A DNA stretch of 64,000 bases, taken from NCBI RefSeq assembly GCF_030519355.1, contig NZ_JAUMKC010000002.1:1-64000 (forward strand). Reading direction: 5' to 3'. The DNA comes from Mucilaginibacter sp. L3T2-6. GTDB taxonomy: Bacteria > Bacteroidota > Bacteroidia > Sphingobacteriales > Sphingobacteriaceae. Below are positions 1-64,000 of the stretch, one piece after another; within the stretch, counting starts at the first letter, position 1; every line of letters begins with the position of its first letter. The notes under the pieces were generated by a model. The model worked only from the letters and a program-made list of their open reading frames with translations, was not told the DNA's origin and did not search any database. A program made the position numbers and the translations under genes.

Positions 1-65
1 ACAGTTACAACAACAATAATTATATTTTTGAATTAATAAGTCTATAAAACACCAGTCCTAATTAA

Positions 66-479
66 GGGAGGGTTACAGATTACGATGAGCTGACGGAGGT
101 TTGGGAAGCATCAGTTAGGGCCACGCATCATTTTGTAACCGAAGAAGATATTTTATATTTCAGAACGCTGGTCAGTAGTTATTTTGATGCTGTAGACCTT
201 TATCTCATAAGGGACGGTGATAAAATAACAGGCTTTTTAGGTGTTGCCGATTACGAGGTGCAGATGCTGTTCCTACATCCCGGTTTCCGCGGTAAGGGGC
301 TGGGTAAATTGCTGATGCAGTATGCCATAGCAGAGCATCAGGTAAAAAAGGTTGAAGTAAACGAACAAAACCACCAGGCTTTAGGCTTTTACCAGCACCT
401 TGGATTTAAGGTTGTGGCAAGGCGCGATACCGATTACAGCGGTAGACCGTATCCGATCCTGACGATGGTGCTTGATTAA
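66..479 (+). CDS. GNAT family N-acetyltransferase, no visible start codon
   Basis: The readable frame encodes a GNAT acetyltransferase of the small YjaB-like type, which moves an acetyl group from acetyl-CoA to an amine. The acetyl-CoA loop is visible as HPGFRGKGLGKLL, followed by the typical NEQNHQALGFYQHLGF strand and helix. Family-like sequence is already present upstream (WEASVRATHHFVTEEDI), so the GTG at 258 cannot be the natural start. Reading back in frame, a TAA lies at 63-65 just where a few N-terminal residues would be expected, and no ATG, GTG or TTG lies between it and the conserved part. The gene is either broken by a point change or small indel at its 5' end, or starts at a non-standard codon. 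The family call is firm; the functional state is uncertain. Confidence 0.7.
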   Translation, partial: GRVTDYDELTEVWEASVRATHHFVTEEDILYFRTLVSSYFDAVDLYLIRDGDKITGFLGVADYEVQMLFLHPGFRGKGLGKLLMQYAIAEHQVKKVEVNEQNHQALGFYQHLGFKVVARRDTDYSGRPYPILTMVLD

Positions 480-500
480 CCCGGCCGCTGATTGCAATTA

Positions 501-533
501 AAAAGGCCCGTGAAATAAACCACGGACCTTTAA
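501..533. terminator. Hairpin terminator between convergent genes
   Basis: An A-rich run leads into AAAGGCCCGTG, an 8-base loop, and CACGGACCTTT. This is an 11-bp stem with one mismatch and A/T flanks on both sides. It lies between the 3' ends of the acetyltransferase gene and the convergent beta-helix gene, so it could end transcription from both directions. Confidence 0.7.
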
Positions 534-557
534 GGCGTTGTTTAAATAGTGAAAATT

Positions 558-1637
558 TTATTTCTTAAATAAACCTGCTTTCAGGTTCTGGCCAAAAGAA
601 CCTTCTTTCAGCTGCAGGTAATTCCTCTTTGCCTGGTTCTTTTCAATCTCAATTTTACCGTTTACCTGAATGTTGTCTGTTCTCAGGAAACTGTTACCAG
701 CCGGGCCGTTAATGCCGCCCGTATCGCTGCCATATTCAGTTAAATTGGTATTGCCCGTAAATATGCAGTCGTGGGCCGAATAATGATGCCGGCTTTTGTC
801 GCTTATCCAGGCTGTGTGGCTATCGGCTATTATATTGTGATGGAATTCAAAATCGTCAGCTGTATTCCCCGTTGTCCAAACACCGCTGTAATTGCCGTTA
901 TATACCAGGCAATAACGCATTGCATTACGATAGCTGGTTCCGCCCTCTGCATCCCAAAACACAACTGAGTTTTGACAATTAAAGAAAACGCAATGATCTA
1001 CTACCAAACCATGACCATTCGCTATCACGGCAACACGTATAGCTGATATATCGGCATTCCCGGAAAACAAACATTGCGTTACCACCAGGTCATCCAGGGT
1101 TTTACCGTCGCGCCATATGGGATAATATCGGCGGTTATGTTTGCCGTCTATATAATAATAGGCAGGGCTTCCGATAAATCTCAGACCCTCAATGGTGACA
1201 TGGCTGGTTTCTATTTGCAGCCCTTTTGATTCGTCGCCGTCTTTGGGCGTTTTTATTCCCTGGATAACCGACGCTATAATCGGCATATCTTGCGGGCTCC
1301 AATCCGGATCATCCGGCATTATCTCTGCTTTAATAACCAGGCGGCTCTCCAAGCTATATTTGTTATTGGTAAAGAGCACGGTCTCTGTCAGCGGATATAC
1401 GCCACCTGCGAGTATTACGGTATCCGCACCTTTCGTATAGCTTGAATTTACACGCCTGCCTGCTTCTGCAATTGTTTTTAAAGGCTGTGCCTGCGTACCG
1501 GGGTTCGCATCATTACCGGCTTGTGCGTTGATATGAAATTGCCCGGCTAACGATATCAAAGGAGATACTGCTGCAAGCAGGAAAAGAATTGTTTTTTTCA
1601 CGGCTAAATTTTTCAGCGAAATTAATTGCGGGTTCAC
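558..1637 (-). CDS. Secreted right-handed parallel beta-helix protein
   Basis: The product (359 residues from the GTG at 1637) has a hydrophobic signal segment (KKTILFLLAAVSPLISLAG) and then the opening typical of pectate-lyase-like beta-helix proteins (AGNDANPGTQAQPLKTIAEA), followed by coils with regularly placed Asn, Gly and His. Members of this fold bind or cleave polysaccharides, but I see no diagnostic catalytic set, so no substrate is assigned. Both candidate starts are GTG. The one at 1601 places the Lys-Lys immediately before the hydrophobic core and gives a more normal signal peptide; the one at 1637 adds 12 residues. The gene stands alone, with an AraC regulator just upstream on the same strand. 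Confidence 0.75.
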   Translation of the reverse strand: MNPQLISLKNLAVKKTILFLLAAVSPLISLAGQFHINAQAGNDANPGTQAQPLKTIAEAGRRVNSSYTKGADTVILAGGVYPLTETVLFTNNKYSLESRLVIKAEIMPDDPDWSPQDMPIIASVIQGIKTPKDGDESKGLQIETSHVTIEGLRFIGSPAYYYIDGKHNRRYYPIWRDGKTLDDLVVTQCLFSGNADISAIRVAVIANGHGLVVDHCVFFNCQNSVVFWDAEGGTSYRNAMRYCLVYNGNYSGVWTTGNTADDFEFHHNIIADSHTAWISDKSRHHYSAHDCIFTGNTNLTEYGSDTGGINGPAGNSFLRTDNIQVNGKIEIEKNQAKRNYLQLKEGSFGQNLKAGLFKK

Positions 1638-1672
1638 ACAAGAAATGGTCGTTTTAAAAACAAAGCGGTCGT

Positions 1673-2575
1673 TTACAGGCTATCACGGTATTGTTGTGCC
1701 GTTGAACCGGTAAGCTTTTTAAAAAAACGGTTGAAATTGGATGGGTCTGAAAAATTAAACTCGTAAGCTATCTCTTTTACCGACCTGTCGGCCCGGAGCT
1801 GTTTCTTTATTTCGGAGACCAGCTTGTTGTGTATCATTTGCTGGCAGGTTAGCCCGCTATATTGCCGGCAAATTTTATTGAGTTGAACTGGGCTGATCTT
1901 TAGCTTTTGGGTGTAATCCGTTATGCGGTGGTGACTCATAAATTCGTTCTCGACAAGTGACCGGAACCTAAAGAACACCGGGTGTATATATGTATCGCTT
2001 TGTAAATGGTGGCAGTGTGTATAATAACGGTTAAGCACTACAAGTAACTGGTATAAAATAGCCCTTACCATGTGCCCGCTGTCGTTTTGTAAATGACGGA
2101 ACTCTTTTTCAACGCCTTGTACAAGTTTCAGAACTTCAGTAAAAGCCGGCGCATCCATTTTTATACCGGTTGGCCGCGTATACTGGTGAAAGTACTGGAA
2201 ACGATAGAGCAATAATTCGTCTTTAAAAAAAAGATTAAGGAAGTCCTTTTCAAAAAACAATACGTACCCCTCAACAGGCCCGGTTGCATTCCACCGCCTA
2301 ACCTGTCCCGGTGAAGTAAATATAACCGTTCCGGGTTCAATGGTTATCGCAGTTTCGTCGAGATAAAAAAAGCCTTTGCCCTGCTCAATAAAAGCGATGT
2401 CGTAAAAACTTAATTGATGAGGGGTGTCGTCTCTTATAAAATTCGGCAACGATTCGATGCGGCCAATATCCAGCAGCAGTTCCATGCCATATTTACGAGA
2501 GAGAAAATGGTAGTTTTGAGTCTCCTGCTCAGTCGCCTCTTTTAAAGGATTTTTTTTGGAACGGCTGGATGGCAT
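1673..2575 (-). CDS. AraC family transcriptional regulator
   Basis: A 300-residue regulator with an N-terminal cupin-like sensing region (about residues 40-120, with hydrophobic strands and a GTVIFTSPGQVRRW segment) and a C-terminal double helix-turn-helix. The second HTH carries the AraC signature (VKEIAYEFNFSDPSNFNRFF, then KLTGSTAQQYRDS). Proteins of this layout usually bind a small ligand and activate nearby genes. It follows the nitrilase/M24/decarboxylase genes on the same strand, after a 62-base gap, and may control either them or the beta-helix gene downstream. The ATG start at 2575 is the only good one. Confidence 0.85.
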   Translation of the reverse strand: MPSSRSKKNPLKEATEQETQNYHFLSRKYGMELLLDIGRIESLPNFIRDDTPHQLSFYDIAFIEQGKGFFYLDETAITIEPGTVIFTSPGQVRRWNATGPVEGYVLFFEKDFLNLFFKDELLLYRFQYFHQYTRPTGIKMDAPAFTEVLKLVQGVEKEFRHLQNDSGHMVRAILYQLLVVLNRYYTHCHHLQSDTYIHPVFFRFRSLVENEFMSHHRITDYTQKLKISPVQLNKICRQYSGLTCQQMIHNKLVSEIKKQLRADRSVKEIAYEFNFSDPSNFNRFFKKLTGSTAQQYRDSL

Positions 2576-2637
2576 ATATATCGGCTTAAATGGAGAATAA
2601 AATTACAAATTTCATATGCGGGAACCGGCAGCCATTC

Positions 2638-3414
2638 TTACTCTTTTACATACAATGGATAATCTAATTTCGCTTCCCTGCTTTTTCCTAAGTCTATCTC
2701 TGTTGTAAAAAACTTCCGGCCGGCATTAGTATTACCTGAAAGCGCTCCATCCATCGGCTGCGCGATAAAGCCATTGCCGCCCCATTGAAAGTTATTGGCG
2801 CCGATACCGGATTTATTTGAGCTGAGACAATAAGCGCCGGAAATAACGGCCAGCGTTTGCCCGCACCGCACCCACTGTGAAACTGAACCTGCGCCGGTCG
2901 CCCGCGGACAGACAAGAAGATCAACCCCCTGCTTGCCGTATTGCCGGGCGTATTGGGTAAACCACATCTCGGTACAAAGCAGTGCGCCAATTTTAAAACC
3001 GTCCAGCTGTAAGGGTTCAAACGGCTTGTCTTCTTCGGCATCATACCAGGTTGCTTCCCAAAAGTGCGGCTCTTCGGGGAAATAGCATTTGGTGTGCAAT
3101 TTGGTATGTCCAACGCCTTTTTGATAAACAAATGCCGTATTGTAGCACTTGGCGCTCGCAACAACCGGCCGGGTATAAACAATATATCTGGCGCTTAGCT
3201 CATTCAGCCGGCCGATCCATTGTTCGTGCTTCTTTACGCTTCGGATTTTTGCAGCATCGTTAACCGCTTTTTCCGACGCGATCCATTGACAAAACGGAAG
3301 TTCGGGCAGCAAAAGCAAATCGGGTTGATGGGTATTCAGGTGGGTTTTCAAATCCGCCCAGTCGCCTGTAAAATCCTGCTCGTTATCGCTGAGCTCGCAC
3401 ACGGTTAGTTTCAT
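2638..3414 (-). CDS. Carbon-nitrogen hydrolase (nitrilase superfamily)
   Basis: A 258-residue member of the nitrilase superfamily, enzymes that hydrolyse carboxamides or carbamoyl groups with a Glu-Lys-Cys triad. Candidate triad residues are Glu38 (LLLLPELPF), Lys109 (LHTKCYFPEE) and Cys147 (GALLCTEMWF). Length fits a single-domain cytosolic amidase and no signal peptide is present. It lies downstream of a PLP decarboxylase and an M24 peptidase on the same strand, so a role in degrading or modifying an amine, amide or small peptide is plausible. The substrate cannot be read from the sequence. Confidence 0.85.
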   Translation of the reverse strand: MKLTVCELSDNEQDFTGDWADLKTHLNTHQPDLLLLPELPFCQWIASEKAVNDAAKIRSVKKHEQWIGRLNELSARYIVYTRPVVASAKCYNTAFVYQKGVGHTKLHTKCYFPEEPHFWEATWYDAEEDKPFEPLQLDGFKIGALLCTEMWFTQYARQYGKQGVDLLVCPRATGAGSVSQWVRCGQTLAVISGAYCLSSNKSGIGANNFQWGGNGFIAQPMDGALSGNTNAGRKFFTTEIDLGKSREAKLDYPLYVKE

Positions 3415-3525
3415 GTTGTTGTGTTTATTGAATCAGAAATACGAGTCAAGAACCAGCATAAGGGGAATATCAGCAATTTGTAAGATCGGTACAACCACAA
3501 GTACATCTGCTTCATTCCCGACCCT

Positions 3526-4203
3526 CTATCGAATTATTAGCTGCTCCATATAACCGCCGATCTGGTTTCGTCGGTCTACCAAAAGCATTTCAAGTATCCA
3601 ATGGCGGTCATTGCCCTGCGGGTCTTTCAGGAACATTTCCTGGTGATTATCGGGGTGGATATCCAATCCCAGGTTCCCCGGCCCCAATTGCTCGTGAGGG
3701 TAGGGGCCTACAATATGCCCGCCTATTTCTCCGCCATACTCATAGCCATATTGCCGGGCCAGGTTACACAGGTAGCTAAAAAACTGCGCCCCGGTAAGGC
3801 TGGTCTGTTGGTTATACCAGGCATTGGCTTCTTCCCACGCCGCTTCTGATGCAGCTTTTACTACATGTTTGTTAGGGTCATCGCCTATGATGTAGGTCCG
3901 GGCGTAGTCCGCTTCATATCCGTCGAATACAGGGCCGAAGTCTAAAATCACAATGTCGTCGTCTTTGATAATTACATCCGGTGGCTCGGCGCTGTACGGG
4001 CACATAGTGTTCACGCCTGCGCGAACAATTTTTTTGTGCCAGAAAGTTTGTATGCCAAACACGTCATGTGCTACCTTAACTACCTCATCATTCAGTTGCT
4101 TTTCTGTTTTGCCGGGGACAATGAGCCCGCCGTCATACACCGTATGGAACAGTTCTGCGGCCTTCTGCTCAGCCGCCAATAATTTTTGCCTGGTATCGTT
4201 CAT
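3526..4203 (-). CDS. M24 family metallopeptidase (Xaa-Pro peptidase-like)
   Basis: A 225-residue protein with the pita-bread fold of creatinase, methionine aminopeptidase and Xaa-Pro peptidases. It holds only the catalytic domain and lacks the N-terminal domain of PepP or PepQ. Likely metal ligands are the Asp in ILDFGPVFDG, the Asp in EADYARTY, the His in GGHIVGPYPHEQLG and a Glu near the C terminus (ILEMLLVDRR). It begins 23 bases after the PLP decarboxylase stop, so the two are probably co-transcribed. It may be a dipeptidase or a non-peptidase creatinase-type hydrolase; the sequence does not decide this. Confidence 0.8.
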   Translation of the reverse strand: MNDTRQKLLAAEQKAAELFHTVYDGGLIVPGKTEKQLNDEVVKVAHDVFGIQTFWHKKIVRAGVNTMCPYSAEPPDVIIKDDDIVILDFGPVFDGYEADYARTYIIGDDPNKHVVKAASEAAWEEANAWYNQQTSLTGAQFFSYLCNLARQYGYEYGGEIGGHIVGPYPHEQLGPGNLGLDIHPDNHQEMFLKDPQGNDRHWILEMLLVDRRNQIGGYMEQLIIR

Positions 4204-4226
4204 AAATTTAGGTTTTTAATATCGGT

Positions 4227-5672
4227 TTAATGTTGTAACTGCGGGTTTAAATGCAAACTGCAGGCGAGCTCTTTGATCTTATCTAACAGCAGTTGCAGGT
4301 TTTCAATTGTTGTGAACGGATTCATGATAGAAGTGCGAAGGTAAAACTGGCCTTTAACCGATGTACTTACAATATAAAATTTACCCTCTGCGATAAGCTG
4401 TTGTAAAACTTGCTTGTTTATTGCGGTGGTCAACTCTCCGCAGCGGTATCTAAAACAAACGATATTAGCCTGCGGTTCGCTGGCTAACTCGAAGCCGTCA
4501 CGGTTTTTGACCAGGGATGCAAATTCTCTGGCAAGGCCGAAAAGACAATCGATGTTTTGCCGGTACAACTCATCGCCGTAGTGCCGCATAATGGCGTAGG
4601 TATGCAAAATGGTGGCGGGTTTTGTACATTCAAACGTGTACTTGCCGCTGTTGAACCATTCGTATTCCTGCTCATCCTGGTACAGGTACAGCGCTTCCTG
4701 CGAGAAAGTGTGTGCTGAATGGCGTTGATGTTTAAACAATACGGCGGTGGATAGCGATGGAGCCATCATCATCTTATGAAAATCGAGAACGATTGAATCG
4801 GCATTATCTGCCCCGTTTAGCAGATGTTTGTGTTTATCCGAAAAGATGGCAGGCGCGCCATGTGCGCCGTCTATATGAAACCATATTTGGTGCTGTTGGG
4901 CAAAATCAGCAATAGCTTGCAGATCATCAAAAGCTCCGGTTGAGGTAGAGCAGGAGCAGCCAATTATGCAGAATATCTTTAACCCGGCAGCAACTGCATT
5001 TTGATAGCAGATTTCCAAAGCCTCTGTCCGCATCTGGAATTTTTCGTTAACAGGTACCTTAATGATACCGTTTTTGCCGAGCCCCATAATGCGGGCTGCG
5101 CGGTCGATAGAGAAATGGGCCTCTGCGGACACCATGATGGCTAACTTTTCGCTGTCGTTTGCGCCATCTTCCCACACGTTAGATACCGAGGCGCGGGCAG
5201 CAAGCAAGGCAGTAAGGTTACCCAATGTACCGCCGGATGTAACAATGCCTGAGGCATCATCGCCCAAACCAAATTTCGAGGTGAGGTGCGAGATAACAAT
5301 TTTTTCGATGGCATTACCGGCCATCCCCATCTCGTAAACTGCCATGCCGTTGTTCATATAGCTCATTACCGCCGCGGTTAACACAGTAAGCGGCAACGGA
5401 ACCGAAACCTGGTGCGCCAGATAGCCGGGATTATGCAGGTTAACCGAATTATTGATAACGTTTTTAAAAAGCGTGTCGGGCGATTCAATAAAGGGTTTAT
5501 TAAAATCGTCTTTCCAGTAGTCCAACTGGCGTTCGGGCGATTTATGGTTGATAGCATCACACCCTTCTATCTCGTGCGATTGACCCAACTGACCGGCTAA
5601 TAAATCAATTATCCTATGCCCGCTGTTGCGGAAATCGGTGGCATCGTAGGCCCTTTTTAACAAATCCTCCAT
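4227..5672 (-). CDS. PLP-dependent group II decarboxylase
   Basis: A 481-residue pyridoxal-phosphate decarboxylase of the glutamate / aromatic amino acid / diaminobutyrate family. Visible landmarks are the PLP-stacking His186 (VSAEAHFSIDRAAR), Asp268 (WFHIDGAHGAPA), which contacts the pyridine nitrogen, and the Schiff-base Lys300 (VLDFHKMMMAP). Full family length and a clean ATG. It is the first gene of a minus-strand group with an M24 peptidase and a nitrilase-like hydrolase, and it is divergent from a LysR regulator across a 92-base gap carrying an inverted repeat. This arrangement suggests LysR control. The amino acid substrate is not known. Confidence 0.85.
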   Translation of the reverse strand: MEDLLKRAYDATDFRNSGHRIIDLLAGQLGQSHEIEGCDAINHKSPERQLDYWKDDFNKPFIESPDTLFKNVINNSVNLHNPGYLAHQVSVPLPLTVLTAAVMSYMNNGMAVYEMGMAGNAIEKIVISHLTSKFGLGDDASGIVTSGGTLGNLTALLAARASVSNVWEDGANDSEKLAIMVSAEAHFSIDRAARIMGLGKNGIIKVPVNEKFQMRTEALEICYQNAVAAGLKIFCIIGCSCSTSTGAFDDLQAIADFAQQHQIWFHIDGAHGAPAIFSDKHKHLLNGADNADSIVLDFHKMMMAPSLSTAVLFKHQRHSAHTFSQEALYLYQDEQEYEWFNSGKYTFECTKPATILHTYAIMRHYGDELYRQNIDCLFGLAREFASLVKNRDGFELASEPQANIVCFRYRCGELTTAINKQVLQQLIAEGKFYIVSTSVKGQFYLRTSIMNPFTTIENLQLLLDKIKELACSLHLNPQLQH

Positions 5673-5738
5673 TTATGTTTATTGGTTTACCCGGCAAAGA
5701 AAACGCATATAACTAATAATAAAAAATACTTAATTTGC

Positions 5739-5762
5739 ATGTATTTATAACAAAATATACAT
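5739..5762. promoter_or_regulatory. Inverted repeat, candidate LysR-type operator
   Basis: ATGTAT and ATACAT are separated by 12 A/T-rich bases in the gap between the divergent decarboxylase and LysR genes, ending two bases before the LysR start codon. LysR regulators commonly bind interrupted dyads at such a place and repress their own gene while controlling the divergent one. This is an inference from position and symmetry only. Confidence 0.4.
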
Positions 5763-5764
5763 AA

Positions 5765-6646
5765 ATGGATATTCAAACGCTGAAAAACTTTATCAGGCTG
5801 GCCGATACGCTGCATTTTACAAGGGCCTCGGAGCAGGTATTTATGGCGCAGCCCGCATTGAGCAGGCAGATAAAGCAACTGGAGCAGTCCATAGGCGCGG
5901 AATTATTTAAAAGAAACAAACGCAATGTGTCGCTTACAAAAGCTGGTCTTTATTTTAAGCAGGCTGCCCAGCAAACCATCGAGCAGTTGAATTACGCCAT
6001 CAACCGCACTAAGCAAATACATAATGGCGAGGCCGGCGAGATAAAAATCGGCTATACGCACTCAGTGGTACAAACCATTTTGCCGGGCATAATAAAAGAA
6101 ATTCATACGCGGTTTCCAGCGGTGAAAACCATACTCCGTGAGATGAACAATACAGACCAATACAACGACCTGGCCGAACAAAAACTCGATATCGGCTTTG
6201 TTACCAACCCAATAGTGCCCGAAAACCTTAAAAGCAGTATTTTTTTTGAGGATGTTTTCGTAGTGGTGCTGCCTGAAAACCATTACCTGTTGCAACCCGG
6301 CGCATGGAACTTTGCGGCCCTGGCTAACGAGACATTTATCCTGCCCCACCATATCGACGGCAGCGATTATGTACATACGGTCGAGTCGATTTGCTTTGAT
6401 GCAGGTTTCCTGCCTAACGTGGTACATCATACTGCGTCGGTGAATTCCGCATTCAAATTGGTAGAGGCCGGTCTGGGCGTTACTATAGAACCTAAACGAT
6501 CCTTATCAGGCCAAAACCTGGCGATAAAATATGTGGAACTGGATAAGATACCTCAAAAAGCGCTGTCAGCCATTTTATGGAATGAGAATACGGAAATTGA
6601 GCTAAACCCTGTTTTACAACTGGTAAAAAAGGCGATCAATTTATAA
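5765..6646 (+). CDS. LysR family transcriptional regulator
   Basis: A 293-residue LysR regulator. The N-terminal winged helix-turn-helix is clear (MDIQTLKNFIRLADTLHFTR, then QVFMAQPALSRQIKQLE and LFKRNKRNVSLTKAG), followed by a linker helix and a substrate-binding domain from about residue 90 (GEIKIGYTHSVVQTILPGII). LysR proteins bind a small effector and usually control the divergently transcribed gene, here the PLP decarboxylase group at 5672-1673. The start at 5765 is fixed by the conserved HTH beginning only a few residues in. Confidence 0.9.
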   Translation: MDIQTLKNFIRLADTLHFTRASEQVFMAQPALSRQIKQLEQSIGAELFKRNKRNVSLTKAGLYFKQAAQQTIEQLNYAINRTKQIHNGEAGEIKIGYTHSVVQTILPGIIKEIHTRFPAVKTILREMNNTDQYNDLAEQKLDIGFVTNPIVPENLKSSIFFEDVFVVVLPENHYLLQPGAWNFAALANETFILPHHIDGSDYVHTVESICFDAGFLPNVVHHTASVNSAFKLVEAGLGVTIEPKRSLSGQNLAIKYVELDKIPQKALSAILWNENTEIELNPVLQLVKKAINL

Positions 6647-6785
6647 TATTTTATTTTCTGCGGAAGCCGTTGTAAAAACAGCCTTCATTTTATTTAAACC
6701 AGTCTTTTGTTGATAATTTCAATACACTTAGTGTTTATTTAACACGTGTAAAGTATCGTCAATAATTAAACATTTTCCGCTTTAT

Positions 6786-6818
6786 TTTGTCATTTAGCTA
6801 TTAATTAGGTTAAATTCG
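6786..6818 (+). promoter_or_regulatory. Candidate Bacteroidetes sigma-type promoter for fbp
   Basis: TTTG at 6786-6789 is followed after 21 bases by TAAATTCG at 6811-6818, one base away from the Bacteroidetes -7 consensus TAnnTTTG. It would give a leader of about 40 bases before the ATG at 6865. Confidence 0.4.
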
Positions 6819-6864
6819 CCGACCGATTATATCTAAAAATCTATGTATATTATACACTAAGCCT

Positions 6865-7908
6865 ATGGAGAATTTTATGACTTTGGGCCAGTTTATTATT
6901 GAAAAACAAGCTGATTTCCCCTACGCAAAAGGCGAACTGTCTCGCCTGCTGCGTGATATTGGCATAGCAGCCAAAATTGTTAACCGTGAAGTAAATAAGG
7001 CCGGACTGATGGATATTTTAGGCAATGCCGGTAACACCAACGTACAGGGCGAAAGCCAGCAAAAATTGGATGTGTATGCCAATGAGCAATTTATATCAGC
7101 CCTTAAAAGCGGTGGCGAATGCTGCATTGTTGCCTCTGAAGAAAATGAAGATATCATCCGCCTGGACACGGATGTTTCAAAAAATGCTAAATACATCGTG
7201 GCAATCGACCCGCTTGATGGTTCTTCCAATATCGATGTAAACGTTCCTGTAGGCACGATATTTTCAATTTACCGGCGGCGCTCTGTTGAGGGCCGGGCAA
7301 CATTGGATGATGTTTTGCAGAATGGCACCCAGCAGGTTGCAGCGGGTTATGTAATTTACGGGTCGTCAACCATGCTGGTTTACACTACAGGCAAAGGCGT
7401 AAACGGCTTTACACTCGATCCTTCGATAGGCGAATTCTGCCTGTCGCACCCACAGATGCAAATACCGCAGAGCGGGCTTATTTATTCAATAAACGAGGGC
7501 AATTATGTGCATTTTCCGCAAGGGGTGAAGCGTTACATTAAATATTGCCAGGTAGAGGACAAAGCAACAAACCGTCCGTATTCTTCGCGATACATAGGGT
7601 CTATGGTGGCAGATATACATCGTAATTTAATTAAAGGTGGTATATTTATTTATCCGGTAACAGCCTCGGCGCCTAATGGTAAGCTGCGGTTGGTGTATGA
7701 GTGTAACCCAATGGCCTTTTTGGTCGAGCAGGCGGGAGGGAGAGCTACCAACGGCGCTACCCGCATACTGGATATAGATGTGAAGGAACTCCACCAGCGA
7801 TCACCCATATTTATCGGGTCGGAGCAAATGGTGAGGCAAGCCGAAAGCTTTATGGCAGAAGAACTTGCTGCTGAGATTAAGGAGAAGGAAGCTGTAAATA
7901 CTTTTTAA
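6865..7908 (+). CDS. fbp: Class I fructose-1,6-bisphosphatase
   Basis: Converts fructose 1,6-bisphosphate to fructose 6-phosphate, the committed step of gluconeogenesis, in the cytosol. The 347-residue length is normal for class I. The metal-binding motif [15 protein letters not shown] and the upstream EENED acidic segment are present, as are the substrate-site segments [15 protein letters not shown] and [15 protein letters not shown]. The start at 6865 places the FMTLGQFI opening where other class I enzymes have it. A DUF1015 gene follows after 25 bases and is probably in the same transcript. The short C-terminal extension ([16 protein letters not shown]) is common in this phylum. Confidence 0.96.
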
Positions 7909-7933
7909 GAGATCAGTCCACTGCAATTAGTTT

Positions 7934-9166
7934 ATGGCAAGCATTCATCCATTTCGCGCAATAAGACCAAATTCCATTTACGCAGACCACCTGGTGTTTA
8001 CCACCATGCAGGCAGAGTCTGTAGCCGGCGACCTGAATAAAAGCGGGTCTTTGCCACCCCTGAAAACTTTGCTCGAGACAGCGGCGAGACAACGGCCGGA
8101 AACGCCGGAGTCGCAGGCCGAAGCTTTCGAAGAAATTAACCAGACACTGCAAAACCTGCTTGGTAAAAACAGGTTGTGGCAGGAGGAGAAGGCCGGTATT
8201 TATGTGTACGAGATCGCTTATAAAACTTACAGGCAAACCGGTATCTGGGCGATGACCGATTTGGCAGACTACACGAATGGTGATATTAAAACGCATGAGC
8301 TAACCTTTGATGACAATGTGCGCCGTCAAAAAAACTACCGGGAGCACGTAGGCCTGGAGGGTAATCCGGTTTTACTTACCTACGAGCCAAGTGTTGCCAT
8401 CAACCGGATCATCGCCGAATCGCGCGAAAAGTACAAGAAAGCCAGCCTGGGCAATCGCGAAGGTTTTCACAGGGTTTGGAAGATCGAGGACGGCCGGGTA
8501 ATACGGAAATTAGTTGATATATTTAAAAATATAGGTTCGGTGTATGTGGCTGACGGCCATCACCGTTTAAAATCTGCCGGCATACTGGCGGAAGAACAGC
8601 GTGCTGCCGGCCTGCCCGTCTATGATAAAATTTCAACACTTTATATGGCCAGCGACCAGTTGCGCATGGAAGAATATGACCGTGTTATTAAGCCTGAAGC
8701 AACAATCGATAAAGACTTCTTAATGGACACCGTGCTTGAGAATTTTTATGCCGACAGGATAAGGGGCAATAAACCGGTTGAGCCTATTGAACAGGGACAG
8801 ATCGGTATGTACGCTTTCGGGCGGTGGTTCAATCTAATACCGAGGGAGAAACCGCGGGGGACGCTTGCGGAGCGCCTCGATGTTTCTATCCTTCAAAAGC
8901 AAATATTGGCGCCTGTTTTTGGGATCACTAACCCGGGAACGGACGTGCGGTTAAAATGTATAGGCGGCAGCAAAGCTATCGAGGAAATACAAATAATGCT
9001 TGAATCCAATCCCGGATATTTTGCGTTTACGCTTTGCCCGATGACGGTTGAGCAATTGCTTGACGTTGCCGATGCCAGTGAGATACTGCCACCAAAATCA
9101 ACCTGGATAACGCCCAAGGTGCCTTATGGTATTTTGATGTATAACCACCGCTACCCCGTTATTTAA
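7934..9166 (+). CDS. DUF1015 family protein
   Basis: A 410-residue protein of the DUF1015 family, recognised by its opening (IHPFRAIRP) and by the segments YVADGHHRLKSA and HRVWKIEDG in the expected order. The biochemical activity of the family is not settled. In many bacteria it lies next to serine-biosynthesis genes, but here it follows fructose-1,6-bisphosphatase by 25 bases, suggesting a link to central carbon flow. No membrane segment or signal peptide is seen. The VYVADGHHR motif, with its two His, looks like an active or metal-binding site, though this is inference. Confidence 0.85.
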   Translation: MASIHPFRAIRPNSIYADHLVFTTMQAESVAGDLNKSGSLPPLKTLLETAARQRPETPESQAEAFEEINQTLQNLLGKNRLWQEEKAGIYVYEIAYKTYRQTGIWAMTDLADYTNGDIKTHELTFDDNVRRQKNYREHVGLEGNPVLLTYEPSVAINRIIAESREKYKKASLGNREGFHRVWKIEDGRVIRKLVDIFKNIGSVYVADGHHRLKSAGILAEEQRAAGLPVYDKISTLYMASDQLRMEEYDRVIKPEATIDKDFLMDTVLENFYADRIRGNKPVEPIEQGQIGMYAFGRWFNLIPREKPRGTLAERLDVSILQKQILAPVFGITNPGTDVRLKCIGGSKAIEEIQIMLESNPGYFAFTLCPMTVEQLLDVADASEILPPKSTWITPKVPYGILMYNHRYPVI

Positions 9167-9338
9167 CCCGGTGTGCACCCCGTCTTTTTCTTGCCTTGAA
9201 ACCGTTATTTAACCCGTTGAAATAAAAAATATTTCCCGTAAGTTTAACCAATTTTAATTTGATACGTTAAACGAAATAAAATCCACATTATCGGTAATAT
9301 TTTTACCGCATATTAATTGTTAACTAAACCTTATTGTC

Positions 9339-11255
9339 TTGCATCCTGATAGCGACGAAACAGCATTGTTAAGAAAAAGCGTTGATGAACAACTTTTTCG
9401 TTTATTGGTGGCCAACATAAAAGATTATGCCATATTCATGACGGATCCTAACGGTTACATCATGAGCTGGAACCAGGGCGCCGCCAATATTAAGGGTTAT
9501 GCAGAGGATGAGATAACCGGTAAGCATTTTTCTGTTTTTTATACAAATAGCGATAACGAAAGGAACGAGCCCCGGAATAATTTAAATATGGCGTTAAAGC
9601 ATGGTTCCTATGAGACCGAGGGCTGGCGGGTGCGTAAGGATGGCTCCTCATTCTGGGCTAACGTAGTGTTCACAACCCTGTATAATGACACTGGTCACCT
9701 CATCGGCTTTGCTAAAATTACGCGTGATATAACAGAGCGTAAACAAAAGGAAGACGAAAAACAGCTTTTAAATACTGAACTGGAGCGCCGCGTTACTGAA
9801 AACACGAAGAAAATTATTACCAACGAGCTTAAATTCAGGAAATTGATTGAGAATAGTTATGAAGGTATAACGCTTTTTGACAAGGACCTGAACGTTACCT
9901 ACCGCAGTCCCTCATCACAGGGAATAACAGGATATAGCGATGTCGCCAGGAGCGATTGCGAGATTTTGGATCTTGTTCACCCGGCTGATAAGAAGCTGGT
10001 AAGGCAGTTATTCCGCGAACTGCTTAACCTGCCTGCCGTGCCAAAAATGTTAACATTTCGCACCCGCCATCAAAAAGGTCATTATATATGGATAGAGTGC
10101 ATTTTTACCAATATGCTGGCTGATAAGAGTATTGCATCCATCGTGTGTAATTTTCGTGACGTAACCGGCCGCAAACATGCCGAGGAAGAAATAAGGAAAA
10201 AGACTGCACAGGTAGAAAATATCCTGGAAAGCATTTCTGATGGGTTCATCGCCCTGGATAAAAGCTTCCGGTATGTTTATGCCAATAAAAAAACCGGCGA
10301 AATGCTGGGCTGCGATCCCGAGTCGCTTATTGGTTGCAGGGTATGGGATGTATTCCCTGATGCTGTGGATTCTGCAACATACAATGCTTTTAATAAAGCC
10401 TTTGAAACTCAGGAATACGTCTGTCATGAAGATTATTATGAACCTTTGAATCTTTGGCAGGAGAACCATATTTACCCATCCCCTTCAGGCTTGTCGGTTT
10501 TCATCAGAAATATTACCGAAAAGAAGATTGCCGGGATAGAACGTGAAAAAATAACTGCTGATCTTGTGCGGCGTAACAGAGACCTGGAGCAGTTTACCTA
10601 TATCGTATCGCATAACCTGCGGTCGCCGGTGGCGAATATAAAGGGGCTTTCGGATTTGCTTAGCTATTCGGAGCCGGGCGACGATGACACCCAAACTAAA
10701 ATAGCGTTGGCGAGTTCCATCAGCAAGCTTGATAATATTATTTTCGACTTAAACCAGATACTCCAAACCGGGAAGCAGGGTAATGATAAATACGAATCAG
10801 TTTCATTGCCGGTATTGATAAAGGAAATTACTGCGGAGCTGCAAACAATGATCCGAAACAACAATGCAGCCATTAATTACGATTTTGATGCCGTAAATGA
10901 AGTTTATACGCTTAAGGGGTTTTTATACAGCATATTCCATAATTTGGTGGTAAACAGCATTAAGTATCGCCGGTTGGAGGTTGACCCTGTTATCGACGTC
11001 AGAACTGCCTGTGAAAAGGACAAAATCATCATCACATTTGCCGACAATGGCAAGGGAATCGATCTCGCCCGCCATGATAAATTATTGTTCGGCCTTTACA
11101 AACGTTTTGACTATAGTGTAGACGGCAAAGGAATGGGTTTGTTTATGGTAAAAATGCAGATAGAAAGCCTGGGCGGTACTATAAATGTTGAAAGTGAACT
11201 GGATAAAGGGACGGTATTTATAATCGAATTGCCGGTGGCTGCAGGTAAAGAGTGA
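9339..11255 (+). CDS. Three-PAS sensor histidine kinase
   Basis: A 638-residue soluble sensor kinase with no membrane segment. Three PAS domains are visible at about residues 20-135 (YAIFMTDPNGYIMSWNQGA), 165-285 (GITLFDKDLNVTYRSPSSQG) and 290-395 (GFIALDKSFRYVYANKKTGE). A short helical linker leads to a HisKA helix with the phospho-accepting His in FTYIVSHNLRSPVANIKG and an ATPase domain with the N box (FHNLVVNSIKY) and G boxes (FADNGKGID, GKGMGLFMVK). The PAS2 region has extra contacts typical of light, redox or ligand sensing, but no flavin-LOV motif is seen. The only in-frame start is TTG at 9339, because a TAA lies six codons upstream. No response regulator is adjacent. Confidence 0.88.
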   Translation: MHPDSDETALLRKSVDEQLFRLLVANIKDYAIFMTDPNGYIMSWNQGAANIKGYAEDEITGKHFSVFYTNSDNERNEPRNNLNMALKHGSYETEGWRVRKDGSSFWANVVFTTLYNDTGHLIGFAKITRDITERKQKEDEKQLLNTELERRVTENTKKIITNELKFRKLIENSYEGITLFDKDLNVTYRSPSSQGITGYSDVARSDCEILDLVHPADKKLVRQLFRELLNLPAVPKMLTFRTRHQKGHYIWIECIFTNMLADKSIASIVCNFRDVTGRKHAEEEIRKKTAQVENILESISDGFIALDKSFRYVYANKKTGEMLGCDPESLIGCRVWDVFPDAVDSATYNAFNKAFETQEYVCHEDYYEPLNLWQENHIYPSPSGLSVFIRNITEKKIAGIEREKITADLVRRNRDLEQFTYIVSHNLRSPVANIKGLSDLLSYSEPGDDDTQTKIALASSISKLDNIIFDLNQILQTGKQGNDKYESVSLPVLIKEITAELQTMIRNNNAAINYDFDAVNEVYTLKGFLYSIFHNLVVNSIKYRRLEVDPVIDVRTACEKDKIIITFADNGKGIDLARHDKLLFGLYKRFDYSVDGKGMGLFMVKMQIESLGGTINVESELDKGTVFIIELPVAAGKE

Positions 11256-11287
11256 TAAAAACACTTGCCGGGGGGCTGTAACAGTAA

Positions 11288-12004
11288 TTAGCTTTCGGGG
11301 CTTCCTGTGGATTGTTCCCGGAGCCCGTCGGAATCTAAGTTGCCGGGCTTCATAAACGAATACCCGACAAAACACCCATGGTGTGAAAGCGATACCGGTA
11401 TCGGAAAATCTGCAGCGGCACTTAATAGAACCGGGCAGCCGTTATTATTTTTTTCAACCCTGAAATTATTACCACACTCTTTTTTTATCCGCTCCAATAA
11501 AAATGATCGTACTCCGGCAGATTGGGCCTCACTGTCATCACTGCCGATTTTTTTAACGCCCCATAAGAGGTTATTAAAATCATCGCCGGAATTTGCAACG
11601 GTGTGGATAAGTTCACTATACAGAACCGAACAAGCATGGAGGGTGTTATCCGCAAATTTTATGGTCGATTGGATATGGCTGATCTCCTTAAAACCTTTAC
11701 CCTCGTGAATAGGGTAGTTAAAAGGGGATAGCGAACAATTATGAGGCAAACGCAGGTTCACAACTTCAAATTTTACCGGGGTAAAAAGCAGGCGGGGTTC
11801 GCTGCGCTGCAGGAATTTGTAGGCCGACTCCTTTACCGACCATAACAACCATACGAAAATTTCAAAAGGGATTCGGGCTAAACTAAACTTGTTATACAGG
11901 GGGATTTCTGCTTCAGAAAGTATTTTGGAGTAAAATTTATATTGATTTGTGCGGGTAATGTCAATTGCAGCTAATGAAACAACATCATTACCCGCGCTTA
12001 TCAT
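11288..12004 (-). CDS. 4'-phosphopantetheinyl transferase superfamily protein
   Basis: A 238-residue Sfp-like enzyme that would attach the phosphopantetheine arm to the acyl carrier proteins of the surrounding pigment cluster. The core motifs are recognisable: a GNDVVSLAAIDITR opening (the Asp of the first metal site) and WLLWSVKESAYKFLQR (the W-x-x-K-E-[AS]-x-x-K signature). The C-terminal third (VSLSHHGCFVGYSF) resembles the SLSHS strand usually seen earlier in the fold. Its ATG overlaps the stop codon of the upstream ACP gene (ATGA), so the pair are translationally coupled. It is the last gene of the minus-strand unit starting at 14816. Confidence 0.85.
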   Translation of the reverse strand: MISAGNDVVSLAAIDITRTNQYKFYSKILSEAEIPLYNKFSLARIPFEIFVWLLWSVKESAYKFLQRSEPRLLFTPVKFEVVNLRLPHNCSLSPFNYPIHEGKGFKEISHIQSTIKFADNTLHACSVLYSELIHTVANSGDDFNNLLWGVKKIGSDDSEAQSAGVRSFLLERIKKECGNNFRVEKNNNGCPVLLSAAADFPIPVSLSHHGCFVGYSFMKPGNLDSDGLREQSTGSPES

Positions 12005-12258
12005 GCTTTTTCATTCATTTTTTCGCTGATCACGTCGATACAGGTACCAACGTTTACCATTTTATCAGCTGAATCATAGTCGATTTCTATATCGTATTTA
12101 GCTTCAGCATCTATAATAATATCAACCAAATTAGCTGAATTGATTTTTAAATCTTTGATGAGGTCGGTTTGTTCGTCAATATTGGCCAGCTGATCTTTGT
12201 TGACCGTATAAGGCGATATAACCTTTTTTAACTCATTCAGAATTTCCGTTCTTGTCAT
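12001..12258 (-). CDS. Acyl carrier protein
   Basis: An 85-residue acyl carrier protein carrying growing acyl chains on a phosphopantetheine arm. The acceptor Ser is most likely Ser41 in DLKINSANLVDIIID, where most fatty-acid ACPs have DSLD. The departure suggests a dedicated carrier rather than the housekeeping AcpP. A four-helix pattern is clear. It sits one base from the ketosynthase gene upstream and overlaps the phosphopantetheinyl transferase gene downstream, matching carrier, loading and extension functions in one unit. Confidence 0.9.
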   Translation of the reverse strand: MTRTEILNELKKVISPYTVNKDQLANIDEQTDLIKDLKINSANLVDIIIDAEAKYDIEIDYDSADKMVNVGTCIDVISEKMNEKA

Positions 12259-12259
12259 T

Positions 12260-13531
12260 TTAATTGTTGTATTTACTAAGTATCAGGCAAGAGTTAACGT
12301 CGCCGAAGCCAAAGTTCGCTTTAGCTACAATGTTAACTTCTTTTTTTAACATTTCTACAGGTAGTTTATCTAAACTTACCAGGTTTAATATTTCAGGATT
12401 CGGGTCATCCAGGTTTATATTAGGATGCACAAATCCGTGTTCAATCTGCAATATCGATGCCACAGTTTCGATAGAACCTGCTGCACTTAACGCATGGCCT
12501 ATCATTGACTTTAGCGAATTGGTTAGAGGAAAATCCCCGCCTTTACGGCCTAGCGCCTGGCACCAGTTCTGTATCTCCTGTTTATCGGCATTGGTGGCGG
12601 TTAAATGCCCGCTTATCAGATCTATCTCGTCGCCGGTGATACCCGCCATATTCATCGATTCTGTTACACAGCGGATTACCCCGGCTGAATTTGCTGCCGT
12701 CATGGTACCGCCCTGGCGTTGCCCGCCTGAATTGGTATTTCCGCCTAAAATTTCGGCATAAACACGTGCACCGCGTTCGAGGGCGAAATCCAGTTCCTCT
12801 AAAATCAAAGCGCCTGCACCAGAGCCTGGTACAAAACCGCCTGCAGTACTGCTCAGCGGCCTCGATGCCTTTTCCGGCTCATCATTGAACTTGCGCGACA
12901 ATACCCGCATAGAGTCGAACGAACCGTAAACGTAGGTATCCACATGTTCAGCGCTGCCAACCAGCATGCGTTGCGCATAACCATCTTTTATGGCTTCGTA
13001 GCCCATCAAAATGGCCTGCGTTCCCGTTGCGCATGCTGCGGAATTGGTGATGACCTTGTTGCCCAGGCCTAACCTCCCTGATATGTAAGAGGTAACCCCG
13101 CTGTTCATGGCCTGCTCAACCACGCGCGACCCAAGTTTCCTGGCTTCCTTGTTATCAACTTTTGCTATCACATTTTTCATGGCTTCGGTATCAGCAATGC
13201 TGTTTCCGAATACACAGCCGGTTTCCCAGCGGGGCTGATCTGTGTCGTAGGGCATGCCCGAATCAGCCCAGGCATCCAGCGCGGCGGCTAAACCGTAACC
13301 GATGTTGGTGCCTTTGAGCCCATGAAAGGTTACTTCCGAGATATAATTTTTCAGGCTTTCCCATTCGAAAGCAGGCATACCGGCAACCTGGCAACTGAAA
13401 TTCAGTTCGCGGTAATGCGGTATAAACCTGATGCCGGATATACCGTTTTGTATGGCATTCAAAAAAGCCGGGATGCCAATGCCGTTCGGCGCAACTACGC
13501 CCATCCCGGTAACTACAACCCGTTTTTTCAT
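12260..13531 (-). CDS. Beta-ketoacyl-ACP synthase (FabF/KAS II-like)
   Basis: A 423-residue condensing enzyme of the thiolase superfamily with a complete Cys-His-His triad: Cys167 (NSAACATGTQAI), His309 (ISGHLTATNADKQE) and His346 (MIGHALSAAGS). The first His lies in GHLTAT rather than the usual HGTAT. It extends an ACP-bound chain by two carbons with malonyl-ACP. Its start overlaps the stop of the dehydratase gene upstream (ATGA). Being grouped with an enoyl reductase and dehydratase, it probably supplies the saturated acyl precursors of the dialkylresorcinol part of the pigment; this role is inferred from position. Confidence 0.9.
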   Translation of the reverse strand: MKKRVVVTGMGVVAPNGIGIPAFLNAIQNGISGIRFIPHYRELNFSCQVAGMPAFEWESLKNYISEVTFHGLKGTNIGYGLAAALDAWADSGMPYDTDQPRWETGCVFGNSIADTEAMKNVIAKVDNKEARKLGSRVVEQAMNSGVTSYISGRLGLGNKVITNSAACATGTQAILMGYEAIKDGYAQRMLVGSAEHVDTYVYGSFDSMRVLSRKFNDEPEKASRPLSSTAGGFVPGSGAGALILEELDFALERGARVYAEILGGNTNSGGQRQGGTMTAANSAGVIRCVTESMNMAGITGDEIDLISGHLTATNADKQEIQNWCQALGRKGGDFPLTNSLKSMIGHALSAAGSIETVASILQIEHGFVHPNINLDDPNPEILNLVSLDKLPVEMLKKEVNIVAKANFGFGDVNSCLILSKYNN

Positions 13532-13989
13532 TTTTTTAGTTCGATATGTTTGATGATGCCCGAAAACATTCCCCGTGCTACTACCTCTTGTTCACTGTCA
13601 AGCATCTCGACATAACATTTCAGCTTGCCGAAACGAAAATATTGTTTTTTGGAAACCACTGTAACTTTCTGCCCCGGCAATACCATCTTAAAAAAAGAGA
13701 CCTCGGTTGAAGTAAGCAGCGGATACAAGTCAGTATCGTCATCAAAATTCAAGTCGCTTTCTTTCAGCATTAAAAATATTCCCATCACAACCAAGCCTAT
13801 TTGCGCCATAATTTCGGTGATAATAACGCCGGGTGTTACCGGGTTGCCTGCAAAATGATCTTCATAAAAAAACGAATCCTGTTTCAGGGTGTATTCCCCC
13901 CGCACCTCGTTTTCACTCAGCAACGAAATATTATCAACAAAACGAAAAGACGATTTATATGGTAAATGGTTTAATATGTGGTTGTTCAT
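13528..13989 (-). CDS. 3-hydroxyacyl-ACP dehydratase (FabZ-like hotdog)
   Basis: A 153-residue hotdog-fold protein that would remove water from 3-hydroxyacyl-ACP. The FabZ active-site region is visible as YEDHFAGNPVTPGVIITEIMA, in which His holds the catalytic place and Glu serves as the partner acid. It lies between an enoyl reductase gene (17 bases away) and a ketosynthase gene (overlapping), so one operon carries condensation, dehydration and reduction. The ketoreductase needed between them is not here but at 26471-27199. Confidence 0.85.
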   Translation of the reverse strand: MNNHILNHLPYKSSFRFVDNISLLSENEVRGEYTLKQDSFFYEDHFAGNPVTPGVIITEIMAQIGLVVMGIFLMLKESDLNFDDDTDLYPLLTSTEVSFFKMVLPGQKVTVVSKKQYFRFGKLKCYVEMLDSEQEVVARGMFSGIIKHIELKK

Positions 13990-14006
13990 GTATCTGCAAA
14001 AATAAG

Positions 14007-14816
14007 TTACCGGCAGTGCTCGCCGCCATCAACGTGTATTAATGCGCCGTTTATCCAAAAGGCGTCATTCGTACACAGCAGGTAGATAACACCGGCAACG
14101 TCATCTGGTTTTGTCATTCTTCCCAAAGGATTTCTTTTGGCGCCCATTTTCAATAACTTATCGCTTCCCGGGATCATTTTTAACGATGGCGTTTCAGTTA
14201 CGCCAGCTTGTATAATATTGGTCTTCAGGCCGTAAGGAGCAAATTCCACAGCCATATATTTGGCCAAGCTTTCAAGAGAGGATTTGGCAATGGAGACTGC
14301 CGCATAGCCATCCCAGTATTTGTGCGCACCCTCGCTGGTAAGGCCGATAATGCGGCTATCTGCACTTAATAACCCGGCATCCAGCAGTTCTCTCGTCCAA
14401 TCTAATAAGCTGGTCGACATAGCGTAGGTGGTAAGTTTTATGTCATCGACAGATAATGTGCTGTGGTCGTTCCCGTCATCCTGTACGATCAATGGCTTTA
14501 AATTCCCCCGGGCAATGCTGTGCAGCAGGAGTTTTACATTCCCTTTTCCGGAAATCGTGGCAAAATCCTTTATGAAAGACGCTCTCGATTCACCATCAAG
14601 TGCATTGATATTGTAAGTAAGAATTTGGGTTGATGTCGCTTCGGCAATTTGCGCAAGATTTTGTTTAAGGGCTTTCTCCGATGATTTGTTTTCGCGGTAG
14701 ATAACAGCTATGTTCATGCCGTGCGCGGCAAGCTTTTGCGCGGCCGCGTAGCCGAATCCGCTCGATCCGCCTAAAATAACCGCCCATAAGCCTTTAAATT
14801 GTAGATGTTTATCCAT
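14007..14816 (-). CDS. Enoyl-ACP reductase (SDR family, FabI-like)
   Basis: A 269-residue short-chain dehydrogenase-fold protein resembling NADH-dependent enoyl reductases. It has a glycine-rich nucleotide loop near residue 17 (GGSSGFGYAAAQKL), a Tyr-x(n)-Lys active site around YWDGYAAVSIAKSSLES, the FabI-like LKTNIIQAGVTETPS segment and the C-terminal VIYLLCTNDAFWINGALIHV. It is the first gene of the minus-strand unit, divergent from the DarA/DarB unit. An enoyl reductase is not needed to build a conjugated polyene but is needed for saturated alkyl chains, so I infer it serves the dialkylresorcinol branch. Confidence 0.85.
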   Translation of the reverse strand: MDKHLQFKGLWAVILGGSSGFGYAAAQKLAAHGMNIAVIYRENKSSEKALKQNLAQIAEATSTQILTYNINALDGESRASFIKDFATISGKGNVKLLLHSIARGNLKPLIVQDDGNDHSTLSVDDIKLTTYAMSTSLLDWTRELLDAGLLSADSRIIGLTSEGAHKYWDGYAAVSIAKSSLESLAKYMAVEFAPYGLKTNIIQAGVTETPSLKMIPGSDKLLKMGAKRNPLGRMTKPDDVAGVIYLLCTNDAFWINGALIHVDGGEHCR

Positions 14817-14989
14817 TAAGCTCCATTAAACCTTTACAATTTTGCCCGGTCTTTATTTTAAAAGTGCGGGCTCCCCCTTAAAATTGCAGCCCCAAAGTAC
14901 GTGAAAATACATTAAATATACTGTATTTGTAACAGATAATATAACAATTGGTGCATTATGCTGTTTAAGGCGGTAACCTTGCAATTGAG

Positions 14990-15020
14990 TTTGCCGGACG
15001 CGAATATTTAATTATGTTTG
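14990..15020 (+). promoter_or_regulatory. Consensus Bacteroidetes promoter of the dar unit
   Basis: TTTG at 14990-14993, a 19-base spacer, and TATGTTTG at 15013-15020 match the Bacteroidetes promoter form TTTG / TAnnTTTG exactly. Transcription should begin near 15026, which argues against translation starting at the upstream in-frame TTG at 15018 and favours the ATG at 15036. Confidence 0.65.
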
Positions 15021-15035
15021 ATAGCTATGAAAATC

Positions 15036-15521
15036 ATGAATAAAGGGCGGATACTGCTCGTTTTCCTGTTAATTGCCGGCTTTGCTAAAGCTACCAGGGC
15101 GCAGCAGTTTGAAAAATCAATTTTTTACAAGGTGATGGACACCGGTGACCTGGCCGCCATTGATGCCCAGATTGATATTGTAAAAGCATCTTCACAAAAA
15201 TATAAAGATGGTTATGAAGGTGCTTTACTGATGCGCAAGGCAGATAAACTGGCTGTTCCTTTACAAAAACTTAAGTATTTTAAACAAGGCCGCATTAAGT
15301 TCGAAACAGCTTTAATGGCCGACCCCGATAACACCGAATATCATTTTTTACGGCTGGCTATACAGGAGCACGCCCCTAAAATCGTAAAATATCACAGCGA
15401 TATCGAAAAGGATAAAGCGATTGTGAAAAAGAATTTCAAAGACCAGCCGCAATCGGTGCAACATGCCATTTTAGACTATTGCAAAAACTCAAAAGTGCTG
15501 CACGCCGAAGATTTTCAATAG
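15036..15521 (+). CDS. Small secreted protein of the flexirubin cluster
   Basis: About 161 residues from the ATG at 15036, with a clear signal peptide (RILLVFLLIAGFAKATRAQQ) and cleavage expected after the Ala-Gln region. The mature part is helical and charged, with no motif I can name. It leads the plus-strand unit with DarA and DarB. Proteins of this size are found at this place in other Bacteroidetes pigment clusters as far as I recall, but no activity is known to me. In-frame alternatives are ATG 15027 and TTG 15018; the promoter just upstream makes the latter unlikely. Confidence 0.75.
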   Translation: MNKGRILLVFLLIAGFAKATRAQQFEKSIFYKVMDTGDLAAIDAQIDIVKASSQKYKDGYEGALLMRKADKLAVPLQKLKYFKQGRIKFETALMADPDNTEYHFLRLAIQEHAPKIVKYHSDIEKDKAIVKKNFKDQPQSVQHAILDYCKNSKVLHAEDFQ

Positions 15522-15553
15522 TGACGGCAGATATTTCTAACTTAGCGCCGCAA

Positions 15554-16456
15554 ATGAACAAAAAGGTACTGGCCATTTATTACACGCAATCAGGGCAGAT
15601 GGGTGAGATCGTTGACACGTTTACCTCGCCGCTGGTTGACGCCGGTTTCGATGTTGAAAAAGTGCTGATCAAGCTGGTCTCAGGCTATGAATTCCCCTGG
15701 ACGGGAAAGCGCTTTTTTTCCGTAATGCCTTCGTGTGTATTGGGCATTCCTGAACCCCTGCAGCCGCTGGAACTCAAAGAACAAAAATACGACCTGGTGA
15801 TCATCGGTTACCAGCCCTGGTTTCTATCGCCAAGTATTCCGGCAAATTCACTTTTGCACGACGAAGGTTTCAGGGATGTTATAAAAGACACGCCGGTGAT
15901 AACCATCAGTGCCGGGCGCAATATGTGGATTAACTCTTACGTTCGTGTACGTAATATGCTTAAAGAGGCGGGCGCGCGATTGGTTGGTAATGTGGCTTTG
16001 CTGGATAAACATCCAAACCCTATAAGTTTCGTCACCATTTTTTACTGGATGCTAACCGGTAAAAAAGACCGTTATTTAAATATATTCCCGAGGCCGGGCG
16101 TGTCGGAGCAGGATATTGCTGCGACCGTTGAATATGGCAGGACGGTGGCGCGGCACTTGCAAAACAATGATTGGGGCACGCTGCAGGATGAATTGATAGA
16201 ACAAAAAGCCGTCGAGATAAACTACAAGCTTATGTTTATAGAAGCCCGGGCCAAACCGATTTTTATGGCATGGGCAAAAATTATTGCTAAGCGTAAAAAC
16301 CGTACGCCGTGGCTGTCGGCGTTTAAATATTATCTTTTTGTCGCTTTATTTTTAGGTGCGCCGGTTTTACTAACGCTCGACGCAATATTTTTAAAACCTT
16401 TTTCGGCAAAACGCATTAATCGTAATAAATTAAAATACTTACAGGTAATCAATTAA
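15554..16456 (+). CDS. darA: DarA-like dialkylresorcinol-forming enzyme
   Basis: A 300-residue protein whose N-terminal half has a flavodoxin-like start (MNKKVLAIYYTQSGQMGEIV, with the phosphate-loop-like TQSGQ) and a hydrophobic C-terminal tail. It matches the DarA partner of DarB, which together condense two acyl units and form the resorcinol ring of dialkylresorcinols. The exact step of DarA (cyclisation, aromatisation or both) is a family-level statement. The frame is open from 15479, overlapping the previous gene, but the ATG at 15554 begins precisely at the conserved domain and leaves a normal 32-base gap. A hydrophobic segment near the C terminus (YYLFVALFLGAPVLLTLDAI) suggests membrane attachment. 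Confidence 0.85.
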   Translation: MNKKVLAIYYTQSGQMGEIVDTFTSPLVDAGFDVEKVLIKLVSGYEFPWTGKRFFSVMPSCVLGIPEPLQPLELKEQKYDLVIIGYQPWFLSPSIPANSLLHDEGFRDVIKDTPVITISAGRNMWINSYVRVRNMLKEAGARLVGNVALLDKHPNPISFVTIFYWMLTGKKDRYLNIFPRPGVSEQDIAATVEYGRTVARHLQNNDWGTLQDELIEQKAVEINYKLMFIEARAKPIFMAWAKIIAKRKNRTPWLSAFKYYLFVALFLGAPVLLTLDAIFLKPFSAKRINRNKLKYLQVIN

Positions 16457-16469
16457 CATCACGCTAAAC

Positions 16470-17618
16470 ATGTCTGATACAAAAGTTTATATCAACCGCA
16501 CCTCTCATTACTTTCCAAATGAGCCCGTTTCGAACGACGAGATGGAGCAATATCTGGGGTACATTGATAATAAGCCATCGAAATCAAAAAAGATAGTTCT
16601 TCGCAACAATGGCATCACCAACAGGTACTATGCACTCAACAAAGAACACAAATCAACCCATACAAATGCCCAGATGACCGCGGAAGCCATCAGGGCGTTA
16701 TTCGACAATGATCCCGCTGAGCTGACAAGCGTGGAACTGCTGTCATGCGGTACTTCGTCACCTGACCAGATGATGCCGAGCCATGGCGTAATGACCCACG
16801 GCTGGATACCCGAGATAGGAGGGATAGAGGTAGTTTCGCCTGCCGGAGTTTGCTGTGCGGGCATGCATGCACTTAAGTTTGCTTACTTAGCCATTAAATC
16901 AGGCGAGGTGCATAAAGCTGTCGCAACCGGTTCAGAGCGTTTCTCGGGCCTTCTCGTGTCAGAGGTATTTGAAGAGGAAGCGCAAAAACTGAAGGAGATG
17001 GAAGAAAACCCTTACATCGCTTTCCAGAAAGACTTTTTGCGCTGGATGCTGAGTGATGGCGCGTCTGCTTTTTTAATGACCGACAAACCGAACGAAGATG
17101 GCCTGTCATTACGCGTTGAATGGATAGAAGGAGTAAGCTACGCCAACGAGATGGATACCTGCATGTACATGGGTGGCGAAAAACAGCCGGACGGCTCCCT
17201 GAAAGGCTTTATGGACTACACGCCGGAGGAGATAATGAACAAGTCGATCTTCAGTGTAAAGCAGGATATCAGCTTGCTGAGCGACAATATTGTTCCGCTC
17301 GGCGGGAAAAAAATTAAAGAGATATTCGAGAAGAAAGGCCTCGGCGTGAATGATATCGACTACTTTTTACCGCACATCAGCAGTAATTTCTTCAAGAGCA
17401 AGATTTATGATATGATAGAGATATATGGCGGCGGCATCCCTTACGAAAAATGGTTTATCAACCTGTACACCGTGGGCAACGTGGGCGCTGCATCTATCTA
17501 TCTGATGATTGACGAGCTGTTTAAAAGCGGCCGCCTGAAAAAGGGTGAAAAAATACTTTGTCTGGTGCCTGAGAGTGCCCGGTTTTCGTATATGTATGCC
17601 ATGCTTACGGTTGTTTAA
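16470..17618 (+). CDS. darB: DarB-like beta-ketoacyl-ACP synthase III
   Basis: A 382-residue KAS III-type ketosynthase of the dialkylresorcinol family, which joins a beta-ketoacyl-ACP and an enoyl-ACP to start ring formation. The nucleophile is most likely Cys129 (SPAGVCCAGMHALKF). The His (YFLPHISSNFFKSK) and Asn (YTVGNVGAASIYL) of the triad are in the expected order. It follows darA by 13 bases. The darA-darB pair is a hallmark of flexirubin and other dialkylresorcinol clusters and is the strongest anchor for the cluster assignment. Confidence 0.92.
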   Translation: MSDTKVYINRTSHYFPNEPVSNDEMEQYLGYIDNKPSKSKKIVLRNNGITNRYYALNKEHKSTHTNAQMTAEAIRALFDNDPAELTSVELLSCGTSSPDQMMPSHGVMTHGWIPEIGGIEVVSPAGVCCAGMHALKFAYLAIKSGEVHKAVATGSERFSGLLVSEVFEEEAQKLKEMEENPYIAFQKDFLRWMLSDGASAFLMTDKPNEDGLSLRVEWIEGVSYANEMDTCMYMGGEKQPDGSLKGFMDYTPEEIMNKSIFSVKQDISLLSDNIVPLGGKKIKEIFEKKGLGVNDIDYFLPHISSNFFKSKIYDMIEIYGGGIPYEKWFINLYTVGNVGAASIYLMIDELFKSGRLKKGEKILCLVPESARFSYMYAMLTVV

Positions 17619-17631
17619 TTGAACTTAACCG

Positions 17632-18039
17632 ATGAAGAAGGACGAAGTGCCACAGGATTTGAGTTCGCTTGGTAAGATAACCAAAGAAGTTTGTTATGCC
17701 ACCGATAGCGACGGTAAATACACCACAACCTTAAGCAGCGGCTGGGATGTGAAAATCACCGCACTTGATACCGCATGGGACGATATTGCCAAACGTATAG
17801 CAGCGGCAAAGCAACAGGTGCTGGAAGGCAAGGCAAGCCCGGTTTTATTCTTCATGGAATACCGCCTGATGGACATTGGTATCTTAGCGGGGTACACCGG
17901 CTTTTGGCAGTGGCAGGTAAAAAGGCATTTAAAGCCAGAAGTTTTTAGAACGTTATCTAACAATAAACTACAAAAATACGCCGGGGCGTTTAATATCACA
18001 GTGGAAGACCTTAAAACCATGACTGTGCATGAGGATTGA
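17632..18039 (+). CDS. Conserved hypothetical protein of the pigment cluster
   Basis: A 135-residue soluble protein with no signal peptide or membrane helix and no motif I recognise. It has a helical C-terminal half (KQQVLEGKASPVLFFMEYR, later FWQWQVKRHLKP). It overlaps the next gene by 11 bases in a different frame, so it is tightly coupled to the BtrH-like protein and may act with it, for example as a partner or chaperone. That role is only an inference from coupling. Confidence 0.7.
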   Translation: MKKDEVPQDLSSLGKITKEVCYATDSDGKYTTTLSSGWDVKITALDTAWDDIAKRIAAAKQQVLEGKASPVLFFMEYRLMDIGILAGYTGFWQWQVKRHLKPEVFRTLSNNKLQKYAGAFNITVEDLKTMTVHED

Positions 18040-19042
18040 TTTTGAACATCGTCAGGCTGCACATTGCGAATCGGGCGTTACCAGGAACTTATTATATGCT
18101 GCATCAGGCGGCAAAATAACCGAGCCACTGGCCTTCGGCATTGGGGCCGGGCTGTTTTTTGCGTATATTCCTTTTATTAAAGTAAATAAAGGCCCGGCGA
18201 TAGCTTTTCGTACTTTTCCGGGGTATATATTTAAGCGTACGTGCAAGTCGCTGAATATACCGGTCATCAGCAAAAAATTCAGCTCAAAAGAAAAAGCACA
18301 GGCTTACCTGGATGCGAGACTGGAAGAGGGAACACCTGTGGGCTGCCAGGTAGGGGTATATTACCTGCCGTATTTCCCCCGGGAATACCGTTTCCATTTT
18401 AATGCCCACAACCTGGTAGTGTACGGCAGGGAAGATGATACTTATCTGGTAAGTGACCCCATCATGGAAGGCACGAACACCATGAGCAGCTACGAGTTGG
18501 AGCGGGTGCGTTTTGCTAAAGGCGCATTGGCCCCTAACGGGCACATCTATTATCCGAAACAAAACGTACAGATAACCGACGACCGGCTGCGTGAGGCTAT
18601 TAAAGGCGGCATCAAAAAGAATGTTTTTAACATGCTGTACATACCCGGCAGCTTCGCCGGGGTGAGCGGCATCAGGACTACCGGCGAAAAAATAAAAAAA
18701 TGGCGCGATAAGCTTGGGCTTGAAAAAGCCGGCCTGTACCTGGCGCAAATGGTGCGCATGCAGGAAGAGATCGGCACCGGTGGCGGCGGCTTTCGCTATA
18801 TTTACGCTGCATTTTTACAGGAAGCGGATGTTTACCTGCCGGGCAACCAATTAACCCGGATATCAGGTATATTTACTAAGGCCGGCGATATGTGGCGCAC
18901 GGCAGCAGTCCACGCGGCCGGCATTTATAAAGGCCGTATCGGCAGCCAGGACGATTTTAATGTGATGGGCGATTACCTGCTGGAAATTGCCGCACTGGAA
19001 AAAGCAGCTTTTGAAACATTAAAGAAAATTAAATGGCAGTAA
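18029..19042 (+). CDS. BtrH-like N-terminal domain protein, possible acyltransferase
   Basis: A 337-residue protein with a BtrH-type N-terminal domain, marked by the HCESGVTRNLLY motif in which Cys13 fits the nucleophile, followed by a DUF4872-like C-terminal region. BtrH of butirosin synthesis moves an acyl group from an ACP onto a sugar amine with a Cys-dependent mechanism. In this cluster the matching job would be moving the aryl-polyene acyl chain from ACP onto the dialkylresorcinol hydroxyl, giving the flexirubin ester. That is inference. The start overlaps the previous gene by 11 bases, and the stop overlaps the ABC ATPase gene by 10. Confidence 0.85.
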   Translation: MRIDFEHRQAAHCESGVTRNLLYAASGGKITEPLAFGIGAGLFFAYIPFIKVNKGPAIAFRTFPGYIFKRTCKSLNIPVISKKFSSKEKAQAYLDARLEEGTPVGCQVGVYYLPYFPREYRFHFNAHNLVVYGREDDTYLVSDPIMEGTNTMSSYELERVRFAKGALAPNGHIYYPKQNVQITDDRLREAIKGGIKKNVFNMLYIPGSFAGVSGIRTTGEKIKKWRDKLGLEKAGLYLAQMVRMQEEIGTGGGGFRYIYAAFLQEADVYLPGNQLTRISGIFTKAGDMWRTAAVHAAGIYKGRIGSQDDFNVMGDYLLEIAALEKAAFETLKKIKWQ

Positions 19043-19782
19043 GCGTTCCGTTAGCGGTAGACGTTGAGGATATGAGTTTCCGGTACCCCGGCAACGACGT
19101 GGTGGCTTTCTCGCACTTTAACCTGCAGATACCTAAAGGCGGGCGCTTTGGTTTGTTTGGCCCTAATGGCGCCGGTAAAACTACCCTGATGAGCCTGATG
19201 ACCGGTTTACTCACCCCGGCAGAGGGCAGTATAAAGATATTAGGCCAGGATGCGCAATCTAAAAGCGTTCGGAAGCTATTTGGCTTTGTGCCGCAGGATT
19301 TTTCTTTCTATCATGAGCTATCTCCCGTTGAAAACCTGCATTTTTTTGGGGCCTGGGCGGGATTGAGTAAAATCAAAATCAGGCAGCGTGCAGATGAACT
19401 GCTTGAAATATTAGGTCTTACTGATGTACGGGACAAACCGGTAAACAAATTTTCGGGCGGAATGAAGCGCAGGGTTAACCTGGCTATCGGTGTGATCCAT
19501 GAGCCCGGACTGCTGTTCCTGGATGAGCCTACCGTAGGGGTGGATGTGCAAACGCGACATGCCATAATCAACTATTTAATGAATATTAATGAGGCCGGCA
19601 CAACGCTGGTGTATACCTCGCACCAGTTAAGCGAAGCTGAAGGCCTTTGCCAGCAGGTCGCCCTGATGGAAACCGGCAAAATTTGTGCACAAGGCGATTT
19701 GGATATTTTGTTCAAAGAACACAACTCGGCAAGTCTGGAAGAACTGTTTTTAGATTTAACCGGAAAAGATTACCGCGACTGA
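19033..19782 (+). CDS. ABC transporter ATP-binding protein
   Basis: A 249-residue ATPase of an ABC-2 type exporter. Walker A is GPNGAGKTT (residues 43-51), the Q loop is in FVPQDFSFYHELS, the signature is KFSGGMKRRVN and Walker B is LLFLDEPTVGVD. Its stop codon overlaps the permease start (TGATG), so the two form one exporter. Located in the middle of the dar unit, it probably moves the pigment or a precursor towards the outer membrane, where flexirubins reside. Confidence 0.93.
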   Translation: MAVSVPLAVDVEDMSFRYPGNDVVAFSHFNLQIPKGGRFGLFGPNGAGKTTLMSLMTGLLTPAEGSIKILGQDAQSKSVRKLFGFVPQDFSFYHELSPVENLHFFGAWAGLSKIKIRQRADELLEILGLTDVRDKPVNKFSGGMKRRVNLAIGVIHEPGLLFLDEPTVGVDVQTRHAIINYLMNINEAGTTLVYTSHQLSEAEGLCQQVALMETGKICAQGDLDILFKEHNSASLEELFLDLTGKDYRD

Positions 19783-21062
19783 TGCAAAAGCTTTGGGCCA
19801 CCATAATAAAAGATATTAAAATCCTGCTGCGCGATGGAGTCGGGCTGTTGCTGATGTTTGTAATGCCGATTATCCTGGTGATAGTAGTAACCAATATACA
19901 AAACAGCACTTTCCAGGCGGTTAATAAAAACAGGCTGCCCTTGCTTGTTTGCAATAGGGATACAGGTGAATCAAGCAAACAGCTTATTGAAGCCATCGAT
20001 AAACTGGGATTGCTAAAAGTCTCCTTGTTATCAAAAAACGCAACCCGTGCCCAAATAGGAGACGCCATGAAGGATAAAGATGCCCAGCTGGCAATACTTA
20101 TCCCGGCAAGTTTTTCGGCCAATACAAAGGCAAAGGCAAAAAATGCATCAAACAAAGCGTTAAAAAGCTTCGGCTTGCAGGGCGACTCCGTTAAGAACGT
20201 TGTTATAAAAGCAGAATCGCTTACACTTTATTTTAACCCGGTAATACAAGAGTCGTTACGCTTTTCGGTACAGGGGGCCTTGCAGAGCGCGTTGCAATTG
20301 GTCGAGAGCCGCCAAACCCTCCGTACCTTATATTTCGCCATAAACGAGAAACAGCTTTCCGCAAGTCTCGAAAACGAGATGCTGAGTAATCAAACCAGAT
20401 TGAACGCTGTCCCTGTGTTAAAAGATGGCAGCAGAGCCGTCCCCAACGCTTCCCAGCACAACGTACCGGCATGGACAATATTTGCCATGTTTTTTGTTAT
20501 TATGTCGCTCAGCGGCAGCGTAGTGCGCGAAAAAGTAAACGGTAGTTTTATCAGGTTGAAAACACTGCCTACCAATTATATGGTTGGTTTACTATCCAAG
20601 CAGATTACCTACCTGGTGGTTACTTTGGTGCAGGCGGCAGTAATATTTTCAATTGGAATCTGGCTATTCCCGATTATCGGCATACCGGCCCTTAATTTGC
20701 CATCCGATTTGACAGCATTATTTTTTGTGACGCTGGTAACCGGCTGGTGTGCGGTAACATATTCCATTGCTGTGGGTGTTTTTGCGCAGACGCAGGAGCA
20801 GGCTAACGGGTTCGGGGCTGTTTCCATCGTTATACTTTCGGCCGTCGGCGGCCTGATGGTGCCCAGCTTTGCCATGCAGGGCGCTATCAAAACAACTTCC
20901 GCTTTATCGCCGTTACATTGGTCGCTGGAGGCCTATTACGACCTTTTTCTGCGCGGCGGAAATTTAAGCGATGTTGTCGCAAACATTATACCCTTACTTG
21001 TTATTACGCTAATACTTCAGCTTGTTATTTTTTTAGGGCTGAAACGAAAGAATTTAATATAA
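19782..21062 (+). CDS. ABC-2 type transporter permease
   Basis: A 426-residue ABC-2 permease with one N-terminal membrane helix (VGLLLMFVMPIILVIVVT), a large extracytoplasmic region (about residues 45-240) and five or six C-terminal helices (from AWTIFAMFFVIMSLSGSVV to the last LVITLILQLVIFLGL). This is the layout of DrrB/NatB-type exporters. The frame is open from within the ATPase gene, but the ATG at 19782 overlaps that gene's TGA and begins with the conserved KLWATIIKDIKILLRD, so it is the real start. It pairs with the preceding ATPase. Confidence 0.9.
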   Translation: MQKLWATIIKDIKILLRDGVGLLLMFVMPIILVIVVTNIQNSTFQAVNKNRLPLLVCNRDTGESSKQLIEAIDKLGLLKVSLLSKNATRAQIGDAMKDKDAQLAILIPASFSANTKAKAKNASNKALKSFGLQGDSVKNVVIKAESLTLYFNPVIQESLRFSVQGALQSALQLVESRQTLRTLYFAINEKQLSASLENEMLSNQTRLNAVPVLKDGSRAVPNASQHNVPAWTIFAMFFVIMSLSGSVVREKVNGSFIRLKTLPTNYMVGLLSKQITYLVVTLVQAAVIFSIGIWLFPIIGIPALNLPSDLTALFFVTLVTGWCAVTYSIAVGVFAQTQEQANGFGAVSIVILSAVGGLMVPSFAMQGAIKTTSALSPLHWSLEAYYDLFLRGGNLSDVVANIIPLLVITLILQLVIFLGLKRKNLI

Positions 21063-21069
21063 TTGCCTC

Positions 21070-21333
21070 ATGGAGACAACCGAACTGAAAGAGCAGCTGA
21101 AGCGCCAGATTATACAATTTTTAAACTTAACAGACCTTACCCCAGCCGATATTAAAGACGATGAACCGCTGTTTGGCGATGGCCTGGGTTTGGATTCTAT
21201 TGATTCCCTGGAATTAATCGTGTTGATGAAAAAAGAATACGGCATCGATATCCGCGACCCCCGCGAAGGCCGCAAAGTATTAGTAGATGTGGCAACGATG
21301 GCAGAGTATATACAAGCGCATTCTGCGAAGTAA
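21070..21333 (+). CDS. Acyl carrier protein
   Basis: An 87-residue acyl carrier protein with the classic acceptor motif GLGLDSIDSLELIVL, with Ser43 as the phosphopantetheine site. The acidic recognition helix and the C-terminal VDVATMAEYI segment are normal. It closes the plus-strand dar unit, 8 bases after the ABC permease. Together with the ACP at 12001-12258 the cluster has two carriers, which would allow separate pools for the polyene and the resorcinol chains. Confidence 0.92.
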   Translation: METTELKEQLKRQIIQFLNLTDLTPADIKDDEPLFGDGLGLDSIDSLELIVLMKKEYGIDIRDPREGRKVLVDVATMAEYIQAHSAK

Positions 21334-21413
21334 CACCGGGTTGATAAAAGGATCGTGAGTACGGGGAACGAAGCAACTTCTGCACATGGCACGTCAATTG
21401 TCTATCATATTTT

Positions 21414-21446
21414 GTGGTGACGCTAATCCTGAATTTGGGTCGCCAC
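21414..21446. terminator. Hairpin in the gap between convergent units
   Basis: GTGGTGAC at 21414-21421 pairs with GTCGCCAC at 21439-21446 (one G-T pair) across a 17-base loop. It lies in the 177-base gap between the ACP gene and the convergent dehydratase gene. It lacks a strong T tract, so the terminator call is tentative. Confidence 0.35.
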
Positions 21447-21510
21447 TAAATAAAGTTTCATCATCATTCCGCCCAGAGATTGTTTCGTTTCCCGCAATGT
21501 CGGGGGACTA

Positions 21511-21879
21511 TTAGACGTGGTTAAAGGTTCCCTGAAACTTAAAGCAAACCCTGTCTCCTTCGCTCAATTTGGCGGTTACAGCCATCGCGCCATCGCCAAG
21601 CTTATAGCTGATCTCCAAATAAACTGTATGGCTTGCCCCGGGTTCTATCATCCCGGCAAACTTTAAATTATCACCTTTTTTTAGCTGAACCTTATACCCG
21701 AGCGTATCAATTAATACATCTTTCACCACTTGCAGCATGCAGGCCCCCGGAATAACCGGTTGTCCCGGAAAATGTCCTTCGAAGATCTGGCTGTCAGCAT
21801 TTATAGATAATACGGCTTTGATAACGTTATCGGTATGTTCAATACTTTCAACCTTAAAAATTTGTTCGCTTGCTGTCAT
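21511..21879 (-). CDS. 3-hydroxyacyl-ACP dehydratase-like hotdog protein
   Basis: A 122-residue hotdog-fold protein with the FabA/FabZ-type active segment IFEGHFPGQPVIPGACMLQV, where the His is catalytic. It resembles the small dehydratases of aryl polyene clusters (ApeI type). It is the last gene of the minus-strand ketosynthase series, 10 bases after the Cys-less ketosynthase. It probably introduces a double bond in each extension cycle of the polyene. Confidence 0.85.
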   Translation of the reverse strand: MTASEQIFKVESIEHTDNVIKAVLSINADSQIFEGHFPGQPVIPGACMLQVVKDVLIDTLGYKVQLKKGDNLKFAGMIEPGASHTVYLEISYKLGDGAMAVTAKLSEGDRVCFKFQGTFNHV

Positions 21880-21889
21880 AAGAGCGGGA

Positions 21890-22954
21890 CTAAACAGCCG
21901 AAACCAGCATCAGTGAATAATATTTATTTTGGTAATGATTGAGCAGCAGGACTTTTTTGGGTGCATTGATTTTTACATCATCCTCAAGAATCGCGTCAGG
22001 CACTATGCCTTTTTTTACAATATTAGCAGCCAGCCAGAGAGAAAATACTGAAGCCACTGAATATTCACCCGAAAGATGTTTGTAATTGGCAGTAACATTG
22101 TTTTTGAACAAGGACGCGTTCAGCCAGGCATAAATCTCGTCATTTTTAATATCGCCGTTTTTTCCTGTGATCACCAGGTCGATATCCTTAACTGTAAGCG
22201 AATGTTTTTGCAGGAAAGCGGTGATGCGTCTTTCAATGTCCTGGTTATCTGTTGGCTTGTAAAAGGTAGTTAGCCCGGTTAGTTCGGCCAGGTTATCGGG
22301 CGATTCTTTATCGGTCAGCAGGAAAAAACCTGCGCCTTCGCCACCAATCGTCCCCTTTTCGGGTGTGGCAAACAACGACAGGTTGGAAACCGGTTTGCGC
22401 CTGTAAAAGCCCAGGCGGGTAAGGACGGTAAAACTTGTGTCGACCATCTCCTCGGTACCGCCTACCAATATGTTATCGGCCTCCTGCTCCTGGAGCAGCA
22501 TCACTGCATCAAAAAGCGCGCTCTCAAACGAAATCCCCTTATGTACAAAAGTGCTGTTATAGGCGTGGCATTTCAGCATCAGGGCAACCTGTGCCGCAAC
22601 GGTGTTGTGGGTTGATTGAATGAATGCAGTAGGCGGGAGCAATTCTTCCTCTTGCTCGATAATACGCGTTAAGAAAGTGACCGTATCTTCCATACACCCG
22701 AATGCAGTGCCGGTGATAATGGCGCCTGGCATTTCAACGTCCCCATTGTTCAGGCATTCTTTTGCAGCAGCTACGCCCATTTTAATCACATGGCTCATGC
22801 GCCGTATTTGCTTGGGGTCGATGAACTCTTTGTAATCAGGTTCAATGGCAGGCAGGCGCGTAGAGTTATACTCAACAATGTCTGTAAGGATGTCTCCCGT
22901 ACCAAAGGTTCTTTGAGCGGAGATGCAGGCCGATGAGCGTATGTAAACTTTCAT
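21890..22954 (-). CDS. Ketosynthase homologue without catalytic Cys (chain length factor-like)
   Basis: A 354-residue protein with the overall thiolase fold of a beta-ketoacyl synthase, but where active enzymes have TACSSS this one reads STFVHKGISFESALF, with Gly at the aligned Cys position. The two His motifs are also degraded (ITGKNGDIKND, KHLSGEYSVASVF). This is the condition of chain length factors, which pair with an active ketosynthase and set chain length. The partner is very likely the active enzyme encoded one base upstream (22956-24155), as with ApeO and ApeC in aryl polyene synthesis. Confidence 0.85.
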   Translation of the reverse strand: MKVYIRSSACISAQRTFGTGDILTDIVEYNSTRLPAIEPDYKEFIDPKQIRRMSHVIKMGVAAAKECLNNGDVEMPGAIITGTAFGCMEDTVTFLTRIIEQEEELLPPTAFIQSTHNTVAAQVALMLKCHAYNSTFVHKGISFESALFDAVMLLQEQEADNILVGGTEEMVDTSFTVLTRLGFYRRKPVSNLSLFATPEKGTIGGEGAGFFLLTDKESPDNLAELTGLTTFYKPTDNQDIERRITAFLQKHSLTVKDIDLVITGKNGDIKNDEIYAWLNASLFKNNVTANYKHLSGEYSVASVFSLWLAANIVKKGIVPDAILEDDVKINAPKKVLLLNHYQNKYYSLMLVSAV

Positions 22955-22955
22955 A

Positions 22956-24155
22956 TCAGACTGCTGAAAATATTAATGATGTGCAATTACCGCCGAAGCC
23001 AAAGGAATTAGACATTACGTGTTTAATGTGCTTTCCTTTTTGAAATTTGGTCTCAGGTTCAAATGGCACTTCGTGCATTTGAGTTTTAAAGCGCAGGTTC
23101 GGATAAATAATGCCATGCTTTATAGCCAGCACGGAAAATACCGCCTCTACGCCGCCACTGGCTCCAAGCGTATGCCCGGTAAATGATTTGGTAGAGCTCA
23201 TCGGCGGAAAATCCGGCTGAAAAAGACGTTTTACAGCTGTGCCTTCGGCGCTGTCGTTATTGGGCGTACCGGTGCCATGCAGGTTAATATAATCTATATC
23301 CGATGGTTTTAGACCACTTTTTTTTAATGCCTTTTTCATGGCGAGATATGAGCCTGTACCATCGGGTGATGATGCTGTTTGATGATAGGCATCGTTGCTG
23401 TTATTATATCCGCTTAGTTTGCAGTAAACAGGTTTTTTAAGTGTTTTCGCTACCTGTTCAGACACCAAGACTACATAACCCGCGCCTTCTCCAAGATTAA
23501 GGCCTTCCCGGTGCTCGTCAAACGGTTTGCACAGGTCTTTGTCCAAAATCATCAGCGTATTGAAGCCGTTCAGGGTAAATTTAGTCAGTGCGTCAGCCCC
23601 GCCTGCCACCACTACATCCAATATATCATTTTTGATGAGCCTGGCCCCGTAAAATATCGCGTTGGCAGACGATGAGCAGGCTGTACTGATAGTGGTCATA
23701 AAATCGCTGATACCCAGTTGGTCAGCTACAATTTCGGTCATGCTGCCGCACTCATGGTCAAATACGTTTCTAAGCTTGCCTTTGCTGTTATCTGCTAAAA
23801 AATCTACAAAAAACTCCTCGCTCTTATCCATTCCGCCAACGGTGTTTGCAGATACAAAGCCGGTGCGTAATTCATTAAAACCAGGTATGCCGGCGTCCGC
23901 GACGGCCTCTTTTGCAGACACAAGGCTAAGCAACGCCGTGCGGCTGTTATGAGTTGAAAGGCCGGTTCGGGCTATCAATTCCTCATCGGTTAGCTTAACC
24001 TCGGCAACCGGCCGGTCATGCTGGTGGATACTGTCAAACAGCGTTATGTCAGCCATGCCGGCCTCCCCGCGCTCAAATGCAGCAAGGTGTCCGGCAACAT
24101 TTGTTCCGATACCCGAAATAACACCTACTCCCGCTATGTAAACTGACTGCTCCAT
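22956..24155 (-). CDS. Beta-ketoacyl-ACP synthase (active, aryl-polyene type)
   Basis: A 399-residue KAS I/II-type enzyme with an intact triad: Cys160 (TTISTACSSSANAIF), His293 (INLHGTGTPNND) and His328 (SFTGHTLGASGGVEAV). It would catalyse malonyl-ACP condensation on the coumaroyl-primed chain. The start codon overlaps the last base of the upstream half-ketosynthase gene, and the Cys-less homologue follows directly, so three ketosynthase-like proteins are made from one message. The pairing with the Cys-less protein is inferred from known KS-CLF systems. Confidence 0.93.
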   Translation of the reverse strand: MEQSVYIAGVGVISGIGTNVAGHLAAFERGEAGMADITLFDSIHQHDRPVAEVKLTDEELIARTGLSTHNSRTALLSLVSAKEAVADAGIPGFNELRTGFVSANTVGGMDKSEEFFVDFLADNSKGKLRNVFDHECGSMTEIVADQLGISDFMTTISTACSSSANAIFYGARLIKNDILDVVVAGGADALTKFTLNGFNTLMILDKDLCKPFDEHREGLNLGEGAGYVVLVSEQVAKTLKKPVYCKLSGYNNSNDAYHQTASSPDGTGSYLAMKKALKKSGLKPSDIDYINLHGTGTPNNDSAEGTAVKRLFQPDFPPMSSTKSFTGHTLGASGGVEAVFSVLAIKHGIIYPNLRFKTQMHEVPFEPETKFQKGKHIKHVMSNSFGFGGNCTSLIFSAV

Positions 24156-24769
24156 TAACCTAAAATCCTATCCAAATTATCTGCCGAAAATACTACAGAT
24201 TCTTTACTTTTTTTCTTTTCAACCAAAAACAAACCAGCTTTATAATCCTGCTCCAAAACATCCGCCCAGCCGCAAATACAGGCCTGCAGAATATCGTTAT
24301 CCAGCAAATAAATAACTTGCTGCGCTACAAAACCAGCATCAAATGTTTCTTGTATAAAAAAGGCATGTTCTCCTTTAAAATTATGCCTGATACAAATTTC
24401 GCCGATAACGATGTTTGGTAAGGTATATACGAAAACGGCCGGACTCGGGACTTCCTTAATTGTACCCGTATATTTAATATCATTGTCCAGGCTCGAATTG
24501 GCATTAGCTATTATCATGCCCAATCCCTCCGGCTGGTAGGCTGGCTTGTCCAAACTGCCTTCGAGCAATACTTCCGCAGTCAGCCAGCCCAGTTTGCTTA
24601 AATTATCCATTTTATAAAATTTAGGATAATTAAACTGAAAATGCTGATAAACCGACAACAAAAAGCCGGCAACATCCGCACCGGGATTCTCAAACAGCTT
24701 CACGCCGTTTTTAACCACAGTATTGTTGCTGATGACGCAGGAGGATGTTATGTGTTTTTCTGTTGTCAA
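24155..24769 (-). CDS. Half-length ketosynthase-like protein, no catalytic Cys
   Basis: A 204-residue protein that aligns by eye only with the N-terminal half of a beta-ketoacyl synthase: a SKLGWLTAEVLLEG helix, a GMIIANANSSLDND strand, and a NDILQACICGWADVL strand matching NDILDVVVAGGADAL of its neighbour. Where the neighbour has Cys160, this protein has Thr in IQETFDAGFVAQQ. The C-terminal half with both His is absent. It overlaps the next gene by one base and is not a recent frameshift remnant, since its C terminus ends cleanly in charged residues. The start is probably TTG at 24769, as no ATG is available before the upstream stop. Confidence 0.75.
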   Translation of the reverse strand: MTTEKHITSSCVISNNTVVKNGVKLFENPGADVAGFLLSVYQHFQFNYPKFYKMDNLSKLGWLTAEVLLEGSLDKPAYQPEGLGMIIANANSSLDNDIKYTGTIKEVPSPAVFVYTLPNIVIGEICIRHNFKGEHAFFIQETFDAGFVAQQVIYLLDNDILQACICGWADVLEQDYKAGLFLVEKKKSKESVVFSADNLDRILG

Positions 24770-24803
24770 TACCCTCTTAACTTATTACTTAATAAACTTT
24801 GTC

Positions 24804-24887
24804 ATTGCGAGCGAGGAACGAGCGCGGCAACCTCATCGTTATGTATTGTAGAGGATGTTTAGCGACCGTTGCTTCATAACTCGCAAT
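24804..24887. repeat. Intergenic repeat with 8-bp terminal inverted repeats
   Basis: ATTGCGAG at 24804-24811 and CTCGCAAT at 24880-24887 are perfect inverted repeats enclosing GC-rich sequence with GAGGAACGAG. It resembles the short mobile-looking repeats (GTCATTGCGAG type) scattered between genes in many bacteria. It separates the half-ketosynthase gene from the ketosynthase gene upstream. A related GAGGAACGAG tract occurs at 29494-29504. Confidence 0.55.
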
Positions 24888-24903
24888 CGCAAATTTGCTA
24901 ATC

Positions 24904-26025
24904 TTATTTTACTACCACTATTGCCCCGTTACATCCCCCAAACCCCGAAGCCGTTTTTAAAAAATTAGTTGCTGCGATGGGCGTAAGCTCTGCACAAACA
25001 TTTACTTCACTGCTTACCCCCAATTCGTTAAACCCCGGTGTCGGTATCATCAATCCTTCTTTTAGCGACTGCATAGAAACCACCGCTTCAATCAACCCGG
25101 CTGCACCTAATGTATGCCCGTAATAACCTTTTAAGCTATTTAACGGTGTTGATTGCAAACCGGCCAGCCGGACGGCGTTGGCCTCCATCTCATCATTGTA
25201 TGGAGTTGCTGTACCATGGGCTGATATAAAATCAATATCTCCCGGAATTAATCCAGCATTCTGAATAGCTTTTTTTATCGCATACGATAACTCTTCCCCT
25301 GTACGTGAGGGCCCTGAAATATGGTTGGCATCGTTGCTTATTGAGCCCCCTTTAACCTTTAATTGCCCTTTAAATTTTTTATTGACCGACAAGACCACCG
25401 TTGCTGCGCCTTCACCTAAATTTAGGCCGTCGCGCGATGCTTCAAACGGCCTGCAAACTGACGGACTAAGCGCCTGGAAGGATTGAAAGCCCGATACAAC
25501 AAATCTTGAAATCACATCCGCCCCGCAAACAACCGCATTTTCATATTGCCCTGTATGCAACAAACGTGTGCCGGTAATTATCGCCATAACACCCGATATA
25601 CAAGCGTTGGATACAACTATGGGTGGAATCTGGAAACCGAAATAATCAGCGACTAATTTGGCAGATGTGGTCATTGATACCCGTTTGTACAAATCCGGGC
25701 CGTTCTTCCCGGTCTCCAGTAAACTTATATTTCCTTTTGTGCTGGAAATAATTAATGCGGTATTCTTAGTTATGTCAATATCGCTATTTTGTATCGCATC
25801 ACTTATAGATGCAATAAGCAGCTGCTCAAATTTGGTGTAAACGGTAAGGTTAAATTGCTTTTTATCCTCAAATAATGATGAATAGACTGGGGTTTCGGAT
25901 AGATTAACATCGTTATGCAATTTCACCGATGAAACTCCGTTTTTAAGCTGCAAAAAGTTCTCCTCTGTGGTTTTGCCAAGCGGTGAATATATATTATCTG
26001 CAACTATAAAAACATCTGACCTCAT
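24904..26025 (-). CDS. Beta-ketoacyl-ACP synthase (active)
   Basis: A 373-residue ketosynthase, counted from the ATG at 26025, with Cys142 (VVSNACISGVMAI), His270 (ISAHGTATPYND) and His304 (GYYGHTLGAAGL) all present. It is the second active elongating enzyme of this strand and resembles the ApeR-like ketosynthases that add a starter extension in aryl polyene systems. A TTG four codons upstream is possible but the ATG fits the conserved opening (DVFIVADNIYSPLG). It follows the dehydratase gene by 27 bases. Confidence 0.92.
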   Translation of the reverse strand: MRSDVFIVADNIYSPLGKTTEENFLQLKNGVSSVKLHNDVNLSETPVYSSLFEDKKQFNLTVYTKFEQLLIASISDAIQNSDIDITKNTALIISSTKGNISLLETGKNGPDLYKRVSMTTSAKLVADYFGFQIPPIVVSNACISGVMAIITGTRLLHTGQYENAVVCGADVISRFVVSGFQSFQALSPSVCRPFEASRDGLNLGEGAATVVLSVNKKFKGQLKVKGGSISNDANHISGPSRTGEELSYAIKKAIQNAGLIPGDIDFISAHGTATPYNDEMEANAVRLAGLQSTPLNSLKGYYGHTLGAAGLIEAVVSMQSLKEGLMIPTPGFNELGVSSEVNVCAELTPIAATNFLKTASGFGGCNGAIVVVK

Positions 26026-26052
26026 CGTTCTGCTCAAATTTCCGCCATGTTT

Positions 26053-26469
26053 TTATTGCCCAACAAACACCTTCATCTCACACCTGGCGAGCAAAACGTC
26101 GTTCCGCCAAACCTGGCCTGTAAGCATGGTAACGTTAAAAACCTGGTTATCTATCGTTATTTCTGTAGTAATTTCATCCTCAGCAACCGGCAAACTGAAA
26201 ACCTCAAAATCCTTAATCGCACCGATATAGCCGGTCTCAACAGGTCGGTTTTCCTTTTGCGCCATATAGCCCGCGCGCAGGGCCGCAGTTTGCGCTATAT
26301 TTTCCATCAATCCCGCTTCCTGAAGTATGCCGTCCTTTACAAAAACATTATCCGGGCTTATTACAAAGCTGCTGCGTGTAACCGTCTCATCAGCATACAG
26401 CAATCTTCCCACCATTACAAAGGGTTGCTTTTGGGGGATTAACGGAATAATATCATCAATTGGCTGCAT
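26053..26469 (-). CDS. 3-hydroxyacyl-ACP dehydratase (ApeP-like hotdog)
   Basis: A 138-residue hotdog protein starting IDDIIPLIPQKQPFVMVGRL, the typical opening of FabZ/ApeP dehydratases. It lacks the usual His-Phe-Pro motif, with GLMENIAQTAALRAGY as the central helix. The ApeP-type proteins of aryl polyene clusters have the same form and pair with an ApeI-like dehydratase, here at 21511-21879. The frame runs further upstream into fabG, but the ATG at 26469 is only two bases past the fabG stop and begins at the conserved sequence, so it is preferred. Confidence 0.85.
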   Translation of the reverse strand: MQPIDDIIPLIPQKQPFVMVGRLLYADETVTRSSFVISPDNVFVKDGILQEAGLMENIAQTAALRAGYMAQKENRPVETGYIGAIKDFEVFSLPVAEDEITTEITIDNQVFNVTMLTGQVWRNDVLLARCEMKVFVGQ

Positions 26470-26470
26470 A

Positions 26471-27199
26471 TCAGGTGTATAATCCGCCGTTAATGGATAG
26501 CACCTGTCCGGTAATGTAAGCAGCTTCTGGCGATGCAAAAAATGCAACTGCAGCAGCCACTTCCCCGGGCTGACCGAAACGCCGCGCAGGTATCAGCATT
26601 TTTAATTCTTTTTCATCAAGCCCTTCTGTCATATCGGTTTTAATAAAACCGGGTGCAAGTGCGTTAACCGTAATCCCTTGCCGGGCTATTTCCTGCGCTA
26701 ATGCCTTGGTAGCGCCGATGACGCCCGCCTTGGCGGCCGAATAATTTGTCTGACCCGCAAGGCCTTTTATGCCGGAAAGTGATACGATATTGATGATCCG
26801 GCCGTATTTGCGCGTCATCATGCCATTTAAAACCACGCGCGTAACATAAAAGAAACTATCCAGGTTGGTCTTTAACACATTGTCCCATTGCTCATCGGCC
26901 ATCCACGCCAGCAAGCTGTCGTCGCGGATGCCCGCATTGTTTACCAGCACCTCGATGTATTTATCCGGGTTGGCTTCTATCCAACGTTCCAAAGCTTGTT
27001 TTAGCGCTTCTTTGTCAGAAATATCAAACTGCAGCAGCTCGCCGGTACCGCCGTTTTCAACTATTTGCGCAAGCGTCTTACTGGCTTCTTCGGTATTACT
27101 TCTGTAGTTTATCAGCACGTAATAACCCTGTGCAGCAAGCTTCAGGCAGATTGCCCTGCCGATTCCCCTTGAGCCGCCGGTCACCAATGCGCATTTCAT
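26471..27199 (-). CDS. fabG: 3-oxoacyl-ACP reductase (FabG-like SDR)
   Basis: A 242-residue NADPH-dependent ketoreductase of the short-chain dehydrogenase family. Visible are the cofactor loop TGGSRGIGRAICLKL, the NNAG strand motif (VLVNNAGIRDD), the catalytic Ser in NIVSLSGIKG, the Tyr-x-x-x-Lys in NYSAAKAGVIG and the C-terminal YITGQVLSINGG. It is the only ketoreductase in the cluster, so it probably serves both chains. Its ATG overlaps the stop of the tyrosine ammonia-lyase gene (ATGA). Confidence 0.93.
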   Translation of the reverse strand: MKCALVTGGSRGIGRAICLKLAAQGYYVLINYRSNTEEASKTLAQIVENGGTGELLQFDISDKEALKQALERWIEANPDKYIEVLVNNAGIRDDSLLAWMADEQWDNVLKTNLDSFFYVTRVVLNGMMTRKYGRIINIVSLSGIKGLAGQTNYSAAKAGVIGATKALAQEIARQGITVNALAPGFIKTDMTEGLDEKELKMLIPARRFGQPGEVAAAVAFFASPEAAYITGQVLSINGGLYT

Positions 27200-28746
27200 T
27201 TGTTAAAAGTGGTTATATGGTCAGCACTTTCCAAAAAATCCTTGATGCGGGCCAAATCTTTATATTTAGGCGCATCTTCTACAAATTTCGGGAATATCTG
27301 TCTGACCTTGTCGTAAACCGAACGCGAAGCCGATGATAATTTGTCTTTGCATTCCAGGTAATCAATCGCTTGTAAAATGGTCATCAGGTGGATGCCCAAT
27401 ACCTCGAATGAGTTATCAATAACCCGTTTGGTCATCAGCGCTGCATTACAGCCCATGCTCACAATATCCTGGTTGTCGTTGTTGTTCGGAATGCTGTGGA
27501 CGTACATCGGGAACGACAATGTCTGGTTCTCAGCCGTGGTGGATGTTGCAGTAAACTGCATGCCCTGCATACCAAAGTTAAATCCAAGCACACCAAGGTT
27601 TACAAACGGCGGCAGTTTTTGGTTCAGCTTGGCATTCAGCAGGTAATTTAATTGCCGCTCGGCCAGCATAGAAACACGCGTCATAGCGATTTTTAGCTTA
27701 TCCATTTCCAGCGACACATAGTCGCCGTGGAAGTTACCGCCGTGAAAAATATTATGATTTTCGTGGTCGATAACCGGGTTATCATTAACCGAATTAAGTT
27801 CGTTAACCACCGTGTTTTCTACCTGTGCAATAGTGTCATAAATGGGCCCCAGTATCTGGGTTACGCAGCGCAGGGAGTAGTATTCCTGCACTTTGTCCTC
27901 AAATACTTCCTGGTCAAGGTTATCGGGATTATACAAGTGTTCTGAGCGGTCGCGAATCAGCTTGCTGTCCTTCAGGATATCGCGCATCATGGCGGCAACG
28001 GTATTCTGACCGCCGTGCCGTTTCACTACGTTCAGCTCGTGAGAGTAGTGGTCGTCATAAGCTTCTACTATCTCATTGATCATCGCGGAAAATAATACCG
28101 ACCAGTTCAGCAACTTCTTTGCCTGGATGATATTGATCATACCTATCCCGGTCATAGCCGAAGTTCCGTTCAAAATAGCCAGCCCTTCGCGGATATGGAT
28201 GGAAAGCGGCTTGATACCCAGTTTATTGAACACATCTATGGTTGGCTGTACTTCGCCCTGGTAAATTACTTCCCCTTCGCCAATTAGAACCAGTCCCAGG
28301 TGGGCTAATTGCACCAGGTCGCCGCTGGCGCCTACGCCGCCGTGTTCATATACGCAGGGGGCAACGTCTTTGTTGATCAGTTCCTTCAGCAGCTCAACCG
28401 TTTCAGCGTGAACACCGCTGTAGCCCTGCATAAAGCTGTTCAGGCGGGCAATCATCAGCGCTTTGGATAGTTGTGCTGTCATCAGCTTTCCGCTGCCGGA
28501 TGAATGGCTTCTGATCAGGTTATATTGCAGTTGCAGCACATTTTCCTCGTTTACCTTATATTGTGCCATCGGCCCGAAGCCCGTATTGATGCCATAAATA
28601 AGTTTATTGGAAGAAAATTGCTTAAGAAATTCAAAGTTGGTGTTGATTTTTTGCAAGGCCGCTTCGTCCAGTGCAACCTCTTTATTTTTAAATATCAGTT
28701 CAGAAAAATCATTCAGAGTAAGCGGACTATGTCCAACAGCTATCAT
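27196..28746 (-). CDS. tal: Aromatic amino acid ammonia-lyase, probable tyrosine ammonia-lyase
   Basis: A 516-residue MIO-dependent lyase that would deaminate L-tyrosine to 4-coumarate, the starter of the aryl polyene. The MIO group would form from Ala140-Ser141-Gly142 (GGVGASGDLVQLAHLG), with the active-site Tyr51 in LIYGINTGFGPM. The selectivity loop reads NLIRSHSSGSGK with Ser80-His81. This looks like histidine lyase at first sight, but it is the same loop I recall from the experimentally tyrosine-specific Flavobacterium johnsoniae enzyme, and long stretches elsewhere match that enzyme closely (TTAENQ, HSIPNNNDNQDIVSMG). No hut genes are near. It heads the minus-strand unit. Confidence 0.9.
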   Translation of the reverse strand: MIAVGHSPLTLNDFSELIFKNKEVALDEAALQKINTNFEFLKQFSSNKLIYGINTGFGPMAQYKVNEENVLQLQYNLIRSHSSGSGKLMTAQLSKALMIARLNSFMQGYSGVHAETVELLKELINKDVAPCVYEHGGVGASGDLVQLAHLGLVLIGEGEVIYQGEVQPTIDVFNKLGIKPLSIHIREGLAILNGTSAMTGIGMINIIQAKKLLNWSVLFSAMINEIVEAYDDHYSHELNVVKRHGGQNTVAAMMRDILKDSKLIRDRSEHLYNPDNLDQEVFEDKVQEYYSLRCVTQILGPIYDTIAQVENTVVNELNSVNDNPVIDHENHNIFHGGNFHGDYVSLEMDKLKIAMTRVSMLAERQLNYLLNAKLNQKLPPFVNLGVLGFNFGMQGMQFTATSTTAENQTLSFPMYVHSIPNNNDNQDIVSMGCNAALMTKRVIDNSFEVLGIHLMTILQAIDYLECKDKLSSASRSVYDKVRQIFPKFVEDAPKYKDLARIKDFLESADHITTFNK

Positions 28747-28912
28747 GGGCGAAAATTATATGTTCTATCAGTGTAGTAATAAACCGCTAAAGTATAAAAT
28801 ATATGTAAAACGGTTTAATTAAACTGCAATAACGGCGGGAATGTTTTAGGTAATTGTAAGTAAAATTATCCTGTAAAAGAGATCAAGCCTCTTCCTTACA
28901 CAAAATGCAGAT

Positions 28913-29066
28913 GGGCAAAACCGGCTTGGCCCGTAACAAAAATGGCCTCCAAAACGGGCAAAACCCGTTTAGCCCATAATTAAAAAAGGGGTAAAAACAG
29001 GCAAAGCCCATTTAGCCCGTAACGAAAATGGCCCTTTTAACGGGCTAAAACCATTATGCCCGTTCA
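28913..29066. repeat. Four degenerate tandem repeats with a period of about 43 bp
   Basis: Units of about 25 bases of the form GGGCAAAACCCGTTTAGCCC begin near 28913, 28956, 29000 and 29042, separated by related A-rich sequence (AAAATGGCC). The spacers are similar to each other and the units vary, so this is an imperfect tandem array and not a CRISPR. It lies upstream of the tyrosine ammonia-lyase gene. Confidence 0.65.
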
Positions 29067-29214
29067 GTCTGAAAACTTCGTTTTTGTACTGATTTCAAAG
29101 AATATGGTCGAATTTGAATGATTTTTAGCACTTGAAACCGATAAAAAACTTTTGAAAACTTGCGGCAGTGCTTTCTGCGGGGGGCAGCCCTGTCTTACAT
29201 TCATACTGCACCGG

Positions 29215-29342
29215 CGTCGTTGGTCGGAATTTGCAATCCTCGACCCAATTTTTGTGGATTTGTAATCCACGAAAATTAATACTTGTGTACGGGGATTACA
29301 AATCCCCGGTATTTACAGCCTAGGATTATAAATCCGACTAAC
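29215..29342. repeat. GGATT-nnn-AATCC palindrome module, copy A
   Basis: A 128-base module with four near-palindromes of the form GGATTnnnAATCC (TTGCAATCC, TTTGTAATCC, TTACAAATCC and TTATAAATCC ends), linked by CGACCCAATTTTTGTGG, TACTTGTGTAC and CGGTATTTACAGCC. A second, extended copy lies at 29510-29706. Short reading frames crossing the module are artefacts of the repeat. Confidence 0.7.
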
Positions 29343-29483
29343 TGAAGGTACCACTTCAGCGGGTTCACGAGGAAGATCCGGTTTGATAAAAGCAACAAGG
29401 CGGGCTCTTCAAATTTACGAAATCTTTATGATCAAAGTGCTGACAACATTTTGACAGCAGTAAATAAAGCTCAAATCAATCAT

Positions 29484-29706
29484 GTCATTTTGACGAGGAA
29501 CGAGAAGAGCGTCGTTGGCCGGGATTTGCAATCCGTCGTTGGTCGGGATTTTCAATCCTCGACCCCGATTTTTGTCCGTCGTTGGTCGGGATTTGCAATC
29601 CTCGACCCCAATTTTTGTGGATTTGCAATCCCCGAAAATCAAATACTCGTGTACGAGGATTACAAATCCCCGGTATTTACAGCCCAGGATTATAAATCCG
29701 GACTAA
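29484..29706. repeat. GGATT-nnn-AATCC palindrome module, copy B with amplified front part
   Basis: Begins with GTCATTTTGACGAGGAACGAG (29484-29504), a common intergenic repeat form, and continues with three copies of the front segment GTCGTTGGTCGGGATTTGC at about 29510, 29535 and 29578. The last runs into a full module nearly identical to copy A up to 29706. Six GGATTnnnAATCC palindromes are present. The tandem increase of the front part only suggests recent slippage or transposition into a like element. Confidence 0.7.
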
Positions 29707-29714
29707 CGAATACT

Positions 29715-31010
29715 CTATCCTCTCTTATCAATAAACTTTATTGCCTTCCTGCTGGCCTCGTTAAATTGTATCTTCTGTATCTCTTCCGGACCGATATATT
29801 TTACATGCGGACTAACCCTTAGCTTAGCCTGCAAATAAGCCCTGATGCGGTGGTCGCATTCTTCAGTAAAGGCAGCCGGTACGAGGTAAAGCGAAACTTC
29901 ATCCATGCCGATATCGTTAGAAGATACCTCGATCACAAAATCCAGGATCTCCTCCATCTCATTCAATAAATCAAATAAGGCGGGCGGGTAAAGTGTCGTC
30001 CCCTTGAATTTTATCATCTGCTTTTTGCGCCCCATAACTGACGAAAGGCGCAGGCTGGTACGTCCGCAGGCGCAGGGCTCCTCAAAATAGCAGCAAATGT
30101 CGCCGGTTTTATAACGCAGTAAGGGCATGCCTTCAACACCCAGCGTGGTAATCGTCACTTCGCCTGGCGTACCCGGCTCAACTTGCTGGTTGTTTTCATC
30201 CAGCAACTCAACAATAACCAAATCGGGCTGGTAGTGTCCGCCGTTGCCTTCTCCGCATTCGGTAAATGCGGTCTGCATCTCGGTTGAGGCATAGGTGGAA
30301 TAAAGCTTAATGTCCCAGCTTTCAGTAATTTTTCTGCCAAGTATATTCAGCGAAAAATCGTTGTTGCGGATATTTTCGCCGATACAAATTGCTTTTTTTA
30401 CAGATGTGCTATTGATATCGATACCTGTGTCCTGCGCATATTTTATCAGTTTTAAAATAAAAGAGGGCACGGCAACTATGGCCGTAGGCTTTAAGCGCTG
30501 TATAGTTTCCCATTGAAGTGAGGGAACTCCGGGCCCCAGCCGGATGATGCCGGCGCCAATTTTACGGATGCCAAGATAATAGGCAATGCCGGCCATAAAT
30601 TGCCTGTCCAGCGTCAGCATCAATTGGTATGTATCCGCAGGTGAGCCATCGGCACATAAAAATGAACTGTATTCGTTATATGCCAACCGGTTAAGGTCGT
30701 TTTCAGTCAGGGCGATTGTAACCGGCCTGCCGAGCGTGCCTGATGTAGACGTATATTCAACTACTTTCTCCCGTGGTACGCACAAAAAATCATCATTCCG
30801 CTGCTGCAGGTCGTCCTTGATTGTTGGCGGGATAAGGGCCAGGTCGGCAACCGTTTTAATAGCGGTAATATCAATATCGTGCTTCTTGAAATGTTCCCGG
30901 TAAAAAGGGGAATGCTGATTAAGATAGGCTAACAGGTTATGCAGTTTTTGTTCCTGCATTAATGTTATTTCGTGTGGCTGCTGATGTATAATTTCGTTAG
31001 TAGCTGACAT
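29715..31010 (-). CDS. AMP-binding enzyme, phenylacetate-CoA ligase-like
   Basis: A 431-residue adenylate-forming enzyme of the PaaK type. The phosphate-binding loop is YTSTSGTLGRPVTIAL, and later motifs (YSTYASTEMQTAFTEC; LLRYKTGDIC) follow the family order. A Cys cluster (CCYFEEPCACGRT) matches the zinc site of PaaK relatives. In this cluster the likely job is activation of 4-coumarate and loading onto CoA or ACP to prime the polyene, as ApeH does in aryl polyene systems. It is separated from the tyrosine ammonia-lyase gene by 968 bases of repeats, so it has its own transcript. Confidence 0.88.
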   Translation of the reverse strand: MSATNEIIHQQPHEITLMQEQKLHNLLAYLNQHSPFYREHFKKHDIDITAIKTVADLALIPPTIKDDLQQRNDDFLCVPREKVVEYTSTSGTLGRPVTIALTENDLNRLAYNEYSSFLCADGSPADTYQLMLTLDRQFMAGIAYYLGIRKIGAGIIRLGPGVPSLQWETIQRLKPTAIVAVPSFILKLIKYAQDTGIDINSTSVKKAICIGENIRNNDFSLNILGRKITESWDIKLYSTYASTEMQTAFTECGEGNGGHYQPDLVIVELLDENNQQVEPGTPGEVTITTLGVEGMPLLRYKTGDICCYFEEPCACGRTSLRLSSVMGRKKQMIKFKGTTLYPPALFDLLNEMEEILDFVIEVSSNDIGMDEVSLYLVPAAFTEECDHRIRAYLQAKLRVSPHVKYIGPEEIQKIQFNEASRKAIKFIDKRG

Positions 31011-31219
31011 TTACAATTTATTACCGGATGATTGAACCCGGACAAGCCAATAATGTTTTACTGCCTGGTGTTCAATTTTACTGCATCAAATCTAGCAAAA
31101 ATAGGGCTATTTACGCGTTCGGGTTGAGTAAGGCTTATCGTCAACACGCGCCGGCCAGGCTCAATTTGTTTGTTTTGCGGTACAAACATCTGCAAGCGCC
31201 AATTGTAACGTATATCAGC

Positions 31220-32137
31220 ATGATGATTAAAAAGCTACTGTTAACCGCCGGAATATTTTTTATAACACTTAGTGTTAAAGCCCAGCCGGTCAGGTATAAA
31301 AACATGGTATTCGAATATATAAAAACCACGATCGATTTAAGTTACGATGCTGCCGACCCTGCCGGTAAAAACAAAGCCCGCCGCTTTGATTTATATCAAC
31401 CCGCAGGCGATACAGCGCTTAGCCGCCCGTTAATAATCTGGATGCATGGCGGAGGCTTTAAATTTGGCTCAAAGGATGATAAAAGCAATCAAATCTGGGG
31501 CAGATTCTTTGCACAGCGCGGTTATGTAGTTGCAACCATTAACTATACGCTAAGCAGGAAATTGCCATTTCTACACTTCGACGAACTGAAGCGCAGTTGT
31601 TATAACGGTGTTTTGGACGCAAAGCGGGCTATCGGATTTTTTAAACAGCACAGTCATGCGTATCATATCGACCCATCAAAAATTATATTGGCCGGTAACT
31701 CGGCAGGAGGGATGATAGCTTTACAGGCAGCATTCAGCACTAATGCGGAGCTTGCCAGGTTCGCGGGTGTTGCCGATGAATATCCGGACGATCAACAACT
31801 GCTTAAAGTAGCCGGTGTTATTAATTTCTGGGGCGCGATATTTAACCTGGACTGGCTGAAAAATTGTCTGCAGCTTCCTTTGGTGAGTGTATACGGCAGC
31901 ACCGACAGCATTGTAGCGCCCACTCATAAAGGCCCGCCGCTTTACGGCGCAGCAGACATTTTTAAAATGGCTACAGCGCTCGGCATACCCAATGACGTTA
32001 AAGTTTTTGAGGGGTATTCGCATGAGTTGCATAAACGTTTTAACCCGGTATTTTCCGGCGGAAAAGATACGCAGGCCCGATGGCTGGAAGCTGCACAGTT
32101 TGCAGCTGATTTCTTGTATAAGCAGGTTATAAAGTAA
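31220..32137 (+). CDS. Secreted alpha/beta hydrolase (esterase-like)
   Basis: About 305 residues from the ATG at 31220 (31223 is equally possible). A signal peptide (KKLLLTAGIFFITLSVKAQ) is followed by an esterase/lipase fold of the hormone-sensitive-lipase type: oxyanion motif IIWMHGGGFKFGS, nucleophile Ser in LAGNSAGGMIALQ, and Asp and His in TDSIVAPTH and GYSHELHKR. The frame is open further upstream to 31028, but that would bury the signal peptide. Substrate unknown. It begins close to the divergent ligase gene and might share its promoter region, with no proof of a pigment role. Confidence 0.85.
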   Translation: MMIKKLLLTAGIFFITLSVKAQPVRYKNMVFEYIKTTIDLSYDAADPAGKNKARRFDLYQPAGDTALSRPLIIWMHGGGFKFGSKDDKSNQIWGRFFAQRGYVVATINYTLSRKLPFLHFDELKRSCYNGVLDAKRAIGFFKQHSHAYHIDPSKIILAGNSAGGMIALQAAFSTNAELARFAGVADEYPDDQQLLKVAGVINFWGAIFNLDWLKNCLQLPLVSVYGSTDSIVAPTHKGPPLYGAADIFKMATALGIPNDVKVFEGYSHELHKRFNPVFSGGKDTQARWLEAAQFAADFLYKQVIK

Positions 32138-32202
32138 AGCTTCAAAACATATTGCTATATTTAACGTTGTGAAACAAACAATAAACCACTAACCCGTTAC
32201 CA

Positions 32203-32463
32203 ATGAAATATTTAAAGATTTTGGTTTTAGCTGCGGTATTTATTATGTGTATGCAGTTCGCACATGCAAAACCGCTTACGGCGATAGTTCCGCCGGCATA
32301 CCTGCAGGTACGCAGACCGCCGCCACCGCCGCCGCGCCCCCCACTACCCTGGAAAAGGCATCATCGCCGCGTAAGACATCACCGGGCAAAAATTCATATT
32401 CGTTTGCCCAAGCCGCCGCCGCATCCGCCCGGCCCGCTTCCGCCGCCTCCGCCGCATCCATAA
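32203..32463 (+). CDS. Small secreted Pro/His/Arg-rich protein
   Basis: An 86-residue protein with a good signal peptide (KYLKILVLAAVFIMCMQFAH, then AKPL). The mature part is almost entirely Pro, Arg and His (RRPPPPPPRPPLPWKRHHRR, later KPPPHPPGPLPPPPPHP), with no fold visible. The clean ATG, the signal peptide and a hairpin terminator right after the stop argue that it is a real gene despite low complexity. The His and Arg might bind metal or acidic polymers; this is speculation. Homologues with conserved Pro spacing would confirm it. Confidence 0.7.
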   Translation: MKYLKILVLAAVFIMCMQFAHAKPLTAIVPPAYLQVRRPPPPPPRPPLPWKRHHRRVRHHRAKIHIRLPKPPPHPPGPLPPPPPHP

Positions 32464-32470
32464 AGGTATA

Positions 32471-32500
32471 AAGCCCTTCAGCAACACTGAGGGGCTTTTA
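32471..32500 (+). terminator. Rho-independent terminator after the Pro-rich gene
   Basis: AAGCCCTTCAG and CTGAGGGGCTT form an 11-bp stem with one G-T pair and a 5-base loop, followed by T-rich sequence. It starts 8 bases after the stop codon of the small secreted protein. Confidence 0.8.
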
Positions 32501-32562
32501 CTTGTAATAATGAAGTGTTTTTATATATGATATTGCTTCAACTGTTGGGTAATGATTTGAAT

Positions 32563-33426
32563 CTATTTTTTCAGCATAAATTTCAGCACATTGCCCGGCC
32601 GCAGCTGATCGCCCTCGTTCGAAATGTAGAGATTACCGTCCCTGTCAAACGCGATACCTTCAGGTTGCCCAAATATTGCCGGATCCAGCCGGTACACTGT
32701 TTTTACATCCCAGTTTGAACCCGCAATCACCAACAATTTATTCACCGATGAAAGAATATACCACTCGCCCGTTTTTGGATTTTTTGCCAGGGCCGACGGA
32801 TGGAACGCTATTTTCTTTGCACCCAATAATTGTTCAATTTTTTTTACGTCGATAGTGTTTTGGCCCGCATCGGAAAGCGTGCCGTCGGCCGCCAGTTTAA
32901 GGGTAAATATTGTAGTGGTTTTGCTCGTTTTTTCGATGCTGCAATGTTTGCAAAGGGCGTAAATCGAACCGTCATTATCGCCATACAACCCCTCATATTC
33001 ACCGCCAGGGAGCAAATCCTTTTGCTTGACGGCGTCCACCTCTGAATTTTTGAGCCCAGTCAGCGGAAATGTGTACAATTTACCATCGCTGCGCAGCATA
33101 ACCACCTGTTGGTTGCTGATGGCTACGTCTTCATAATCGCCATGGCCGGCAAATCGTATCGTTTTAAGGTTATTACTGCCGGGTTTAAAATAGAACAACA
33201 CGCCCTCCTCGTCTTGTTCAGCATATAGCACATTCGGGTCTCCCTGGTTAAAAGCGATACCCGATATTTCGGTCAGTGCGTCGGGCATATTGTATTTAAC
33301 CGGCTTGTTCAAATCGTAACCGGCAGGTGAGGGGCTTTTTCTTTTTTGCTGACCGGTGCAGTGGATACAAAAAAGGCAGATACATGATATAATATAAAGG
33401 TATATCGGCTTAAACAGATTTTTCAT
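32563..33426 (-). CDS. SdiA-regulated-like beta-propeller lipoprotein
   Basis: A 287-residue protein counted from the ATG at 33426. A hydrophobic leader ends in LFCIHCTGQQKR, where the second Cys fits a lipobox, so it is probably an outer-membrane or periplasmic lipoprotein. The rest has repeated beta-sheet blades (LTEISGIAFNQGDPNVLYAE, PEGIAFDRDGNLYISNEGD) typical of the SdiA-regulated / phytase-like six-bladed propeller family. The function of these proteins is not established. An upstream in-frame Met at 33492 would place 22 polar residues before the leader and is rejected. Confidence 0.8.
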   Translation of the reverse strand: MKNLFKPIYLYIISCICLFCIHCTGQQKRKSPSPAGYDLNKPVKYNMPDALTEISGIAFNQGDPNVLYAEQDEEGVLFYFKPGSNNLKTIRFAGHGDYEDVAISNQQVVMLRSDGKLYTFPLTGLKNSEVDAVKQKDLLPGGEYEGLYGDNDGSIYALCKHCSIEKTSKTTTIFTLKLAADGTLSDAGQNTIDVKKIEQLLGAKKIAFHPSALAKNPKTGEWYILSSVNKLLVIAGSNWDVKTVYRLDPAIFGQPEGIAFDRDGNLYISNEGDQLRPGNVLKFMLKK

Positions 33427-33560
33427 ATCAGATATACCTTTAATATTGCAGTTTTGTTTATTGCAGATGTAAACAGGCTTACCGGGTGACACAGATGTCT
33501 GTCGTTTTCAGCTTTAATCAAACACCTGCGTCATCAGTATCATCCGTTAATATCTGCGAT

Positions 33561-34556
33561 CTATTTTTGCATCACCATCACGCCATTCAAAAGCAGGGTG
33601 CTGCCGCCATCGGCTTCAATGTTATAAACATGCTGAACGCCGCCGGCGTGTTCTGTTTTACTTAACACGGTGTAAGTTTCATACTTGCCGTTCTGCTCAT
33701 TCAAACATAAAACCTGCTCGCCAATATTAATCTCGCCTATTTTTAGCCTTCCCTGTTGGGTAAGCATGGGGTGATTAGGCGTAGCTTTAAGCACCTTGGC
33801 ATCAAGGCTGACGTTTAATCCGGCATCGCTGTTCTTTTCTTTGGCCGATACCAGTACAAGCTCAGTTACTGCATAGTTCTTAGCGGTATGTACAGCAAGC
33901 TCTTTCACTTTTATTACTGATGGTTTGTTGGTAACCGGGTCAACCGTAATCACCTCGTCGCCGCTTTTAACATCTTTAATCATTTTTTTAGCGCCATTGG
34001 CCATAGTTACCTCGTCGTCGCCGGTAAAGCAGATGTCGTTACCATAGGTAGCCGCTTCTTCCTTCATGTCTTTACCGTTGTTCAGCAATTTATATTGCTG
34101 AAAAGCCATTTCTTTTGACAGCACATAAGAAAGCTTCAGGATGAAATTTTTCTCCGCTTTATTAATGTCATCAATATCCTGGAAATATTTTGCCCAAACC
34201 CTGGCATCTGCCGTAAAGTCGGGCACAAGGCACTGGTATCGTTTGCCAGTCTCGTTGGTATAAAATACCATCAAACCAATTTCTTGCAGCCCTTCTTTGG
34301 CTATCAGCTTGTACAGGTCTACGCGCTTTTTTAAGCCATCCGCGCCGGTAATAAAGTACGGTTTACGGTTCTCGTACCGGTCGAGCACGTATTTGTTGTC
34401 AAACTTCACATAAGTATCGTTATCCAGGTTGGCGATTGAGTAGGTAAGCGCCTTATCGTACTCCTCCATGGTCAACGGGCGTGGATTCGTGGAGGTTTGC
34501 CCCTGTACGGATAAGGCTGTTATAAATATTGCTAATGTTATGAATAGTTTACGCAT
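33561..34556 (-). CDS. Secreted Hint-domain (intein/Hedgehog-like) protein
   Basis: A 331-residue protein with a signal peptide (RKLFITLAIFITALSVQGQ), an N-terminal region of about 155 residues that I cannot name, and a C-terminal Hint domain starting at Cys176 (NDICFTGDDEVTMANG). The TxxH motif of block B is present at Thr259-His262 (KATPNHPMLTQQ). The usual C-terminal His-Asn of inteins is absent; the protein ends LLLNGVMVMQK. Hint domains activate the bond before the first Cys as a thioester, so self-cleavage or transfer of the N-terminal part is possible in the manner of Hedgehog. Whether the cleavage happens is unknown. Confidence 0.85.
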   Translation of the reverse strand: MRKLFITLAIFITALSVQGQTSTNPRPLTMEEYDKALTYSIANLDNDTYVKFDNKYVLDRYENRKPYFITGADGLKKRVDLYKLIAKEGLQEIGLMVFYTNETGKRYQCLVPDFTADARVWAKYFQDIDDINKAEKNFILKLSYVLSKEMAFQQYKLLNNGKDMKEEAATYGNDICFTGDDEVTMANGAKKMIKDVKSGDEVITVDPVTNKPSVIKVKELAVHTAKNYAVTELVLVSAKEKNSDAGLNVSLDAKVLKATPNHPMLTQQGRLKIGEINIGEQVLCLNEQNGKYETYTVLSKTEHAGGVQHVYNIEADGGSTLLLNGVMVMQK

Positions 34557-34582
34557 AATGGTAGGTTGTATTAAACATCCAT

Positions 34583-34610
34583 ATAGCGATGGGTTTTAGC
34601 CCATCGCTAT
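34583..34610. terminator. Perfect 11-bp hairpin between aminotransferase and Hint genes
   Basis: ATAGCGATGGG and CCCATCGCTAT enclose a 6-base loop. It lies after the aminotransferase gene and just before the Hint gene start, with T-rich sequence on the plus-strand side (CTTTTGTTTTTTT), so it may be a terminator, an attenuator or a copy of a dispersed palindrome. Confidence 0.5.
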
Positions 34611-34638
34611 GGTTGCAATAATAATCGCTTTTGTTTTT

Positions 34639-35811
34639 TTATGATAATTCTTTAAATGCCGCGGCGAAAGCCTCCATCTCATCCATACGGCCAATACTTA
34701 CGCGGCACCAATCAGCCCCATTCAGTTTCCAGTTACGTACGCCGACGCCGCGCTTAAACATCTCGTTCACAAATTTATTGCCCTCCATCTTCAGCGGGAA
34801 CATCACAAAGTTGGCGGATGAAGGGATATAGTCATACCCTTCCTTTTTCAGGGTAGCATACAAATGCTCGCGCGAAGCGATGGTTTTCTGTAAGGCATCC
34901 TTCATGTAGTCGGTTTCCTGGTATGCGGCAATTGCTGCTGCCATAGTAGTTGCCGACAAGTTGAAGGCGCCAGGCGTATAAATGGATAACATTTTGATAG
35001 TTTTGGGTTGAGCCACTATATACCCGCAGCGCAGACCGGCAAAGCCATACAGTTTGGAAAAAGTACGAGCGACAATAATATTCTGACCGGCTTTGATGCA
35101 GCCAATACAAGTTGTGCCCTGCGGATCGGGCAGGTAATCTATATAGGCTTCGTCAACAAAAACCATCGTCTTTTTGGATACACGCTCGCAAAAATCTTTC
35201 AGCTTTTGGGTGTCTACAACGGTTGCCGTTGGGTTGTTAGGGTTGCAGATGTACACCAGGCCGGTATTATCGTCAACCTTAGCTTCCATTGCATCCAGGT
35301 CGAGCTTATAATCTTTGGTTAGGGGCACCTTTATCCAGTTGCCGCCATGCTCTTTGGCTGCCGATGGCAGGTCTTCGTAAGAAGGGTCGCCGGTAATAAT
35401 ATTTTTACCGCCTTTACTGAAATGCATGGCGGCAGCATGCAGCAACGGTGTTGAACCGGAGTTAAGCATAATGTTGGTCTGGCTGATGCCCTCGTATTTA
35501 GCTATTTTACCTGCCAGAACCCCCATCTGCATAAAAGCATACTGATAACTGGTATCCAGCGAGTCGGTTATAGCCTTTTTTGCCGCTGCCGATGGCCCAA
35601 ATGGGTTTTCGTTGGCCAGCAAACGTGCCTTCATTGCAGGCGGGGCTTGCAGCAGTACCGTTTCGTCGGTGGCAGGTTTAGGGTTAATCCCCTGTTTTTT
35701 AATTACCGGCATCGCAGCCAGCTTATTGAGAGTTCCGGATGCAAGGGCCAGTCCCCCGGCCATCAATGCACTGGATTTGATCCAGTTCCGTCGGTTTAAT
35801 GAATTTGCCAT
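34639..35811 (-). CDS. Tat-exported PLP aminotransferase, histidinol-phosphate aminotransferase-like
   Basis: A 390-residue fold type I aminotransferase related to HisC. The PLP Lys lies in ARTFSKLYGFAGLRCGY, with NPNNPTATV and VDEAYIDYL as the expected cofactor contacts. An N-terminal twin-arginine leader (NRRNWIKSSALMAGGLALA) indicates export in folded form to the periplasm, which is unusual for a PLP transaminase. It follows a Tat-exported flavin amine oxidase by 36 bases, so both probably act on the same amine or amino acid outside the cytosol. No his genes are near, so histidine synthesis is not indicated. Confidence 0.88.
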   Translation of the reverse strand: MANSLNRRNWIKSSALMAGGLALASGTLNKLAAMPVIKKQGINPKPATDETVLLQAPPAMKARLLANENPFGPSAAAKKAITDSLDTSYQYAFMQMGVLAGKIAKYEGISQTNIMLNSGSTPLLHAAAMHFSKGGKNIITGDPSYEDLPSAAKEHGGNWIKVPLTKDYKLDLDAMEAKVDDNTGLVYICNPNNPTATVVDTQKLKDFCERVSKKTMVFVDEAYIDYLPDPQGTTCIGCIKAGQNIIVARTFSKLYGFAGLRCGYIVAQPKTIKMLSIYTPGAFNLSATTMAAAIAAYQETDYMKDALQKTIASREHLYATLKKEGYDYIPSSANFVMFPLKMEGNKFVNEMFKRGVGVRNWKLNGADWCRVSIGRMDEMEAFAAAFKELS

Positions 35812-35847
35812 GATAGTGAATTTTTTATGAGTATGTGTAGCCAGTTT

Positions 35848-37437
35848 CTATTTATCAGTTTTGGCCGGATATTGAATTCTTTGATCGGTTAAGCGCCCGT
35901 GTACAGCAGCAACCACACTCCTTGCCGACTCAAAAGCTCCCGCCATCCAGGCATTCAGATAGGTAAGGTGTTCACCGCAAAAATAAACCTGCTTGTCAGG
36001 CTTCAGTAACACCGGGTATTGTGTTTTGCGCGTTTCGTTAGTATAAACTGCCCATCCGCCTAAATTATACTGAGTTTTGTGCCAGCTAACCGAAAATGAG
36101 TTTTCAAATTCGGTATCGTATTGCGGATGTATCAGCCGGCCCTTTTGCAGCGCCAGCTTCTCGCGGCCGGCATAGCTTAACTCGCCAACTTTTTGGGCTT
36201 TCTCGTTAAAATTGTAATAACCCAGCAGGATGCCTTTTTTGCCAAGGTAATCGTACGATGGGTAAAATATCTGCGTCAGCTCGTTGTTGGTATGGGTGAT
36301 GCCGCCATAAATATGCTCATCTTCCTCCCAAAACCTTCTTTTAAATTGTAAGCCGATTTTACCTGTTTGCATATAGCTGATGTAGTCGATAGCCCGGCTC
36401 ACATCGCCCGAAAAGTTATTACTAACATTACTCAATACCGGCAAAGGCAGTGTGCAAATACAAATATCGCCTTGTATGGCATGCTCGCCCTGTGCGTCTT
36501 TGTAGGTAACTTTTACCCCGTTGTCTATATTTACAATGTTGGTTACCTCGGCGCCCAGCCTTAAGCTTTGAGCCACCTTCTTCTGCAATGCAAATGCTAT
36601 CTGATCCATGCCGCCAATGGCCTGGAACATGGTCATCTGCAGCTCATAGGTGTACTCTGCCACGTTATAAAAATCGGGGTCCATTAAGCCTGATTGTATC
36701 ATATCGGCCAGCTTATGCGGATTGGCAATCTTGCCGGGCCGGTCGCCTGCTCCCGGCGACTCGATATAACCACGCCTTGCCGATGCTTTATATAACTTGT
36801 CCGGGTCGAGCCCGCCTTCAGCCATCAGGTATTCAATAACTTTTTCCGAATCTTCTTTAGTTAAGCCGGTATCCAGCGTCCCGTGGTCAATGCTTTTGGC
36901 CAGCAGTTCAGCCATGTATCCGCGTGTGTCGTTGTGTATTTCACGCACACGGATTTTTTTGTTGGATAATGCACCTTTACCTTCAGCGAAATAATAAGTG
37001 CTTTCGTTAACATTATTATATACCTGCAGCGGTATACCAAGTTCTTTGCAATAGTGTAGGGTAAGCTGATGATTGTGCGGTATACGGGATGGCCCGGCAT
37101 TAAAATATTGGCCGTCGTCAAAATGGGCAGTTAAAGTAGCTTTGCCGGTTTCAGTATTAGTGCTTCCCTTTCGCACGCTCCAGCACCGGCCTCCGGCGCG
37201 GTTACGCGCTTCGAGTATGGTGCAGTTGTAACCGAGCTTATTCAGTTCGTAGGCGCAGGTCATTCCTGCAAGGCCGCCGCCTAAAATGATGATCTTTTTG
37301 CCGTTGCCTCTGCCCTTAAGATCAAAGGCATGTGCGGGGGCGGCTTTCAGCATCCCAAGCGCCAGCATGGCAGGGTATGCCCCTCCGGCCAGCATGGCCC
37401 CCTTACTTAAAAAACTACGGCGGGTTATCGTTTCCAA
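35848..37437 (-). CDS. Tat-exported flavin monoamine/amino acid oxidase
   Basis: A 529-residue FAD-dependent amine oxidase. The FAD loop is IIILGGGLAGMTCAYELNKL followed by EARNRAGGRCW, and the C-terminal FAD motif is in YFCGEHLTYLNAWMAGAFES. It begins with a Tat leader (ITRRSFLSKGAMLAGGAY), so it should work in the periplasm. Oxidases of this kind turn amines or L-amino acids into imines with release of hydrogen peroxide. The start appears to be TTG at 37437, as no ATG lies upstream in frame. Operon with the following exported aminotransferase is likely. Confidence 0.88.
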   Translation of the reverse strand: METITRRSFLSKGAMLAGGAYPAMLALGMLKAAPAHAFDLKGRGNGKKIIILGGGLAGMTCAYELNKLGYNCTILEARNRAGGRCWSVRKGSTNTETGKATLTAHFDDGQYFNAGPSRIPHNHQLTLHYCKELGIPLQVYNNVNESTYYFAEGKGALSNKKIRVREIHNDTRGYMAELLAKSIDHGTLDTGLTKEDSEKVIEYLMAEGGLDPDKLYKASARRGYIESPGAGDRPGKIANPHKLADMIQSGLMDPDFYNVAEYTYELQMTMFQAIGGMDQIAFALQKKVAQSLRLGAEVTNIVNIDNGVKVTYKDAQGEHAIQGDICICTLPLPVLSNVSNNFSGDVSRAIDYISYMQTGKIGLQFKRRFWEEDEHIYGGITHTNNELTQIFYPSYDYLGKKGILLGYYNFNEKAQKVGELSYAGREKLALQKGRLIHPQYDTEFENSFSVSWHKTQYNLGGWAVYTNETRKTQYPVLLKPDKQVYFCGEHLTYLNAWMAGAFESARSVVAAVHGRLTDQRIQYPAKTDK

Positions 37438-37676
37438 TTTAATAGTGATAAAAATATGGTCGTTGTTACTGGTTTAAATTTATGGTATTTTTAATATATA
37501 GTCAATTTGGTTGGGATATTTTTCATACCGTGAGTTGTTATTTATCCTTTTGTAAATAAATATTATGGAAATGAGATAATATTTGGTGATTGTGGGTTAG
37601 AATTTTGCTGTTCGTGTAAAAGTGTGTTTTGTACTTTTATACAACAAATAATTAACCATCCTGACTTCCAGCTTTT

Positions 37677-39506
37677 ATGGCGACTATTTATTCAAAATTT
37701 AAAGGGCGTAAAACGAGTGCCGCACTACTTACTGCGGCCGTTTATTTTATACTGACCTGTACAGCCTTCGGGCAAAAGTCCGGTCAAAAATGGCATTTCG
37801 GTATCTCAGCCGACCCTGCTGCTAAAAAAGCGCACGTAACACTGGAACTAAGCGGCAAACTGCCGGATACAGTCGTATTCAAAATGCCGGTTTGGACTAC
37901 CGGCTATTACCAGTTTATGAACTTTGGTAAAAATGTATCTGATTTTATTGCCACAGATGAAAGTGGGAATGAGCTCGGGTTTAAGCATACTGACCAAAAT
38001 ACATGGAAGGTGGCAGCAAATCACAAAGCGGTAAAGCTTAAGTATGATGTTGAGTGTACCCGGAATTTTGTTGGGGGCAACTATATCGATACAGCGCATG
38101 CTTATTTTTCTCCGGCCGGTTTATTTATGTACCAGGATAAAAATATCATACAGCCGGTTTCGATCACCGTAAACAAATATCCGGGCTGGACAAGGATAGC
38201 CGCCGGTCTTGACGTTGCCGGCAGCGACTCGACACAATATACAGCGCCCGATTTTGATGTGCTGTATGATGCGCCTATTCTGATGGGCAAGCTGGAAAAA
38301 TTGCCCGGCTTTACTGTAAAAGGCATCCCGCATGATTTTATTGGTTACAAAATGGCAATTGCTGATAAGCAGGGCTTTATGGACGACATTAAAAAAATTG
38401 TAGAAAATGGTTCAGCTATAATTGGCGAAATACCTTACAAGCATTACGTGTTTTTGGGGCTTGGCCCCGGGGGCGGTGGTATTGAGCACCTTACTTCGGC
38501 TTCTGTTGCTTTTACAGGTAATGGGCTTGACAAGCAGGCGGGAAAAATGAGGCTGTACAGCTTCCTGGCCCACGAGTATTTCCACACCTATAACGTAAAG
38601 CGCATCCGGCCGATTGAGCTTGGTCCGTTTGACTATGAGCACGGCAGCAAAACCGAAATGCTCTGGGTGTCTGAAGGGTTTACGGTTTATTATGAATACA
38701 TGATCATACGCCGCGCAGGGCTTACCAATGCGCAGGAACTGATCGGCCAGTTACGTGGCAACCTGCTCAATTACGAGAAAAAACCAGGTCATTTGTTTCA
38801 GTCGGCAACGCAGGCCAGTTTGGAGACCTGGAGCGACGGCCCGAATGGCAGGGTAGCTGATGAATTTAACAAAACCATATCTTATTATGACAAAGGCCCT
38901 GTGCTCGGCCTGATGCTTGATCTTAAAATACGCCACGAAACCCAAAACAAGGAAAGCCTGGACGACGTGATGCGTACACTATATTACACCTATTTCAAAA
39001 AACTGAAACGCGGCTTTACCCCGCAGGAGTTTAGAAAAGTATGCGAGGAAACGGCAGGTGTTAAGTTAGATGAGCTGTTTGAATACGCCTCGACTGTAAA
39101 AGAGATTAATTATCATCCATATTTTGCTTATGCAGGCCTTGATATAGATGATGCCTGGAAGAAACTGCCCGGCGCATGGAGCGGCATTACCGCCAAAACA
39201 CAGAAAGATTCGTTGTTTATCACCGCGGTTGAATACGATTCACCGGCCTGGAAAAGCGGCATCAGGGTAAGAAATAAAATTATCAGTATCGACGGACAGC
39301 CTGCAACACTTGCCGCATTGCAGGCGCTGTCAACAACAAAAAAAGACGGAGATGCAGTGGAACTTGAGGTTGAACAAAAAGGCAACCTTAAGAAAGTAAA
39401 GGTCATCTTTGGTACCGAAAACTCACGCAGTTTTGAAATTAAGCAAATGCCCGGTCCGGATGCTTTACAAACAGCTATTTATAAAAGCGTTTTTGACCCT
39501 AAATAA
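37677..39506 (+). CDS. M61 family glycyl aminopeptidase-like protein with PDZ domain
   Basis: A 609-residue secreted metallopeptidase-like protein. A signal peptide (AALLTAAVYFILTCTAFGQ) precedes an N-terminal beta-sandwich, a thermolysin-like catalytic domain with His299-Glu300 and His303 (LAHEYFHTYNVKR) and the third ligand Glu333 (LWVSEGFTVYYE), and a C-terminal PDZ domain at about residues 500-580 (AVEYDSPAWKSGIRVRNKII). This is the complete M61 layout, so activity is expected. Such enzymes trim peptides in the periplasm. It is divergent from the amine oxidase gene and seems to be a single transcript. Confidence 0.92.
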   Translation: MATIYSKFKGRKTSAALLTAAVYFILTCTAFGQKSGQKWHFGISADPAAKKAHVTLELSGKLPDTVVFKMPVWTTGYYQFMNFGKNVSDFIATDESGNELGFKHTDQNTWKVAANHKAVKLKYDVECTRNFVGGNYIDTAHAYFSPAGLFMYQDKNIIQPVSITVNKYPGWTRIAAGLDVAGSDSTQYTAPDFDVLYDAPILMGKLEKLPGFTVKGIPHDFIGYKMAIADKQGFMDDIKKIVENGSAIIGEIPYKHYVFLGLGPGGGGIEHLTSASVAFTGNGLDKQAGKMRLYSFLAHEYFHTYNVKRIRPIELGPFDYEHGSKTEMLWVSEGFTVYYEYMIIRRAGLTNAQELIGQLRGNLLNYEKKPGHLFQSATQASLETWSDGPNGRVADEFNKTISYYDKGPVLGLMLDLKIRHETQNKESLDDVMRTLYYTYFKKLKRGFTPQEFRKVCEETAGVKLDELFEYASTVKEINYHPYFAYAGLDIDDAWKKLPGAWSGITAKTQKDSLFITAVEYDSPAWKSGIRVRNKIISIDGQPATLAALQALSTTKKDGDAVELEVEQKGNLKKVKVIFGTENSRSFEIKQMPGPDALQTAIYKSVFDPK

Positions 39507-39599
39507 AGCAACCGGCCTGTCATTGATCCCGCCGGCAAACTCATACCAGCGGGATTATTTTGTAGCTAAGAAGCTGTCTAAAGATATAAATATACCGGT

Positions 39600-39690
39600 T
39601 TAGCCCCACCCAAACCCTCCCCGGAAGGGAGGGCTTAAAATATCACCAAGCTAAAGCCTCCCCAACCGTGGGAGATTTAGAGGGGGCTAA
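39600..39690. repeat. 91-bp repeat element with 8-bp terminal inverted repeats
   Basis: TTAGCCCC at 39600-39607 and GGGGCTAA at 39683-39690 are perfect inverted repeats. Inside are a CCCTCCC/GGGAGGG hairpin at 39615-39633 and CCTCCCCAACCGTGGGAGATTTAGAGG. A shorter relative lies at 54763-54795. The form fits a non-coding miniature mobile or REP-like element. The rest of the gap (39691-39940) is AT-rich and holds nothing else I can name. Confidence 0.65.
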
Positions 39691-39940
39691 TGCCCTGTAA
39701 TAATTATTGGCAACCGTTTTGAGGCAGTTTCTAAGGGAATCTTGCCAACCGGTCATTTTGTAACGTTTTCAGTCTTATCAAACTTATATTCGCAATTTAT
39801 TGGTTAACTAACGAAATATCGCCAAAAAGATATCAAACGTTTATTCTTAAATGTTTGATAATCAGTTTCTTGTAAATGGGGCAAAATTATTGTCTTTCAT
39901 AGTCGTCATTTAATTAATTAATCGTTCAAATTATTCAACT

Positions 39941-40057
39941 ATGGAAGATCTGGTATATTTTATCACGAGGGCGGTAATTTTCATATGCATATCACTTATC
40001 GGTTATGTCATCGCCGTACCCGAAAAGAAAGTGACAGACGAATCGGATACCTGGTAA
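39941..40057 (+). CDS. 38-residue single-pass membrane protein
   Basis: ATG at 39941 opens a 38-codon frame with a central hydrophobic helix (AVIFICISLIGYVIAV), a short polar N terminus (MEDLVYFITR) and a charged tail (PEKKVTDESDTW). A hairpin with flanking T-rich sequence follows 30 bases after the stop, which supports a separate short transcript. The size and layout fit the small membrane proteins often missed in annotation. No function can be given. It could be a chance frame; conservation in relatives would decide. Confidence 0.5.
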   Translation: MEDLVYFITRAVIFICISLIGYVIAVPEKKVTDESDTW

Positions 40058-40087
40058 TGATAAATATTCGGTGTAAAGCTTATTTTT

Positions 40088-40111
40088 GGCGGTTATCATA
40101 AATAACCAGCC
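40088..40111 (+). terminator. Hairpin after the 38-residue membrane protein
   Basis: GGC-GGTTAT and ATAACC-A-GCC pair to a 9-bp stem with one bulged base and a 5-base loop, followed by TTTCTTTATTTTGG. It lies between the small gene and the outer membrane protein gene. Confidence 0.5.
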
Positions 40112-40163
40112 GGATTTCTTTATTTTGGTGTCAGTTACTTTCGATTGAATATCTGCCTTACTT

Positions 40164-42770
40164 ATGTTGTTAATTTCAAAAAATACCGGTAGTAGCAAGC
40201 TTATCATTAAGCAAATGCTGGTTATTTTATTTATTGCTGCCTGTTCATCCGTATTTGCGCAAACCAGGGTTGGTTCTGATAGCATAAAGGTAGCGGTTGA
40301 ACCTGCTTACGACAGCGTAGGCCACTTTCACCGGGTATTGCTTGGCGAGAGCTACCGTAAGTTATGGGCCGAACCGGTAACACTTAAAATATTTAGGCTG
40401 AATAAAGAAAAAGGCGGGTTGAAAATTGAACAGAGAGGCGGCGGAATGCAGACAAAGTCGCTGCGTCTGAAAGATCCAAACGGGCAGGAATGGGTGTTGC
40501 GTACTATCCAGAAATATCCTGAAAAGGTATTGCCCCCAAATCTGAGGAAGACCATAGCCAAAGATATCATACAAGACCAGATATCAGCCGAACATCCTTT
40601 CTCGGCATTGGTCGTGCCGCCGCTGGCGCAGGCGCTCGGTATACCACATGCGCACCCGCAAATAGTTTACGTGCCCGACGATCCTGCCTTTGGGAAATAC
40701 CGGAAAGATTTTGCGAACCAGGTTTTTCTTTTCGAGGAGCGGGAGCCGCTTGATGCCGATAAAACGGATAATACCGAAAAGGTAGAAAAAAAGATACAGG
40801 AAGACAATGATACCCACGCTAATCAGGCCCTTTTTTTAAGAGCGCGCCTGCTTGATTTTCTGCTGGGCGACTGGGACCGCCACGAAGACCAGTGGCGCTG
40901 GGAGAAAAAGACGGACAGCCTGGGCGGAACAGTTTATGAACCCGTTCCGCGCGACAGAGACCAGGTGTTTTATGGCACATCAGGTGTTTTGCCATGGCTG
41001 GTATCAAGGCATTTATTGATGTCGAAGTTTCAGAGTTTCCAGGACCATATCCGTTCTATAAACCGGTGGAATTTAAACGGCCGGAATGTTGACCGGTATT
41101 TTTTAAATAGCCTGAGTGAGCAGGACTGGGAAATGCAGATAAAATATGTGCAAGGCAAGTTAACCGACCAGCTTATAACTGAAGCCATGAAGAAAATGCC
41201 GCCAAACATCTACCGTTTGTGCGGCCGGGAACTCACGCGGAAATTGATAGGCCGGCGCAATATATTAATGCAGCAGGCAATAAAATATTACCGCTTTATA
41301 TCGCAGATAGTCGAGATCCCGGGATCAGATAAAAAAGAGCAATTTGACCTCAGTTATGCAAACGATGGCAGGATAACGCTGCAGATCAATAAAATTAAAA
41401 AAGACGGCGGGCTCGACCAGGTACTTTATAACCGTACGTTCGACCCGGGGATAACGAATGAAATAAGGCTTTATGGCCTCGCAGGGGAAGATAAATTTAT
41501 TGTGCATGGCAGTGCTCATTCGACTATCACTGTGCGTATGATTGGCGGTGATGATGAGGATATCTTCGCATTTGATAAGGACGTTGACAGCAAAAACAAC
41601 CGTTACATATACGACCGGAAAGACCAGAAAAATAGCCTGCCGCTCAATTCGCAGGCGCATTTTCGTTTATCTGCCGATACCGGTGTAAATAAGTTTGATA
41701 AAAAGGACTTTAAATATAATTTCCTGCAGCCGCTGGTACTGGGTAGCTATAACAGCGATTATGGCGTGCAACTGATGACAGACTTCATCTACCAAAAGCA
41801 AGGCTTCAGGAAGGATCCTTATGCCTTTAGGCAGAGTTTATTGGTCAATTACGGTTTTGGCGCCAGTTCGCTGCTGCTGAATTACACCGGCGAGTTTAAA
41901 CAGGTATTTGGTAAGAGCGACTTGCTGGTTAATATCTTATCCAAAGGACCAAATTACCAGAGCTACTTTTTCGGCCTCGGCAATAACACGCAATATATAA
42001 ATGAGGGTAGCTATAAGCGGACATACTATCGCAACGTTTATAATTTTTTAAATGCGGACGTGCGGATCCGGCATGTGTATAATGATTGGACGGTAAGCGG
42101 AGGGGTGGTTGCCCAGTATTATAATGGTGATAAGGAGAGCAATAATAACCGTTTCCTGAATGATTATGCCGCATCGCATCCTGATGAAAAAGTTTTCGCT
42201 ACCGGGGCAAACGTTGGGCTGGTTGCCGGTCTTAGTCTCGACAGCCGCAGCAAAGGTATTATCCCGCATGACGGTATCTTGTGGAATACAACGTTAACCG
42301 GCTTAAAGAGTCTTAATTCCAACTCACATACGTATGGCCAGGTAGTTACCGATTTTACATTTTTTGTAAACCCCGACCGGGATTCAGTATTTATTGTCAG
42401 TAACCGCACCGGCGGTGGTACAACTATAGGCAATGCGTCATTTTATCAGCAACTGCAGTTAGGCGGTATCAACAGCCTGCGCGGATTTTATACCGGAAGG
42501 TTTACCGGCAAAAGTATGGTTTATAATAACCTTGAGCTGCGCCTTAAACTTTTTGATTATACGTCCTACATCGTTCCCGGAACGCTCGGTTTGGTTGCAT
42601 TTAACGATGTTGGCAGGGTATGGTCGCCGGGCGAATCGTCAAATCAGTGGCATGATGGCTATGGCGGTGGATTTTACCTCATCCCGGCACAACTGATATT
42701 GGTGCAGGCTGTTGTAGGCTTTTCAAATGAAGGCGCTTACCCATATATCTCGGCCGGGTTTAAGTTTTAG
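40164..42770 (+). CDS. BamA/TamA-family outer membrane beta-barrel protein
   Basis: An 868-residue protein with a signal peptide (LVILFIAACSSVFAQ), a long soluble region (about residues 35-520) and a C-terminal Omp85-like barrel ending in Phe (GAYPYISAGFKF). The barrel holds the GGINSLRGFYTGRFTG segment, matching the conserved Arg loop of Omp85 proteins. The soluble part includes ARLLDFLLGDWDRHEDQWRW, a phrase common to a Bacteroidetes family in which a metallophosphatase domain often precedes it; that domain is absent here. Likely role: outer membrane transport or assembly of a phylum-specific substrate. Expressed singly. Confidence 0.85.
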   Translation: MLLISKNTGSSKLIIKQMLVILFIAACSSVFAQTRVGSDSIKVAVEPAYDSVGHFHRVLLGESYRKLWAEPVTLKIFRLNKEKGGLKIEQRGGGMQTKSLRLKDPNGQEWVLRTIQKYPEKVLPPNLRKTIAKDIIQDQISAEHPFSALVVPPLAQALGIPHAHPQIVYVPDDPAFGKYRKDFANQVFLFEEREPLDADKTDNTEKVEKKIQEDNDTHANQALFLRARLLDFLLGDWDRHEDQWRWEKKTDSLGGTVYEPVPRDRDQVFYGTSGVLPWLVSRHLLMSKFQSFQDHIRSINRWNLNGRNVDRYFLNSLSEQDWEMQIKYVQGKLTDQLITEAMKKMPPNIYRLCGRELTRKLIGRRNILMQQAIKYYRFISQIVEIPGSDKKEQFDLSYANDGRITLQINKIKKDGGLDQVLYNRTFDPGITNEIRLYGLAGEDKFIVHGSAHSTITVRMIGGDDEDIFAFDKDVDSKNNRYIYDRKDQKNSLPLNSQAHFRLSADTGVNKFDKKDFKYNFLQPLVLGSYNSDYGVQLMTDFIYQKQGFRKDPYAFRQSLLVNYGFGASSLLLNYTGEFKQVFGKSDLLVNILSKGPNYQSYFFGLGNNTQYINEGSYKRTYYRNVYNFLNADVRIRHVYNDWTVSGGVVAQYYNGDKESNNNRFLNDYAASHPDEKVFATGANVGLVAGLSLDSRSKGIIPHDGILWNTTLTGLKSLNSNSHTYGQVVTDFTFFVNPDRDSVFIVSNRTGGGTTIGNASFYQQLQLGGINSLRGFYTGRFTGKSMVYNNLELRLKLFDYTSYIVPGTLGLVAFNDVGRVWSPGESSNQWHDGYGGGFYLIPAQLILVQAVVGFSNEGAYPYISAGFKF

Positions 42771-42863
42771 AAAACAGACGGATACTACGTATGCTGACAA
42801 TAAAACTATTTCTATAGTTTTATTTTAATAATGCTTACCTTTAAAATTATAAACCCAGCCCTC

Positions 42864-43640
42864 ATGAAAGCTATCCTTTGTTTCATCGTTATTACTTTCA
42901 GTTTTTCTGGTTCGTCTGCAGCAATTGCGCAATCGCTGGGTAAGCCTGTAGTTGCCCCTCAAACTGCGCTGAAAAACATGGCTGCATTTATGAACTATTA
43001 TAATGCTCATTTATATCTTTCAGAGGATTTTACCGCTTACGATACTAAGGGGCATACCATCAGTAAAGGCGAACTTTTAAAGGCGACCGCCACCGGCGAC
43101 TACCTCCCGCTGCAGCTTGCTGCAAAAAGTAATAAGCTTTCATACATGCTCTATAAGTTGGGCAAAGATACCGATGATGATGTGCGGCGTATGCTTAAGC
43201 AAACGGGTCTCACCTTTTATGGCTGCTACCAAATGGAAGGTAAACCGTTCCCGGCTTTTCACTATGTAGATTTAAACGGTAATATCTACACATCAGAAAA
43301 TACCAAGGGGAAAATTATAGTATTAAAGGCGTGGTTTATTTCGTGTAAGCCCTGTGTGGCGGAAATGCCTGAACTGAATAAGCTTACGGAACAGTACAAA
43401 AACCGGAAAGATATAGTGTTCATCAGCATCGCCTGGGATTCAAAAAAAGCATTGGAGGCATTTGAAAAACGTATTGGCTTTAAATATGCCATAGTTCCTG
43501 TTAAAGCATCATATATCGAAAAAGATTTACATGGAACAGGCTACCCGATTCATTGGGTTATCAATAAAAAAGGTAATGTAGTAAAAATGACTTATGATGC
43601 GGCTGAAATGATTCAGGTACTGCGGAAGGAGGCTGCATGA
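42864..43640 (+). CDS. TlpA-like thiol-disulfide oxidoreductase
   Basis: About 258 residues from the ATG at 42864. A signal peptide (KAILCFIVITFSFSGSSAA) is followed by an N-terminal region of about 130 residues and a thioredoxin-fold domain with the redox pair in WFISCKPCVAEMPELNKL and the cis-Pro segment in GTGYPIHWVINKKGNVVK. It would act in the periplasm in disulfide reduction or cytochrome maturation. An upstream Met at 42831 adds 11 residues before the signal and is less likely. It starts 93 bases after the outer membrane protein gene. Confidence 0.87.
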   Translation: MKAILCFIVITFSFSGSSAAIAQSLGKPVVAPQTALKNMAAFMNYYNAHLYLSEDFTAYDTKGHTISKGELLKATATGDYLPLQLAAKSNKLSYMLYKLGKDTDDDVRRMLKQTGLTFYGCYQMEGKPFPAFHYVDLNGNIYTSENTKGKIIVLKAWFISCKPCVAEMPELNKLTEQYKNRKDIVFISIAWDSKKALEAFEKRIGFKYAIVPVKASYIEKDLHGTGYPIHWVINKKGNVVKMTYDAAEMIQVLRKEAA

Positions 43641-43680
43641 CCTTAATGGTTCATAAAAGTCAAGGACTAATTAGCCGGGA

Positions 43681-46065
43681 TTAGTGCTCCACCCCAACCA
43701 TGCTCAATTGCTTATACAAACCCTCGTAATCAAAGGTTTTTTCAATCGGCTCATTCTGGTTATGTAATACGCCAATGCGTAATGCCTTCAGGCCCGAAAT
43801 ACCCTGCAGGTCTTCCACGTCAAATTCTTCAATCTTCGACGCAAGGATACCACTGTCCTGCAACAGGTTCACGTATTTCATATACTCCTGCAGTTCTTCA
43901 GCTTTGGAGAAGATGATGGTGATCTTATTCTGTTGGGTAATGCGCTCCTTTGTACCTTTTATACAGGCCTTGTCAATTCGCTTCTTGATCACCTCGTAAC
44001 GGATATTATAAGCGCCGTCGATATCAAAATGCTTTTCATCCATACGGAAACGTATGGAAATAGGCGTGCTGAATACCAGGATCAGCGAGGTAACGCCGAG
44101 CTTGTTCGGTAGCGTTTTCTTAAGGCGGTACTCTTCAATTTCCATCTCGCACAATACCAGTAATTGCCAGAAACGCAGGCGCTCCAGGTGAGTTGTATCA
44201 AACTCGTGCTGCGGCGTAATGGAGTTGCCGATATACAGGTTATGTTCAACGCCGTCAGTTTTAAAACGCTCGTAATAGTGCGGCAGGTAGGCCTGAATTT
44301 CGGTTTGGCGGTTATCCAGAACAGAGGTTAGTTTTTCGTTGATCAATGCCAGCGTGGTTTCATAATTATGCCGGTGGGTATAAAAATCGCCGGTCATTTT
44401 ATCGGTATGCTTAAAATAGTCGTCAACCAGCGCGCAGGTTTCTTTGCTAAAATATTTATTCTCCCGCAATACAGGGTGAACATTTATTTCAAGATAAGTC
44501 TGAATATGCTGCTCTGTATCGGCTTTAACGCCGGTTGCCAGCTCATTAGCAAAATCATGCAGGTCGAGTAATTTCTGTTCCGCATTCTTTATGCTGTTGG
44601 TTTGCTGCATGTGCTCCATAAGTTCAATAAGCTTTCCCACCTGGGCGCTTAAATCTTTGGTGACACTGTCATTGCGTGTTACTGATGAGTCCTTTATGTC
44701 TATTTGACCATATAAAGGGTAAACATCATGAAATATAATCTCTTTGGGTGTGTAATCTTTACCTGCGTTATGGCTGTAAATATATTTCAGGGCTTCGTCC
44801 CTAAACCGCCAGTTAACGCTGGGATGCAGCGAAGTATAATTTTTTTGTATAACCGCCTGTATCCGGTTTTGCAGTTCTGTAACCTTCCGGCTGATGGTAT
44901 CTGCAATAAATGGCATTACAATTTCCAGCTTCCGGGCGTTTACACTGTTAAGCTCGCGGTCGCGGTACGATACCAGTTCCAGCAGCCCCAAAAGGCTATC
45001 GTTTTTTACAACAGGTGCAAGTATGAAGCTCCGGATATCTTTGGCTTCAAAATGCTTTAATAATTTGCTATCCGGATTTAAAGTAACAAATTCAGATACT
45101 TTCGATACGATAATTGCGGAGCGCTTCCTGAGCAGGCTGTTATATGAATCTGGTTTCAGTTCCTGCCTGCAATCACATTCTGAGCGGCTATCCAGGATAA
45201 AGCTCTTGATTTTTTGACCAAGCGATATATTGGTAAACTTATCGTTTTCAGCGTCAAAAGCTGTAAAGCCTATTTCAAGATCGGGTATTTTAAAAATTGA
45301 GCGGAAAATTTCCTCCAGGTTTTCCTGTAACTCTAAAGGATTGGCGTGACCCAGGAGATTGCTCTTCAGACTCGAAACTGCATTCTCAACCGTAGCATCA
45401 ATCAATGTCATTATTCCAAAGCCCTTCAATATCCAGCTATTGGGCGGAAACTTTTCTTTCCATAACTCCAGGTTATCATAGTTATCTATTAAAAGGTCTA
45501 TGTCTTCCCGGGTAAGCATTTTTGACTTTGGGGTGGGCAGTATCTCTAAAAAGTCAGCGTTGTATAAAATACGGTAGTGCCTTATAATCCCCTTAGCATC
45601 CGGAATGTCGTAAAATAAAGGCTTGCCGAAATCAAGGTGGGTGCCATAAAAAACATTCAGGATAATGCTGCAGCTCATTATATAAAACTGGTGCTCATCA
45701 AAATCCCGGATATTAAATTCAAAAGAGGTGCCTGCGGCATTTAATATGTTTTGGAAACGCCGGGTATAGTTGAAAGTAAGGCCAAGGTAGGGAATGCTGA
45801 CAGCCTTTATTTCATTTAATGTGAGTGCAGCCGGGAATATATCTGCCAGCAGACCGGCTATTACAGCTTCGTTATCCGCTATTTGCGAAATACTCTGAAT
45901 GCCGTCCCTTAACTCCGGAAAAGGTTTTATTTCTTCAAGCAGTTGCCGGGCCTTTTCGCTGTCAGGTCCCGCATTTTTTATTGCAACGTCTTCCAGCCGC
46001 TGTATTATTTTATGAAAACAGAGGTTTATCTGGAATGGATTGTCAGAAAATTGCGGAAACAGCAT
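43681..46065 (-). CDS. GAF-domain protein of unknown role
   Basis: A 794-residue soluble protein. A central GAF-like sensor domain lies at about residues 235-390 (ending FILAPVVKNDSLLGLLELVS). The C-terminal 400 residues are mostly helical, with no catalytic motif that I recognise and no DNA-binding, kinase or cyclase signature. The family is common in Bacteroidetes, and I recall no assigned function. It is divergent from the HD-Pycsar / polyphosphate kinase unit across 377 bases. If co-regulated it could be a sensor for that unit, which is only inference. Confidence 0.75.
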   Translation of the reverse strand: MLFPQFSDNPFQINLCFHKIIQRLEDVAIKNAGPDSEKARQLLEEIKPFPELRDGIQSISQIADNEAVIAGLLADIFPAALTLNEIKAVSIPYLGLTFNYTRRFQNILNAAGTSFEFNIRDFDEHQFYIMSCSIILNVFYGTHLDFGKPLFYDIPDAKGIIRHYRILYNADFLEILPTPKSKMLTREDIDLLIDNYDNLELWKEKFPPNSWILKGFGIMTLIDATVENAVSSLKSNLLGHANPLELQENLEEIFRSIFKIPDLEIGFTAFDAENDKFTNISLGQKIKSFILDSRSECDCRQELKPDSYNSLLRKRSAIIVSKVSEFVTLNPDSKLLKHFEAKDIRSFILAPVVKNDSLLGLLELVSYRDRELNSVNARKLEIVMPFIADTISRKVTELQNRIQAVIQKNYTSLHPSVNWRFRDEALKYIYSHNAGKDYTPKEIIFHDVYPLYGQIDIKDSSVTRNDSVTKDLSAQVGKLIELMEHMQQTNSIKNAEQKLLDLHDFANELATGVKADTEQHIQTYLEINVHPVLRENKYFSKETCALVDDYFKHTDKMTGDFYTHRHNYETTLALINEKLTSVLDNRQTEIQAYLPHYYERFKTDGVEHNLYIGNSITPQHEFDTTHLERLRFWQLLVLCEMEIEEYRLKKTLPNKLGVTSLILVFSTPISIRFRMDEKHFDIDGAYNIRYEVIKKRIDKACIKGTKERITQQNKITIIFSKAEELQEYMKYVNLLQDSGILASKIEEFDVEDLQGISGLKALRIGVLHNQNEPIEKTFDYEGLYKQLSMVGVEH

Positions 46066-46442
46066 AAGCGAAAGTTATTGATGCAAATTTACCATATGTT
46101 TTGCCTTTTAACTAGTTACGTAAAAGAGATGACGCACGAATGAGTCCAAAATTACATTAAAGATACCTTTTGTTTATAATAATTTAACGAACAGGCAATT
46201 AGTTTTATTTTTTAGCATTTACCGGCTTGCTGTACCTGCAGATAATTCGCCTAAACAAATCACTTTGTTAACAGTTATATAACGATTGTCAGTACAGGGT
46301 TTTATTAGATTTTAATAAGTATTGATAATATAGCCTGGAGTGTTTTTGCCGATAGATTCCTTATTTTTACCGTTGCAAAGCAAAATGGCAATTATAATCA
46401 ACCACAAAACAAGCTAATTTGCATTAATCTTTCGGCATAACT
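46066..46442. other. Divergent intergenic region, AT-rich
   Basis: The 377 bases between the GAF gene and the HD-Pycsar gene must hold two promoters. A TTTTTG at 46343 followed by a TTATTTTTAC is a weak promoter-like pair for the plus strand, with a spacing shorter than usual. A 20-codon frame at 46081 has no support. No RNA gene or repeat was recognised. Confidence 0.4.
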
Positions 46443-47744
46443 ATGAATTATCAGCATTTACTGGAGCAGGGACAAGAGTATGTATTAAGTTTCTACAAAA
46501 GCCACGATACATCGAGCCTGCTGTACCATAACCGCGAACATACCGAAGACGTTGCCGGGGCGGTTATCAAAATTGCCAATCATTACCAGCTTGCCGACGA
46601 TGATTTTTTTGTAGTGATGGCCGCGGCCTGGTTTCATGACCTTGGATACATGGTGGATGTAAAGGTGCATGAGGAAAAAGGAGCAGAACTGGCTATGGCA
46701 TTTTTTGGGGAGAAGCAGCTTGATAAAAAACATCTGGATGCCATTAAAAGCTGTATTATGGCCACCAGGATGCCGCAAATGCCCGCTAACCTTTTAGAGC
46801 AGATTATTTGCGACGCCGACCTGTTTCACTTGGGCACCGGCGATTTTAAAGAAAAAGACAAGTTGCTTTTTAAGGAGGTACGGCTGCTGCACAATGCAGA
46901 TATCAGCAAAGCGCATTGGCTTGAAAAATCAATAGCATTTGTTGAAAACCATACTTACCACACCGATTATTGCCGCTTATTACTAAATGACGGTAAGCAG
47001 CAAAATATTAAGTATTTAAAAAAACGGCTGGAAAAAGAGCAAAAGAAGAGTGAGAAAGAAAAAAATAAGGAAGATAAGGCTTTGGCACATCCATCTGGCG
47101 ATATAAAGTACGGGGCGACGATAATTGAGGAATATCATGCACCCAAGACTGAAGAATCGAAATCAGAAAAAAAGAAAAAGGAGAAGGAAAAGCCTGAGAA
47201 GGGCATTGAAACAATGTTCAGGATCAGTTCCAGCAATCATCAGCGCCTGAGCGATATGGCTGATAATAAGGCGCATATAATGATAACGGTTAATTCCATT
47301 ATTCTTTCGGCAATTATCAGCTTGCTGCTTCGCCGGTTAAGCGAATATGGCTACCTGGTTTGGCCCACCTTTATTTTACTTGCCGTTAGCCTGCTGGCCA
47401 TGACGTTTTCTATCCTTTCGACACGCCCGTCAATCCCCGCCGGTAATTTTACCCGCGAGGATGTAGATAACAAAAAGGTAAACCTGCTTTTTTTTGGGAA
47501 TTTTTACAAATCTGCCCTCGATGACTATAATTATGGTATGCAAAAGATGATGGAGGACAGGGACTTTTTATATGGTAGCCTCATCCGCGATGTATACGCG
47601 CAGGGCGTGGTGCTTGGCCGCAAATACCGGTTACTGCGTATCGCATACAACATATTCATGTTCGGGCTTATTGGGTCTGTAATTGCCTTTGCAATCGCTT
47701 CTGCATTTTTTGGCAGTGTGCCAACAGAAATACCTGCTAAATAA
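46443..47744 (+). CDS. HD phosphohydrolase fused to a Pycsar-effector-type membrane domain
   Basis: A 433-residue two-part protein. Residues 1-190 form an HD-domain phosphohydrolase with metal ligands His33 (NREHTEDVAG), His65-Asp66 (AAWFHDLGYM) and Asp124 (IICDADLFHL). A Lys/Glu-rich linker (about 193-255) leads to residues 258-425, which match the PycTM / DUF5706 family: NHQRLSDMADNKAHIMITVN, membrane helices at about 279-297, 304-325 and 400-423, and a long cytosolic helix between. In Pycsar defence this membrane domain is triggered by cyclic pyrimidine nucleotides made by a neighbouring cyclase; no cyclase is seen here. The HD part could hydrolyse a nucleotide second messenger. The ATG of the polyphosphate kinase gene overlaps its TAA. 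Confidence 0.88.
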   Translation: MNYQHLLEQGQEYVLSFYKSHDTSSLLYHNREHTEDVAGAVIKIANHYQLADDDFFVVMAAAWFHDLGYMVDVKVHEEKGAELAMAFFGEKQLDKKHLDAIKSCIMATRMPQMPANLLEQIICDADLFHLGTGDFKEKDKLLFKEVRLLHNADISKAHWLEKSIAFVENHTYHTDYCRLLLNDGKQQNIKYLKKRLEKEQKKSEKEKNKEDKALAHPSGDIKYGATIIEEYHAPKTEESKSEKKKKEKEKPEKGIETMFRISSSNHQRLSDMADNKAHIMITVNSIILSAIISLLLRRLSEYGYLVWPTFILLAVSLLAMTFSILSTRPSIPAGNFTREDVDNKKVNLLFFGNFYKSALDDYNYGMQKMMEDRDFLYGSLIRDVYAQGVVLGRKYRLLRIAYNIFMFGLIGSVIAFAIASAFFGSVPTEIPAK

Positions 47745-49771
47745 TGGAGGAAAGGCGTTTTTTTAACCGCGATTTAAGCTGGCTTACATTTAATGAACGT
47801 GTGATGGAGGAAGCGGCCAATAGCGCCGTACCGCTGTTGGAGCGCATTAAATTTCTGAGTATCTTTTCTTCAAACCTTGATGAATTTTATCGTGTGCGGA
47901 TGCCGGTGTTGCGTGCGCTCCAAAAAATCGGTGAAAAAGACAGTAACGAAATAAATGCTTACGAACGCCGGGGTATTTTAGATACCGCCAAAAGTATGAT
48001 CATTGCCCAGCAGGAACGCTTTGGGCAAATATTGAGGGAGCAGTTAATCCCGGCGCTGGATACTGAAAACGTCGTGTTGCTTTATCACCGGCCTTTCCCG
48101 GATGGGATCACAAAAGCTGCGGAAGGTTATTTCCTGTCCGAAATACTGGCCTTTATGCAGCCGGTTATGCTGGACGGCGAGCATTTCTTTTTCCCCGAAA
48201 ATAATAAGCTGTACTTTGTTGTCGATTTAATTGAGGCCGACGGTAGCCCGCAGGTTGCGCTCCTTAATATACCATCAGATGAGTTGCCCCGCTTTTTTAC
48301 GGTAAAGGATAATGACCGGACATACATCGCTTTCCTGGATGATATTATCCGGATTAATCTTGACAAGATATTCCCGGCCGTCGAAATAAAGGGCTGCTAC
48401 AGCATAAAAATAACACGCGATGCCGAGCTCGACCTGGCTGATGAATACTCCGGCGATTTATCTGATGAAATAGAGAAGCAGCTAAAGAAACGCGACTTCG
48501 GCCTGGCGACACGTTTTTTGTACGATGCAGAGATACCTTTGCGGATGCTGCAAGTGCTAACACAGGAACTTTGTCTTCAAAATGCCAGCGCTACGCAAGG
48601 AGGCAAATATCATAATTTAAAGGATTTTTTTTCCCTGCCCGTTAACGATGTCAGGCTGCAATACAATGAGTGGAAGCCATCAGTCCGTGATGACTTTTTT
48701 GATAAGGGGCGCGATATGATCATTCATACGCCGTATCAGAGCTACAACTCCGTATTGCGCTTTTTTAATGAGGCGGCGATTAACCCCAACGTAGAGGAGA
48801 TCTATATTACGCTTTACCGCGTGGCCAGCGATTCGCGGATTGTAAATGCATTAATAAGCGCTGCCAGGAATGGTAAATATGTGCAGGTAATGGTTGAACT
48901 GAAAGCCCGGTTTGATGAAGCCAATAATTTAAAATGGGCGAAAAAGATGAAGGAGGCGGGGATAAAGATCGTCTACAGTGTTAGGCAGCTAAAGGTACAT
49001 GCCAAAATAGCTATTGTAAAAACCAGGCAAGGCGACAGGATGGCGTACGCAGGGCTGTTGGCAACAGGTAATTTTAATGAATCGACTGCAAAATTCTATA
49101 CCGACCATATTTTATTCACCACTAACAGAGGCTTGCTGCGCGAAATGGAGCTGGTTTTCATGTTCCTGGGCAAACGCGAAAAGCCGTCGGAAAAAAGGCG
49201 CCTGGAGTTTAAACATTTGCTTGTAGCTCAGTTTAATTTGCAGTCTAAGTTTATTGAACTGATTGACCGGGAGATTGAAAATGCAACAGCAGGCAAGCCC
49301 GCCGGTATGATAATAAAAGTAAATAACCTGGAGGAGCGTGTACTGATCAATAAATTGTATGAAGCCTCACAAGCGGGAGTGAAAACCGATTTGATTGTAC
49401 GAAGTATATGCTGTCTCATTCCCGGCGTAAAGGGCATGAGTGAAAATATAACCATAAGGCGCATTGTTGACCGCTACCTGGAGCACGGGCGGGTCTTTGT
49501 CTTCAATAATGGCGGTAATCCGGAAGTATTCCTCGGTTCCTCTGATTGGATGAACCGGAATATTTATCACCGCATCGAGGTTTGTTTTCCGGTGTACGAT
49601 GAGACGATAAAAAAGGAGATTATAGATATGATCAACATCCAGCTGGCCGATAATGTGCAGGCAGTTATATTGGATGAAAACTTGAGAAACCTTCCGGTAA
49701 CCCACGCCAGGCCCGCTGTGCAGGCACAATTGGAAATATACAAGTTATTGGCCGCGGCGCTTCCCGAATAA
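47744..49771 (+). CDS. ppk1: Polyphosphate kinase 1
   Basis: A 675-residue PPK1 that builds inorganic polyphosphate from ATP and can run in reverse. The N-terminal motif FFNRDLSWLTFNERVMEEA and the central LKVHAKIAIVKT with the phosphohistidine His419 are present, as are the second His (YLEHGRVFVFNNGG) and the GLLATGNFNESTAKFY active-site loop. Length is normal. Its start overlaps the stop of the HD-Pycsar gene (TAATG), so both are made from one message, which links polyphosphate synthesis to that membrane protein. Alone, it would be a housekeeping stress-response gene. Confidence 0.96.
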   Translation: MEERRFFNRDLSWLTFNERVMEEAANSAVPLLERIKFLSIFSSNLDEFYRVRMPVLRALQKIGEKDSNEINAYERRGILDTAKSMIIAQQERFGQILREQLIPALDTENVVLLYHRPFPDGITKAAEGYFLSEILAFMQPVMLDGEHFFFPENNKLYFVVDLIEADGSPQVALLNIPSDELPRFFTVKDNDRTYIAFLDDIIRINLDKIFPAVEIKGCYSIKITRDAELDLADEYSGDLSDEIEKQLKKRDFGLATRFLYDAEIPLRMLQVLTQELCLQNASATQGGKYHNLKDFFSLPVNDVRLQYNEWKPSVRDDFFDKGRDMIIHTPYQSYNSVLRFFNEAAINPNVEEIYITLYRVASDSRIVNALISAARNGKYVQVMVELKARFDEANNLKWAKKMKEAGIKIVYSVRQLKVHAKIAIVKTRQGDRMAYAGLLATGNFNESTAKFYTDHILFTTNRGLLREMELVFMFLGKREKPSEKRRLEFKHLLVAQFNLQSKFIELIDREIENATAGKPAGMIIKVNNLEERVLINKLYEASQAGVKTDLIVRSICCLIPGVKGMSENITIRRIVDRYLEHGRVFVFNNGGNPEVFLGSSDWMNRNIYHRIEVCFPVYDETIKKEIIDMINIQLADNVQAVILDENLRNLPVTHARPAVQAQLEIYKLLAAALPE

Positions 49772-49826
49772 AGTCTGAACAAGCTGTTCTTTATTCGCAA
49801 AATGAAGTTTTTGGAGTTAGCTTAAA

Positions 49827-51209
49827 TCACGGTGCTGCTCTTCCTGCCGAAAAATATTTCAATTGTATAATATCATTGGGTACTTGCTTACTATTCCATG
49901 CGGAGTGAATGGTTAAGGCTGCGCCAACAGCCGAAGCCTGGGCCATCGAAGCCGCGAAGACCTCGAGATCGCTAAATTCAGCTGCCAGCAGGTTCATAAA
50001 CACATTGTTTTTGCTGAAGCCACCGTCTACAAATATTCTTTTTACCGGCGTATTTTTTAGAACCAATTGTGTAGAAGCAGCCTGCAGATTCACTAAATCG
50101 AGCACTAACTGGTGGTAGGCCTCCGTATCATTTTTAAAGCCCGCCAAATCCCTGGTCGCAAAAACAGATTCTTTTTGAAAATTATCTTCATAACGTGCCT
50201 GCGTTTGACTCTTTTTAATTTTTTTAACGACGTCCGGATTGTAGTTGATGTTACGAAACCTTATGGCGTCTACATCAAAATGTTCGGCGATTCGTTTTAC
50301 CTGCTGCTCATATTCATTTCCCGAAAATAACCGGGATGCTTTAACCGGCTGTCCTTTATATTGCAAAAAGCTCAGGCAGTCTTTCTTTAGTTCATCCAGT
50401 GTTAAACTATGATGGTTGAAGGGATTAAGGCTGATGCACCAGGTGCCGGTAGAAATCAGTACAAACGGCTCGTTGAAATTTACCAGGTAGGGGATAAGGG
50501 CAGCAGAGCTGTCATGCAGGCCACAGCCTATTTTATAACTTGTACCGGGAAATAGCGGCGGCGACACTTTATTGGCAGGCACAATTGGCGGCAGTTTAAG
50601 AGCTACGCCTTCGCGTTGTATCCATTCGTGGTACCGGTTGTGTTCAAAATCCCACATGGCGGTGTGGCAGCCGATGCTGGTCAGATCTGAATAATATACA
50701 CCGGTAAGCAAAAAGCTTAAGTATTGCGGCAAATGCAATGCGTACTTCACCCGGCTGAATATTTCAGGCTGTTCAATTTTCAAGCGGTACAACTGCAGTC
50801 CCGAATTTAAACTCCCCAACACAGGCGATGCGGTTTGCAGGCTAAAGCTCTCTTCCCCGCCGTATTTATTGTAAAACTTTTCGCTAAGCTCAACGGGATA
50901 GGGTTTTAAGTAGTTATATAACGGTGCTGCCGGCTTGCCGTCTTCACCCGCATATACAAAGCTGGCCCCGTATGATGAGAAATTGACGGCCTTGATATTG
51001 AACTCCTTAAGCCGGAAAACCTCACTCAGTGAATCGAATACCGACAAGCGCAGGCTCTCCAGGTTTTCGCAGGGAAAACCATCTTCATCAACCGTTTCGA
51101 TAAAACGCGCAGACTTTTCGAAAACTATCTGGTAGTTCTCATCAAATAAAAAAAGCTTCTTGTTGGTTTTACCAACGTCAAATACAACTATTACCGGTCT
51201 GGCACTCAT
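49827..51209 (-). CDS. FGGY-family carbohydrate kinase, rhamnulokinase-like
   Basis: A 460-residue sugar kinase of the FGGY family. The N-terminal phosphate loop is VVFDVGKTNKKLFL, the ATP-contact segment LISTGTWCISLNP, the catalytic Asp in IGCGLHDSSAALIPY, and the C-terminal adenosine motif FVDGGFSKNNVFM. It lies downstream of L-rhamnose isomerase on the same strand, so the substrate is probably L-rhamnulose, giving rhamnulose 1-phosphate. It is shorter than enterobacterial RhaB, and fuculokinase or xylulokinase cannot be excluded by motif. The expected aldolase and transporter genes are not in the window. Confidence 0.8.
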   Translation of the reverse strand: MSARPVIVVFDVGKTNKKLFLFDENYQIVFEKSARFIETVDEDGFPCENLESLRLSVFDSLSEVFRLKEFNIKAVNFSSYGASFVYAGEDGKPAAPLYNYLKPYPVELSEKFYNKYGGEESFSLQTASPVLGSLNSGLQLYRLKIEQPEIFSRVKYALHLPQYLSFLLTGVYYSDLTSIGCHTAMWDFEHNRYHEWIQREGVALKLPPIVPANKVSPPLFPGTSYKIGCGLHDSSAALIPYLVNFNEPFVLISTGTWCISLNPFNHHSLTLDELKKDCLSFLQYKGQPVKASRLFSGNEYEQQVKRIAEHFDVDAIRFRNINYNPDVVKKIKKSQTQARYEDNFQKESVFATRDLAGFKNDTEAYHQLVLDLVNLQAASTQLVLKNTPVKRIFVDGGFSKNNVFMNLLAAEFSDLEVFAASMAQASAVGAALTIHSAWNSKQVPNDIIQLKYFSAGRAAP

Positions 51210-51357
51210 AAAACTTACGAAAATTTCATTATCTGTTTGTACAATATCCGTAGAACGATATCGTAGATTAAGATTATTTTTTTCCCTTCGCTGCGCGTAA
51301 AGAGGGCGAGCTGCAGTTTCCCTTAACTTAACATTTTTCTACGGCGCATTTCATTAT

Positions 51358-52632
51358 CTACAACCCCGTCGCTACCGTCTTTGATCCCCGCTCCTTAATC
51401 AAATTTTCTCTCACCTTCAGCTGCCTGTAAACATTTATTGGATTCAGCGCGCCGCCACTCCGCAGACTTGCCTCTGCAACCAGCGGACGAACATCCGTAC
51501 GGTATGCCTGCTGCAATATTTCCTGTGCCAGGGTAACATCATTTTCCTGTTGCGCCGCTTTTAAGGCTTTGCGGTCTACAATTAAAGCCTGCGCATAAGC
51601 CAGCTTTATGGCCTGGACGGATTGCAGCAGATCTTCAATCGGATCTTTTACATTATGCGAGGCATCGATCATCCAGCCAATATCGGTAGCATGTGTCATA
51701 CCGCGTGCATCCATCCCTTCAACCAGCTCATTAAATATAAGGAACAACTGGTATGGGTTTATACTGCCGACCGTCAGGTCGTCATCGCCATATTTTGAAT
51801 CATTAAAATGGAAACCGGCCAGCTTGCCTTCCATCAGCAATAACGAAACGATTTGCTCAATATTGGTATTGGGCAGATGGTGGCCAAGGTCCACAAGTGT
51901 TGAAGCTTTGCTGCCGAGCTTATTGGCTAGCAGCAGCGACTGTCCCCAGTCGCCGATAGTAGTAGAGTAAAAATTCGGCTCGAAGGGTTTATATTCTATC
52001 CACATTTTCCAATCATCAGGCAACGCGGCGTAAATTTCCTGCAGGCTTTCGAGTGTGTTTTGAAACGCCTGCCTGAAGTTAAGCTGGCCGGGGAAATTAG
52101 AACCATCCGATAACCAAACTGATAAAGCCTTTGAATTCAGCTGAACACCATATTTAATCACTTCAATATTATGTTCGATGGCCTGCTTGCGTACAGCCTT
52201 ATCCACATGATGCAGCGAACCGAATTTATAGCTAAGTTTTTGATTGGGCTGGTCCTGAAAGGTATTAGAGTTTACGGCATCAAAGTGCAGTCCCTTTTGC
52301 GCCGCCAATGCTTTTATTGACGCCGCATTTTCCGGAATATCCCAGGGGATATGGAGCGAAATAGAATTGCCCGATCTATTCAGCGCCTGTATAACCCCCA
52401 CATCTTCAATTTTTTCCTCTAAGCTACGCGGTTCGCCCCCGCCGGAAAACCTGCCAAACCGTGTACCGCCTGTTCCAAGCGCCCAACTTGGGATAGCCAC
52501 GTTAAAAGCTTGCAGATTGTTCATCACCTTATCAAATGCTGGTATATCAGGTGCTAAAAAATGAAGTTTACGTTGGTGAGCGGCGAGTTCAGGTTGATTG
52601 AGCTCGTCAATTCTATGTTGTTCAACGTTCAT
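51358..52632 (-). CDS. rhaI: L-rhamnose isomerase, Pseudomonas stutzeri (RhaI) type
   Basis: A 424-residue TIM-barrel sugar isomerase that interconverts L-rhamnose and L-rhamnulose. The metal-binding segments are visible in order: the Glu in WKMWIEYKPFEPNFYS, STLVDLGHHLPNTNIEQIVS, and the Asp/His pair in GFHFNDSKYGDDDLTVG. The protein is of the Pseudomonas type, different from the enterobacterial RhaA. It precedes the FGGY kinase by 148 bases; both are minus strand and possibly one transcript, though the gap is long enough for a second promoter. Confidence 0.9.
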   Translation of the reverse strand: MNVEQHRIDELNQPELAAHQRKLHFLAPDIPAFDKVMNNLQAFNVAIPSWALGTGGTRFGRFSGGGEPRSLEEKIEDVGVIQALNRSGNSISLHIPWDIPENAASIKALAAQKGLHFDAVNSNTFQDQPNQKLSYKFGSLHHVDKAVRKQAIEHNIEVIKYGVQLNSKALSVWLSDGSNFPGQLNFRQAFQNTLESLQEIYAALPDDWKMWIEYKPFEPNFYSTTIGDWGQSLLLANKLGSKASTLVDLGHHLPNTNIEQIVSLLLMEGKLAGFHFNDSKYGDDDLTVGSINPYQLFLIFNELVEGMDARGMTHATDIGWMIDASHNVKDPIEDLLQSVQAIKLAYAQALIVDRKALKAAQQENDVTLAQEILQQAYRTDVRPLVAEASLRSGGALNPINVYRQLKVRENLIKERGSKTVATGL

Positions 52633-53094
52633 AATAAAAGTCTCTTGGTTTACGAGCCTAATATAGGGATTTGCGGAATTTGAACTATCCCTTACTGTTT
52701 CTGTAGTTGGTGGGGAATTGAAATGAGGCTATCGGGGAATTTAGTTGGGGATAAATAACCGCGGCGATATTTGCAGAGTACAGCGAACGCCCGTAACAAA
52801 TGATGTTGATAACAATTGAGTTATAAACAATTTTACAGTTATCAGTAACGAATTATTTATTTAAAAGAAAATAATTTTCTCGTAAATTATATTATTAGCT
52901 AATTGAGAAGTATTTCCACTAGTTGTAGTGCTGCCATCTGTTAGGTCAGTATTAAATCAGGATAAACATGGTATGATTATGGCATCTTGCTTTTCAATTA
53001 CAGACCGGTTGTAAAGTTGTTCGTCTTTTTGATTTGATAAATAAAATGAGCGGGGCGGGATTGGTTTTATGGTAACACTTTATTACGATTACTT
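52633..53094. other. AT-rich intergenic region with short palindromes
   Basis: 462 bases between rhaI and a small membrane protein gene. It holds GAAAATAATTTTC at 52867-52879 as a 13-base palindrome, but no gene, RNA or clear promoter was recognised. It includes the rhaI upstream region and may carry the regulatory site of the rhamnose genes; none could be assigned. Confidence 0.4.
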
Positions 53095-53265
53095 ATGAGT
53101 ACAAGATTCAGGGCTTTGTATTTGCTGATTGCATTTTTAGGTTTAGGCCTGCTGGGCTACCTGGCGGTAACCACTTACCCCTACATTAATTTCGGGCATA
53201 TCTTGCTGGCAACGAGCGGCGATATGGTGTTTTTTTACCTTGCGTACAAAACATACCCGGCATAA
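53095..53265 (+). CDS. 56-residue small membrane protein
   Basis: ATG at 53095 opens a frame of 56 residues with two hydrophobic segments (LYLLIAFLGLGLLGYLAVT and HILLATSGDMVFFYLAYKT) and a basic start (MSTRFRALY). The layout is that of a two-pass inner membrane protein. A hairpin with a following T-run lies about 100 bases downstream. No family could be recognised and the function is unknown. It is transcribed towards the Bat operon, which has its own promoter. Codon composition resembles that of neighbours. Confidence 0.6.
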   Translation: MSTRFRALYLLIAFLGLGLLGYLAVTTYPYINFGHILLATSGDMVFFYLAYKTYPA

Positions 53266-53363
53266 TTTCTACACTTTCCGGCCTACTAATCTTACTGCCG
53301 GAGTGTACAAATTGCGATAAAGATATTATCAGCATATTTCATTAATCAACTTTAATCTCTCAC

Positions 53364-53400
53364 AATGGCATAGCTTAACCGGTATGCCATTTATGTTTTT
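53364..53400 (+). terminator. Hairpin with T-rich tail upstream of the Bat operon
   Basis: ATGGCATA and TATGCCAT form a perfect 8-bp stem, with one more A-T pair outside and a 10-base loop, and TTATGTTTTTA follows. It probably ends the small membrane protein transcript. A perfect 10-base palindrome CAGGCGCCTG lies just after at 53404-53413. Confidence 0.55.
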
Positions 53401-53565
53401 AGGCAGGCGCCTGAGGGGCTTATAATGCCGCCATTGCTTTGACGCTTTTGCAAGGCCGCTGCCTGGGTCAAAATCACTTTTTTAATAATTTTTAGTCCCC
53501 AATTACTTAGCTCAGGCCAGCTATAATGCTACTTTTAACAAATTTTAACATTTAACCTTAACATT

Positions 53566-53600
53566 TTTGTCGCAAAAAATTCCGTATCTGTTTAAGTTTG
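53566..53600 (+). promoter_or_regulatory. Consensus Bacteroidetes promoter of the Bat operon
   Basis: TTTG at 53566-53569, a 23-base spacer, and TAAGTTTG at 53593-53600, an exact match to TAnnTTTG. Transcription should begin near 53606, after the TTG at 53598 but before the ATG at 53625, so the promoter fixes the moxR start at 53625. Confidence 0.65.
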
Positions 53601-53624
53601 CCTACCAAAATTAAAAATCATTTA

Positions 53625-54680
53625 ATGGAAGATATAAATAGTAACAATGGGCATTCTTCTGTGGATGCAGTAACAGGCAGTTCGTTATACTCGGTTGACA
53701 TGAGGGCACTGAACGAGATGATCCAAAAGGAAAGCGCTTTTATCGATATCCTGAAAATGGAGTTGGATAAGGTGATTGTGGGGCAGAAATATATGGTTGA
53801 CCGTTTGTTAATAGGTTTGCTGGCAGATGGTCATATACTATTGGAAGGCGTGCCGGGGTTAGCTAAAACACTCGCCATTAATACTTTGTCGAAAGCGATA
53901 CAGGCAGATTTTAGCCGTATCCAATTTACGCCCGACCTGTTGCCTGCGGATTTATTAGGCACCATGATCTACAACCAGAAGAAGGAAGAGTTTATTGTAC
54001 GTAAAGGCCCTCTGTTCTCTAACTTTATATTGGCGGATGAGATTAACCGCGCCCCGGCAAAGGTCCAGAGCGCATTGCTCGAAGCCATGCAGGAGCGCCA
54101 GGTTACCATTGGCGACAATACTTTCCAGCTTCCCAGCCCTTTCCTGGTTTTGGCGACACAAAATCCGATAGAGCAGGAGGGAACCTATCCGCTGCCCGAA
54201 GCGCAGGTAGACCGTTTTATGCTGAAGGTGGTTATCGGTTATCCAAATAAGGAAGAAGAAAAACGCATCATTCGCTCTAACATCGCCCCGCAGGGAATGA
54301 CCAAACCGAACCCGGTTATCAAGCCTGAAGACATCATCCGGGCACGCAAAGCGGTGAAGGACGTATATATGGACGAAAAGATCGAGCAATATATCGTCGA
54401 CATTGTTTTCGCAACACGTTATCCTGAGCAATATAAACTGGCTAATTATAAAAACCTCATCGGTTTCGGCGCATCGCCAAGGGCCAGTATCAACCTGGCG
54501 CTGGCTGCAAAGGCTTATGCGTTTATAAAACGCAGAGGCTACGTGATTCCCGAAGACGTCCGGGCGATCAGCCACGATGTGTTGCGCCACAGGATAGGTC
54601 TCACCTACGAAGCCGAAGCCGAAAACATGACCTCAGAAAATATTATTACAGGTATTTTAAATGCGGTAGAAGTACCGTAG
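53625..54680 (+). CDS. MoxR-family AAA+ ATPase
   Basis: A 351-residue MoxR ATPase counted from the ATG at 53625. Walker A is LLEGVPGLAKTLAIN, Walker B is NFILADEINRAPAKVQS, sensor 1 is in LVLATQNPIEQEG, with the arginine finger region in YPLPEAQVDRFMLKV. MoxR proteins act as chaperones that load metal or remodel VWA-domain partners, here BatA and BatB. It opens the Bat operon, under the TTTG/TAnnTTTG promoter. A further TTG at 53598 is upstream of the expected transcription start and is rejected. Confidence 0.93.
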   Translation: MEDINSNNGHSSVDAVTGSSLYSVDMRALNEMIQKESAFIDILKMELDKVIVGQKYMVDRLLIGLLADGHILLEGVPGLAKTLAINTLSKAIQADFSRIQFTPDLLPADLLGTMIYNQKKEEFIVRKGPLFSNFILADEINRAPAKVQSALLEAMQERQVTIGDNTFQLPSPFLVLATQNPIEQEGTYPLPEAQVDRFMLKVVIGYPNKEEEKRIIRSNIAPQGMTKPNPVIKPEDIIRARKAVKDVYMDEKIEQYIVDIVFATRYPEQYKLANYKNLIGFGASPRASINLALAAKAYAFIKRRGYVIPEDVRAISHDVLRHRIGLTYEAEAENMTSENIITGILNAVEVP

Positions 54681-54762
54681 GGAATAAGTTGGCAGTTGTC
54701 AGCAGACAATCTGCAGCCGTAGCATAAATTTTTGACTGTTACAATTTAAAGAATTAATTTTC

Positions 54763-54795
54763 AAAGTCTCTCCTTTAGGGGAGATATAGAGGGAC
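54763..54795. repeat. Short CTCC-GGAG repeat in the moxR to DUF58 gap
   Basis: AAGTCTCTCCTTTAGGGGAG followed by ATATAGAGGGA forms a small hairpin and shares its TTTAGAGGG-like end with the 91-bp element at 39600-39690. It lies within an otherwise compact operon, three bases before the next ATG, so the ribosome-binding region of DUF58 is inside it. Confidence 0.5.
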
Positions 54796-54797
54796 AT

Positions 54798-55679
54798 ATG
54801 GCTAAAGACACCAAAGAGCTGTTAAAGAAAGTCCGGAAGATTGAGATAAAGACCCGGGGGCTGAGCAATCACCTATTTTCGGGCGAATATCACTCTGCTT
54901 TCAAGGGGCGCGGTATGGCCTTTAGCGAGGTGCGCGAATATCAGCTGGGTGACGAGATCCGCACTATTGACTGGAATGTTACCGCGCGCTTCAATCACCC
55001 TTACGTAAAGGTGTTTGACGAGGAGCGCGAGTTGACCGTTATGCTGCTGATGGATGTGAGCGGCTCGGGAAATTTCGGCACACAGTCGCAATTGAAGCAG
55101 GAACTGGCTACAGAGCTTTGTGCGGTGCTGGCGTTTTCGGCGATACAGAATAATGATAAAGTAGGGGTGATATTTTTTAGCGATAAGATCGAAAAATTCA
55201 TTCCGCCCAAAAAAGGCAGGAGCCATATCCTGATGATTATCCGCGAACTGATTGATTTTACGCCGGATAATAAAGGCACAGATGTCGCCGGCGCACTGAA
55301 ATATTTTACAAGCGTTATCAAAAAGAAATGCACTGCATTCATCATTTCTGATTTTATGAGCCCGGCTTTTGAAAATGAACTTAAAATCGCAAACAAGAAG
55401 CATGATATCATCGCGCTGCGCCTTTACGATAAGCACGAGGAGGAGTTCCCCGACCTTGGCCTTATCCCTGTAAAGGACGAAGAGACTGGTATGGTTACCT
55501 GGGTAAATACCAGCGATAAAAGCATTCGCAATGCCTTTAAAGCGAACGCTATAAACCGTAATGCAGCATTGAAAGATGTGTTTAGCCGCACGGGGGTGGA
55601 TACCGGGGATATCGGCACACATCAGTCCTATGTTAAACCTTTAATGACATTATTTAAAAAACGGGGAAAGAAGAGATAA
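54798..55679 (+). CDS. DUF58 domain protein (VWA-like)
   Basis: A 293-residue protein of the DUF58 family. The fold is VWA-like with the MIDAS start LLMDVSGSGNFGTQ and the family motif GDEIRTIDWNVTARF. Typically it pairs with a MoxR ATPase. It is cytosolic with no membrane helix. It lies 117 bases after moxR, longer than other gaps in this operon because of a repeat, and its stop overlaps the start of the next gene by one base. Confidence 0.92.
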   Translation: MAKDTKELLKKVRKIEIKTRGLSNHLFSGEYHSAFKGRGMAFSEVREYQLGDEIRTIDWNVTARFNHPYVKVFDEERELTVMLLMDVSGSGNFGTQSQLKQELATELCAVLAFSAIQNNDKVGVIFFSDKIEKFIPPKKGRSHILMIIRELIDFTPDNKGTDVAGALKYFTSVIKKKCTAFIISDFMSPAFENELKIANKKHDIIALRLYDKHEEEFPDLGLIPVKDEETGMVTWVNTSDKSIRNAFKANAINRNAALKDVFSRTGVDTGDIGTHQSYVKPLMTLFKKRGKKR

Positions 55680-56656
55680 TGAAGAGTAATCGTTTTTATA
55701 ATTTCCTGGTTTTTATACTTCTGCTAAGCGGATCCACTATCAATGCATCCGCCCAAAATATAACCGCCGATGCCAAACTGGACAGCCTGACCATCCGCAT
55801 AGGCGACCAAACCAAGCTGCGCCTGATTGTTCATCAGCCCGCTAAGGAAAAAGTTAACTTCCCGAACCTGGCCGATACCATCAGCGGCAAGGTGCCGATT
55901 GTGAGCAGCCGGATGGATACCATTGTTGAAAAGGACAATAAAGGCCGGATCACAGTAATAAAAAGTTATACAATTACTTCGTTCGACCAGGGAACTTATA
56001 CTATACCATCTTATAATATTGGCTCATCAGCGGGCGTGCTTACTACGCCTCAATTAACGCTGATGGTACAAACCGTAAAAGTAGATACCACCAAGGCAAT
56101 TTACGACATCAAACAACCCATAGCGGTTAGTTATACTTTTTTTGACTGGTTAAAGGATCACAAATGGTGGATATTGCTTGGGCTGGTTGTTATCGGAGGT
56201 GGCATTTACCTGTACCTTTATTTAAAGAAACGGCCCAAAGCGACAGATGAGGTTAAAGTAATTGAACCAGCCGTGCCGGCACATGTTATAGCCCTCACCA
56301 AACTACAGCAATTGCGCGAACGCAAGCTTTGGCAGCAAGAAGCCGTAAAGGAATACTACAGTGAGCTAACTGACATTTTGCGCGAGTATCTGGAAAGACG
56401 CTACGACATAAAAACCCATGAGCGGACTACTGAGGAAATTATCGCGTCGTTAAAACACATGGCTATCTCCAACGAGTACCGGATTAAGCTGAATGAGGTT
56501 TTAACATTGGCAGATCTGGTGAAGTTTGCCAAAGCTAAACCACTGCCGGTCGATAATGAGCTGAGCATGGAAAACGCCATTGCCTTTGTGCATAAAACGC
56601 AGGAGACGGCGCAATTGCAGCCGCAGGCGGCGGAAGGAGGTGCGGAGCATGTTTAA
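55679..56656 (+). CDS. BatD-like membrane protein of the Bat operon
   Basis: A 325-residue protein with a signal peptide (RFYNFLVFILLLSGSTINA), an extracytoplasmic Ig-like region of about 120 residues, one membrane helix (WWILLGLVVIGGGIYLYLYL, about 165-185) and a cytosolic helical tail (YYSELTDILREYLERRYDIK, then THERTTEEIIASL). The order of parts is the same as in full BatD (59548-61359) but with a single sandwich domain, so it looks like a shorter relative. The role is likely in the same envelope complex. It overlaps the batA start by 8 bases. Confidence 0.8.
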   Translation: MKSNRFYNFLVFILLLSGSTINASAQNITADAKLDSLTIRIGDQTKLRLIVHQPAKEKVNFPNLADTISGKVPIVSSRMDTIVEKDNKGRITVIKSYTITSFDQGTYTIPSYNIGSSAGVLTTPQLTLMVQTVKVDTTKAIYDIKQPIAVSYTFFDWLKDHKWWILLGLVVIGGGIYLYLYLKKRPKATDEVKVIEPAVPAHVIALTKLQQLRERKLWQQEAVKEYYSELTDILREYLERRYDIKTHERTTEEIIASLKHMAISNEYRIKLNEVLTLADLVKFAKAKPLPVDNELSMENAIAFVHKTQETAQLQPQAAEGGAEHV

Positions 56657-57647
56657 AGGAATTGAATTTGCGCACCCGGGTTTTTTCTGGCTGTTTGTAC
56701 TCATCCCGGTGATTGCCGGCTGGTACATCTGGCGCGAAAGAAAGCTGTATGGTTATTTGTCGCTATCGGCGGTAAAAGGGTTTGCCGTACCGAAAAAAAG
56801 TTTGTTGCCGGTGTTTCGCCATTCGGGTATTGTATTACGCTGCCTGGCGTTGTCTGCATTAATAGTCGCCATTGCCCGCCCGCAATCGTCGTTAAGCTGG
56901 CAGAATAGCACGACCGAAGGTATCGATATTGTAATTGCCTCGGATATATCGGGCAGTATGCTGGCCGAGGATTTTACGCCCAACCGTATGGAGGCGGGTA
57001 AGAATATCGCTATAGACTTTATAAAGAACCGTCCCAATGACCGTATTGGCCTGGTGATTTTCAGCGGCGAAAGCTTTACACAGTGCCCGCTTACCATTGA
57101 CCATGATGTTTTGATCAATCTGTTTAAAGACATTAAAAATGGCATGATCGACGATGGTACCGCTATAGGCATGGGTTTGGCTACTGCCGTTAACCGTTTG
57201 AAGGAGAGCGATGCCAAGAGTAAAGTAATTATATTACTTACCGACGGCTCAAACAACACCGGCTCCATACCGCCGATAACCGCTGCCGAGATAGCCAAAC
57301 AGTTTGGCATCAGGGTTTACACCGTGGGTTTGGGAACACGCGGAATGGCGCCATATCCGGTTCAAACACCGATGGGCATACAATATCAGCGGGTCCCGGT
57401 AGATGTTGATGAAGGTACGCTGACTAAAATTGCTGAAACCACCGGCGGGAAGTACTTTCGGGCTACCAACAACCAAACGCTGAAAAATATTTACGAGCAG
57501 ATAGACAAACTGGAAAAAGCTAAAATTGATGTAACCCAGTATCATAAAAAAACGGAATTGTTTTTCCCGTTTGCATTGATTGCCCTGGGATTTTTATTAC
57601 TGGAATTTGTATTGAAAAATACAGTGTTTAAGGGGGCTTTAACATAA
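56649..57647 (+). CDS. batA: BatA, VWA-domain membrane protein
   Basis: A 332-residue protein counted from the ATG at 56649, with N-terminal membrane helices (FFWLFVLIPVIAGWYIWR and HSGIVLRCLALSALIVAIA), a VWA domain with the MIDAS motif IASDISGSMLAEDF and a C-terminal helix (FPFALIALGFLLLEFVL). The MIDAS Asp-x-Ser-x-Ser and the later TDGSNNTGS are intact. BatA works with BatB to E in the cell envelope and has been linked to oxidative-stress or aerotolerance traits in Bacteroides and other genera. The frame is open further upstream inside the previous gene, but the ATG at 56649 fits the conserved opening. Confidence 0.93.
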   Translation: MFKGIEFAHPGFFWLFVLIPVIAGWYIWRERKLYGYLSLSAVKGFAVPKKSLLPVFRHSGIVLRCLALSALIVAIARPQSSLSWQNSTTEGIDIVIASDISGSMLAEDFTPNRMEAGKNIAIDFIKNRPNDRIGLVIFSGESFTQCPLTIDHDVLINLFKDIKNGMIDDGTAIGMGLATAVNRLKESDAKSKVIILLTDGSNNTGSIPPITAAEIAKQFGIRVYTVGLGTRGMAPYPVQTPMGIQYQRVPVDVDEGTLTKIAETTGGKYFRATNNQTLKNIYEQIDKLEKAKIDVTQYHKKTELFFPFALIALGFLLLEFVLKNTVFKGALT

Positions 57648-57648
57648 T

Positions 57649-58689
57649 ATGCTACGTTTTGCACATACAGAATATTTATGGGGATTGCTTTTAATCCCGG
57701 CGTTCATCCTGCTCTTTATCGTAGTAAGCAGATGGAAGACAAAGGCTGTAAAGTCGCTTGGAGACAGGGGCGTAGTGAACCAGATGATACCGGATGTATC
57801 GTTTTCGCGTCCCTGGCTTAAGTTTATCTTATTTACTATTGCGTTTGGGTTGCTTGTTATCGGCGCTGCTGACCCGCAACTTGGATCGCGCATGGAGGAG
57901 GAAAAACGCAAAAGTGCCGACTTAATGATACTGCTTGACGTATCGAACAGTATGCTTTCGCAGGATTTAGCGCCAAACCGTTTGGAAAGCGCCAAGCGTG
58001 CGTTGGCCCAGCTGATCGATAACCTGCATGGCGACCGTATTGGCCTGATAGTTTTTGCCGGTGATGCTTACGTGCAGATGCCCGTAACCACAGATTATTC
58101 GGCGGCTAAGCTGTTTTTAAATACCATCAACACCAATATGGTGCCTACACAAGGTACGGCAATCGGCGCGGCGATAGATTTGGGCATAAAGTCGTTTGAT
58201 TTTAAGAATGGCACCGGCAAGGCTATGATCATTATTACAGATGGTGAAAACCACGAGGACGATGCCGTTGCCGCAGCTAAAGATGCCGCAGATAAAGATG
58301 TCAGCGTGCATGTGATCGGTGTTGGTTCGCCGGGTGGGGCGCCCATTCCAATTTATCAAAACGGAAAACAAGTTGGCTTTCACACAGATAGCGCCGGCCA
58401 CACCATCATGAGTAAGCTGGACGAGAACATGGGTAAGGAAATTGCCGCAGCCGGCAACGGCGCTTATGTGCGTGCCACCAATGCCAACAGCGGGCTGGGC
58501 ATTGTAATGTCGCAGATAGATAAGATCCAGCGTAAAACCGTTGACACCAAAAGCTTTAAGGACTTTGAGGACAGGTTCCAGTTTCTACTCGCAATAGCAT
58601 TTTTACTGCTGGTGATAGAGTTTTTTATATCGAACCGCAAGAGCCAGCGTTTAAGTAATTTGAAATTATTTGAGGTGAAGAAGATATGA
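57649..58689 (+). CDS. batB: BatB, VWA-domain membrane protein
   Basis: A 346-residue partner of BatA with the same layout: two N-terminal helices (LLLIPAFILLFIVVSRW and FILFTIAFGLLVIGAAD), a VWA domain with intact MIDAS (LMILLDVSNSMLSQDL, TDGENHEDDA) and a C-terminal helix (FLLAIAFLLLVIEFFI). It starts one base after the batA stop and overlaps batC by four. The near-duplication of batA and batB suggests an old tandem copy that came to form a pair. Confidence 0.93.
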   Translation: MLRFAHTEYLWGLLLIPAFILLFIVVSRWKTKAVKSLGDRGVVNQMIPDVSFSRPWLKFILFTIAFGLLVIGAADPQLGSRMEEEKRKSADLMILLDVSNSMLSQDLAPNRLESAKRALAQLIDNLHGDRIGLIVFAGDAYVQMPVTTDYSAAKLFLNTINTNMVPTQGTAIGAAIDLGIKSFDFKNGTGKAMIIITDGENHEDDAVAAAKDAADKDVSVHVIGVGSPGGAPIPIYQNGKQVGFHTDSAGHTIMSKLDENMGKEIAAAGNGAYVRATNANSGLGIVMSQIDKIQRKTVDTKSFKDFEDRFQFLLAIAFLLLVIEFFISNRKSQRLSNLKLFEVKKI

Positions 58690-59441
58690 GGCAGCTGATT
58701 ATTTGCTTATTATTTTTGATACAGGCTTCGTTGCTGATGGCGCAGGAGGATAAAAACCTGGTGCATAAAGGCAACCAGCTTTATGAGCAAAAAAAATATA
58801 CCGAAGCCGAGGCGAAATACCGTAAGGCGGCCCGACTGAATAAAAACTCGCCGGGCAGTTTTAACCTCGGCGATGCGCTATATAAGCAAAAGAAATTTGA
58901 AGAAGCCGGGCAGCAGTTTAACCAGCTGGCAACTTCGGGCGATAAAAAAATGGCGGCGCAGGCTTACCATAACCTGGGTAATTCGTACCTGGAAAACAAA
59001 AAACTGGAGGAGAGTATAGAAGCTTATAAAAAGGCTTTACTAAACAACCCGAAAGATGACCAGACCCGCTATAACCTTGCATATGCCCAGGAAAAGCTGA
59101 AAGAGCAGCAAAAGCAGAACAAGGACAACAAAAACAATAAGGATAAAAAGAACAATAAAGACGATAAGAAGGATAACAAGGACGACAAGAAGAACGACAA
59201 AAACAAGGATAACAAGAACCAGGATAAAAACCAGGACAAGAAGGACGATAAAAAAGATCAGAACAAAAACGGACAGGACAAAAAGGACAATAAAGACCAA
59301 CAACAACAGCCAAACAAAATATCAAAAGAAGATGCCCAACGTATGCTCGACGCTCTGAACAATGACGAAAAGCAGACCCAGGATAAACTAAAAAATAAGA
59401 AACTAAAAGGTGCAAGAATGCACATAGAGAAGGATTGGTAG
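58686..59441 (+). CDS. batC: BatC, TPR protein with Lys/Asp/Asn-rich tail
   Basis: A 251-residue protein with a signal peptide (IICLLFLIQASLLMA), three TPR repeats (from LVHKGNQLYEQKKYTEAEAK to NLGNSYLENKKLEESIEAYK) and a tail of about 70 residues made almost only of Lys, Asp, Asn and Gln (about residues 145-215). The tail is followed by a short conserved segment (KISKEDAQRMLDALNNDEK) that is typical of BatC. The low-complexity part should be disordered and might vary in length between strains. It overlaps the end of batB by four bases (ATGA). Confidence 0.92.
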   Translation: MRQLIICLLFLIQASLLMAQEDKNLVHKGNQLYEQKKYTEAEAKYRKAARLNKNSPGSFNLGDALYKQKKFEEAGQQFNQLATSGDKKMAAQAYHNLGNSYLENKKLEESIEAYKKALLNNPKDDQTRYNLAYAQEKLKEQQKQNKDNKNNKDKKNNKDDKKDNKDDKKNDKNKDNKNQDKNQDKKDDKKDQNKNGQDKKDNKDQQQQPNKISKEDAQRMLDALNNDEKQTQDKLKNKKLKGARMHIEKDW

Positions 59442-59500
59442 GTGTTGGTTGGAAAAGTTGTAAGCGTTGCAGTGATTTTAAAGGTTAGGCTCCAATCTGT

Positions 59501-59540
59501 CACTTCTGCAACTTCTGCAACTACTATAACCTCTGCAACT
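59501..59540. repeat. Imperfect nonamer tandem repeat before batD
   Basis: Four 9-base units of the form AACTTCTGC (one diverged to AACTACTAT) run from 59501 to 59540 in the 106-base gap between batC and batD. They are close to the batD start and might affect its translation or vary in copy number. Confidence 0.5.
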
Positions 59541-59547
59541 AAAAATA

Positions 59548-61359
59548 ATGAAACCCAAGTACTCCATATTGATTTTATTACTGTTTTGGACAGGCGCCCT
59601 GCTGGCCCAGGAGGTGAAGTTTACTGCCCAGGCAAGCAAAACCACGGTAGGTACAGGCGAACAGTTCCAGGTTGACTTTACGGTGAATGGCAATGCAAGC
59701 GATTTTAATCCGCCGGCATTCAGCGCCTTTCAGGTATTGTCCGGACCTAACCAGTCGACCAGCATGGAGTCGATTAATGGCAATACAACCGTTACGGCCT
59801 CTCTAAGTTATATTTTAATGGCGGTGAAGGAGGGCGAGTTTACAATAGGCCCTGCTACCTGTGTGGTAAATGGGAAAAAATATACCACCGGCAGCCTGAA
59901 AATTAAGGTGGTTAAGGGAAGACCGGTGCCCCAGGGCGCTGCTCAGCAAGCTGGAAGCGAGGGGACAATCGAGACGGCATCGGGTGATATCGCCAAAAAT
60001 ATATTCTTAAAAGCGGTGGTTGATAAGACAGATGTTTACCAGGGTCAGCAACTCACTGTAAACTTCAGACTGTACACCCGCATTGGCATTGATGACAGCC
60101 GGGTAGATAAGGTGCCTGATTTAACCGGGTTTTGGAATGAGGATATTAACAAGCCCCAGCAGCAACAGCAGGTGCAGTGGAAGGTGGAGACCTACAAGGG
60201 CCAGAAATATAATACTGCCGACATCAAGCAGACCATCCTGTTTCCCGAACACAGTGGTAACATTACTATCGATCCCTTCCAGATGACCTTTTTGGTGCGG
60301 CAGCCGGTGCAATCGCGCGATATCATGGACCAGTTTTTCGGCGGCTCATTTAAGCAGGTAAAGTATGTGGCTAAGAGCACCCCTGTCGTTATTCATGTAA
60401 AACCCTTGCCGGAAACAGGCAAGCCGGACAGCTTTACCGGTGCGGTAGGCACTTTCAACATAGAAACATCTGTAGACAGAAAAGAACTTAAGGCTAACGA
60501 GACCTTGAATTATAAGGTGAGGATTACGGGTGCAGGGAATATCAAATTATTGAATACAATTAACGTGAATTTTCCGGCTGATTTTGAGAAATACGACCCC
60601 AAAATTACCGATTCCACCACCGAAAGGCTGAGTGGCGTTTCGGGCAGCCGCTTTTATAATTACCTGCTGATACCGCGCCACGAAGGGGAATACACCATCG
60701 ATCCGGTAAAATTCTCCTACTTTAATCCGGCTACTAACCGGTATTATACAGTTGCATCCAAAGCATTCAAAATTAAGGTGAATAAAGGTGTAGCTGAAAG
60801 TAACGTTACTGCGCTTGCAGGCGAGAATAAGCAGGATATTAAAATGCTGGATAAGGATATCCGTTATATAAAAACTAATGACACGGGTCTTGCTAAAAAC
60901 GGCGACGGTTTTTTTGGTTCTATACCGTTTTACCTGCTGCTGTTACTGGGGCCGGTTGCATGTATTGCAGCGTTTAATTACCGCAACCGGATGATGAAGT
61001 TTAATAGCGATATCGTAGCCGTAAAAAATAGGCGTGCAAGTAGAATAGCCGCCAAACACATGGCCAACGCGCAAAAACAGTTACAGGCTAATAACACTGC
61101 CTTATTTTACGAAGACGTGTTTAAAGGAATGTATGGCTATTTAAGCGATAAGCTGAACATCCCCTATGCCAACCTTAACAGGGAGAACATCGCCACAACA
61201 TTAAATGCAAGGTTGCCAGATGAAGTCCTGGTAAACCGGGTGTTGGAAACGCTGGACCTATGCGAGATGGCCCGTTTTGCACCGGTAACGCATATTACCA
61301 AAGAGGAAGTGTTTGAAAAGGCTAAAGGGATCATCAGCGATATTGAAAATAAAATTTAA
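59548..61359 (+). CDS. batD: BatD, oxygen-tolerance family membrane protein
   Basis: A 603-residue BatD protein. A signal peptide (YSILILLLFWTGALLAQEV) is followed by several Ig-like beta-sandwich domains (residues about 20-420), a membrane helix (IPFYLLLLLGPVACIAAFNY) and a cytosolic helical domain (from about residue 485). The opening VKFTAQASKTTVGTGEQFQV and the QTILFPEHSGNITIDPFQM segment are typical for the family. Most of the protein would be periplasmic. It overlaps no gene, and batE follows after 4 bases. It probably forms an envelope complex with BatA, BatB, BatC and BatE. Confidence 0.93.
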   Translation: MKPKYSILILLLFWTGALLAQEVKFTAQASKTTVGTGEQFQVDFTVNGNASDFNPPAFSAFQVLSGPNQSTSMESINGNTTVTASLSYILMAVKEGEFTIGPATCVVNGKKYTTGSLKIKVVKGRPVPQGAAQQAGSEGTIETASGDIAKNIFLKAVVDKTDVYQGQQLTVNFRLYTRIGIDDSRVDKVPDLTGFWNEDINKPQQQQQVQWKVETYKGQKYNTADIKQTILFPEHSGNITIDPFQMTFLVRQPVQSRDIMDQFFGGSFKQVKYVAKSTPVVIHVKPLPETGKPDSFTGAVGTFNIETSVDRKELKANETLNYKVRITGAGNIKLLNTINVNFPADFEKYDPKITDSTTERLSGVSGSRFYNYLLIPRHEGEYTIDPVKFSYFNPATNRYYTVASKAFKIKVNKGVAESNVTALAGENKQDIKMLDKDIRYIKTNDTGLAKNGDGFFGSIPFYLLLLLGPVACIAAFNYRNRMMKFNSDIVAVKNRRASRIAAKHMANAQKQLQANNTALFYEDVFKGMYGYLSDKLNIPYANLNRENIATTLNARLPDEVLVNRVLETLDLCEMARFAPVTHITKEEVFEKAKGIISDIENKI

Positions 61360-61363
61360 TACG

Positions 61364-62122
61364 ATGAAGAGGATATTGTACATATTATTGGCTGTTGTTA
61401 TCCCTTCGCTGTCATTCGGCGCCGACCAGGTACAGGCGCTTTTTGCTGCTGGTAATGCCAGCTATAATAAAGGGCAGTACAAGGAAGCACTGGACAGCTA
61501 TAAAAAAGTTGTTGATGAAGGCTATGAATCTGCATCATTGTATTTTAACATGGGCAATGCCAGCTATAAAAACGGCGACATACCTTCGGCCTTGCTTTAT
61601 TACGGCAAGGCGCACAAGCTTTCGCCCGGCGATGAGGATATCAATTTCAATATCAAATACGTCAATCTTAAAACCACAGATAAAATAGACGAGGCCCCTG
61701 AGTTTTTTATCACCAGGTGGTGGCGCGATTTTATCCTGGCAATATCAGCAAATGCGCTGGGTTGGATCAGCGTTCTGTTGGTGCTGGGCGGTTCAGGCTT
61801 GCTGATTTGGTATTTCTTTACTACGTCGGTTTCTATAAAGAAAACATCCTTCTATGCAGCGATGTCATCCTTCATCCTTGGATTAATTGCCATATTTATG
61901 GCTGGTATGCAAGTGAGTTATTTTAGTAATCACCGGGAGGCCATAGTTTTCAGCAGTACGGTTAATGTCAACAGCGGCCCGGTTGAAAAGGCCAAAACCT
62001 TGTTTGTTATCCACGAAGGCACCAGGCTTGATATTTTGGATGAGAGCAACGACTGGATTAAAATAAAGCTTGCCAATGGTAGCGAGGGTTGGGTAAAGGC
62101 AACCGATGTGAAGGAGATATAG
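61364..62122 (+). CDS. batE: BatE, TPR and SH3-like membrane protein
   Basis: A 252-residue protein counted from the ATG at 61364. A signal peptide (RILYILLAVVIPSLSFGAD) is followed by two or three TPR repeats (GNASYNKGQYKEALDSYKKV; NASYKNGDIPSALLYYGKAH), two membrane helices (ISVLLVLGGSGLLIWYFFTT and AAMSSFILGLIAIFMAGM) and a C-terminal SH3-like domain (RLDILDESNDWIKIKLANGS). This is the standard BatE form. A further Met at 61313 would overlap batD and bury the signal. It closes the operon. Confidence 0.92.
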   Translation: MKRILYILLAVVIPSLSFGADQVQALFAAGNASYNKGQYKEALDSYKKVVDEGYESASLYFNMGNASYKNGDIPSALLYYGKAHKLSPGDEDINFNIKYVNLKTTDKIDEAPEFFITRWWRDFILAISANALGWISVLLVLGGSGLLIWYFFTTSVSIKKTSFYAAMSSFILGLIAIFMAGMQVSYFSNHREAIVFSSTVNVNSGPVEKAKTLFVIHEGTRLDILDESNDWIKIKLANGSEGWVKATDVKEI

Positions 62123-62143
62123 AAAAATAGCATTTCTATGGCA

Positions 62144-62162
62144 GGGCGTATTCTATACGCCC
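62144..62162. terminator. GGGCGTAT hairpin after batE
   Basis: GGGCGTAT and ATACGCCC form a perfect 8-bp stem around a 3-base loop, 21 bases after the batE stop. No T tract follows, so it may be a dispersed GGGCGTAT-type repeat rather than a true terminator; the position fits the end of the operon. Confidence 0.45.
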
Positions 62163-62267
62163 ACGAGGGTCGCCATTTATGGTAAGTAATCGCTTTGTTA
62201 AGGCGTATGCAACGCACCTTAGCACCCGTTTCCACCCGGCGCTTTAATAAGCAGCCAGGATAATAAC

Positions 62268-62323
62268 GTTTACCTTTTACCTTTAACCTTAAACCTTTCG
62301 CCTTTTACCTTTCAGCTTTCACC
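62268..62323. repeat. Heptanucleotide tandem repeat TTTTACC
   Basis: Eight successive 7-base units of the form TTTTACC (GTTTACC, TTTTACC, TTTAACC, TTAAACC, TTTCGCC, TTTTACC, TTTCAGC, TTTCACC) end 25 bases before the start of the transporter gene. The period is exact while the units differ by one or two bases. Confidence 0.7.
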
Positions 62324-62348
62324 TCCATTTACTTATTTTAGCCCCTTA

Positions 62349-63671
62349 ATGGAAGAAAAAAATAATAAGAAAACCATCTGGGCATGGTGCATGTTCGATT
62401 GGGCTAATCAATCTTATAATATGGTGATCATCTCCACCATATTTCCCGCCTATTTTGTTGCAATAACCGCTAACCCCAAAAACGGGAATATGGTTAACTT
62501 TTTCGGGCATCAGTATGTAAATACCGTATTATCAACCTATATTCTCGCATTTTCGTACCTGGTTGTGGTGGCATTATTGCCGATATTAACTTCGATCGCC
62601 GATTACCGCGGGGCCAAGAAGTCATATCTTCAGTTATTTACATGGATGGGTAGCCTGGCCTGCGCCGGTTTGTTTTTTTTACAGCAGGGAAAACCACTGG
62701 AAACGCCTTTAATATGCTATGCGTTGGCGTCGATAGGCTATTGCGGAGGATTTGTGTTTTATAACTCCTACCTGCCGCAGATCGCCACGGTCGACCAGCA
62801 GGATGCAGTAAGCGCAAAAGGTTTTATATATGGCTTTATCGGCAGTGTTGTAGTGCAGGTGCTTTGCCTTATTCCCATTGAATTCCCGAAAACATTTGGA
62901 GTGACGGATGATATGGCTGCACGCATTTCTTTTCTGATTGTATTTATCTGGTGGATAGGATTTGCTATAATTCCCTTCCTGAAATTACCCAAGGGTGTTC
63001 CGAACGCCGGCTCGCATAATTACAACGTTTTTACCGGCGGGTTTAAAGAGCTGGCGAAAGTATTCAATAAAGTAAGGCAAATGCCGTTATTAAAACGATT
63101 TTTAGGGGCCTTTTTCTTTTATTCGGTAGGCGTGCAAACCATTATGCTGGTGGCCGCCAACTTTGCCGCTAAGGAGCTGCATATGAATGATGATTCGCTG
63201 ATCCCCATTATCCTGGTAATACAATTACTGGCCGTAGTTGGCGCTTTGATCACCTCTAAATCATCGGAAAAATATGGTAACGTTAAAACGCTGATAGGCC
63301 TGGTGGCGATTTGGACGGTGATATGCTGCTGCGTGTATTTCGTAACAACGGTTAAGCAGTTTTATGTCGCCGCCGTTGTCGTAGGTCTGGTGATGGGTGG
63401 TGTACAGTCGCTGTCACGTTCTACTTATTCCAAATACCTGCCGCCAAATATCCCGGATACCGCTTCTTTTTTCAGCTTTTACGATGTGACGGAAAAGCTA
63501 TCGATAGTTGTCGGCCTGTTTGCCTTTGCATTTGTTGAGGCGCAGACCCATGAGATGCGCAACTCAGCGCTGACGCTGGATTGCTTCTTTGCACTTGGCT
63601 TGTTTTTGCTGATTGTATTGTTGCTGGCAGAAAAGAAAAGGCCAATGGCTGACATAGAAGTGCCGGTGTGA
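62349..63671 (+). CDS. UMF1-family MFS transporter
   Basis: A 440-residue membrane protein with about twelve hydrophobic segments and the opening typical of the UMF1 (Atg22-like) branch of the major facilitator superfamily: WAWCMFDWANQSYNMVIIST. Other landmarks are LPILTSIADYRGAKKS after helix 2 and GGVQSLSRSTYSKYLP in the second half. The substrate is unknown; the fungal relatives export amino acids from the vacuole. It stands after the Bat operon behind a heptanucleotide repeat and probably has its own promoter. Confidence 0.9.
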   Translation: MEEKNNKKTIWAWCMFDWANQSYNMVIISTIFPAYFVAITANPKNGNMVNFFGHQYVNTVLSTYILAFSYLVVVALLPILTSIADYRGAKKSYLQLFTWMGSLACAGLFFLQQGKPLETPLICYALASIGYCGGFVFYNSYLPQIATVDQQDAVSAKGFIYGFIGSVVVQVLCLIPIEFPKTFGVTDDMAARISFLIVFIWWIGFAIIPFLKLPKGVPNAGSHNYNVFTGGFKELAKVFNKVRQMPLLKRFLGAFFFYSVGVQTIMLVAANFAAKELHMNDDSLIPIILVIQLLAVVGALITSKSSEKYGNVKTLIGLVAIWTVICCCVYFVTTVKQFYVAAVVVGLVMGGVQSLSRSTYSKYLPPNIPDTASFFSFYDVTEKLSIVVGLFAFAFVEAQTHEMRNSALTLDCFFALGLFLLIVLLLAEKKRPMADIEVPV

Positions 63672-63713
63672 GAAAGTAATTTGCCTGAATAAAACTAAGT
63701 TTGAATAGAGCCC

Positions 63714-64000
63714 ATGGAACAAACCGCATCATACTGGATAAATCAACTTCAATTGCAGCCTCATCCCGAGGGCGGATTTTATAAGGAAGTTTTCCGGTCG
63801 GAAACTGAAGTGATGCGGCCACCCTCGCTGCTTACAAAAAGAGCTTGTACTTCCATCTACTATCTTTTGGAAGGTGAAGATTTCTCGGGGTTTCATCGTA
63901 TCGCTTCAGACGAGATCTGGTATTTTCATAAAGGCGCGCCGCTGCATATCCATGTAATTGATGAAAACGAAGAGCATTTAACGCTTGAACTTTCTGACGA
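63714..64000 (+). CDS. Cupin domain protein, DUF985 family (partial, cut by window edge)
   Basis: The first 95 residues of a cupin of the DUF985 family, cut by the end of the window. The opening ASYWINQLQLQPHPEGGFYK with the EGGFYKE motif, then TSIYYLLEGEDFSGFHRIAS and DEIWYFHKGAPLHIHVI, match the family. In these proteins the His and Glu of the last segment often bind a metal or a sugar nucleotide. It starts 42 bases after the UMF1 transporter gene and may be transcribed with it. Function unknown. Confidence 0.88.
   Translation, partial: MEQTASYWINQLQLQPHPEGGFYKEVFRSETEVMRPPSLLTKRACTSIYYLLEGEDFSGFHRIASDEIWYFHKGAPLHIHVIDENEEHLTLELSD

Follow-up and report, generated by a model that had tools for sequence, protein, structure and literature searches.

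Organization of the locus

The window, meaning the whole stretch of 64,000 nucleotides that was analysed, comes from a soil bacterium of the genus Mucilaginibacter and carries between positions 11288 and 31010 a flexirubin-type cluster, flexirubins being a class of yellow-orange pigments. This assignment was made from the open reading frames (ORFs) and their Pfam and NCBIfam matches. Six of the encoded proteins, FlxA, FlxY, FlxB, DarB, DarG and DarH, pass the curated NCBIfam cut-offs, which bears out the cluster type given in a preliminary description of the sequence. The components named there (tyrosine ammonia-lyase (TAL), ligase, DarA, DarB, acyl carrier proteins (ACP), dehydratases (DH), ketoreductase (KR), enoyl reductase (ER), phosphopantetheinyl transferase (PPTase), BtrH-like protein and ABC-2 exporter) are all intact ORFs. 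The list was incomplete, DarG (17632-18039) and a small protein (15036-15521) having been overlooked. Four ketosynthase (KS)-like proteins besides DarB do have a Pfam KS match, but a fifth KS-like protein, shortened to 204 aa (24155-24769), had been missed.

The features by which a flexirubin cluster is recognized were found as follows: the TAL FlxA and the ligase FlxY, above the cut-offs of NF053541 and NF053551; the DarA/DarB pair, DarB through NF053539 and DarA through homology and position only; DarG and DarH, above the cut-offs of NF053545 and NF053550; and a type II polyene machinery of a KS with a chain-length-factor-like partner, KR, DH and ACP. The common accessory set of MMPL exporter, LolA, acyltransferase and glycosyltransferase (GT), which is not taken as defining, was not found among the cluster ORFs. 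The left part of the cluster is a divergent, fatty acid synthase (FAS)-like set of five genes:

11288..12004, minus strand, 4'-phosphopantetheinyl transferase (PPTase; PF01648, E 2e-6)
12001..12258, minus strand, ACP1, acyl carrier protein (NCBIfam ACP models, below cut-off)
12260..13531, minus strand, KS1, FabF-type ketosynthase with catalytic Cys/His/His (Pfam/NCBIfam and alignment)
13528..13989, minus strand, DH1, FabA/FabZ-type dehydratase (PF07977)
14007..14816, minus strand, SDR-type enoyl-ACP reductase, ER (PF13561; best NCBIfam match FabL, below cut-off)

ACP1 has no Pfam match and its NCBIfam matches are all below cut-off; it is present in 10 of 14 genus loci with 70-88% identity, and a PPTase homologue occupies the same place in 9 of the 14. 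The dar operon follows on the opposite strand:

15036..15521, plus strand, small protein encoded ahead of darA; N terminus resembling a signal peptide (by eye), model all-helical and repeat-like
15554..16456, plus strand, DarA, dialkylresorcinol condensing/aromatising enzyme (position and homology; start revised from 15479)
16470..17618, plus strand, DarB, dialkylresorcinol KAS III-like cyclase (NF053539, 633 against a cut-off of 550)
17632..18039, plus strand, DarG, flexirubin biosynthesis protein (NF053545, 200 against 170)
18029..19042, plus strand, DarH, BtrH-related acyltransferase (NF053550, 447 against 300; PF14399, PF16169)
19033..19782, plus strand, ABC-2 exporter ATPase (PF00005; best NCBIfam match DrrA-like, below cut-off)
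19782..21062, plus strand, ABC-2 exporter permease (PF12698; start revised from 19647)
21070..21333, plus strand, ACP2 (PF00550)

DarA matches no model in Pfam or NCBIfam, and shares 59-83% identity with its counterparts in 14 genus loci and 36-43% with those in four same-family loci. The probable starts are 15554 for DarA, 19782 for the permease and 26469 for DH3 (below), as judged from the lengths in relatives; in alignments of DarA and the permease with six relatives every stop lies upstream of these starts. In the structure model of DarG the C-terminal part resembles a Cro/Xre-type helix-turn-helix (best E 0.007) and the N terminus is poorly modelled. The small protein is conserved in 77 of 80 related loci. 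Its model (mean pLDDT 90.6) retrieved only helical-repeat-type structures, TPR/14-3-3-like PDB entries with Z up to 9.4, a range common for helical arrangements; matches to the sterol transporter 7t1s (Z 7.9) and to TPAT 8g53 (Z 8.5) prove nothing about its role. The polyene genes and the right flank complete the region:

21511..21879, minus strand, DH2, FabA-like dehydratase subunit (PF07977)
21890..22954, minus strand, KS2, KS-like, chain-length-factor-like, lacking the active-site Cys (PF13723)
22956..24155, minus strand, KS3, catalytic ketosynthase (Pfam and alignment of active-site residues)
24155..24769, minus strand, KSlike, truncated KS-like protein of 204 aa (alignment only; Gln at the Cys position)
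24904..26025, minus strand, KS4, catalytic ketosynthase (Pfam and alignment)
26053..26469, minus strand, DH3, dehydratase-like subunit (weak FabZ match; start revised from 26547)
26471..27199, minus strand, FlxB, ketoreductase (NF053542, 395 against a cut-off of 340)
27196..28746, minus strand, FlxA, tyrosine ammonia-lyase with ASG (MIO) motif (NF053541, 867 against 700)
29715..31010, minus strand, FlxY, 4-coumarate ligase (NF053551, 672 against 520)
31028..32137, plus strand, BD-FAE-type alpha/beta hydrolase (PF20434), a possible extra cluster member

In the alignment KS1, KS3 and KS4 retain the Cys and two His residues, and the proteins at 21890 and of 204 aa have no such Cys. KS3 is likely the elongation partner of KS2, and KSlike, which has no Pfam match and recurs in 9 of the 14 genus loci, is likely the partner of KS4; the latter would carry out the starter-unit condensation. 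Both flanks had been called unrelated, which holds for the most part, but a homologue of the BD-FAE hydrolase adjoins the ligase, or lies one gene off, in 5 of the 14 genus loci.

Comparison with full clusters and known systems

Full clusters occur in two genomes of the same family, G102 and G137. They share with the window TAL, KR, DarA, DarB, DarG, DarH, the ABC pair, the ligase, KS4/KSlike, KS3/KS2, ACP2, DH2 and the small helical protein, and one dehydratase of theirs is 34% identical to DH3. In addition the full clusters contain a halogenase, another KS1 and ACP, LpxL, a thioesterase, a deacetylase-like protein, a CrtI-like oxidase, LolA, a lipoprotein-like protein, GT2-DUF2062 and MMPL-PlsC. 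The MMPL-PlsC, LolA, lipoprotein-like, LpxL, GT2 and deacetylase-like genes are hereafter called the accessory module. The KS1 of the window is only 31% identical to that of the full clusters, in which the PPTase-ACP1-DH1-type set has no match. Because the compact cluster does not have the KS1, ACP and thioesterase of the full clusters, its polyene could be shorter, changed or unreleased.

The flexirubin clusters of Chitinophaga pinensis and Flavobacterium johnsoniae, as far as they are described in PMC3992019, have FlxA, FlxY, FlxB, several KS, dehydratases and DarA/DarB in common with the window. In C. pinensis TAL and ligase activity are reported for FlxA and FlxY, and DarA/DarB form dialkylresorcinol (PMC3992019). 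The flx locus of that organism includes flxP-flxU (deacetylase, acyltransferase, LolA, glycosyltransferase, exporter) and its dar genes form a separate locus (PMC3992019), whereas the compact cluster has no equivalents of flxP-flxU and holds dar and polyene genes together. The same account leaves the transfer of flexirubin to the outer membrane to export 'by yet unknown mechanisms'. The arcuflavin dar operon of Azoarcus sp. BH72 likewise comprises a BtrH-like protein, ABC ATPase and permease, and an ACP, but its polyene is of the xanthomonadin type, derived from a chorismate-utilising enzyme, and exporter, LolA and acyltransferase are encoded in arc loci at other places in the genome (as described in PMC3949708). 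The ape cluster of E. coli CFT073 follows the same KS/CLF, KR, DH and ACP polyene logic; as presented in PMC8253772 it has no resorcinol half and possesses the anchoring and transport set ApeL, ApeM, ApeN, ApeD and ApeJ. In an apeM transporter mutant the aryl polyene was undetectable by HPLC and the extract was still faintly yellow (PMC8253772).

These comparisons bear on the proposal of the preliminary description that the cluster is a reduced variant, in which transport and esterification, elsewhere the work of MMPL, LolA and an acyltransferase, passed to the ABC exporter and the BtrH-like protein. The export and anchoring set is indeed absent; within the compact cluster no transporter other than the ABC pair and no BtrH/LpxL-like acyltransferase other than DarH was recognised, and the dN/dS of these genes is low in relatives. 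But the same DarG-DarH-ABC-ABC run sits inside the full clusters next to LolA, GT, MMPL and LpxL, and Azoarcus has both gene sets (PMC3949708), so that these genes did not arrive as substitutes. Nothing has thus been swapped in, the accessory module being either absent or carried separately, and a takeover is unlikely. An esterifying role of the BtrH-like protein agrees with the NCBIfam name of DarH, an acyltransferase; its part as a substitute falls away. In the same-family genome G093, DarA, DarB, DarG and DarH are present and the ABC pair is unmatched within 60 kb, so the role of the ABC pair is not universal there. G093 and G199 have split or partial clusters, and the 60 kb taken from each matched neither MMPL nor LolA.

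Search of the genome for accessory genes

LolA, LpxL-type acyltransferase, MMPL and GT genes are absent from the cluster ORFs by Pfam and by BLAST against full-cluster proteins, as the preliminary description had stated. The second-locus check that it proposed was run for MMPL, LolA and LpxL in the window genome (99.99% complete). The MMPL-PlsC fusion of the full clusters had no match genome-wide at 1e-8, with a profile built from two sequences and 4 of 7 candidates scored at first look (2 of 7 in the phylum count below), so that a divergent copy may have been missed. An LpxL-type acyltransferase had no match genome-wide at 1e-5, and the single LolA match (PF03548) adjoins FtsK. LolA_3 (PF19574), which matched neither the window genome nor any control genome, was uninformative and PF03548 was used instead. 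The ApeD/J/L/M/N-like anchoring and transport genes of an ape-type aryl polyene lipid cluster were likewise not found among the cluster ORFs, and the MMPL and LpxL markers of such a cluster are unmatched in the window genome.

Generic transporters remain in the window genome. PF03176 gave 14 matches, several of which are two halves of one RND-size protein. That unlinked generic genes, namely a 772 aa MMPL protein (contig C12), housekeeping acyltransferases and the LolA next to FtsK, supply the absent functions would draw on these matches and on the single LolA. The size of the MMPL protein is that of generic MMPL proteins of relatives (773-818 aa); it was rejected as the missing exporter, since its neighbours are housekeeping or efflux-type genes (by eye) and it is unmatched to the full-cluster profile at 1e-8. 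With LolA adjoining FtsK and LpxL unmatched, we rate such a supply as improbable.

Distribution and selection

In 66 of the 79 DarB-positive Mucilaginibacter genomes there was no match to either the MMPL-PlsC or the LpxL type (49 of 60 at a completeness of 90% or more and a contamination of 5% or less). TAL is present in 63 of these 66, in 45 of them within 20 kb of DarB. M. phenanthrenivorans, M. gilvus, M. corticis, M. polytrichastri and M. frigoritolerans are among the species with a compact cluster and no MMPL-PlsC match, and M. flavus and M. dorajii are among those with MMPL. At 1e-8 MMPL matches occurred in 41 of 149 genomes, and only the 23 with E <1e-80 were counted, the others (E 1e-11 to 1e-8) being generic MMPL-size or PlsC-size frames. 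LpxL accompanies MMPL in 22 of the 23 and never occurs without it. Within the genus, MMPL occurs independently of DarB (p = 0.82), in contrast to the phylum sample outside the genus (count threshold 1e-30), where the two are coupled (29/3 vs 3/354, p = 5e-37). MMPL is kept there in 29 of 32 DarB-positive genomes, which suggests that the module as a rule contributes to the same pathway. Among the 39 of 201 family genomes with DarH-type matches is a group at about 30% identity, which was not treated as DarH.

Three relatives (G254, G264, G314) combine a compact dar cluster with a second cluster of the aryl-polyene-lipid type on a separate contig. This second cluster encodes LolA, LpxL, MMPL and a GT as well as KS3/KS2 copies of its own, and the stretch taken around it shows none of the dar, TAL, ligase, KS4 and KSlike genes. 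In G294, whose genome has no DarB, TAL and ligase form part of an APE-type cluster. The dar tree requires at least six changes of MMPL state; it was built by a quick method with SH-aLRT support only, and its 44 rows were drawn from the 80 named loci (29), the genus (12 genomes) and the four other same-family genomes (2), besides the window itself.

A decaying or silent remnant, yielding free dialkylresorcinol only or nothing, could be suspected from the TAL block lying far from dar in G162, G183 and G131 (stretches taken round the relocated TAL only) and from the 4 of 79 DarB-positive genomes with no TAL match, three of which are less than 90% complete. Against this, every ORF of the window is intact, the relocated polyene genes persist, and 38 of the 80 named loci keep the dar run complete, with KS3 and KSlike next on the opposite strand, many of the others being cut off by contig ends. 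Moreover, dN/dS in three pairs of MMPL-negative relatives is below 0.3 for each measurable gene, dar and polyene genes alike. DH2 was not found in one pair, in one orf15 had saturated dS and TAL was out of reach, and in one TAL covered only 77 codons; the ratios of the pair L081/L082 are rough because dS exceeds 1 for most genes. A remnant of either kind is accordingly unlikely.

Proposed pathway

With modest confidence we regard the locus as a compact yet complete Mucilaginibacter flexirubin cluster, in which the accessory module was not replaced but is part of a separable aryl-polyene-lipid branch missing from this lineage. We infer the order of steps, the supply of precursors by the FAS-like set, ester formation by DarH, export of the pigment by the ABC pair and its production as follows. 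FlxA would deaminate tyrosine to 4-coumarate, which FlxY would activate; KS4/KSlike and KS3/KS2, with FlxB and DH2/DH3, would build the aryl-polyenoyl-ACP. The PPTase-ACP1-KS1-DH1-ER set may provide fatty acyl precursors, two of which would be condensed and aromatised by DarB and DarA to the dialkylresorcinol. DarH would then link polyene and resorcinol halves as an ester, and the ABC-2 pair would carry it across the inner membrane. Against this reading stand the retention of MMPL in 29 of 32 DarB-positive genomes outside the genus, the lack of an ABC-pair match in G093, the apeM mutant of E. coli, the absence of the KS1, ACP and thioesterase of full clusters, and the generic transporters left in the window genome.

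That most relatives bearing the pigment genes are without the membrane-transport genes suggests that the latter may serve a different product. Tentatively, the MMPL-PlsC/LolA/LpxL/GT module would stand outside the flexirubin pathway and make and move a second product, an aryl-polyene lipid, flexirubin needing only the polyene core, dar, DarH and ABC-2, possibly aided in the periplasm by the conserved small helical protein. It is conceivable, if short of probable, that in merged clusters this lipid shares the polyene core with flexirubin. The occurrence of the flexirubin and MMPL modules together, apart or singly in Mucilaginibacter might, with less than even confidence, be read as their natural separation. 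The best reading is that dar, the polyene core and the ABC pair can suffice for flexirubin.

Implications

In the open-licence literature we found no report of a flexirubin core and dar without the usual exporter and acyltransferase in Mucilaginibacter, and no flexirubin (KOH) test for a member of the genus with the compact cluster. For cluster callers these loci are a warning that MMPL/LolA should not serve as a flexirubin marker. Dozens of Mucilaginibacter genomes, in which the biosynthetic core and dar are kept and the usual exporter and acyltransferase are unmatched, constitute a natural experiment, which points to genes for deletion and predicts two products in strains with full clusters.

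Organization of the gene cluster

The window covers the initial 64 kb of contig C22, in a genome (G000) of 5.7 Mb and 42 contigs. Its flexirubin-type cluster spans 11288-31010 and consists of three gene blocks.

Gene blocks of the cluster at 11288-31010
Block 1, minus strand: PPTase-ACP1-KS1-DH1-ER
Block 2, plus strand: small protein with signal-like N terminus, DarA, DarB, DarG, DarH, ABC ATPase, ABC permease, ACP2
Block 3, minus strand: DH2-KS2-KS3-KSlike-KS4-DH3-KR-TAL, then ligase

All components listed in the preliminary description, which recognized a compact flexirubin-type cluster, were recovered, and six proteins of the cluster satisfy curated NCBIfam models: TAL (FlxA), ligase (FlxY), KR (FlxB), DarB, DarG and DarH. 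DarA matched no model and was named from position and homology. Among the 80 named related loci, the DarB proteins closest to that of the window (92-93%) are from Mucilaginibacter. The catalytic Cys and two His are retained in KS1, KS3 and KS4; KS2 and the truncated KSlike protein (204 aa) are without the Cys, like chain-length factors. The FAS-like set is represented by its KS1 and ER in 58/80 named loci, Mucilaginibacter and others alike, and no gene of this set was seen at L148, L156 and L157, which adjoin MMPL or GT genes. By eye, an AcpS-like protein of 122-126 aa was found beside the ligase or MMPL cluster in loci of eight relatives (G014, G089, G174, G192, G254, G264, G294 and G314); the window cluster, whose PPTase is of the other type, showed no such protein.

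The small protein upstream of darA (15036-15521, plus strand) has a homologue in 77/80 loci, with 36-40% identity over the aligned part to those of full clusters. It has a signal-like N terminus and a predicted helical-repeat model and is a candidate periplasmic partner. DarG (17632-18039, plus strand) bears no more specific name than biosynthesis protein; its modelled C-terminal part resembles Cro/Xre HTH domains, and it is possibly an operon regulator or a binding scaffold.

Near the cluster, a protein at 33561-34556 (minus strand) has a signal-like N-terminal segment and, at its C terminus, a Hint domain (hedgehog/intein, PF01079). A BD-FAE hydrolase gene is followed by that of an 86 aa proline-rich peptide with a signal-like N terminus (32203-32463, plus strand); similar peptides also lie downstream of this hydrolase in G014 and G111.

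Absence of the accessory set

G102 and G137, which belong to the same family as G000, have full clusters containing TAL, KR, the dar genes, the ABC pair and the ligase. They additionally encode a halogenase, another KS1 with ACP, an LpxL-type acyltransferase, a thioesterase, a polysaccharide-deacetylase-like protein, LolA, a lipoprotein-like protein (by eye), GT2-DUF2062, a CrtI-like oxidase and an MMPL-PlsC fusion of 1,215-1,221 aa (Pfam labels from one representative of each protein, taken from G137 or G089). None of these accessory genes was detected in the window cluster. MMPL-PlsC, LpxL-type and LolA genes were also sought at a second locus of G000: profiles of MMPL-PlsC (1e-8) and LpxL type (1e-5) gave no match in the genome, and its sole LolA adjoins FtsK. 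The 14 MMPL-family matches include several that are paired halves of one RND-size protein, and the highest score belongs to a protein of 772 aa whose gene neighbourhood is unrelated.

The proposed reduced variant is confirmed and extends to a lineage trait. DarB occurs in 79/149 genomes of the genus and the MMPL-PlsC fusion in 23 (E < 1e-80), which include all 22 carriers of the LpxL type; 66/79 DarB-positive genomes contain neither marker. TAL (at least 68% identity) is present in 63 of these 66, in 45 at no more than 20 kb from DarB. Among DarB-positive genomes with completeness of 90% or more and contamination of 5% or less, MMPL is absent from 49/60. The fusion is also absent from 19 of the 29 genomes checked among the named loci (13/19 labelled Mucilaginibacter, and 6/10 others, mostly Chitinophagaceae).

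A phylum sample of 395 genomes holds DarB in 34 and MMPL (threshold 1e-30) in 32. Outside the genus both occur in 29, DarB only in three (in two of them merely about 40% identical) and MMPL only in three, a tight coupling (Fisher p = 5e-37, kinship uncorrected); within the genus the two are uncoupled (p = 0.82, kinship uncorrected). A phylogeny based on six proteins of the dar operon, covering 44 genomes, requires at least 6 changes of MMPL state, below all 500 label shuffles (mean 10.7), yet more than one.

A separable MMPL module

G254, G264 and G314 each have two clusters on different contigs. One is a compact dar-TAL cluster; the second contains KR, full-type KS1, LpxL, thioesterase, halogenase, ACP, KS3/KS2, a deacetylase-like protein, LolA, a lipoprotein-like protein, GT2, MMPL and a CrtI-like oxidase. 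In the 35-40 kb examined, this second cluster showed none of the dar, TAL, ligase, KS4 and KSlike genes. In G294 an MMPL-type cluster contains TAL, ligase, KS4 and KSlike, and DarB is absent from the genome; in G089 most such genes sit together with the dar genes in one cluster, and GT and MMPL lie on a separate contig. The MMPL module therefore goes together with LpxL and the other KS1 rather than with dar. The second clusters of G254, G264 and G314 contain no TAL, ligase or KS4/KSlike and may therefore draw their starter units from the compact cluster; by inference, KS4/KSlike would carry out starter condensation. For the ape cluster of E. coli, one report proposes that the equivalent genes fix the polyene on a lipid anchor and transport it outward; in a transporter mutant the product was undetectable by HPLC, with a faint yellow remaining (PMC8253772).

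ABC exporter and DarH

The preliminary description had the ABC exporter and the BtrH-like protein (DarH) take over transport and esterification. Both coexist with MMPL in the full clusters of G102 and G137, and ABC and BtrH-like genes are also described in the dar operon of Azoarcus (PMC3949708), so that no substitution took place and a role as replacements is not supported; the ABC pair and DarH are ordinary members of the dar operon. The complete run DarA-B-G-H-ABC-ABC-ACP2 occurs in 65/80 named loci, and wherever 4 kb or more follow DarH in a named locus, the ABC pair is present. ABC-2 transporters are listed for a Dyadobacter flexirubin cluster, too (PMC9606717). Counting against a universal ABC role, G093 of the same family (L069-L071, cluster apparently split) has DarA, DarB, DarG and DarH with no ABC pair, and no MMPL or LolA match, within 60 kb. 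At most, DarH and the ABC pair would be sufficient by themselves. The dar operons of L089, L092 and L093 had no polyene gene matched in the 8-10 kb downstream.

Signs against decay

Three pairs of MMPL-negative relatives were compared: L081/L082 (synonymous change near saturation), L079/L080 and L086/L124, with L080 and L124 assigned to genomes G270 and G274 from the DarB position. dN/dS is below 0.3 in every measurable gene; dar, KS and reductase genes stay below 0.13, the sole exception being DarG in one pair (0.14). In G162, G183 and G131 the polyene genes are relocated yet retained. Both observations argue against decay of the compact cluster. The variant renders the unsolved export step of flexirubins testable.
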